The notes beneath the pieces were generated by a model that was not told the DNA's origin, ran no database searches, and saw nothing but the letters and a program-made list of their open reading frames with translations. The translations under genes and the position numbers were made by a program. A stretch of 23,149 nt of DNA from a virus. Position 1 is the stretch's first letter. Each line of letters opens with the position of its first letter. Below, in pieces: positions 1 through 23,149 of the stretch. The DNA is taken from IMG/VR virus record IMGVR_UViG_3300025274_000070, positions 1 to 23,149 of that record; one strand, given 5' to 3'.

Positions 1-201
1 TCATTATTGTCAACACTAGGAGATTATGTTCGCAGAATGTATCACTGGTGTTGGGCTGAAGTATGGAGAAGGACTGTCCTAGCTGTATTTTTAGGACTAG
101 TTATAGGATATATAGCTAATGGAATAGGATGGCCTAAGTTTTATCAGAATCCTTCTGTTTCATTAAGTACTCTTGATATCTGTAAAACACCTACAAACTA
201 A
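1..201 (+). CDS. Small single-helix membrane protein, 5' end outside window
   Basis: The frame is open to the first base of the window, so the true start may lie upstream. In-window candidates are TTG at 7 and ATG at 37; an AGGAGA at 18-23 sits 13 bases before the ATG, which is too far to be convincing. The readable part has an N-terminal stretch rich in Trp and Arg, then one hydrophobic segment (about VLAVFLGLVIGYIANGI) followed by a short polar tail. That fits a single-pass inner-membrane protein with the arginines on the cytoplasmic side. The stop overlaps the next start (TAATG). A holin or other lysis-related role is possible from size and topology, but nothing specific supports it; I do not recognise the family. 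Confidence 0.6.
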   Translation, partial: SLLSTLGDYVRRMYHWCWAEVWRRTVLAVFLGLVIGYIANGIGWPKFYQNPSVSLSTLDICKTPTN

Positions 202-398
202 TGGAACTTTGGGATGAAGTAGTACAAAAATATAATCAAGAATTAGAAACTATAGTTAGAGCAATTGCCTCTGGAAGTGCAGATAATTTTGCCACTTACA
301 GACACATGGTTGGTTACTGTGCAGGTATAGAATGGGCAAGAGGAACCTTGTCAGATATTTTGAAAAAAAGAATGTATTCAGATAACGAAGATGATTAA
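201..398 (+). CDS. Small hypothetical phage protein (65 aa)
   Basis: This 65-residue protein starts at an ATG that shares its A with the upstream TAA, so translation is probably coupled; no Shine-Dalgarno is visible. The sequence is amphipathic and mostly helical in appearance, with a central YRHMVGYCAGIEWARG segment and an acidic C-terminus (DNEDD). I remember similar short proteins in phage structural clusters, often near portal genes, but no function is known to me. The stop codon overlaps the AAAGGAG ribosome-binding site of the co-chaperonin gene, so these small genes are likely co-expressed with the head genes. Confidence 0.65.
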   Translation: MELWDEVVQKYNQELETIVRAIASGSADNFATYRHMVGYCAGIEWARGTLSDILKKRMYSDNEDD

Positions 399-413
399 AG
401 GAGAACAATAGAT

Positions 414-836
414 ATGCAGCAACCAGCTTTAAGTAAGGCAATCAAAAATGATATGTGGATTTCTGGAGAAGAGGAGGAAGTTTCTGATCCGTCTCCTCTT
501 CCCAGTATACCAGGATACCACGTTTTAATTCGTCCAGTTTCAATTAAGACAAAAACAAAAGGAGGTGTTCTTCTACCTGATTCAACAAAAGATGATATGG
601 CTTATCTTACTACAGTAGGACGAGTTCTTACTTTGGGAAAATTGGCTTATATGGACCCAGACAAATTTCCTGAAGGACCGTGGTGTAAAAAAGGAGATTA
701 TGTCTGCTATGGTAAGAATGCAGGAGTAAAGATGCAATATAAGGGAGTTAAGTTAATTCTTTTGTTTGACGATCAAATATTGTTAAAAGTGCAGAATCCT
801 AAATATTTAGACCCCACATTTAATTTATCTCATTAG
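414..836 (+). CDS. GroES-like co-chaperonin (Cpn10 family)
   Basis: This 140-residue protein matches the GroES fold across its central part. It has an opening strand (residues 34-42, YHVLIRPVS), then GGVLLPDS at residues 50-57, which corresponds to the GroEL-binding mobile loop of GroES (GGIVL). After that come a TVGRVLTLG strand, a KKGDYVCYGKNAG segment equivalent to 'VGDxVxFxxxxG', and a closing LILLFDDQILLKV like GroES 'EDDILAIV'. It is longer than bacterial GroES (about 95-97 aa): there is an acidic 30-residue N-terminal extension and a bigger central insert (residues 75-92). The family caps GroEL; phage versions such as T4 gp31 retune the chaperonin for capsid folding. The position just before the scaffold and capsid genes fits that role. 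AAAGGAG lies 10 bases before the ATG. No GroEL gene is in the window, so the partner is probably the host's. Confidence 0.85.
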   Translation: MQQPALSKAIKNDMWISGEEEEVSDPSPLPSIPGYHVLIRPVSIKTKTKGGVLLPDSTKDDMAYLTTVGRVLTLGKLAYMDPDKFPEGPWCKKGDYVCYGKNAGVKMQYKGVKLILLFDDQILLKVQNPKYLDPTFNLSH

Positions 837-842
837 AGGGGG

Positions 843-872
843 TTGCGCGACTACTATAAAATATAGTATAAT
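843..872 (+). promoter_or_regulatory. Candidate sigma70-type promoter before the scaffold/capsid block
   Basis: A perfect TATAAT (867-872) lies 18 bases after TTGCGC (843-848), which matches only the first three bases of the -35 consensus. This is the longest gene-free gap in the window (837-925), and the head genes begin 54 bases downstream. The call rests on the -10 box, spacing and position; in AT-rich DNA such matches also occur by chance. Confidence 0.4.
853..867 (+). repeat. 6-bp inverted repeat overlapping the candidate -10 region
   Basis: ACTATA (853-858) and TATAGT (862-867) are perfect inverted arms around an AAA loop. They sit inside the candidate promoter spacer and touch the TATAAT box. 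This could be an operator half-site pair or simply AT-rich symmetry. The stem is too weak and too far from any U-tract to be a terminator. Confidence 0.35.
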
Positions 873-876
873 AGAT

Positions 877-890
877 AAACCGTAAACCGT
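877..890 (+). repeat. Tandem heptamer AAACCGT x2 in the scaffold leader
   Basis: AAACCGT occurs twice head to tail (877-883 and 884-890), just downstream of the candidate -10 box and about 20 bases before the ribosome-binding site of the scaffold gene. It would lie in the initially transcribed leader. Possible roles are a regulator-binding site or part of the untranslated leader; no function can be assigned. Confidence 0.35.
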
Positions 891-925
891 ATTGCTTTCG
901 TGGCAACGTAAAGGGAGAATAAAGT

Positions 926-1846
926 ATGAGTACTGAAAAGGATGATTGGAACGAAGTGGAAGTTTCTAAAGAAGAAGATGTAGAGTTTGAAGTAGAGAAG
1001 GATAAAGAATCTGTTCAAGCTGCAGAACCAGAAGAGCTTGATGGTATAGAAACACAAGGAGCACAAAAAAGAATTAGACAACTAGTTTCTCAGAGAAAAG
1101 AGAGAGATGAACATATTCAACAGTTAATGTCTCAAAATGAGGAAATGAAAAGAGGTATACTTTCAAGAGAAAAACAATTCGCAGATTCCCAAAAAGTAAG
1201 TACAGAACTTTCTGAACATCAACTTACAGATAAGATTGAATTAGCAAGAAGTAATTATAAAGAAGCTTATGAAGATGGTGATTCAACAAAAGTTCTTGCT
1301 GCTCAAGAAGCTTTGAATCAGTCACAACTTGATTTACAGAATTTAAGCCGAAGAAAAAATGCTCTGTCTAATTATGAAAGAGCTATTGCTCAAAAAGCAG
1401 AACAGCAGCAATATCAGCAACAAGTTTCTCAAGCTCCTGATCCTAAAGCCCAAAGTTGGGCAGCAGAAAATGACTGGTTTGGTAAAGATTCAGTTAGAAC
1501 TGCAGCAGCTTTAGCTATAGATGCTGAATTAAAGCAAAAGGGATTTGATACTGCTGACGATAATTTTTATACAGAAATAGATAAAAGATTACAAAAAGAA
1601 TTTCCTCATAAGTATGAAGGAATGTCTGATACTGATTCGCCTCGGGTTACGAAACAACCCGCTCAAGTGGTTGCAGGAGCATCACGCAATCCTGCAGGTT
1701 CCAGTAAAAAGGTTAAACTATCACAAGAAGATGTAAGATTAGCTAATAAATGGAATATCCCCCTTGAGGTATATGCCGCAGAAAAAAGAAAGGCTGATTT
1801 AGCCGATGGGGAATATACAACTATTCAAACACAGCGTGGAGGTTAA
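926..1846 (+). CDS. Capsid assembly scaffold-like protein
   Basis: This 306-residue protein has the usual features of a phage scaffold. The N-terminus is very acidic (residues 1-45). A long charged coiled coil covers about residues 48-160 (RIRQLVSQRKERDEHIQQLM and on). A compact segment with DWFGKDSV and a Phe/Tyr-rich 'FYTEIDKRLQKEFPHKYEG' stretch spans about residues 180-233. A basic C-terminal helical tail (261-306, including KKVKLSQEDVRLANKWNIP) ends the protein. Scaffolds of this kind hold coat subunits during prohead assembly through a basic C-terminal helix. AAGGGAGA stands 8 bases before the ATG. Its place two genes ahead of the decoration and capsid genes supports the role. No protease domain is visible in it. 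Confidence 0.75.
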   Translation: MSTEKDDWNEVEVSKEEDVEFEVEKDKESVQAAEPEELDGIETQGAQKRIRQLVSQRKERDEHIQQLMSQNEEMKRGILSREKQFADSQKVSTELSEHQLTDKIELARSNYKEAYEDGDSTKVLAAQEALNQSQLDLQNLSRRKNALSNYERAIAQKAEQQQYQQQVSQAPDPKAQSWAAENDWFGKDSVRTAAALAIDAELKQKGFDTADDNFYTEIDKRLQKEFPHKYEGMSDTDSPRVTKQPAQVVAGASRNPAGSSKKVKLSQEDVRLANKWNIPLEVYAAEKRKADLADGEYTTIQTQRGG

Positions 1847-1850
1847 CACT

Positions 1851-2348
1851 ATGGATACACGAAATCAAAATGCACGAAGTGCAAATCAAAGAGAATTGAA
1901 AACTAGAGAAGAAACAGAATGGACTTACGAAGAGCCAGATGCTTTAAATATTCCTGATAGTGTTAGAAATCGTTTTGATGATCAAGAAATGGGTCTGCGT
2001 TGGCTACGAATTAAGCTGAGAGAAAACGATGACTATCAGAATATTGGAAAGAAGCTGGCTGAAGGATGGACTTTTGTTGCTCCAGATGAGGTTCCTGAGA
2101 TGGCACATTCCTCTATCGTGCTGGAGGAAGGACGATACAGTGGTACAGTCTGTCGTGGAGACTTAGCTTTAGCAAAAATGCCTAAAGGAAAAATCGCTGC
2201 TCGTCAGAGGTATTTCCAGAATAAGAGTGATAATCTAATGACTGCAGTTAATTCGCAGTTGGAAAACTCCTCTGATTCTAGGATGCCTATAACAAATAAT
2301 AGTAAGTCCTCTATTACACGAGGGAGAAGTCCTACGTTTCAGGATTAA
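1851..2348 (+). CDS. Small conserved head-region protein of unknown function
   Basis: I place the start at the ATG at 1851 rather than an upstream TTG, because GGAGG (1838-1842) lies 8 bases before it and the upstream start would overlap the scaffold gene by 41 bases. The resulting 165-residue protein has a 'LRWLRIKLRENDDYQNIGKKLAEGW' region (here 21-60), then TFVAPDEVP and GDLALAKMPKGKI, and a disordered Ser/Asn-rich tail. I remember proteins with the same WLR...NDDxN...EGW...GDLxLxKMP order located between scaffold and coat genes in many phages, with no known function. It may be a minor head component or assembly factor. Confidence 0.65.
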   Translation: MDTRNQNARSANQRELKTREETEWTYEEPDALNIPDSVRNRFDDQEMGLRWLRIKLRENDDYQNIGKKLAEGWTFVAPDEVPEMAHSSIVLEEGRYSGTVCRGDLALAKMPKGKIAARQRYFQNKSDNLMTAVNSQLENSSDSRMPITNNSKSSITRGRSPTFQD

Positions 2349-2359
2349 TTTTTAGTTAG

Positions 2360-2379
2360 AGGGTTTACTGGGAAACTCT
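2360..2379 (+). promoter_or_regulatory. Leader hairpin ahead of the decoration/capsid genes
   Basis: AGGGTTT (2360-2366) pairs with AAACTCT (2373-2379) through seven pairs, one of them G-U, around a six-base ACTGGG loop. It lies just 5' of the AAGGAGA ribosome-binding site (2384-2390) of the decoration gene. There is no U-tract, so it is not a terminator. A stabilising 5' hairpin or RNA-processing site for the abundant capsid message is possible. Confidence 0.3.
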
Positions 2380-2396
2380 AGGTAAGGAGAAAATAT

Positions 2397-2999
2397 ATGA
2401 GTACTACAAAAGCTCTCCGTGGTTTCCAACCTGCAAGAATGCGTGGCTCTGGTGCTAACTCCACTGGTTTTGAGGAGATTCCTATTGCGTCAGGGTTAGC
2501 TAAAAATATTTTTACTGGTGATACAGTTAAAGCTACTTTAGGCAACTGCGAACCAGTTACTGTTGGTGGCACTTCTCTTGGTGATGCTCCTATTGTTATA
2601 GGTGTATTCCAAGGATGTCATTATGTTCAGGATGGACAACCAAAATGGAGTAAATATTGGCCTACCGGCACTTCTGCTACTAATGCCACGGCTATGGTAA
2701 ATACTGACCCAACATCAACATATTATATTCAGGCAGATACTTCTGTTTCTGCTGGTGATATTAATAAGTCCTTCTTTGGATTGACTGTTGGTGCTGGATC
2801 AACTGTTACCGGACAGTCAGGTTTTGGTGTGAAAGCCGCAACCAGACTAGCAACACAAGCTATTGATGTATATCCAGTAGCTGTGAAAAATGAACCGGGG
2901 AATGATATTACTGTTGCGGCAGAAAGAGCATATCCCGTACTTGAAGTTAGGCTTGCACATCACAAGGCGATGCTTGCACCTAGCGTAACATTAGCATAG
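2397..2999 (+). CDS. Head decoration-like capsid protein
   Basis: This 200-residue protein is rich in Thr, Ser, Gly and Val and has the look of an all-beta virion protein with no signal peptide. A GFQPARMRGSG start is followed by IASGLAKNIFTGDTV, then APIVIGVFQGCHYV and a WSKYWPTGTSAT segment. I remember this order (a GFxP start, 'IFxGDxV', 'GVFxGCxY', 'SxYWP') in small proteins encoded directly before major capsid genes and usually named head decoration or stabilisation proteins. AAGGAGA is 6 bases ahead of the ATG. Codon choice is less AT-rich than in the tail genes, as in the coat gene that follows. The alternative is a minor head protein; the capsid-associated role is inferred from order and composition. 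Confidence 0.65.
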   Translation: MSTTKALRGFQPARMRGSGANSTGFEEIPIASGLAKNIFTGDTVKATLGNCEPVTVGGTSLGDAPIVIGVFQGCHYVQDGQPKWSKYWPTGTSATNATAMVNTDPTSTYYIQADTSVSAGDINKSFFGLTVGAGSTVTGQSGFGVKAATRLATQAIDVYPVAVKNEPGNDITVAAERAYPVLEVRLAHHKAMLAPSVTLA

Positions 3000-3013
3000 G
3001 GGAGGGTTAAATC

Positions 3014-3967
3014 ATGGCTATTAATAGAGCTAGTATTGCCAAAGAATTACTCCCCGGTTTGAATGCCGTGTTTGGTTTAGAATACGGGGATGTTGATAAC
3101 GAGCATAAATCACTTTTTGAAATTGAAAATTCAGACAGAGCCTTTGAAGAAGAGGTTCTATTTACTGGGTTCGGTACTGCTCCTGTTAAGGGAGAGGGTG
3201 CTGCAGTAACTTATGATACAGCTTCAGAAAGTTATACTGCCCGTTATACTAATGAAACAATTAGTCTTGCTTTTGCTGTAACGGAAGAGGCGATGGAAGA
3301 TAATCTTTATGATACTTTCGCTAAACTCCGGGCCAAGGGTCTTGCAAGAGCTATGGCTAATACAAAGGAGGTTAAAGCTGCTGATATCTTTAACAACGGC
3401 TTTACCGATACTGCTGCTTATCATGGTGGAGATGGGGTTCCGCTTTTTAGTGCCTCCCATCCAACAATCAGTGATGGCAATCAGTCTAACAACTTGAGTG
3501 CTGCTGATCTTGCTTACGCATCTCTTGAATCTGCACTTACAACGATTCAAAAGATTAAGGATGATCGAGGTATTCTGGTTGGTGGGTCTGCTGTCTCACT
3601 TCATATTCCGCCAGATTATTGGGCGACGGCTAATTCACTACTTAACTCCCAGTTGGTTCCGTCAGCAGGTACTATCGCCATTGACGGTAGTGCTGCACTA
3701 ACAGGACCATCAGGATGGAATGATGTGAACTCAGTTCGTAGTATGTCAATGCTACCAAAGGGTTCACATATTAATCGTCGCTTTACCGACACAGATGGTT
3801 GGTACGTTAAGACTAATGTTCCTAACGGTACTAAGATGTTTGTGAGAGCACCTCTACAGACTAAGATGGAGCCAGATTTTGATACAGGAAATCTACGCTT
3901 CAAGGCCAGAGAGCGTTATAGCTTTGGTTGGTCTGACTGGAGAGGTTTCTATGGTAACACTGGTTAA
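3014..3967 (+). CDS. Major capsid protein (HK97 fold, Mu gpT-like)
   Basis: This 317-residue coat protein forms the shell of the head. Features in order: a SDRAFEEEVLFTGFG segment (about 40-54) that fits the E-loop region, then YDTASESYTARYTNETISLAF. Next come ITEEAM-like helix starts (VTEEAMEDNLYD) in the spine helix, a DGVPLFSASHP motif, an IPPDYW segment, and a C-terminal DFDTGNLRFKARERYSFGWSDWRG. The spacing of SxRAFEE, GFG, RYTxE, LFSxxHP and the RYSFGW end matches the large family of Mu gpT-like/HK97-fold coat proteins. I see no N-terminal delta domain; the separate scaffold gene upstream agrees with that. GGGAGG precedes the ATG. A strong terminator-like hairpin follows the stop, as expected for the most abundant virion protein. 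Confidence 0.9.
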   Translation: MAINRASIAKELLPGLNAVFGLEYGDVDNEHKSLFEIENSDRAFEEEVLFTGFGTAPVKGEGAAVTYDTASESYTARYTNETISLAFAVTEEAMEDNLYDTFAKLRAKGLARAMANTKEVKAADIFNNGFTDTAAYHGGDGVPLFSASHPTISDGNQSNNLSAADLAYASLESALTTIQKIKDDRGILVGGSAVSLHIPPDYWATANSLLNSQLVPSAGTIAIDGSAALTGPSGWNDVNSVRSMSMLPKGSHINRRFTDTDGWYVKTNVPNGTKMFVRAPLQTKMEPDFDTGNLRFKARERYSFGWSDWRGFYGNTG

Positions 3968-3976
3968 TTCAACCAT

Positions 3977-4014
3977 TAAGGGGGAGGGAGCAATCCCTCC
4001 TTCTTATCTTTTTT
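3977..4014 (+). terminator. Intrinsic terminator after the major capsid gene
   Basis: GGAGGGA (3983-3989) and TCCCTCC (3994-4000) form a perfect 7-bp GC-rich stem closed by a GCAA (GNRA) tetraloop. The stem can be extended outward to 13 pairs (3977-3989 with 3994-4006), two of them G-U. A T-rich tract (TCTTTTTT, 4007-4014) follows at once. It lies 9 bases after the capsid stop and just before the ribosome-binding site of the next gene. No promoter is visible in the 22 bases left before that gene, so it probably acts as a partial terminator that sets capsid-to-tail stoichiometry. Confidence 0.85.
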
Positions 4015-4028
4015 AAAAGGAATGAACT

Positions 4029-4373
4029 ATGTCATCTAATATTAAAACAGCAATGGTTGACGGTGGTGGAACTGGAAGTGGGTTACTAGTTGACATTACA
4101 ACTTCAGTTACTTTAAATTCGAGTAATACAAATGATTCTTTTACAAGAATATATGCTTTATATGCTGATGTAGCAGGAGATTATCTTATTACTGCTGAGA
4201 AGCAGGTTAATGTAGCAGGGGGTGTTTCCTCTAATACTGTTGGTGCTGTTACAAAATTTAAAGCTGTAGCTGGAGCAGATATTTATTTAGGAGATTATGG
4301 ACCAAGAGCTAGTGGAGTAATTAAAGTTTCTGCACCTTCAAGTGCCGCCGTTTTAACTGTTTTTTATGGTTAA
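4029..4373 (+). CDS. Small beta-rich hypothetical structural protein
   Basis: This 114-residue protein is rich in Ala, Gly, Thr, Ser and Val with alternating hydrophobic residues, suggesting a beta sandwich. Visible segments are GGGTGSGLLVDITTSVTLNSS and a YGPRASGVIKVSAPSSAAVLTVFYG end. There is no signal peptide or membrane helix. AAAAGGA (4015-4021), directly after the terminator U-tract, lies 7 bases from the ATG. It sits between the coat gene and the first adaptor-like gene, so a minor capsid or head-completion part is plausible. I do not recognise the family. Confidence 0.6.
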   Translation: MSSNIKTAMVDGGGTGSGLLVDITTSVTLNSSNTNDSFTRIYALYADVAGDYLITAEKQVNVAGGVSSNTVGAVTKFKAVAGADIYLGDYGPRASGVIKVSAPSSAAVLTVFYG

Positions 4374-4378
4374 GCTAT

Positions 4379-5068
4379 ATGCCTTCTTATTCTACACTTG
4401 TAACAGATATTCAAAATACTGCTGAAAATGATGGGACAGAATTTTCTAGTCATATAGATTATTTTATTAATAAAGCAGAAAATCGTTTAGTTAATCAACT
4501 AGATGATTATGGATTGAATACATTTACTTCAGTAGCTGTTTCAGCCAGTAATCCTTTTGTATCTTTGCCTAGCGGAACAAGAATTGTGAGAAATTTTAAT
4601 ATTCTTGTATCAGCTTCTGTCTCTGCTCCTGCAGGAACTGCAAACAGTAGAATTAGTTTACTTCCAAGAACACAAGAATTTGTTTATGATTTTTGGCCTT
4701 ATGTTAGTGCTTCCGTAGGTCAACCAAAGTATTACGCAATGAGAAGCAATACAGCTATTTACTTAGCTCCAACACCTACATCAACTTATGATGGAGAAGT
4801 GCTTCATGTTTCCAGACCTGCTACTCTTACATCTGCTGCTCCTAATAATTATTTCTCTGATTTTTGTTATGACGCACTCTTTTATGCTTGTATGATTGAA
4901 GCTTCTCTTTATAATAAAAGTTTTGATACAGTTCCTTTATGGCAAGGAGAATTTAATATAGCTATTGAAGCATTAAGAAATCAGGCTAGAAGAACAAGAC
5001 AAGACGATATGGCTGTTGCTGCAAGTCCTGCAGGTTCTGCTGATCCTGTTGTTCAAGGTCGTCCTTAA
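4379..5068 (+). CDS. Head-tail adaptor-like protein (first of two)
   Basis: This 229-residue protein begins YSTLVTDIQNTAEN and continues HIDYFINKAENRLVNQL, matching the helical N-terminus of phage adaptor/neck proteins ('FIxxAExRLxxxL'). The middle has LPSGTRIVRNFNI, YDFWPYVSAS, GQPKYYAM and YLAPTPTSTYDGEV strands. The C-terminal part (CYDALFYACMIEASLYNK to the end) is helical again. In this family the helices contact the portal ring and close the channel after DNA packaging. It starts five bases after the previous stop with no clear Shine-Dalgarno, which suggests coupling. Its last stretch is Ala/Pro/Gly-rich and probably disordered. The adaptor call comes from pattern and position; another connector role is possible. 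Confidence 0.65.
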   Translation: MPSYSTLVTDIQNTAENDGTEFSSHIDYFINKAENRLVNQLDDYGLNTFTSVAVSASNPFVSLPSGTRIVRNFNILVSASVSAPAGTANSRISLLPRTQEFVYDFWPYVSASVGQPKYYAMRSNTAIYLAPTPTSTYDGEVLHVSRPATLTSAAPNNYFSDFCYDALFYACMIEASLYNKSFDTVPLWQGEFNIAIEALRNQARRTRQDDMAVAASPAGSADPVVQGRP

Positions 5069-5328
5069 TGGCTATTAGTAGAAGTGCTATTCCAAGAGAA
5101 TTGAAAGGAAATAGAAAAGTGGCTAAAAATACAAAAACAGTTAAAAGAGCAACTGGTGGGTCTGTATCTAAAAAAAATTGGATACAAAGAGCAACAGCAT
5201 CTATTAACCAAAGAGGAACTAAAGGAGTTTGCACAGGCAAAAAGTTTGGAAGTAAAACTTGTCCTCCAGGTTCTAAAAGATATAACTTAGCAAGAACATT
5301 TAAAAATATGAGCAGGAAAAAAACATAA
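5068..5328 (+). CDS. Small Lys/Arg-rich virion-locus protein
   Basis: These 86 residues are strongly basic, with many Lys and Arg and few acidic residues. Visible features are a TVKRATGGSVSKKNW stretch, WIQRATASINQRGTKGVCTG, a CTG/TCPPG pair of cysteines (residues 55 and 65) and a basic RYNLARTFKNMSRKKT end. I remember small proteins ending in '...RYNLAxTLxxMxxKK' in marine phage structural clusters, with unknown role. Charge suggests nucleic-acid contact inside the head. It starts in a TAATG junction with the adaptor-like gene and ends in another with the next gene. The eight-A run at 5170-5177 keeps frame. Confidence 0.65.
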   Translation: MAISRSAIPRELKGNRKVAKNTKTVKRATGGSVSKKNWIQRATASINQRGTKGVCTGKKFGSKTCPPGSKRYNLARTFKNMSRKKT

Positions 5329-5762
5329 TGGGACCGAACCGTAGGAAACGTCAAGAGATGCTGGAAAGATTAGAAACTATGCCAATTCCTGATAAACCTC
5401 AAATACCAGAAAGAGAATCTGGAACAGCTTATCATCTATTCCAGAATAAAGAAGGAAAATATTTTTGGCAAAATAATCCTAAAACTAAAGGCCAACAGTT
5501 TGAAACAGTAGAGGAGGCTGTCAATGCAATGCAAGGGACAGAAGCTTGGAAAGATAAATCCTTCCAAGACCTTTATGGTCCTAACGCAAGTAGAAGAGCA
5601 CAAACTCCAGAAGATTGGAAAGCTTTACGGAAACTGCGAGAAGAGTATGAGAACCGCCTTAGAAGAAGAGGAGAATTTGTTTTAAAACGTGGAGGAAAAG
5701 TATCAAAAAGAAAAGGTGGAGGAAAAGTTTTTTATGGTTACAAAAAAGGTGGACAAGTTTAA
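5328..5762 (+). CDS. Basic hypothetical protein with C-terminal KGGQV motif
   Basis: This 144-residue protein starts MGPNRRKRQEMLERL, has a central folded-looking part with TAYHLFQNKEGKYFWQNNP and a WKALRKLREEYENRLRRRGE helix, and ends in a Gly/Lys-rich tail with KRGGKVSKRKGGGK and GYKKGGQV at the very C-terminus. The same GYxKGGQV ending occurs in the 83-residue protein at 6370-6621. The start shares bases with the previous stop (TAATG). The function is unknown. Net positive charge, co-location with adaptor genes and the tail motif suggest a minor virion component, but this is inference. Confidence 0.6.
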   Translation: MGPNRRKRQEMLERLETMPIPDKPQIPERESGTAYHLFQNKEGKYFWQNNPKTKGQQFETVEEAVNAMQGTEAWKDKSFQDLYGPNASRRAQTPEDWKALRKLREEYENRLRRRGEFVLKRGGKVSKRKGGGKVFYGYKKGGQV

Positions 5763-5777
5763 TAGGGAGAGAACATA

Positions 5778-5981
5778 ATGCCTACATTTAAAGGAAAACA
5801 TTATTCATATGATAAGAAGGGTTACGCAGCTTATGAAAAGGCTATGAAGGAAGTTACAGGTAATCCAACAGGACAAGGGTTCGGTGCTGCAAGAAAGGGA
5901 CCAGCAGTTCAGGGACCAGAACAGGACGTAGTTGTAGACTACCAGCCTGGTAAAGAAGTAATTTATAAGGAGGGAAATTAG
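5778..5981 (+). CDS. Small hypothetical protein (67 aa)
   Basis: A 67-residue protein whose first part (FKGKHYSYDKKGYAAYEKAMKE) is an amphipathic basic segment; the rest is Gly/Pro-rich and ends acidic-basic mixed (YKEGN). A GGGAGAG ribosome-binding site (5765-5771) stands 6 bases before the ATG. The 'GKHYxYxxxGxxAYEKA' opening is familiar from tiny phage proteins encoded beside head or neck genes, but I know no function. Unlike its neighbours it lacks the Gly-Gly-hydrophobic tail signature. The last codons carry the AAGGAGG (5967-5973) that serves the next gene. Confidence 0.55.
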   Translation: MPTFKGKHYSYDKKGYAAYEKAMKEVTGNPTGQGFGAARKGPAVQGPEQDVVVDYQPGKEVIYKEGN

Positions 5982-5983
5982 AT

Positions 5984-6370
5984 ATGACAAAGAGAAATAG
6001 AATGAGTCGTGTAGGACTATCTCCTGCAGAAGAAGCAAGAGCAGGTACTCAGTCTGAAGCTGAACGTAGAAGGTATAATAAGGTAGCAGGAAGGGGTAGC
6101 AGGAAGGGTAAACCTTCCAAACCTAAACCACAAAAACCACCTAAGATGACTGCTCAACATGGTGGTATGGTACAAGGTTATGACGCAAGAGAAGATGAGC
6201 AACTAGGCATGACCAGAGGACCAGAACATGATAAGGATATGTCTATGGCAGCCAGAAGAAAGGTTGCCAGAGCTACAAGAAAGCCAAGAGGAACTTATGG
6301 ATTTGATAAGGGTGGTGGTATAGGTATGGGACAAGCTCTAAGAGGGGGAGGGGCAGTTAGAAAAACTTAA
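5984..6370 (+). CDS. Very basic Gly-rich hypothetical protein (128 aa)
   Basis: Arg, Lys and Gly dominate this 128-residue protein. A stretch with SRKGKPSKPKPQKPPK is typical of disordered nucleic-acid-binding tails. It carries two copies of the window's Gly-Gly signature: AQHGGMVQGYD near the middle and DKGGGIGMGQALRGGGAVRKT at the C-terminus. The start is supported by a near-perfect AAGGAGG 10 bases upstream, the strongest ribosome-binding site in this cluster. The stop overlaps the next ATG (TAATG). Function is unknown; a DNA-condensing or cargo-type virion protein is a guess from charge. Confidence 0.6.
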   Translation: MTKRNRMSRVGLSPAEEARAGTQSEAERRRYNKVAGRGSRKGKPSKPKPQKPPKMTAQHGGMVQGYDAREDEQLGMTRGPEHDKDMSMAARRKVARATRKPRGTYGFDKGGGIGMGQALRGGGAVRKT

Positions 6371-6621
6371 TGGCATATCCTACAAAATATACTTTTCTTA
6401 GATTAACTAGTAAAGGTAAGATAAAGTCTAATCCTATAGATGTAGCTAAAGCATCTCCTAAAGAAAGAAAAAAGACTAATGGATTATATAAAAAGAAATC
6501 CTCAAGAAAAACTTTTAAAGGTCTTACAAATAATAGAGGATTAATAATAACAGCAGCAGGAGGTGGTCTTGTAGGAAGAAATAAGATTATTCAAGGTTAT
6601 AACAAAGGAGGCCAAGTTTAA
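6370..6621 (+). CDS. Small basic protein with C-terminal KGGQV motif
   Basis: This 83-residue Lys-rich protein has a TYFLR-like beta start (KYTFLRLTSKGKIKSNP), a long basic middle (SPKERKKTNGLYKKKSSRK) and a Gly tail AAGGGLVGRNKIIQGYNKGGQV read in two parts (AAGGGLVGR, then GYNKGGQV). The tail ends like that of the protein at 5328-5762. The AAA GGA GG of its KGG codons (6604-6611) is also a perfect Shine-Dalgarno for the adaptor gene, whose ATG overlaps this stop. Function is unknown to me. Confidence 0.6.
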   Translation: MAYPTKYTFLRLTSKGKIKSNPIDVAKASPKERKKTNGLYKKKSSRKTFKGLTNNRGLIITAAGGGLVGRNKIIQGYNKGGQV

Positions 6622-7295
6622 TGGCTTTATCAGGAACATATAATTTTGATCTCAATATAGATGAAGTTATACAGGAAGCAATGGAAATGATTGGGGGAGA
6701 ACAAACTCTTGGTCATGAACCAGCCTCTGCCAGAAGATCAATTAATCTTATGTTGAAAGACTGGCAGAACAGAGGTATTCTTTTATGGACTACACAAACT
6801 ACTTTAGTTACTGTATCTGCTAGTGTAACATCTTATGATATGGATGGCTCTGCTATAGATGCTCTTCAAGTTATTGTGAATAGAGATAATGTAGATATAG
6901 CTGCAACCAGAATTTCTTTTGAAGAATATCTTCACATTCCTCAAAAGGGACAAACTGGTAGAGCTAGTCAATATACTATTAAACGTAATCAAAGTAAGCC
7001 TACAGTATTTATTTGGCCTATACCAGAAAATTCTACAGATGTTTTAAAGATAGAAAAGATAAGTGAATTACAGGATGTAAATAAATCTGAGGGACAGAAT
7101 GCTGATCTTCCAAAAAGATTTCTTCCTCCTTTAACTTGTGGTTTAGCTTATTATATGTCAATGAAACGTCCTTTAGTTCCAGAGCAAAGAATAGGAATGT
7201 TGAAGGCAAATTATGAAGAACTTCTTGGTAGAGCTATGACAGAAGATAGGGAGCGAGCAAGTATGTTTTTTCTACCAAAGATTAGAGTTTATTAA
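6621..7295 (+). CDS. Head-tail adaptor / tail accessory factor, P22 gp4-like
   Basis: This 224-residue protein shows a conserved pattern: ASARRSINLMLKDWQNRGI near residues 35-53, a beta segment with TLVTVSASVTSYDM, then 'ISFEEYLHIPQKGQTGRASQYTI' (residues about 95-117 in parts), PTVFIWPIPENST, and a helical C-terminus with DLPKRFLPPLTCGLAYYMSMKRP and YEELLGRAMTEDRE. The order ARRSLNxMLxxWxxRG / YxxIPxKxxxGRPxxY / WPxP / LAYYxxxKxP is what I remember for adaptor proteins related to P22 gp4 in podophages. Such proteins form a ring under the portal and anchor the tail. It is clearly different in sequence from the other adaptor-like protein at 4379. The start is in a TAATG overlap with an embedded Shine-Dalgarno. 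Confidence 0.75.
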   Translation: MALSGTYNFDLNIDEVIQEAMEMIGGEQTLGHEPASARRSINLMLKDWQNRGILLWTTQTTLVTVSASVTSYDMDGSAIDALQVIVNRDNVDIAATRISFEEYLHIPQKGQTGRASQYTIKRNQSKPTVFIWPIPENSTDVLKIEKISELQDVNKSEGQNADLPKRFLPPLTCGLAYYMSMKRPLVPEQRIGMLKANYEELLGRAMTEDRERASMFFLPKIRVY

Positions 7296-7573
7296 TGGCT
7301 TCAAATAGAAGAGCATTAGCCATTTGTGATACTTGTGGATTTCAATATCCTCATAGAGTTATGAGAATGAATAGTTATGGGATGTTGGTATGTCCAGAAG
7401 ATTGGGAAGGTGCTTATGATTTAAAAAATAGTCCATTAAATAAATCTCCTAATGTTAAAGATAACATAGCAATTAGAAATCCTAGAGGACCGGATACTGG
7501 TGGAAGAAATATAACTTGGGAAGCTGCTACAACTTTATGGGAAAATGAATCTACTGATTGGAATCAAGTATGA
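7295..7573 (+). CDS. Small Cys-motif (zinc-ribbon-like) phage protein
   Basis: This 92-residue protein has CDTC (Cys11, Cys14) followed after 18 residues by CPED (Cys33, Asp36), the arrangement of a small treble-clef or zinc ribbon in which Asp takes the place of the fourth Cys. His20 lies between. I remember short phage proteins of the form 'ICDxCGFxYxxxxMxxxxxGLxVCxxxW' encoded between adaptor and tail genes, without known function. The rest is Asn-rich and ends in a WEAATTLWENEST stretch. The start overlaps the adaptor stop (TAATG). The final codon overlaps the fibre start (ATGA). Confidence 0.65.
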   Translation: MASNRRALAICDTCGFQYPHRVMRMNSYGMLVCPEDWEGAYDLKNSPLNKSPNVKDNIAIRNPRGPDTGGRNITWEAATTLWENESTDWNQV

Positions 7574-8934
7574 CTGACTTAACAGGGAAACAAATAGCTA
7601 ATACATATAAGCAACTTTTAAAAGTAGCTGTATCTACTAATGATGGTATTGATGCAACAGTAAGAACTATTGAAAGTGGAGATGGTACAAACTCTGCTCT
7701 TCAATTGAGTAATGGGGTTGTAAATGTAAATGGAACTTTTCAAATCAGTGGTGTTGCATTAACAGCTACTGTTTCTAAACTTAATGAATTAACTTCTATT
7801 GCTGGTACATTAACCTCTGTAGGTGCAGCATCTACTTATGGAACTGGAACAGGAATAGCTACTGATCCTTCTGCAGGTATAACCAATGAAGGATTTATTC
7901 AGTTACAGACTAATCAAAGTTTTGGAATAGTTTCTGTTTCAACTAATTTAGCTGGTGTACTGGGTGGATTTACAACAAGTTTAAGTGCAACGAATTTTGT
8001 TGCTGGTACAGGAAGTTTTACAACAAAGGTTTCTGGTGTAGCAGCAGAGTTTTCTGGGGCTGTTTCAGCAGCTAATGTCTATGCTACAACTCAGATCTAT
8101 ATTGGTGGAAGTGCAATTCCAAGTGCTAGTGATATTGCTGCAGTCAGTGCTTTAACATCAGTTAATAAAGCAGCAATTACATCTGTTAATACGGTTCTTG
8201 CAGCAACATCTGCGGCTTTGGCAACTAGTATAGGAACTACAAACACTCTTATCGCTACTACTTCTGCAGCTTTAGCCACAAGTATAGGAAATTCCAATAC
8301 AAATATTACAACTAATATTAATGCTATAACATCTATTAATACTGTACTTGCAGCTACTTCTGCTGCACTAGCTACAAGTATAGGTAACTCAAATACTCTT
8401 ATCGCGGCAACTTCTTCTGCTTTAGCAACAAGTATAGGAACTACAAATACTCGTGTTGCTGCTACCTCTGCAGCTTTAGCCACAAGTATAGGTAATCATC
8501 TTCCTCTGGCAGGAGGAACCTTAACAGGAACTGTATCGGGAACAGATTTTTATGTCAGTGCTGTAGCTATAGGAATTAATTCTCTTCTTGGAAAGAATTT
8601 AAGAATTGAAACTGCAGCAGTTGCAGATATTAATGCACTAACAGATGGCACAAATATTTCTGTAGATTTTAATGCAGGACAAAACTTTACTGTAACTCTT
8701 GCAGGAAATAGAACATTAGATAATCCAACGAATTGTGTTGCAGGACAAGTAGGAAGTATATTTATTGTACAAGATGGCACAGGTTCTCAAACTCTTGCTT
8801 ATGGAAGTAGTTGGGATTTTGCAGGAGGAGAAGCACCTACTCTTTCAACAGATGGAAATGCAATTGATAGGCTAGATTATATAGTTCATACATCTACAGA
8901 TGTCCAAGCTCTACTTACAAAGGCATATTCATAA
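7570..8934 (+). CDS. Tail fibre with repetitive stalk and C-terminal tip module
   Basis: I use the ATG at 7570, which overlaps the previous stop as ATGA, rather than a TTG 12 bases upstream; 454 residues result. The N-terminus (TDLTGKQIANTYKQLLKVA) looks like the conserved virion-binding start of marine phage fibres. Residues 211-308 contain five copies of an 18-residue-type repeat (AATSAALATSIG plus linker), typical of a trimeric stalk. A LPLAGGTLTG motif follows, common in trimeric fibres. Residues 357-454 (LTDGTNISVDF... through GNRTL, QDGTGS) form a beta-rich tip that is about half identical, without gaps, to the end of the second fibre at 12248. Role: host receptor binding. The stop overlaps the next ATG. 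Confidence 0.8.
   Translation: MTDLTGKQIANTYKQLLKVAVSTNDGIDATVRTIESGDGTNSALQLSNGVVNVNGTFQISGVALTATVSKLNELTSIAGTLTSVGAASTYGTGTGIATDPSAGITNEGFIQLQTNQSFGIVSVSTNLAGVLGGFTTSLSATNFVAGTGSFTTKVSGVAAEFSGAVSAANVYATTQIYIGGSAIPSASDIAAVSALTSVNKAAITSVNTVLAATSAALATSIGTTNTLIATTSAALATSIGNSNTNITTNINAITSINTVLAATSAALATSIGNSNTLIAATSSALATSIGTTNTRVAATSAALATSIGNHLPLAGGTLTGTVSGTDFYVSAVAIGINSLLGKNLRIETAAVADINALTDGTNISVDFNAGQNFTVTLAGNRTLDNPTNCVAGQVGSIFIVQDGTGSQTLAYGSSWDFAGGEAPTLSTDGNAIDRLDYIVHTSTDVQALLTKAYS
8200..8493 (+). repeat. In-frame 54-bp repeats in the fibre stalk
   Basis: Five units coding for the AATSAALATSIG core start at 8200, 8254, 8350, 8404 and 8458. Units one/two and three/four are directly adjacent, with 18-residue periods. 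Each pair is preceded by a TSVNTVL or TSINTVL heptad, and a 14-residue linker separates the pairs. Nucleotide copies have diverged at synonymous sites, so the duplication is not very recent or is under protein-level selection. Confidence 0.85.
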
Positions 8935-11315
8935 TGAGTGTATTTAGTAATAATCTTCTTTTAGGAGCAGGTGGTCAAGAGACTGCCCCCACTTTTGATA
9001 GTACTCTTATACCTAATTCAATTTGGATGGACGGGACAAGTGATAAAGTAACTAAAACAATGTCTGATGCAGGAGATGGATCAGAGTTTACACTTTCTAT
9101 GTGGATTCAAGCTAATGAAATTAGTAGAGGACACGCATTTCTTTGTTCTGGGGATTCTTCAGCTTATTCAAGTATAAGACTTGATTCAGATGATAAGATT
9201 TATTTTCAGACAAAAACAGGATCACAAATTTTAAATACTACTGCTGTATGGAGAGATAATGCTTGGTATCATTTCTTATTGAGTGTAGATACATCTCAAA
9301 GCACTCCTGCAGATAGAGTAGATCTTTACATAAATGGAGTGGCAGCAACATTAACTGGAACTTATCCTCCTCAAGATCATACTTATCAGTTTAATACTAA
9401 TACACTTCATGAGGTTGGAAGTAGTGTAGAAAATGGTTTGTGGAGAGGTTCTGTTGCTCAAGCATCTATGATTGGTACTAAGTCTATTCAGCAAGGAGAT
9501 TTTGCGGTAACAGATTTTCTGGATACTTTTACTTTTGGAACTAACGGTTCTCAATATGTACCTAAATCAGATGCAGATATTACAACACTAGTTAATACAG
9601 GAGGAGCTAATAGTTTTATGCTTTCCTTTGATGATTCTTCTAATTTAGGAGAAGATGAAAGTGATAATAGTAATAACTTTGGTTTAACAAGTATATCTTC
9701 TGCTAATCAGTCTACTAATACACCTTCTAAAGAATATGTTATATTAAACCAACTTGTTCCAAGTGTAGGAACTTTAACACAAGGTAATTTAATTTTTTCT
9801 GGAAGTACAAAATTTACTATAGGTACACTCTCTATAAATAACGCTGCTGGAGGAGTTTGGTATTTTGAAGCAACCATTGCTGAAGATAGTGGTTCGTCAG
9901 AATGGGCTGTTGGATTTGTAGGTTTAGATAGTAATATTAATGGAAGCGATATTACTTCTGCTTCAGATTGTGTATTATATACTGATGATAATAATAAAAT
10001 TGTTGATGGTACAGAAAGTTCTTATGGATCAGGATTTTCTTCAGGAAACACAATTGGATGTGAATTAGATTTAGCTGATAATGAAGTAAGATTTTATAAT
10101 AATTCTGGAGTGTCACTTGGAACTATTTCTAATACTTTTAGTTCTGATCTTATATCTATTTGTGTTAGAGCAAATGGAACAACTCTTACTTTAGCAATAG
10201 ACTCCTCTGATTGGACACATTCCACTCCAACAGGAGCTAAAGAAATTAGTACAGCTAATTTTACTGCCCCAAGTAATCAGGGTATAGACTTCTTTAATCC
10301 AGTTCTTTATACAGGAAATGGGACAGCAATAGGATCTGGAGGAAAGGCTGTTACAGGTGCAGGATTTGAGCCAGGATTTGTATGGATTAAAAATAGAGAT
10401 GCTACAGATAGTCATATGCTTTTTGATAGAGTTAGAACAACTACTAAATATATAGAGAGTGATACAGTAGATGCAGAAGCAACAGATACTGAATCTTTAA
10501 CTACTTTTGGTTCTGATGGATTTACAGTAGGAAGCAATGTAGCAGTTAATACAAACACAGAAGATTATGTTTCTTGGAACTGGGGTGCCGCTAGTGGAGC
10601 AGGAAGTACTACATCCCCTGCTGGAGATTTGGCTAGTACTTCTATTGTTGCCAGCGCAAAACATTTTTCAACAGTTTCTTATACAGGGACTGGTTCTGCC
10701 ACTACAACAGGGCATGGTCTTGGTGGTGCTGCAGAAATGATAATTGTGAAAAATAGAGATCAAGGAGATGCCTGGGCAGTTTATCATTCAGGAGTTGCTA
10801 GTGATGCAGAAACAGATTATCTAGTATTAAATACTACTGCTGCTATTTCTGATGATTCTACAATGTGGAATGATACTGCTCCTACTAGTTCTGTTTTTAG
10901 TATAGGGACTAATCATCAAGTTAATGCGAATACAGAAAAATATATAGCATATTGTTTTAGATCAATTGCTGGTGTATGTGCTGTTGGATCATATACAGGA
11001 AATGGAAATGCTGATGGTCCTTTGATTTGTACAGGATTTAAACCTAGATTTATCTTAATCAAGATATCAAGTTCTACAGGTAGTTGGTTTATGTATGATA
11101 CTGTTAGATCTTCTAGTAATGAAGTAGATGATCAGTTACTAGCTGAAGCTACAACAGTAGAAACAACTGGATCAGAGGAAATAGATATTCTTGCTGAAGG
11201 TTTTAAAATTAGAAATACAGATTCTGGAACAAATACAAGTTCAGCAACTTATGTATATTTAGCAATGGCAGACATTGGTGGAGGCGGAAGATTGCCTCCT
11301 ATATATGGAAAATAA
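8934..11315 (+). CDS. Mosaic tail protein: LamG-like, SPRY-like and DUF7483-like domains
   Basis: This 793-residue protein is a chain of predicted beta domains. Residues about 28-200 look like a LamG/concanavalin-type jelly roll (FTLSMWIQANE, WYHFLLSVDTS, VDLYINGVAA). Residues about 272-442 look like a SPRY domain (GVWYFEATIAED, WAVGFVGLD, IGCELDLADNEVRFYNNSG). Three related units follow, starting near 452, 577 and 682, with 'YTGNGxxxxxxxTGFxPxFVWIKNRD...YDxVR' patterns that I associate with the domain labelled DUF7483 in phage tail proteins. The C-terminus is Gly-rich. LamG and SPRY folds commonly bind sugars or proteins, so adhesion to host surface glycans is the likely role. It starts in a TAATG junction with the fibre gene. 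Confidence 0.75.
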   Translation: MSVFSNNLLLGAGGQETAPTFDSTLIPNSIWMDGTSDKVTKTMSDAGDGSEFTLSMWIQANEISRGHAFLCSGDSSAYSSIRLDSDDKIYFQTKTGSQILNTTAVWRDNAWYHFLLSVDTSQSTPADRVDLYINGVAATLTGTYPPQDHTYQFNTNTLHEVGSSVENGLWRGSVAQASMIGTKSIQQGDFAVTDFLDTFTFGTNGSQYVPKSDADITTLVNTGGANSFMLSFDDSSNLGEDESDNSNNFGLTSISSANQSTNTPSKEYVILNQLVPSVGTLTQGNLIFSGSTKFTIGTLSINNAAGGVWYFEATIAEDSGSSEWAVGFVGLDSNINGSDITSASDCVLYTDDNNKIVDGTESSYGSGFSSGNTIGCELDLADNEVRFYNNSGVSLGTISNTFSSDLISICVRANGTTLTLAIDSSDWTHSTPTGAKEISTANFTAPSNQGIDFFNPVLYTGNGTAIGSGGKAVTGAGFEPGFVWIKNRDATDSHMLFDRVRTTTKYIESDTVDAEATDTESLTTFGSDGFTVGSNVAVNTNTEDYVSWNWGAASGAGSTTSPAGDLASTSIVASAKHFSTVSYTGTGSATTTGHGLGGAAEMIIVKNRDQGDAWAVYHSGVASDAETDYLVLNTTAAISDDSTMWNDTAPTSSVFSIGTNHQVNANTEKYIAYCFRSIAGVCAVGSYTGNGNADGPLICTGFKPRFILIKISSSTGSWFMYDTVRSSSNEVDDQLLAEATTVETTGSEEIDILAEGFKIRNTDSGTNTSSATYVYLAMADIGGGGRLPPIYGK

Positions 11316-11334
11316 ATTAATAGGAGAGAAAATT

Positions 11335-11835
11335 ATGTGGGCAAGAGTTAATGTAGGACAGTTAGAAGAGATTATTAGTAGACCAAAAGCTTTAATAATT
11401 AATAATATCCAATATCCAAAAAGTATTTTTGGTATATCTTGGTCTGATATTGAAAGAAAGGCTATAGGTATAGTTCCTTATGTTTATTCTGGGACTAGAA
11501 AAAACGAGATGTTTTATAAACATAGAGAAGAAAGTCCTGATGTAAGAGAAAATTCTGTTGTGGTAAATTATATTAATATAGTTAGAGATATCAATGAGAT
11601 TAAAACTAAAATGAAAAATCAAATTAATGAAGTTTTGAGTGCTTCTCTATCCCAAACTGATTGGGTTGTTATTAGGAAAGCTGACACAGGTAAGGAAGCT
11701 CCTGTTGATCTTGCTCAGTGGAGAACTGATTTGAGAGCTAGGGCTGTAGAATTAGAAAATGCTATAGATGGCGCTTCTTCTGTAGGTGAATTAGAAAATT
11801 TAAATATTCAAGAATGGCCTAGGAATCCTAGATAA
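11335..11835 (+). CDS. Tail-fibre assembly-like small protein
   Basis: The ATG at 11335 is chosen because TAGGAG (11321-11326) stands 8 bases before it; an earlier in-frame TTG would run into the mosaic-protein gene. The 166-residue protein has a beta-type N-terminal half (SIFGISWSDIERKAIGIVPYV) and a helical C-terminal half with SLSQTDWVVIRKADTGKEAP and WRTDLRARAVELENAIDGA. The 'L..TDWVVIRxxxTGxxxP...RxxLRARxxxxExxI' pattern resembles the C-terminal part of phage fibre-assembly chaperones and DUF4376-type proteins. Its position between fibre genes agrees. It could instead be a minor tail part; the chaperone call is inference. Confidence 0.6.
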   Translation: MWARVNVGQLEEIISRPKALIINNIQYPKSIFGISWSDIERKAIGIVPYVYSGTRKNEMFYKHREESPDVRENSVVVNYINIVRDINEIKTKMKNQINEVLSASLSQTDWVVIRKADTGKEAPVDLAQWRTDLRARAVELENAIDGASSVGELENLNIQEWPRNPR

Positions 11836-11839
11836 TAAA

Positions 11840-12244
11840 ATGAATAAAATTAAATATATATTATTTTCTATTTTATTTGGAGCATTTTTATTTTATCCTG
11901 TTCCACTTAATGCACAAGCAGAGGTTCGGTGGACACAAGGTGAATCAGTTATGGTTGGTGCTGCTTGTAGAGAAGAAAAAGATATAATGGAAATGGTTAA
12001 AGCTGATACTGAAAGTGATAAAAAATTTCAGAGTAAAATGAGGATATTACATTTATTTCAAAGATGTATAAGAATTAATCCACCTACTACTTTTAATATT
12101 CATAGTCTTGTAGCTTCTTATATAGATTCTAATAATATAGAAACATCTGTTCTTGCTTTAGCTTATGCTAATAATCCAAAAGAAATTATTGCTTATACTT
12201 TAGCAAAGGGATCAATTTCAAAAGATAAACAGGTTAGGGAATAA
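11840..12244 (+). CDS. Sec-exported small protein with two cysteines
   Basis: The 134-residue product begins with a clear signal peptide: basic MNKIK, a hydrophobic core (about residues 6-19) and an AQA site, so cleavage is expected after Ala27. The mature part would be about 107 residues, mostly helical and charged, with two cysteines (Cys43 and Cys76) that could form a disulfide in the periplasm. There is no lipobox and no second membrane helix. It is out of place among tail fibre genes because virion proteins are not exported. Roles such as superinfection exclusion, envelope modification or lysis help are possible, with no direct evidence. The start lies five bases after the previous stop with only a weak ribosome-binding site. 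Confidence 0.65.
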   Translation: MNKIKYILFSILFGAFLFYPVPLNAQAEVRWTQGESVMVGAACREEKDIMEMVKADTESDKKFQSKMRILHLFQRCIRINPPTTFNIHSLVASYIDSNNIETSVLALAYANNPKEIIAYTLAKGSISKDKQVRE

Positions 12245-12247
12245 AAT

Positions 12248-13171
12248 ATGGCAAGTACATTTACATCAAGAATTAGATTAGAAAAACAGGCAGATGGAGA
12301 AAATCCTAATAGTTGGGGAACTATCCTTAATGCTAATGTCATTGATATGCTTGATGATGCTTTGGCAGCCTATACTACTGTTTCCTGTTCTTCTGCTAAT
12401 ATCACTTTATCTGAAAATAACGGCACTGTAGATCAGTCAAGATCAGCTATTCTGGAATTTGTTGGAACTGTAAGTGCAAATATTGATATTACTATACCTA
12501 CTGTTTCAAAATTCTATGTTATTAATGATCAAACTGTAAGACAAAGTAGTAGTACCCTTACTTTAAAAACAGGAAGTGGTACAGGAATGACTGTTGCAGC
12601 AAGCATGGCTGGCTTTGCTTTTTGTGATTCCGTTTCTGTATATGGACTAAATGCAAAAGGTTTGGGTTTAGGAACAGCAGCAGACTTAGACTTTGGTACA
12701 GGAGATGCAAATCTTATTCCCGTTTCTACAGCAGATATTAGATATATTCCTACATCTACAGATACAACAGTTACAGGAAAGAAAACCTTTACTTCTGTAG
12801 TGAGTGTAGAGGGTACTTTTGCTGCTACATCTACAGCAACTTTCTCTGGAGCTTTTATAGCTACCCCAACAACTTTAACTGATGCAGCATCTATTGATGT
12901 AGATTTTAGTGCAGGAAATGATTTTATTGTTACATTAGGGGGCAACAGAACTTTAGGTAGTCCTTCTAATCCTACTATAGGACAGACAGGACATATTTAT
13001 ATTATACAAGATGGCACAGGAAGTAGAACACTTTCCTTTGGAGCTTCTTATTTATTTCCTGGGGCTAGTTCTCCAACAATTAGTACATCTATTAATGCAG
13101 TAGATCTTCTTGTTTATAATGTAAGACAAACTTCAGCAGTGGATTCTATTCTTGTTAAGGAATTTGGATAA
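12248..13171 (+). CDS. Second tail fibre with conserved N-terminal and tip modules
   Basis: This 307-residue fibre starts with a module I recognise from many marine phage fibres: TSRIRLEKQADGENPNSWG (residues 5-23), then LNANVIDMLDDALAAYTTV. A beta region with DQSRSAILEFVGTVSANIDI and KFYVINDQTV follows. This first 110-130 residues probably attach to the tail. Residues 160-200 are a short linker (TVTGKKTFTSVVSVEGTF). Residues 210-307 are a beta-rich tip homologous to residues 357-454 of the fibre at 7570. TTAGGGA stands 7 bases before the ATG. Role: host recognition, probably on the same virion as the first fibre. There is no long repetitive stalk here. Confidence 0.8.
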   Translation: MASTFTSRIRLEKQADGENPNSWGTILNANVIDMLDDALAAYTTVSCSSANITLSENNGTVDQSRSAILEFVGTVSANIDITIPTVSKFYVINDQTVRQSSSTLTLKTGSGTGMTVAASMAGFAFCDSVSVYGLNAKGLGLGTAADLDFGTGDANLIPVSTADIRYIPTSTDTTVTGKKTFTSVVSVEGTFAATSTATFSGAFIATPTTLTDAASIDVDFSAGNDFIVTLGGNRTLGSPSNPTIGQTGHIYIIQDGTGSRTLSFGASYLFPGASSPTISTSINAVDLLVYNVRQTSAVDSILVKEFG

Positions 13172-13179
13172 TTAATTAA

Positions 13180-15054
13180 ATGTCTACACAATCACAACTA
13201 GCTAAATTAAAATTTAAACCTGGGATTAACAGAGAATCTACAGAATATGCTGAAGGTGGTACTCTACCAGGGGGTAACTGGTATGATGGTAATAAAGTTA
13301 GATTTAGGCAGGGAAGACCAGAAAATTTAAGAGGTTATAATAAAAGATCAACTTCTTCTTTTGATGGAACAGCAAGAGATTTACTTGCTTGGTCAGACAA
13401 TGATACATTCAAGTTTGCTTCTTTTGGGACAGAAAAAAAGTTATACGAATATAATGATAATTCAATCTTGGATATCACACCTATCAAAGAGGTTTCCGTA
13501 GGAACTAATGTTTCTGCCGTTGTCACAATTGATGGAACAAATAATGGATTTTATACTACTGATGGTTCAACAAGAGTATCTGTCTCTGTATCAAGTCATG
13601 GAGCAGAGACAGGAGATTTTATTACGTTTACTTCTGGGACAACAATTGGAGGGACAATAGATTTAACAGGTGGAACATTTGCTGTATCTGTTTTAGGAGA
13701 TAATCAGTTTTCTTTTGCAGCATCTGTAACAGCTAATGCTACACAAAGTAAGGTTGGGACTGCAACATTGAAATATCTTCTACCTACAGGAACAGATGCA
13801 GCAATCCAGGGTTTAGGCTATGGAGCAGGAGTTTATAATGCAGGAACTTCTACAACTGGAATGAGGGCATGGAGTGAGGCTGCAAGTTCTTCTAATATTG
13901 TTACAAGAATTACTCAATGGACATTAGATAATTGGGGAGAAGATATTCTTGCTTGTAGAAGGGGAGGAAGAATATATTTCTGGGATTCCATTAGAAGCTC
14001 AACTCCTCCAAGAGCAGGATTTGTAAGTGCTTCTCCATCCATTAATAATTATATTATTGTATCTCCTAATGATAGACATTTGATTTCATTGGGAAGTAAT
14101 GAGTATGGAACAGGAACATATAATCCATTATTGGTAAGATGGTCTGATCAAAATAATTATAATAATTTTACTCCTTCCATTAGTTCAACTTCAGGAGAAA
14201 ATATTCTGGCTGATGGAACAGAAATTATTGGAGCAACGAAATCTCGTAATGGTATTATGGTTTGGACAGATAATTCTATTTGGCAAATGCAATTTGTTGG
14301 GCCTCCTTTTACTTTTGCATTTCAACAAATGGGTACTAATTGTGGATTGATTGGTCCTCATGCTGCAATAAATTATGATGGTGTAGCTTATTGGATGGGA
14401 GATGATAACTTTTATGCCTTTGAAGGTCGAGTAATAAATCTTCCTTGTACAGTGAGAAGATATATATTTGATGATTTTAATACAACAAATAAAGATAAAG
14501 TTTTTGCAGGAATCAATTCTGAATTTAAGGAAGTGATCTGGTTATATCCTTCTTCAGATTCTACAGAATGTGATAAATATGTTATATATAATACAGCAGA
14601 AAAAGCTTGGTATTATGGGTCAACTATTTATACAACATTCTTTGATAAAGTAATTTTTGATAATACTTTAACAACTGGAGTTTCTGTTTCTGCATATCTT
14701 TATAATAATGAACCAGATGGAATATATACAGCTAATGGTGCGGCACAGACATCTTTTATTGAATCTGCTGCTTTTGATATAGATCCTGATGGAACACATA
14801 TATTGTTTGCAGACAGATTAATACCAGATTTTACTCTATCAGGAGGGAACTTAGGATTTAGTATCACTGTACAGAATTTTCCTGTGAATGATCAAATTAA
14901 AAAGGGACCATTTGTTATTTCTCCAACAACTAAGAAGGTTGATTTTAGAGCAAGAGGAAGGCAAGCTGTTGTTCGGGTTTCTTCAGGAGAAGCAGGAACT
15001 AGCTGGAGATATGGCTCATTGAGACTTTCATTACAACCTGACGGGCTACGGTAA
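13180..15054 (+). CDS. P22 gp10-like tail hub / DNA-stabilisation protein
   Basis: This 624-residue protein begins LKFKPGINRESTEYAEGGTL followed by GGNWYDGNKVRFRQGRPENLRGY, the pattern I associate with P22 gp10-type tail hub proteins of podophages ('PGIxxxxTxYAxExxWxDxxxVRFRxGxPExxGGW'). The rest alternates short strands and Trp/Tyr-containing turns, such as RWSDQNNYNNFTP, NGIMVWTDNSIWQMQFVG and NSEFKEVIWLYPSSDS. That is consistent with a beta-propeller-like body. In P22 and T7 the equivalent hub plugs the portal channel below the adaptor. Residues 105-195 carry a Ser/Thr/Val-rich beta insert. No clear ribosome-binding site is present, only AAGGA 18 bases upstream, so coupling to the fibre gene is likely. 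Confidence 0.75.
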   Translation: MSTQSQLAKLKFKPGINRESTEYAEGGTLPGGNWYDGNKVRFRQGRPENLRGYNKRSTSSFDGTARDLLAWSDNDTFKFASFGTEKKLYEYNDNSILDITPIKEVSVGTNVSAVVTIDGTNNGFYTTDGSTRVSVSVSSHGAETGDFITFTSGTTIGGTIDLTGGTFAVSVLGDNQFSFAASVTANATQSKVGTATLKYLLPTGTDAAIQGLGYGAGVYNAGTSTTGMRAWSEAASSSNIVTRITQWTLDNWGEDILACRRGGRIYFWDSIRSSTPPRAGFVSASPSINNYIIVSPNDRHLISLGSNEYGTGTYNPLLVRWSDQNNYNNFTPSISSTSGENILADGTEIIGATKSRNGIMVWTDNSIWQMQFVGPPFTFAFQQMGTNCGLIGPHAAINYDGVAYWMGDDNFYAFEGRVINLPCTVRRYIFDDFNTTNKDKVFAGINSEFKEVIWLYPSSDSTECDKYVIYNTAEKAWYYGSTIYTTFFDKVIFDNTLTTGVSVSAYLYNNEPDGIYTANGAAQTSFIESAAFDIDPDGTHILFADRLIPDFTLSGGNLGFSITVQNFPVNDQIKKGPFVISPTTKKVDFRARGRQAVVRVSSGEAGTSWRYGSLRLSLQPDGLR

Positions 15055-15086
15055 AGTATGGCAACATATCCACAACTCCGTAGTCT
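15043..15086 (+). promoter_or_regulatory. Nested RNA hairpin enclosing the start codon of the 93-aa gene
   Basis: CTACGG (15046-15051) pairs with CCGTAG (15078-15083); the stem can grow to nine pairs (15043-15051 with 15078-15086), two of them G-U. Inside the loop, GTATG (15056-15060) pairs with CATAT (15065-15069) around a GCAA tetraloop, covering the ATG at 15058. The left outer arm is the last codons of the gp10-like gene. No Shine-Dalgarno is seen. A ribosome finishing the upstream gene would open the outer stem, so this looks like a coupling device. Confidence 0.4.
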
Positions 15087-15339
15087 TGTCAGGATTGGAG
15101 ATTATACAGCGAAAGAATTTTATGAGATGTTAGAAGATTGGGGTGCTGTCTTAGTTAATACTTTAGAGCAAAGAGATAATCAAGTAGATGCTACACCATC
15201 TACAAATATTTACACTGTAGTTTGTGTAACAAGTGTAGGACGCCCTCAAGGAGGAGATATAGTGTATATTGCAAGTAGAGGAAAATTTGCAGGGTATGTT
15301 AGTTTAGGAGCAGAAACTTCTTGGCAGGATTTGAATTAA
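15058..15339 (+). CDS. Small protein encoded after the tail hub gene (93 aa)
   Basis: The 93 residues have an N-terminal helix (TAKEFYEMLEDWGAVLVNTLEQRD) and a beta-type remainder (NIYTVVCVTSVGRPQGGDIVYIASRGKFAGYVSLG), with no signal or membrane segment. I remember similar tiny proteins placed directly after gp10-like hub genes in marine podophages, so a small tail-hub or tail-tip part is likely, but no function is known to me. The start is only four bases from the upstream stop, is covered by a nested hairpin and lacks a ribosome-binding site, so translation is probably coupled. The stop overlaps the next ATG (TAATG). Confidence 0.65.
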   Translation: MATYPQLRSLVRIGDYTAKEFYEMLEDWGAVLVNTLEQRDNQVDATPSTNIYTVVCVTSVGRPQGGDIVYIASRGKFAGYVSLGAETSWQDLN

Positions 15340-17852
15340 TGGCAAATAATTTACATAGAGCAAGACCAGTAAAAAAGCCACCAGAACCTCTTCCTGTATC
15401 TTTAAGAGTTATAATGAAGCGTCTTAAAATTGATGATCCTTCTAACTTATTAGATTTTGCTAGAAGGGTTAGAGATGTAGAAAGTTCTGGTGGTACAAAG
15501 AAAGTAAATCCTAATAGTAATGCAAGAGGAATTTATCAATGGATGACATCAGATTTTGGAAAGGGTGAAAAGAAAGGAACTATTGAAAGTGCCACTCATA
15601 ATTTAATAAAGTCTTATAATAAAGAAGGAATAGAGATACCAGATTGGTTGTTAAGTTTAGATAGGAATGCAGAAATATTGCGCCAGAATGAGGGGTATAT
15701 AAAGACTTTAACACAAGAAGATTGGCAGAATCAAGTACTCGATTTAAAACCACATATGGAGGATGCACTATTTTGGTCATACCTAGATCAACAGCCAGGA
15801 ACTGATGAGAAGTGGTTAACAATAACTTATGGTAATGATACGCCTTGGCCCAAAAAAAATGATAAGCCGCGTTACTGGGCAATGTTGGATACTTATATTA
15901 AGCATCACCATAGAGGAGGAGAAAAGGTAGAAAAGGAAAAATTTAGAGATGTTAATATAAGAAAGAAATTTGGTTTACCAGCGTATCATAAAGATGAAAA
16001 TCCTTTTCAACCTGCACTTCCAATGTCTGATATAAGATTAGATGAAGAACTTCACGCACCATATCAACTCTATGAATTACCTACGCTTCTAAATGAAAAA
16101 CCTATCCTTAGAGGGACACCGGAGGACACAATGAATACAGGATTAAAAAGTTTACAAAAACAAAGTGACGGCCAAATATTTGAAGATATTGATATAGAAC
16201 ATTGGACAGAGGAAATGGAGGATACTTACCGGAAAAGGCTGGCACGAGAAAATGCAGAAAGGGAAGAGACTCAAAGAGCTTATGAGTTAAGCAGATATGG
16301 AGTTTTTCCAGAGTTATTTGAAGATATTGATGTAGAACATTGGATAGATCCTATTCTTACAGATTATGATAAAGTTTCAGAAAAAGATAGAGATAAGTTA
16401 TGGTCTTCAATTCCTCGACACTGGCGACAGGCTTATTCTTTAGATGATTTTAAACAACGAGAAGATTATTGGAGAACTTTGAGACAAAAAGAAGAAGAAG
16501 AGTCTCAAAGGTTGTGGGAAAGATATTATAGAGGTAAAGCTCTAGCGGAGAAACATCGTGATGCAGAGATATTATCCACTGATGATGCTATTGAACAACA
16601 ATTAGTAACTATTCCCGAAGCACCATTTACTGAAGATGATTTGAGAATTCTGGCACCATTTACTGAAGATGATTTGAGAATTCTGAGACAAAAAGAAATT
16701 GTTGATGACATTATTGCTTCTGATCTCAACTTAATGTACCTTCCTCATAATAGAAAGTTCGGAGGATTAGTATCTTTGGCTAATGGAGGAAATCCTTACG
16801 TCTACGAGGATATAGTAGAAGATGCTATGTATGAATCACCTCAAGAAAGTTATGAATATCAAGATTACAGTTCACAAGAAGAAACGCCGTTACCGTATAA
16901 TTTAGCAACTACTCCCGGAGCACCACTTATTCCTGTTTATGGAGGAAATGTAAACCCAGATTATATGGCTCTGCATCCTAATTATAGTATAGTAGAGGAT
17001 TTGGCACAAGCTAGACAATATAGTTCTCCCTTAAACTTTGTAAAGGAAACATCCCCTGCTACATTAGGTTCACCAATGGATATTAGACCTACTTCTTTAG
17101 AAATAGCAAATTATAATAGATTACGAGAGAATGTAGCCCAACGACAAAGAGAGAATGATGACCAAGGGATAAACTGGAAAAATGTAGGACTAAGCGCATT
17201 GAAAAATACAGGAAAATTTATAGGGTCAGGTTTGGTTAATGCACTAACAGGAATCCCAGTGCCAATGGTTTGGCCTATGGCGACAGTAGGTCGTGGTATG
17301 TTTCAACATCATAAAAATATAAGAGACTATGGACGAGATTATAGGGATAATGCTGATATAGTTGCCCAACTTAAAGAGCAAGGTAAGTTTGTTGATATAG
17401 AGGGACCAAGTAGGGAATGGTGGGATGATGATTCCGAAGAGGAATACTCTTCTCCCTGGCGGAAGACCCCCAACCTAGGTCTAAGGTATCTTGATCAACC
17501 TTTTAATGAACCTGAAGATATGAGGTATGGTGTATATAAGGCAGGAGGTTTAATATCTCTGCAAGGAGGAGGAAATCCAATAGCAAATAATTTTACTCAA
17601 CATATTCGAGAAGGTATAAATAGTGGAATAAGAAGTATGGTAGCAAATGCTTATGCTCAAGGAAATGTTCCTCCTCCTTCTTCTCCACAACTTACTCAAT
17701 CACAACTATTAAATCAAGGACTAACTATGGCTCCTAATACAGCTAATAGACCTGTACCACAGCAACCTCATGCACAGAGTAACATTAGTAATGTGTATGC
17801 TCAAAGTACACAACCACAATCTTATTATATGCAACCCAACCAGATTAGGTGA
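15339..17852 (+). CDS. Large ejection-type protein with N-terminal lysozyme/transglycosylase-like domain
   Basis: I start it at the ATG in the TAATG junction (837 residues), not at a TTG 18 bases upstream. Residues 38-190 carry a lysozyme-like fold signature: DVESSGGTKK with probable catalytic Glu48, then NSNARGIYQWM, as in soluble transglycosylases ('ESxG...ARGxxQ'). Later segments are charged and helical with internal repeats (FEDIDIEHW at 281 and FEDIDVEHW at 327; APFTEDDLRIL at 428 and 439). Two Gly-Gly signatures occur (FGGLVSLANGG, AGGLISLQGGG). Around residue 615-650 is a hydrophobic Gly-rich segment. The C-terminus is Gln/Pro/Asn-rich. The likely role is a virion protein injected with the DNA that cuts peptidoglycan locally, as T7 gp16 does. 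Confidence 0.7.
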   Translation: MANNLHRARPVKKPPEPLPVSLRVIMKRLKIDDPSNLLDFARRVRDVESSGGTKKVNPNSNARGIYQWMTSDFGKGEKKGTIESATHNLIKSYNKEGIEIPDWLLSLDRNAEILRQNEGYIKTLTQEDWQNQVLDLKPHMEDALFWSYLDQQPGTDEKWLTITYGNDTPWPKKNDKPRYWAMLDTYIKHHHRGGEKVEKEKFRDVNIRKKFGLPAYHKDENPFQPALPMSDIRLDEELHAPYQLYELPTLLNEKPILRGTPEDTMNTGLKSLQKQSDGQIFEDIDIEHWTEEMEDTYRKRLARENAEREETQRAYELSRYGVFPELFEDIDVEHWIDPILTDYDKVSEKDRDKLWSSIPRHWRQAYSLDDFKQREDYWRTLRQKEEEESQRLWERYYRGKALAEKHRDAEILSTDDAIEQQLVTIPEAPFTEDDLRILAPFTEDDLRILRQKEIVDDIIASDLNLMYLPHNRKFGGLVSLANGGNPYVYEDIVEDAMYESPQESYEYQDYSSQEETPLPYNLATTPGAPLIPVYGGNVNPDYMALHPNYSIVEDLAQARQYSSPLNFVKETSPATLGSPMDIRPTSLEIANYNRLRENVAQRQRENDDQGINWKNVGLSALKNTGKFIGSGLVNALTGIPVPMVWPMATVGRGMFQHHKNIRDYGRDYRDNADIVAQLKEQGKFVDIEGPSREWWDDDSEEEYSSPWRKTPNLGLRYLDQPFNEPEDMRYGVYKAGGLISLQGGGNPIANNFTQHIREGINSGIRSMVANAYAQGNVPPPSSPQLTQSQLLNQGLTMAPNTANRPVPQQPHAQSNISNVYAQSTQPQSYYMQPNQIR
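16179..16343 (+). repeat. Internal 9-residue repeat (FEDID-EHW) in the lysozyme-like protein
   Basis: Codons for FEDIDIEHW (16179-16205) and FEDIDVEHW (16317-16343) are nearly identical at nucleotide level, with 46 residues between starts. The flanking sequences differ. It looks like an old partial duplication or a repeated linear motif. Confidence 0.6.
16621..16686 (+). repeat. 33-bp in-frame tandem duplication
   Basis: The 33-base unit 16621-16653 is repeated at 16654-16686 with a single difference at the last base, giving APFTEDDLRIL twice in a row (residues 428-438 and 439-449). The near-identity means a recent slippage event or active exchange. It keeps frame in the lysozyme-like protein gene. 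Confidence 0.95.
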
Positions 17853-17858
17853 TAAATT

Positions 17859-19361
17859 ATGGCACAATATATTAATAGAAACGCACCAGGAGCAGGTCTT
17901 GCAAGTTTGATGGCTGCAAGAGGAAGAGGAGGAGATACTGAACTAGTCCATATGACTAGACCAGAGGTTAAGAGATTAGAAGCTTCAGGGTTAATGTCTT
18001 TAAATCCTCAAACTGGACTACCTGAGTATTTCCTTGGAGGTTTAAAGAATTTTGCTAAAAGCTTGGTTAAGCCAAGAAATCTAGCTGCGTTAGCTGCTGG
18101 AATAATGTTTGGTCCTGCAATTTATGGTGCTATAGGAGGTGCTATGGGAACAGGATTATTCGGAACTTTGGCAACTGGTGCGTTAGGTGGAGCCGCTGTT
18201 GGAGGTCTAACTGGAGCTATAGCTGGTCAAGATATTCCAAAAAGTATTGTGTTTGGAGGAGGAACTGGATTAGCGGGTTCAGCAGTTGGTTATGGAACAG
18301 GAAAATGGGCTGATAGCCGTGCTCTTGCACGAGGCCATCAAGCACAAAAAGTTATTGATGCAAACAAATATAGGCAGCAGGTAGCGGGGGTATATCCAGA
18401 GAAACTAGCAGAGATAAGTAATATGCCAGTATCGGAATTACAAACAGCAGTACAGAGATCTGATGCGATATCTAAAATGGCTACACAACAACCAGATATC
18501 TTGAAAAAGATTGGAATAACTAATCTTCCTCCTCAATCTGTAAGAACAGCAGCTTTTACACCAGTTTCCCCTGAAACTATAAGAAGCAGTATTCAAGGAC
18601 CAGGATCAGCAGGATATTATGATGTAGCATCTAGAATACCTGGTGGGGGTATTCCTACTCCAGGGGCTGTGAGGAAAGCAAGATTAGGTACAGATTTATT
18701 TTCAGCTAGGACACCTATTCAAAGTATGAAAAATGTAGGAAAATATTATGAACAGAGTCCTTCAAAATTACTTTCTGTTCCTTCACAAGTATTAACTACT
18801 AGAGCACTTGTAGAAGAGGATGAGGCTGCTGAAGAACTACGAAAGAAACAAGAAAAGGCTATGTTAGCTGGTTCTCAACGTGAGACATATACACAAAAAG
18901 ATAGAAAATATAGACAACCTTCTTTACGTTCAGATCCTCCTACTTTAGAAGCAACTCTTGCTAGATATTATGGAGGAATAGGATCTGGAGACTGGGGAGG
19001 TCGCTGGTATGGATCGCTTAGTGGTAAAGATATCTATCCTGATGTGATTGCTAAAAGAGGAGGGCTTGTCTCTCTTGAAAAAGGAGGGAGAGCTTTTGAA
19101 GGAAAGGTAGAAGGGCCAGGACATGGGATGCAAGATAATGTTATGATGCCTATTGAGGGAGGAGGCATTGCAGCAGTATCTCCAAAAGAATATGTAGTAC
19201 CAGCAGATGTTATGGCTATGTTAGGTAATGGAAATGCAGATGATGGTTCTGAAAAGATGGATAGATTTATATCTACATTTAGAAAAACAAAATATGGAAG
19301 AGATAGACAACCTCCAGAAATGGATGGATCAACAGCATTGCAATCATTAATTAAAGCATAA
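17859..19361 (+). CDS. Glycine-zipper membrane-active virion protein
   Basis: This 500-residue protein has three visible parts. The N-terminus carries RGRGGDTELVHMTRPEVKRL and SLNPQTGLPEYF, a signature I remember from many marine phage virion proteins ('GDTxLxHM...NPxTGLPE'). Residues about 74-150 are very hydrophobic and Gly/Ala-rich with many GxxxG spacings (GPAIYGAIGGAMGTG, GALGGAAVGGLTGAIAG), suited to membrane insertion or pore formation. The C-terminus has KRGGLVSLEKGG and then GPGHGMQDNVMMPIEGGG with SPKEYVVPADVMAML, another repeated marine phage signature. Placed among the large ejected proteins, a role in crossing the cell envelope is likely. AGGTGA 6 bases before the ATG is a fair ribosome-binding site. 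Confidence 0.65.
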   Translation: MAQYINRNAPGAGLASLMAARGRGGDTELVHMTRPEVKRLEASGLMSLNPQTGLPEYFLGGLKNFAKSLVKPRNLAALAAGIMFGPAIYGAIGGAMGTGLFGTLATGALGGAAVGGLTGAIAGQDIPKSIVFGGGTGLAGSAVGYGTGKWADSRALARGHQAQKVIDANKYRQQVAGVYPEKLAEISNMPVSELQTAVQRSDAISKMATQQPDILKKIGITNLPPQSVRTAAFTPVSPETIRSSIQGPGSAGYYDVASRIPGGGIPTPGAVRKARLGTDLFSARTPIQSMKNVGKYYEQSPSKLLSVPSQVLTTRALVEEDEAAEELRKKQEKAMLAGSQRETYTQKDRKYRQPSLRSDPPTLEATLARYYGGIGSGDWGGRWYGSLSGKDIYPDVIAKRGGLVSLEKGGRAFEGKVEGPGHGMQDNVMMPIEGGGIAAVSPKEYVVPADVMAMLGNGNADDGSEKMDRFISTFRKTKYGRDRQPPEMDGSTALQSLIKA

Positions 19362-19371
19362 GGATAAAAAG

Positions 19372-22300
19372 ATGGGAATTACATCAATATTAGGTGGGCC
19401 AAGACCAGCAGGTACTCCTGTAGGAGCAGCAACTCAGATAACAACTACTGAGCTTCCTTCAGAGTTCAAGCCTTTTATTACAGATATTTTTGAGAAGGCT
19501 AAAGCTCAACAAGAAGGACTAGAATATACACCTTATCCAGGGGCAAGACTTGCACCCTTTGGTCCCTTACAGCAAGAAGCTTTTACAGGTTTAACTGATC
19601 TGGTAAGGCAAGGTGTAGTAGGTGCTCCTGATACTTCTAGTGCTTTCTATGCTCAAGAAGCTTTAGAGGCTGCTAGAAGGGCTGGAAGACCTATAGAGGC
19701 TGCAGATATAGAAAGATTAACTAATCCTTATCAACAACAAGTTATTGATATTGCAAAAAGAGAAGCTGAAAGATCTTATGAAACAACTGTTGCTCCACAG
19801 ATTGAACAACAGGCAGTAGCTGCAGGTTCTTATGGTGGATCAAGAGGAGCTATTCTTGAATCTGAAGGATTAAAAAATCTACAACAGCAGCTATCAGATA
19901 TTCAAATGAAAGGAAGTGCTCAAGCCTATCAACAAGCTCAAAAAGCTTATGAACAGGAAGCAACTAGAGCAAGAGGATTACAAGGATTTATGCAACAGCA
20001 ATTTGGGCAGGTTCCTTCTCAAGCTGTAAAAGAATTAGGAGTTCTGCAGTCTGTTGGTGAAGCGCAACAATTACTTGATCAGAAAGCATTAAATTTAGGT
20101 TATGAAGATTTTCTTGAGGAAAGAGAATTTCCAACAAGATCCTTACAAGAATATCAAGCTTCTATAAGAGGCTTTCCTTATACACCAGCAGCTTATCAGT
20201 ATACCCAACAGACTGCTCCTACACCTTCTCTTGGACAAACCTTACTTACTGCTGGTGCTCAAGGTCTAGGAATGTATGGTACATTAGGTGGGTTTGGTTT
20301 TGGTGCTCCCCCACAGAAGGCTGCTTCTGGTGGACAGATCAGAGGAGGACTATCTGGACTAGTTGAATCTCATCAGAATAATACATTTGGAGATAGGTAT
20401 AGAGCAGGTATGGGTCTTGGGCCTGGTCAGAAGTTTGGAGGGGAAAGACATGGAGGTAGAAGCTTTGGAGGTAGAAGCTTTGGAGGTAGAAGCTTTGGAG
20501 GTAGAAGCTTTGGAGGTAGAAGCTTTGGAGGTCACAGATTTGGAGAGCAAGAAATAGATCCTCGTAGTCTTATTAATATGCTGTATGATCCAGAATTAAC
20601 TGAAGATGAGCAACAACTAATACAAGAAAAGTTAAAGGATATGGGTATACGCTCTACTGAAGATCTGTGGGGCAAGGACGAAGAGATGGTACAGTTCCCT
20701 TTGGTTCCTGGCGCTACAATAGCAGCTAATCCTAATATAGAAATGGTTACGATGCCAGCAGTTTCTCCAACGCCCCGACTAAGGCCACCACCATCTATAC
20801 CTAGTATTACTTCTCCTCAAATAGACCAGTTGAATCAAAGGATTAAATCTTTAAAACAACAAGGCGTTTTGGATGCTGCAAGCATACTAGAAAAACAAAG
20901 AGATGAACTGATAGACCAAATAAGAAATGCAGCAGATCCTGTTCTTAGGCGCAGAAACCTTGCTAAAGAAGTATTGGAGGCACAACGTCTTGCAGAAGGG
21001 GCTATATATGAATCTGGAGAATATGAACCTCTAGCTATATCTCTGTCTCCTGTTATTTTAGATGAGACAGAAATACCAAGTCCAGATAGAATAGATCCTA
21101 CTGATATTTCTTTTGATGCATCTATAAGAAGATTGATGACTGCTCAAGACGAGGAAGCCACTGCTCACGAAGAGCGTCTTGCTACTTTAAAAAGTATATA
21201 TGGCCCAGATAGTGAGATAGTTAAGACTTTTAATCAATATAGAGGTTCACTAGTTGATCAAGGTGAGGCAGCAAGACTAGCTTATGGACACAAGGAAAGG
21301 CTTAGAAGGGAACGGGCTGGTGATGTAGAAGCTAGAATAACGGGTACTACAACTGATTATGAGCAACATAGAGAAGATCTTGCAGAGGTACAGGGTAAGA
21401 TAGGGGAAGCGCATACTAAATCTTTAGCTGATGCAGAAGAAGCAAAAGAGAAAGCTGCAGAGATGTATAGACAGGAACAAGAATCTTTAAGGAATCAAAG
21501 AAGTTTTGAAGTTGCTGCAGCATTTGGGCAAGTTGGTAAAATACCTAAAGAAGAAGCTGGACTCTCTGGCTTTCAAGGATTTGTAACTACTTTAGGCAGA
21601 ATTGCTTCAGAAGCTACTGAAGCGATGGCTCCACAATTAAGAGGACTAACTGAGAAGGAAAGAAAATCAAAAATAAAACAAGTTGAAAGAGATATTTTAG
21701 ATACCAGTAAGATCAATGAAATAAATTTGGGTATTCTTAATTATGATAAAAATGTTCTTACTGAACTAAGGGAATTAAATAATAATTATAACCAGACCCT
21801 AGATCGTCTACAGGACCAGATGTTCAACTTAAAGGTAACTGAGGTTATGACACCTGTAGAGAAAGCGGAAGCTTTATCTAATATAAGGCTTACAGAACTT
21901 GATGTAACAAAACAGCTACTAGAGATTCAGCTTACCGTTGATACTGCTACTATTGCTGCTGCACAAGCTAAAACAGAAAATGAAGCGAAGGTAGCACAGC
22001 TAATAGTTGATCTAGCAAGAGCAAATTCGACCCGACTTCCTAGAATTACAACAGGTGATCTTTCGAAAGTAAATACTATAATTACCGATCTTTTTAAAGA
22101 GCATCCACTTTACCATACTAGAGAGTTTCAGGAGACATTAAGAAAAGGTAGGGTCGAAATGATAACATTTTTAAGTAATTCGACAGAGCCAAATCCAACG
22201 GTGGCAATGGGTGATGCTATAGAACTACTTAATCAGAGGGTGCTGCCTGACGCAGTATTAGAAGGAGAGCATAGTACCTTTTCTGTACTAAGAGAGAATA

Positions 22301-22458
22301 TTCCAATAGAATATATAGGTGATTTTGCAAGAGCGAGAGATAATGCTATAAACGAGGGGGGCAAAAAGGATGTCGTTGAGAAGCATTATATAAGAGAATT
22401 TATACAACAGTTTGGTGGAAATGAACAACAGGCTAGAAGAATACTTGGTTGGAGCTAG
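19372..22458 (+). CDS. 1028-aa ejection-type virion protein with SFGGR repeats
   Basis: Residues about 25-240 form a conserved-looking region: ELPSEFKPFITDIFEKAKA, YPGARLAPFGPLQQEAF, TNPYQQQVIDIAKREAERS and a GSYGGSRGAILESEG loop. I remember this order in marine phage proteins grouped with the lysozyme-like and Gly-zipper proteins. Residues 285-320 are Gly-rich and hydrophobic. SGGQIRGGLSGLVES carries the Gly-Gly signature near residue 320. Residues 361-390 are five perfect SFGGR-type repeats. From about 480 onward the protein is highly charged and helical, with predicted coiled coils (HKERLRRERAGDVEAR, LADAEEAKEKAAEMYRQEQE). It is probably an internal core or ejected protein. AAGGAT lies 7 bases before the ATG. 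There is no enzyme motif. Confidence 0.65.
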   Translation: MGITSILGGPRPAGTPVGAATQITTTELPSEFKPFITDIFEKAKAQQEGLEYTPYPGARLAPFGPLQQEAFTGLTDLVRQGVVGAPDTSSAFYAQEALEAARRAGRPIEAADIERLTNPYQQQVIDIAKREAERSYETTVAPQIEQQAVAAGSYGGSRGAILESEGLKNLQQQLSDIQMKGSAQAYQQAQKAYEQEATRARGLQGFMQQQFGQVPSQAVKELGVLQSVGEAQQLLDQKALNLGYEDFLEEREFPTRSLQEYQASIRGFPYTPAAYQYTQQTAPTPSLGQTLLTAGAQGLGMYGTLGGFGFGAPPQKAASGGQIRGGLSGLVESHQNNTFGDRYRAGMGLGPGQKFGGERHGGRSFGGRSFGGRSFGGRSFGGRSFGGHRFGEQEIDPRSLINMLYDPELTEDEQQLIQEKLKDMGIRSTEDLWGKDEEMVQFPLVPGATIAANPNIEMVTMPAVSPTPRLRPPPSIPSITSPQIDQLNQRIKSLKQQGVLDAASILEKQRDELIDQIRNAADPVLRRRNLAKEVLEAQRLAEGAIYESGEYEPLAISLSPVILDETEIPSPDRIDPTDISFDASIRRLMTAQDEEATAHEERLATLKSIYGPDSEIVKTFNQYRGSLVDQGEAARLAYGHKERLRRERAGDVEARITGTTTDYEQHREDLAEVQGKIGEAHTKSLADAEEAKEKAAEMYRQEQESLRNQRSFEVAAAFGQVGKIPKEEAGLSGFQGFVTTLGRIASEATEAMAPQLRGLTEKERKSKIKQVERDILDTSKINEINLGILNYDKNVLTELRELNNNYNQTLDRLQDQMFNLKVTEVMTPVEKAEALSNIRLTELDVTKQLLEIQLTVDTATIAAAQAKTENEAKVAQLIVDLARANSTRLPRITTGDLSKVNTIITDLFKEHPLYHTREFQETLRKGRVEMITFLSNSTEPNPTVAMGDAIELLNQRVLPDAVLEGEHSTFSVLRENIPIEYIGDFARARDNAINEGGKKDVVEKHYIREFIQQFGGNEQQARRILGWS
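20451..20540 (+). repeat. 15-bp tandem repeat (five perfect units plus one degenerate)
   Basis: The unit TGGAGGTAGAAGCTT is repeated without a mismatch from 20451 to 20525; a sixth, diverged copy ends at 20540. In frame it codes for GGRSF repeats in the 1028-residue protein. Perfect identity, including synonymous sites, marks very recent expansion, and copy number is likely to vary between phages. Confidence 0.97.
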
Positions 22459-22467
22459 AAAATTAAA

Positions 22468-23149
22468 ATGCCTCCTTCTTTATTTCCACCTGTAGTTTAT
22501 AGTAAGTTAGGACCAACAAGAGAAGACTATTCTCCTAGTGAAGAAGAGTTTACAGAAGAAGGGCTGACTCATAATCCTAAGTGGTTAAACCATGCTCGTA
22601 CTGTATATAAATCAGAACATGATGGAGAAGACTGGAAAAAATCAAATAAGAAATTAGGTGAGTGGTTTAAAAATAGACATTCCGAAATAGGAAATGACTT
22701 AACAAGTATGGGTTGGTTAGCTTATAAAGCAGATGATTTTGATTATGCTACTAAAAAAGCTTGGGTAGAGTCTATGGATATGTATGAAAATCTTGATGTA
22801 GATCTACAAACAGTAAGAAGAGCAATTAAAAATACAATACAAGATCCTTCCTTTTTGATACCAACATTAGCTACAGCAGGTTTTGCTGGTGTTGCCAGAC
22901 TTGTTGGTGGAAAAGGAGCACAATTTGTTGGAAGGCTTGCATTTAAAGAACAATTGAAAAGAGCTTTAGCTAAAGAAGGCGTATCAAAGAAGGGTCTAAA
23001 AGAATTTGTTGAAAAAGGTGTGTCTAAAGAAATTGATGTTCCTCTTTTAAAACGAGCAAGACAAAAGGCAAGACGAAAGTGGGGTGCTGGACAAGCAGCT
23101 TCATTTGGTGGGTGGGGTGCAGCTCATGGTGGTCTTGAAAGTATTGAAA
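22468..23149 (+). CDS. Large ejection-type virion protein, 3' end outside window
   Basis: The frame runs from an ATG at 22468, nine bases after the previous stop, to the end of the window (227 residues readable). It opens with FTEEGLTHNPKWLNHARTVY, then WKKSNKKLGEWFKNRHSEIG, LTSMGWLAYKADDFDYATKK, YENLDVDL and IQDPSFLIPTLATAGFAGVA with a short Gly/Ala-rich hydrophobic stretch (about residues 124-147). A very basic region follows (RARQKARRKWGAG). I remember this 'EExLTxxxxWxxxAxxxY ... LxxMGWxxY ... DPxxxxxxxTxG' opening from very large virion proteins in marine podophages. Such proteins are presumably ejected to span the envelope. GGAG lies 13 bases upstream, too far to be strong. The full length and any enzyme domain are unseen. 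Confidence 0.65.
   Translation, partial: MPPSLFPPVVYSKLGPTREDYSPSEEEFTEEGLTHNPKWLNHARTVYKSEHDGEDWKKSNKKLGEWFKNRHSEIGNDLTSMGWLAYKADDFDYATKKAWVESMDMYENLDVDLQTVRRAIKNTIQDPSFLIPTLATAGFAGVARLVGGKGAQFVGRLAFKEQLKRALAKEGVSKKGLKEFVEKGVSKEIDVPLLKRARQKARRKWGAGQAASFGGWGAAHGGLESIE

Follow-up and report, generated by a model that had tools for sequence, protein, structure and literature searches.

A Gly-Gly octapeptide ends otherwise unrelated small basic proteins encoded by uncultured marine phages

The window, a 23,149-nucleotide stretch covering positions 1 to 23,149 of IMG/VR record IMGVR_UViG_3300025274_000070, represents the structural half of a marine phage with a short tail. An SU10 adaptor, a phrog_371 capsid protein and GroES lie together in one late block, which places it with SU10/Pam1-type modules, and the gene order resembles that of DSL-LC04 and HTVC027P. 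At 317 aa, the major capsid protein is short, with no evident prodomain. Its gene and the adaptor gene border a block of small genes whose products carry Gly-Gly motifs:

3014..3967, + strand: major capsid protein (phrog_371, E 3.2e-18), left border of the tagged-gene block
5068..5328, + strand: 86-aa basic protein
5152..5175, + strand: TGGSVSKK in the 86-aa basic protein
5328..5762, + strand: 144-aa basic protein with three GG motifs, the last being its C-terminal tag
5685..5729, + strand: KRGGKVSKRKGGGKV in the 144-aa protein, two GGKV units upstream of the tag
5736..5759, + strand: GYKKGGQV-stop, C-terminal tag of the 144-aa protein
5984..6370, + strand: 128-aa protein
6161..6172, + strand: GGMV in the 128-aa protein
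6308..6367, + strand: KGGGIGMGQALRGGGAVRKT, type-2 C-terminal tag (GxGxAxRGxG) of the 128-aa protein
6370..6621, + strand: 83-aa protein
6559..6618, + strand: GGGLVGRNKIIQGYNKGGQV-stop, long form of the C-terminal tag on the 83-aa protein
6621..7295, + strand: SU10-type adaptor protein (Pfam PF24175, E 1.1e-8), right border of the tagged-gene block

Three large proteins carry an internal form of the motif:

16758..16790, + strand: FGGLVSLANGG in the 835/843-aa protein
17541..17573, + strand: AGGLISLQGGG in the 835/843-aa protein
19056..19088, + strand: RGGLVSLEKGG in the 500-aa protein, directly before its conserved C-terminal region
19095..19358, + strand: FEGxVxGxGHGMQDNV...AAVSPKEYVVPADVMAMLGNGN, conserved C-terminal region of the 500-aa protein
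20326..20364, + strand: SGGQIRGGLSGLV in the 1028-aa putative DNA-ejection protein, directly after its phrog_4287 domain

The first-pass annotation had described one Gly-Gly signature recurring in these proteins. All strings that it quoted are present, namely the KGGQV ends of the 144-aa and 83-aa proteins, GGMVQG, GGGIGM and GGGAV in the 128-aa protein, GGSVSKK in the 86-aa protein, and the strings listed above for the three large carriers. The pattern GG[LIMQK][VI]x{0,2}[LG] occurs seven times in the window proteins against 0.67 expected, a number reached by none of 2000 composition-preserving shuffles, and GG[LIMQ][VI] occurs eight times against 1.26 in such shuffles. Hence, the recurrence exceeds what Gly content would give; low-complexity chance was ruled out by the shuffles together with reversed-peptide controls. 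The broader form [KRA]x?GG[LIMQKTS][VI] is confined to late genes in two long relatives, with nine late and no early copies in G001 and 28 late and no early copies in G002, and the motif is conserved between homologues. The glycine codons differ among the window copies, which are therefore not recent DNA duplicates.

Both KGGQV ends belong to a longer octapeptide, GY(K/N)KGGQV, which the first-pass annotation had not described and which is itself an instance of a modular C-terminal tag, GY[KN]xGGx[VI]-stop. The tag pattern matched at least 120 stretches in IMG/VR, and 70 of the 79 loci checked have a real ORF ending in it; the reversed peptide matched 36 stretches with no real ORF. Among the matches listed are 124 distinct tagged proteins, a set selected by its C-terminal end. 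They fall into about 52 body clusters by BLAST on basic sequences, merging to 17 when the E cut-off is relaxed to a very permissive 10. As read from these sequences, dozens of otherwise unrelated small proteins in uncultured marine phages end in the same octapeptide, Gly-Tyr-Lys-x-Gly-Gly-x-Val. The tagged proteins listed are 38 to 330 aa long, 98% of them have a pI above 9.5, the median K+R content is 25%, and the median number of GGx[VIM] copies per protein is three. One of the bodies was identified as a LysM domain (E 1.3e-15), suggestive of cell-wall contact. A profile search gave no match for the 144-aa protein. Most of the other bodies matched no family either, so a virion location of the tagged proteins rests on genome position.

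A scan of bacterial and archaeal genomes (GTDB) matched 92 stretches, with eight ORFs among the loci examined. Their likeness is limited to the pattern, and a cellular origin of the tag was rejected because these matches are unrelated. No match was found in cultured phages by tblastn with the tags or with a protein assembled from repeats of the unit, and the exact tag is absent from the cultured relatives HTVC027P, HTVC023P and DSL-LC04. A word search of the open-access literature, in which absence carries little weight, returned no description of such a tag, and PMC9599517, on HTVC023P-type phages, held no relevant passage on motif, glycine or virion terms.

Almost all tagged genes fall in the interval flanked by the genes for the major capsid protein and the SU10-type adaptor. 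When loci were sampled by way of the adaptor gene, irrespective of the tag, 40 of 321 ORFs in the block carried the tag versus one of 395 ORFs outside it, and 10 of the 27 complete blocks lacked its exact form. The block is mosaic and accessory, its gene number and bodies varying between genomes, and some tagged genes stand in tandem, about five to an array. Block-wide, the C-terminal 4-mers GGQV and GGKV are common to 24 and 19 body families, respectively, versus four for the best N-terminal 4-mer. The same block holds two further types of C-terminal tag, of which type 3 has an acidic end (...SSLYD). Tag variants were compared within and between genomes. Residue -2 agrees in 44 of 62 within-genome pairs versus 20.7 expected (0/5000 shuffles), and residue -5 in 41 of 62 versus 26.6 (5/5000 shuffles); this agreement could partly be a lineage effect. 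Third-codon identity in the tag is 0.600 within genomes versus 0.592 between genomes. Since the variants agree within a genome and the silent positions do not, this codon comparison shows that it is the peptide, rather than its DNA, that is under selection in the tag.

Independently of the tag, the internal form GG[LIM]VS[LF]xxGG is common among the transglycosylases, ejection proteins and tape-measure proteins of many phages. Proteins containing it had matches to families of ejection, transglycosylase, lytic tail and tape-measure proteins; their neighbours without it include primases, helicases and terminases, and also ejection proteins (10 of 67). Its context differs from the positively charged, Gly-rich context of the C-terminal tag: the median net charge per 30 aa is -1 for the internal motif versus +7 for the tag, and it is zero or negative in 80% of the internal contexts. 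The proposed signature is real and enriched, but it does not look like a single element: the basic, lineage-specific C-terminal tag appears separable from the near-neutral internal GG[LI]VS[LF]xxGG; the two may be different elements. In viral metagenomes, most of whose proteins are unannotated, the internal form would help to recognise lysins, ejection proteins and tape-measure proteins.

The three large carriers had no match in a PDB sequence search. The 835/843-aa protein, described earlier as lysozyme-like, does not bear out that label: it has no Pfam or NCBIfam match, its PHROG hits are insignificant, no SLT/lysozyme profile matches it, and no solved relative was found. The 500-aa protein weakly matches phrog_342 (E 1e-4), and its conserved C-terminal region weakly matches a Caulobacter phage ‘tail length tape measure protein’ by tblastn. 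Residues 20-309 of the 1028-aa protein match the conserved N-terminal domain of phrog_4287 (E 1.7e-17), and a (RSFGG)n run follows the motif closely. These two carriers resemble P22 gp7-like ejection and T7-type internal virion proteins (phrog_4287, phrog_342), the 500-aa protein only weakly, but those families are defined by protein regions other than the motif. AlphaFold gave a mean pLDDT of 38.6 for the 500-aa protein (alignment of 12 sequences) and 50.8 for the 83-aa protein (alignment of five). Such low confidence may fit disorder, although the shallow alignments may alone explain it.

Among the roles proposed earlier, that of a packaging or ejection tag, or of a motif for a common partner, remains the best reading, and we put it slightly below an even chance. 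The Gly-Gly signature would be a short docking or packaging motif recruiting accessory cargo to the head or the ejection apparatus, a reading in which both virion presence and the partner are inferred. In this lineage its most elaborate form is the [KR]xGGx[VI] units ending in GY[KN]xGGx[VI]-COOH on unrelated small basic proteins. One common phage-encoded partner, such as a scaffold, the inner capsid surface, the portal or the ejection complex, would read the tag and recruit its bearers into the particle, and keeping the tag while changing the body would make the accessory cargo swappable. A more far-reaching version is tentative: a phage-encoded sorting system in which one head or ejection receptor might read the C-terminal codes GYKxGGxV, GxGAAxRGxG and SGSDLVSSLYD, all of which are preceded by KxGGxV-like units, load interchangeable accessory proteins and deliver them to the host, code and receptor drifting together within each lineage. 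Should the tag prove to be a virion-loading code, sequence alone would predict which small marine phage proteins of unknown function are virion cargo, and the tag would be a handle for finding its partner. Many uncharacterised genes would thereby yield one testable question: what reads the Gly-Gly tag?

Known systems offer likenesses in how such a tag might work. The capsid targeting sequence (CTS) of T4 is N-terminal on internal proteins and is removed by the gp21 protease. Like it, the tag is a short peptide on differing proteins, here proposed as head cargo, but the two are unrelated in sequence and the tag is C-terminal, at the extreme end of all 124 proteins of the set selected on that end. 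Searches of the three relatives G001-G003, whose records are possibly fragments, for the S78, Clp-type and JAB families (gp21 itself belongs to S77) gave no match. Cargo-loading peptides of encapsulins and microcompartments are also short terminal peptides common to unrelated cargo; they have other sequences, whereas the carrier here is a phage late operon and no encapsulin-type shell system was identified.

It is unlikely that the K/R-GG units act instead like RGG/KGG boxes, with small basic proteins condensing or lining packaged DNA. The basic composition of the tagged proteins, their three GGx[VIM] copies and the (RSFGG)n run of the 1028-aa protein would fit, and the units are, like such boxes, Gly-Gly-rich, repeated and probably disordered. 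However, the strictly conserved GY..GG.[VI]-COOH end with its aliphatic last residue is more specific than charge requires, the internal motif sits in a neutral or acidic context, and the last residue of the type-3 tag is acidic. A role in the infected cell, for instance small takeover proteins brought to a host complex and unrelated to the virion, is less likely still. It would be in keeping with the accessory, variable block and with bodies that mostly lack a structural family match, but the tagged genes lie inside the head-to-adaptor block and not among early genes, one body is a LysM domain, and related motifs occur in putative ejection proteins.

Common descent would make the tag the only recognisable end of one fast-diverging, repeatedly duplicated family, as the tandem arrays and the merging of clusters at very loose thresholds would allow. 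We consider this improbable, because the LysM body is a different module and the lengths are so unequal; moreover, a persisting end implies constraint even then, so the functional reading would not be replaced. The maturation cleavage site proposed earlier, which a head protease or JAB-type peptidase would cut at Gly-Gly, fares worse and is very doubtful. Other systems use Gly-Gly as a place of cleavage or release, but the possibly fragmentary records of G001-G003 gave no S78, Clp-type or JAB match (JAB being the family searched for with a double-glycine leader or ubiquitin-like GG peptidase in mind), the capsid protein has no evident prodomain, motif copies are many per protein, and a cut after GG at the extreme end would remove just two residues. 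Compared with the docking motif that we favour, a recombination linker encoded by the tag DNA for swapping bodies is barely credible, since despite the mosaic block it is the amino-acid variants and not the silent positions that agree within genomes, and the window copies use different Gly codons.

The window (23 kb) covers late, structural genes of a short-tailed phage known only from uncultured material. It encodes GroES, a scaffold-position protein, major capsid protein (matching phrog_371), SU10-type adaptor (PF24175), tail-fibre-like and stabilisation proteins, followed by three large proteins, the last of which matches phrog_4287 (DNA ejection proteins); another of the three, the 500-aa protein, matches phrog_342 weakly. 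The nearer relatives are IMG/VR contigs with capsid proteins from 54% identity up to near-identical, and the remoter, cultured ones are Pelagibacter phages HTVC023P and HTVC027P and phage DSL-LC04. The fibre-like protein (7573-8934) contains repeated AATSAALATSIG units, and its gene has a long antisense open frame at 8097-8483.

The first-pass annotation had described a Gly-Gly signature recurring in otherwise unrelated proteins, and every string that it quoted is present in the window proteins. Its pattern occurs seven times, exceeding what glycine content yields: shuffles of the same proteins gave 0.67, and none of 2000 reached seven. The glycine codons vary from copy to copy. In two long relatives the signature is also confined to late genes: [KRA]x?GG[LIMQKTS][VI] has 9 and 28 copies in their late-strand ORFs (mechanically called, as are all ORF sets here), with 1.05 and 2.02 expected, and none on the opposite, early strand. 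In the relative G002, a run of small basic proteins each ends in GYK[AK]GG[KRT][VI].

We scanned IMG/VR with a degenerate DNA pattern for this C-terminal tag, GYKxGGx[VI]-stop, and obtained at least 120 stretches; 70 of 79 checked loci hold an ORF ending in the tag. With the reversed peptide (same residues plus stop) as control, IMG/VR as a whole yielded 36 stretches and not one ORF that terminates this way. The tag pattern itself had 92 matching stretches in 84,980 genomes of bacteria and archaea, and the only proteins among them were unrelated ones. Our searches of cultured phages turned up none whose proteins end in exactly this tag. At least 124 distinct proteins carry it, identical proteins from overlapping contigs being counted once and near-identical ones staying inside clusters. 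Residues G, Y, G, and G are invariant by construction, while position -2 is Q/K/R/T and -5 is K/A/S/E; strong bias extends outside the selection pattern, to -12 (K or G), -11 (I or V), and -10 (M).

Removal of the Gly-Gly-rich end left 103 protein bodies in about 52 clusters, a number that falls to 17 when the threshold is relaxed as far as E of 10. A LysM domain (E 1.3e-15) is present in one of the clusters; this peptidoglycan-binding domain precedes the tag in small proteins at L013:2939-3628 and L170:2071-2652. Two tiny proteins (L088:1409-1582 and L097:522-659) are nearly all tandem KGYxxGG units (e.g. MFKKTKGYFMGGAVNKRAKGYKMGGKVKGYKAGGKVKGYKKGGKV), as if the tag had turned into a repeat protein. 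Nearly all tagged genes lie in the block from the major capsid gene to the SU10-type adaptor gene. In a tag-independent sample, with loci picked by the adaptor gene alone, the tag ends 40 of 321 block ORFs versus 1 of 395 others, and tagged ORFs are present in 17 of the 27 complete blocks. When 664 proteins of the block are compared, GGQV recurs at the C-terminus in 24 body families and GGKV in 19; at the N-terminus, no word recurs in more than four.

The block holds two further C-terminal tags, and a KxGGx[VI]-like unit tends to precede each of the three. GxGAAxRGxG, the end of the window's 128-aa protein, occurs in 13 families. The third, KGGQVMSG[SN]DLVSSLYD-stop, occurs in 14 families by a loose pattern and follows different bodies, for example at:
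L104:2894-4584
L171
L177
L620
A scan of IMG/VR for its exact form gave no more than 13 stretches, each of them in an ORF that ends in it. At twelve of these loci the capsid or adaptor gene of the lineage is present, and the remaining one is a 1.8-kb piece also bearing the first tag.

Selection acts on the peptide. Where a genome has several tags, two of them share residue -2 in 44 of 62 pairs (chance expectation 20.7; none of 5000 shuffles reached 44) and residue -5 in 41 of 62 (26.6 expected), while third codon positions are no more alike within genomes than between them (0.600 vs 0.592). This combination disfavours gene conversion or a DNA linker. It fits co-evolution of the tag with one partner per genome but does not prove it.

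A possibly related internal motif, GG[LIM]VS[LF]xxGG, lies inside large proteins. The pattern GGxVS[LF]xxGG (x, aliphatic or a few others) gave at least 119 IMG/VR stretches, 103 with an in-frame ORF among the matches listed; its reversed control gave 90 in total, with an ORF in 30 of 80 examined. The strict form occurs in 96 proteins of 61 families among the matches listed. Their matches include phrog_4287 ejection, SLT transglycosylase, lytic tail, endolysin, tape-measure, and portal proteins; neighbours of similar length lacking the motif likewise include ejection and virion proteins, but also primases, helicases, and terminases. The motif is conserved between homologues: that of the window's 500-aa protein holds one aligned position in most of them, directly before the following region:
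19095-19358, conserved C-terminal region of the 500-aa protein, FEGxVxGxGHGMQDNV...GGGxAAVSPKEYVVPADVMAMLGNGN
Relatives of this region, with GPGTGTSDxx...LSxxEFV, are present in many phages, and no Pfam or NCBIfam family or solved structure was found for it. In ejection proteins, the motif follows the phrog_4287 domain or, in distant relatives, lies near the protein end. Shortly downstream of its motif, the 1028-aa ejection protein carries about five RSFGG repeats (GGRSFGGRSFGG...) at 20437-20540, where the opposite strand is also open (20359-20550).

We tentatively favour, at somewhat less than even chance, a motif for docking to one late protein that all its carriers would have in common, and that would bring accessory cargo into the head or the ejection complex. 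On this reading the tagged proteins would be virion components, recognised by a single partner and delivered. For the tagged proteins, which are basic (median pI 10.5), DNA packing is the main, though less likely, rival; it leaves unexplained that the internal form is near neutral (median net charge -1, against +7 for the C-terminal tag) and that the third tag ends in an acidic residue. The maturation cleavage site that the first-pass annotation had also offered is improbable: searches of three relatives (G001-G003), whose records may be fragmentary, found no S78, Clp, or JAB protease. Predicted structures of the 500-aa and 83-aa proteins were of too low quality for use.

A second genomic site, between portal and GroES, holds small basic genes with YAKGGLVTSKG, MKSGGSVQGP, or GYKKGGKV (L082:7313-7918, from phage DSL-LC04, and L110:3647-3763).

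Follow-up and report, generated by a model that had tools for sequence, protein, structure and literature searches.

A probable ejection protein cassette of the LUZ24/SU10 kind behind the nozzle gene of a podovirus

Introduction

The virus record IMGVR_UViG_3300025274_000070 of IMG/VR (positions 1 to 23,149; this whole stretch of 23,149 nt is referred to as the window) carries four consecutive open reading frames, ORF1 to ORF4, on its plus strand, as seen from the ORF list and the sequence. They follow directly 3' of a podovirus nozzle gene on the same strand, which raises the question of whether they encode proteins ejected from the virion and, if so, what kind of machine these proteins form. 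Very probably the four genes encode the ejection (internal virion) proteins of a LUZ24/SU10-like podovirus and form one cassette. This is a known kind of machine, with a putative wall-cutting part that is unusually placed and a largest protein whose core recurs in giant phage proteins that are injected. All positions given below are those of the window, and all features described are on the plus strand.

Tail genes and conserved gene order

The nozzle gene (tubular tail B-like, 624 aa, 13180-15054) marks a short-tailed phage. Its product matched the PDB chain 9nwi_Y (3.2e-19; named capsid and scaffold protein in that entry), two PDB entries named nozzle (8zkm_E, 6.4e-9; 8zkk_O, 7.1e-9) and phrog_3287 (5e-84), and the nozzle family profile retrieved LUZ24 gp56 at 2.3e-36. 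Two tail adaptors are encoded further upstream: a first, tubular tail A-like one (4379-5068; PF24175 SU10_adaptor, 1.3e-19) and its paralogue (6621-7295; PF24175, 1.1e-8). Between the nozzle and the ejection genes lies a conserved 93-aa protein (15058-15339), aligned with its relatives and having matches in 134 loci when redundant ones are counted. Its C-terminus (GKFxGYV...W.DLN) is similar to tail-fibre ends, and the protein is therefore possibly external.

Relatives of the cassette were kept in two collections (the best 80 of 97 and the best 80 of 231). A set of 213 records was reduced to 115 by shared 40-mers and, after subtraction of four reference phages, to 111 non-redundant virus loci; the profiles used for the locus counts included the HTVC027P, phi18:3, Y3 and LUZ100 loci. 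The nozzle, the 93-aa protein, ORF2, ORF3 and ORF4 were all present in 45 of the 111 loci and had the same order in every one of these 45. Likewise, all 49 loci holding the nozzle, ORF3 and ORF4 had them in that order. With ORF1 in place, the conserved order reads nozzle, 93-aa protein, ORF1, ORF2, ORF3, ORF4. Since virus contigs with relatives are numerous and their gene order does not vary, ORF1 to ORF4 are conserved genes and not chance ORFs; the four consecutive large proteins of the initial annotation were thus borne out.

ORF3 is related to proteins reported as ejected

ORF3 (1028 aa, 19372-22458) matched phrog_4287, 'DNA ejection protein', at 1.7e-17. According to the alignment and profile searches, its conserved N-terminal domain (19372-20406) is homologous to SU10 gp21 and gp22 and to LUZ24 gp53. 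The profile of ORF3 relatives, trained without the SU10 and LUZ24 proteins, found SU10 gp21 at 3.3e-13 (40.4 bits; best of 400 shuffles -6.7), LUZ24 gp53 at 8e-9 (26.0 bits; best of 398 scored shuffles 5.2) and SU10 gp22 at 1.1e-4 (12.4 bits; best of 400 shuffles -11.8). SU10 gp21 and gp22 were reported to leave the SU10 head (PMC9509320), and by profile similarity ORF3 is homologous to proteins reported as ejected. Together with the nozzle and the adaptors, these matches lend good support to the initial view of ejection proteins of a short-tailed phage. The further suggestion that the machine may be a distinct one is unsupported: with SU10 gp21/gp22 and LUZ24 gp53 as homologues of ORF3, and LUZ24 gp56 as that of the nozzle, the machine falls into the LUZ24/SU10-like kind. 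A widespread and mostly 'hypothetical' cassette is in this way tied to experimentally known ejection proteins, so that large genes in many podovirus contigs become nameable. A candidate coiled coil in ORF3, judged by composition alone, consists of one 61-residue stretch free of Pro and Gly (829-889).

ORF2 is a candidate membrane protein

ORF2 (500 aa, 17859-19361), aligned with its relatives and found in 155 loci with redundant ones included, is the candidate membrane ejection protein, in the role of gp14 or gp7. Its hydrophobic region (18039-18338) contains two hydrophobic stretches (aa 75-93, KD 1.69; aa 99-117, KD 1.33) with an overlapping GxxxGxxxG. The Gly-zipper membrane protein described initially was upheld to this extent, and the excess of GxxxG over composition was mild, with a count of 10 against 5.8 in shuffles (p 0.026). 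The C-terminal domain (19029-19358; GG tag, GHGMQDN...SPKEYVVPADVM) is the most conserved part, near-invariant in five aligned sequences with a divergent middle, and its profile was found in 141 loci, redundant ones included. In its Gly-rich part (aa 75-289), ORF2 had a weak match to phrog_342, 'internal virion protein with endolysin domain' (1e-4). A match to LUZ100 gp45 at 2.5e-4 was set aside, both proteins being Gly/Ala-rich.

It is very improbable that the phage has a long tail, with ORF2 or ORF3 as its tape measure and the cassette as a siphovirus tail-tip module. The ORF2 homologue of DSL-LC04 (1.3e-27) is annotated as tail tape measure protein, phrog_5448 (tape measure) matched one of 21 ORF2 homologues at 2.7e-4, and the ORF2 C-terminus resembles a motif common at the C-termini of tape measures. 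However, the nozzle matches solved podophage nozzles and is accompanied by two SU10-type adaptors, the genes are syntenic with those of LUZ24 and SU10, and no tail-tube or sheath family was among the PHROGs matches when 26 of the window's 27 ORFs were compared.

ORF1 begins with a lysozyme-like domain

ORF1 (837 aa, 15339-17852) starts with an ATG whose A also completes the TAA stop codon ahead of it; an alternative TTG start at 15321 would give 843 aa. It consists of a lysozyme-like N-terminus, a long charged middle, a hydrophobic stretch and a conserved short C-terminus (17511-17849). A profile of this C-terminal segment defined a family of 46 ORFs in 46 non-redundant loci. In most relatives the segment is nearly the whole of ORF1: 35 of the 46 are 69-94 aa long (the 94-aa one is clipped by the locus end), compared with 837 aa here.

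The N-terminal domain (15393-16055) carries the motif VESSGG...GIYQW...HHRG. It aligns with L041, L020 and the C-terminus of the ORF4 homologue of locus L061, which ends in a similar lysozyme-like domain (MAFFT puts the YQ motif of L061 in the wrong place), and VESSGG...GIYQW is conserved across three lineages. An AF2 model from an alignment of four sequences reached a pLDDT of 69.8 and a pTM of 0.71 and placed Glu30 within a helix (17-32). Based on the motif and a weak MltE-like fold of this model, the domain is likely to cut peptidoglycan. The alternative, a non-enzymatic structural domain of head or tail with an ESSGG..YQ motif that arose by chance, is unlikely, although several results speak for it. 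Pfam gave no family at E <= 1 for the domain and thus no SLT (PF01464) match, while the same library recognizes SLT in SU10 gp20 and RW GP063. Foldseek returned nothing at E <= 0.001 (best E 1.0), and hhalign against the T7/RW domain gave a probability of 0.2% and an E of 0.25. In the VIA comparison an unrelated protein ranked first (Z 4.1), above the lytic transglycosylase MltE, the one coherent structural resemblance, whose rows had Z of just 3.5-4.0 over 112-115 residues with an rmsd of 3.9-4.5 for this model. On the other side, MltE entries took five of the first eight places in the VIA comparison and covered model residues 1 to 195-197, and the weak hhalign alignment superposes E-S on E-S and the Q of GIYQW on Q. 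The similar domain at the end of the L061 protein and the SLT protein in the same place in SU10 also argue for an enzyme. Of the peptidoglycan-cutting domain announced initially, the motif and its conservation hold, and the enzyme identity is likely rather than proven.

Comparison with known ejection systems

The closest parallel in layout is Escherichia phage SU10 (Kuravirus), in which gp20-gp24 comprise a transglycosylase-type protein first, further ejection proteins and a >1400-aa protein last; SU10-type adaptors also occur in the window. In SU10, however, gp20 is a 260-aa SLT protein recognized by Pfam, whereas the window domain is divergent and part of the 837-aa ORF1. Two proteins of the ORF3 type are encoded by SU10 and no recognized ORF2, its gp24 was not matched by the ORF4 profile, and the nozzle profile had no match in the SU10 ORFs searched. 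Pseudomonas phage LUZ24 (Bruynoghevirus, gp49-gp56) has the homologous nozzle gp56 and the ORF3-type gp53 in the same order, and its gp54 resembles a small gene between ORF2 and ORF3 of several relatives (7.5e-6). No ORF4 homologue was detected in LUZ24, the ORF1 domain profile had no significant match there, and the ORF2 profile found nothing in SU10 or LUZ24 at 0.05.

HTVC027P, HTVC023P, CRP-901/902, DSL-LC04 and MinM2 (podoviruses and relatives) show 48-52% identity in the MCP and 27-36% in the nozzle. HTVC027P gp82, gp83 and gp85 are ORF2-, ORF3- and ORF4-like; gp82 and gp83 were in the profile training, and gp85 was found also without it. The genes of this group are mostly annotated as hypothetical, and CRP-901 has a separate gene annotated as lysozyme. 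Among the 23 named records whose capsid protein is similar, several belong to marine or freshwater phages, in agreement with the aquatic phages supposed initially. In Caulobacter phage RW, the nozzle, ORF2- and ORF3-type genes precede the last cassette gene in the same order, but this last gene, GP063, carries SLT at its C-terminus (PF01464, 2.2e-17, aa 610-694), and the window's domain is on the first gene. The putative wall-cutting domain is thus found on differing ejection proteins: the ORF1 N-terminus, the end of the L061 ORF4 homologue and the last gene of RW.

T7 gp14, gp15 and gp16 offer a functional parallel, with a membrane protein, a conduit protein, a very large last protein and one lysozyme-like domain. 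The gene order had initially been likened to T7 and P22. That parallel stands in part, and SU10, with its SLT protein gp20 ahead of gp21-24, is the better one: the lysozyme domain of T7 belongs to gp16, the last of its core proteins (PMC8954989), and that of the window cassette to the first protein. The remote-homology comparison proposed at the outset was made by profile searches, which matched SU10 and LUZ24 instead. The ORF1-4 profiles had no significant match to ejection proteins among T7 gp10A-17 and P22 gp4-26; the lowest values were 0.061 (gp14), 0.083 (gp15) and 0.34 (gp16) for T7 with the family profiles, and 0.015 for the P22 ejection proteins (gp7 with the ORF4 profile). The sequences are indeed not obviously related. 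Nothing significant was found in N4 gp50 (2342 aa of it), gp51-55, gp57 and gp64 (lowest 0.027, gp53), and sequence searches of the PDB with ORF1, ORF4 and three alignment profiles gave nothing useful (best 0.0032, a designed protein).

We infer that all four proteins are ejected, with the following sites and enzyme activity. The nozzle would open after adsorption, and the ORF1-ORF4 proteins would exit the head ahead of the DNA. ORF2 may insert into the outer membrane via its Gly-zipper hairpin and form a pore (the gp14/gp7 role), while the lysozyme-like domain of ORF1 would cut the peptidoglycan locally. ORF3 could line a periplasmic conduit (the gp15/gp20 role), and ORF4 might cross or dock at the inner membrane and engage the entering DNA (the gp16 role).

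ORF4 shares its core with giant phage proteins

ORF4 (22468-23149) is clipped by the window end after the first 227 aa of a large putative ejection protein; the remainder is in a near-identical phage, record G002, where the complete protein has 1559 aa (L018:8888-13567:-). Two stretches close to the N-terminus (129-147 and 250-268, KD 1.49) are moderately hydrophobic, and the C-terminal core of ~1000 residues is predicted to be helical. The ORF4 E-values given here are from a profile built without HTVC027P, phi18:3, Y3 and LUZ100. It found Cellulophaga phi18:3 gp123, annotated from virion MS/MS, at 3.5e-138, and LUZ100 gp47, which occupies the T7 gp16 position, at 7.6e-7 (19.9 bits; best shuffle 3.7 among 285 scored of 300). 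With filters off, OH_p40 (1.3e-3), MinM2_23 (5.5e-3) and SU10 gp21 (2.2e-3) appeared; all are ORF3-type, composition could explain the matches, and they were set aside.

Giant proteins end in the same core, and some of them bear ART-PolyVal, LPD1, LPD3, LPD5, LPD23 or InPase domains; polyvalent-type domains were present in three of the four long forms scanned. From 73 ORF4 homologues, the four reference phages and L029 were omitted beforehand, and core position was measured in 67 of 68, one being without a late core. L061, in which a domain follows the core, is absent from this count as its gene is clipped at the 5' end. Among the BFVD neighbours of the core at E <= 1e-3, 12 of 47 bear the name large polyvalent protein. 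At rank 49, Pelagibacter phage Eyrgjafa contributes an internal virion protein (E 1.4e-3, TM 0.21), which was too weak a match to be accepted as a relative. No match was found for the model of aa 540-1559 among PDB folds, a designed helical protein (VIA Z 7.0) being rejected as a common helical arrangement, and T7 gp16 was not among the best 50 rows of each core fold search. LPD38 (PF18857) matched the core in none of 20 records (MinM2 not included), but it was equally silent in the 14 control genomes; its only match was MinM2_25, a protein that the ORF4 profile scores at E 0.42, that is, without a match.

These relatives allow ORF4 to be read mainly as an injected multi-purpose effector, a polyvalent protein, with the channel formed from ORF1-3 alone. 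The polyvalent domains on giant proteins that end in the core and the names of the BFVD neighbours fit this reading, as does MinM2, whose syntenic cassette closes with an LPD38 giant, albeit one that the ORF4 profile does not match. We consider this reading quite unlikely. Polyvalent proteins combine several disparate effector domains per chain (Iyer et al. 2017, PMC5512222), whereas Pfam found no enzyme or recognized effector domain in ORF4 of the window phage, such domains occurring only in relatives; moreover, it is the ORF4 N-terminus that matches LUZ100 gp47, the syntenic equivalent of T7 gp16. The two roles are not mutually exclusive, and T7 gp16, too, is believed to get as far as the cytoplasm (PMC8954989).

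A broader idea, conceivable but doubtful, is that the core is a general packaging-and-ejection chassis. In podoviruses and in other phages it would serve conduits (ORF4, phi18:3 gp123, HTVC027P gp85) or, with N-terminal effector domains, polyvalent delivery, and the GG tag would dock ORF1-3 and small head-region proteins for packaging. In that case polyvalent effectors and the gp16-like ejection proteins would belong to a single family, with cargo recognizable by its chassis. The cassette profiles (nozzle, 93-aa protein, ORF1 C-terminus, ORF2, ORF3) gave one match, the L082 nozzle at 4.5e-4, in 14 loci with giant or reference ORF4 proteins; because these loci share the core without a shown cassette, the idea becomes slightly less likely. 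Among the papers covered by a literature search, none linked polyvalent proteins with gp16-like ejection proteins or described the GG tag. Through the common C-terminal core, the largest protein of the cassette is connected to giant polyvalent proteins that are injected, which makes effector packing and delivery testable in cultured phages. In the tag scan, the GG tag was common to ORF1, ORF2 and ORF3 and was present in three of the four small ORFs at 5328-6621 (5328-5762, 5778-5981, 5984-6370 and 6370-6621), very C-terminal in two.

Identification of the ejection cassette

The four consecutive genes ORF1 to ORF4 were well identified as an ejection cassette from a LUZ24/SU10-like podovirus. 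It is a variant form of a machine already known, not the distinct machine initially proposed. The ORF3 N-terminal profile, trained without Escherichia phage SU10 and Pseudomonas phage LUZ24 (both fetched afterwards), matched SU10 gp21 (3.3e-13, 40.4 bits; best of 400 shuffled copies -6.7), LUZ24 gp53 (8e-9, 26.0 bits; best shuffle 5.2, 398 of 400 scored) and SU10 gp22 (1.1e-4, 12.4 bits; best of 400 shuffled copies -11.8). These were its sole matches at 0.05 among 140 ORFs of at least 80 aa in the fetched SU10 and LUZ24 stretches, and SU10 gp21 and gp22 are reported to be ejected from the head. The profile also found homologues in MinM2, Caulobacter RW, Ochrobactrum OH, Microcystis Mel-JY34, DSL-LC04 and CRP-901, none of which was in the training set. 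In SU10 the first ejection gene encodes an SLT protein (PF01464, 1.1e-23) and the last a protein of 1473 aa, and its order therefore matches that of the window; the profile search recognized no SU10 counterpart of ORF2 or ORF4.

From the nozzle, adaptor, portal and capsid genes we infer a short-tailed phage, in agreement with the initial annotation. The gene at 13180-15054 matched solved podophage chains (9nwi_Y, 3.2e-19; 8zkm_E, named nozzle, 6.4e-9), and two paralogous genes (4379-5068 and 6621-7295) matched PF24175, the SU10 adaptor family, at 1.3e-19 and 1.1e-8, which recalls the arrangement called 'dual tubeA' in phage PhiGT1 (PMC10386132). In G003, a record with 100% MCP identity, the genes upstream of those in the window include the terminase large subunit (phrog_38) and a portal of 880 aa (phrog_1216). 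The window MCP shares 48-52% identity with its counterparts in CRP-901/902, DSL-LC04, HTVC023P, MinM2 and HTVC027P. The relative G006 (55,223 b) is probably complete, as it has a 132-b terminal repeat at 99%. The products of 7558-8934, with repeated ATSAALATSIG units seen by eye, and of 8934-11315, a 793-aa lectin-like/SPRY/DUF7483 protein, are probable receptor-binding fibres. A phage-encoded GroES-like co-chaperonin gene (414-836; PF00166, 1.1e-9) lies upstream of the capsid genes, and CRP-901 likewise carries such a gene there.

Gene order and divergence

In the virus record of 23,149 bases that makes up the window, the four consecutive large genes initially described lie on the + strand: ORF1 (15339-17852), ORF2 (17859-19361), ORF3 (19372-22458) and ORF4 (from 22468, cut at the window end). 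Upstream of them stand the tail nozzle gene and, between it and ORF1, a 93-aa gene. The A of the ORF1 ATG is the final base of the upstream TAA, and an alternative TTG lies 18 bases earlier. The near-identical phage record G002 (36,315 b; identity to the window: MCP 100%, ORF1 98%, ORF2 99.6%, ORF3 99.9%) contains the complete ORF4 of 1559 aa (L018:8888-13567); on its 3' side come an endolysin of the M15-peptidase type (PF08291, 4e-17) and then a small protein which, judged by eye, could be a holin. Outside the window, ribonucleotide-reductase-like, glycosyltransferase-like, Fe-S-carrier-like and MazG-like genes were seen by eye in L018:1-8200.

IMG/VR scans with ORF2, ORF3 and ORF4 (best 80 matches per list) and iterated profiles gathered at least 111 non-redundant virus loci, window included; these were picked via their own ORF2-4, so the counts that follow bear on gene order and not on frequency. 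Among them the order was constant: ORF4 lay downstream of ORF3 on the same strand in 58/58 loci with both (gap of at most 60 bases in 52), nozzle, ORF3 and ORF4 kept their order in 49/49 loci with all three, and nozzle, 93-aa gene, ORF2, ORF3 and ORF4 in 45/45 loci with all five, ORF1 being recognized in 34 of these 45. In several relatives a ~140-aa gene resembling LUZ24 gp54 lies between ORF2 and ORF3 (L174:5690-6106, L088:4812-5234, L029:15827-16225 and others); the window is without it, and in CRP-901 the equivalent position is taken by a gene annotated as GNAT.

Among G005-G007, identity to the window was 97-98% for MCP (G006, G007) and 90-94% for the nozzle, but 47-50% for ORF2 and 40-44% for ORF4 (G005, G007). 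Divergence or recombination is thus far faster in the ejection genes than in MCP and nozzle.

ORF1 and ORF2

ORF1 was 69-94 aa long in 35/46 non-redundant loci (one cut by the locus end) and 393-847 aa in 11/46. The window type, G010 and G007 share a domain with VESSGG...GIYQW, whose motif glutamate is residue 48 counted from the ATG and 54 from the TTG of the window's ORF1, and a second scan with the domain alignment returned six loci, only of the lineages already found. A similar domain forms the C-terminus of the L061 ORF4 homologue, a likeness with a weak profile score (domain E 0.086) that is based on the common motif blocks AESS, GAYQF and AHHTG. The peptidoglycan-cutting domain of the initial annotation was not placed by Pfam, Foldseek or hhalign. 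In VIA-align, MltE lytic transglycosylase entries made up five of the eight highest rows (Z 3.5-4.0, below the tool's safe level; 112-115 residues, rmsd 3.9-4.5), behind a first row with an unrelated protein (Z 4.1). The N-terminal domain of ORF1 is quite likely a divergent lytic transglycosylase. Caulobacter phage RW shares the window's cassette order but carries its SLT domain at the end of the last gene (PF01464, 2.2e-17). Shifts of the lysozyme domain between ejection proteins are a known theme (T7 gp16, K1E gp35; PMC8954989), and the place of the ORF1 domain therefore counts as a variant rather than as a new principle.

ORF2 has a Gly-zipper hydrophobic hairpin, as the initial reading of a membrane protein had it, flanked by a conserved N-terminal part (GDTELVHMTxPEV...N..TGLP) and a C-terminus that hardly varies. 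Since P22 gp7 has similar GxxxGxxxG repeats, while T7 gp14 has none, the analogy supports a gp7/gp14-like mode of action for ORF2, family membership not being implied. Across its Gly-rich part ORF2 matched phrog_342 (1e-4; internal virion protein with endolysin domain), as did just 1/21 ORF2 homologues. The N-terminal motif also occurred in 14/65 complete ORF3 homologues.

The ORF4 core and polyvalent proteins

ORF4 homologues were frequent (170 matches in 169 loci, redundant loci included). A profile built from metagenome sequences only matched Pseudoalteromonas Y3 (2.8e-178), HTVC027P gp85 (4.9e-142), Cellulophaga phi18:3 gp123 (3.5e-138), which is annotated from virion MS/MS, and LUZ100 gp47 (7.6e-7, 19.9 bits; best shuffle 3.7, 285 scored). 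The last holds the T7 gp16 position; its authors saw strict synteny with T7 but no obvious equivalent of T7 gp15 and gp16 by sequence (PMC10134795).

The most interesting lead is that the ORF4 core, the C-terminal part of ~1000 residues predicted to be helical, may be a chassis that ejection and polyvalent proteins have in common, the latter having been proposed as packaged and injected (PMC5512222). The core ended at most 150 aa from the C-terminus in 67/67 measured homologues (at most 60 aa in 63) and was always the C-terminal part of the 12 proteins of more than 1800 aa. Four long forms (1524-3485 aa) were scanned, of which three carried polyvalent-protein domains (ART-PolyVal and LPD23; InPase, LPD5 and LPD1; LPD3) and the fourth none; ART-PolyVal also matched 1/31 other ORF4 sequences scanned. 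An AF2 model of ORF4 aa 540-1559 (pLDDT 75.1, pTM 0.59, 58 sequences) had 47 BFVD neighbours at E <= 1e-3, of which 12 bore the name large polyvalent protein; the fold search in the PDB gave no neighbour. In six giant loci the gene just upstream of the giant protein encodes, by eye, a charged or Gln-rich product; the cassette profiles gave no match to these genes.

A terminal peptide is repeated in ORF4 of L018 and L030: the former (L018:8888-13567) begins ...FPPVVYSKL and ends ...FPPVVYSQLR, and the latter (L030:12412-16881) has a YIPVDYSQFD/YTPVDYSQFD tandem at its N-terminus.

A shared GG tag

The pattern [KRHASTQNED][AEKRSQTNDHG]GG[LIVGQM][VILSQRMA] was counted against shuffles and found in 12/27 ORF1 (3.3 in shuffles), 46/59 ORF2 (19.4) and 53/65 ORF3 homologues (27.8), an excess that is descriptive, since the window had been inspected before the pattern was drawn up and the sequences are related to one another. 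It was not enriched in the nozzle (8/60, 12.5 expected), the 93-aa protein (1/64, 1.0), ORF4 (14/73, 29.4) or the endolysin (0/35, 1.4). The tag is also present in three small ORFs that lie between the two adaptor genes of the window (5328-5762, 5984-6370 and 6370-6621), two of them at the very C-terminus. The C-terminal tags YKKGGQV and YNKGGQV and the internal KAGGLISLQGGG and KRGGLVSLEKGG in ORF1/ORF2 recur among co-encoded virion-region proteins.
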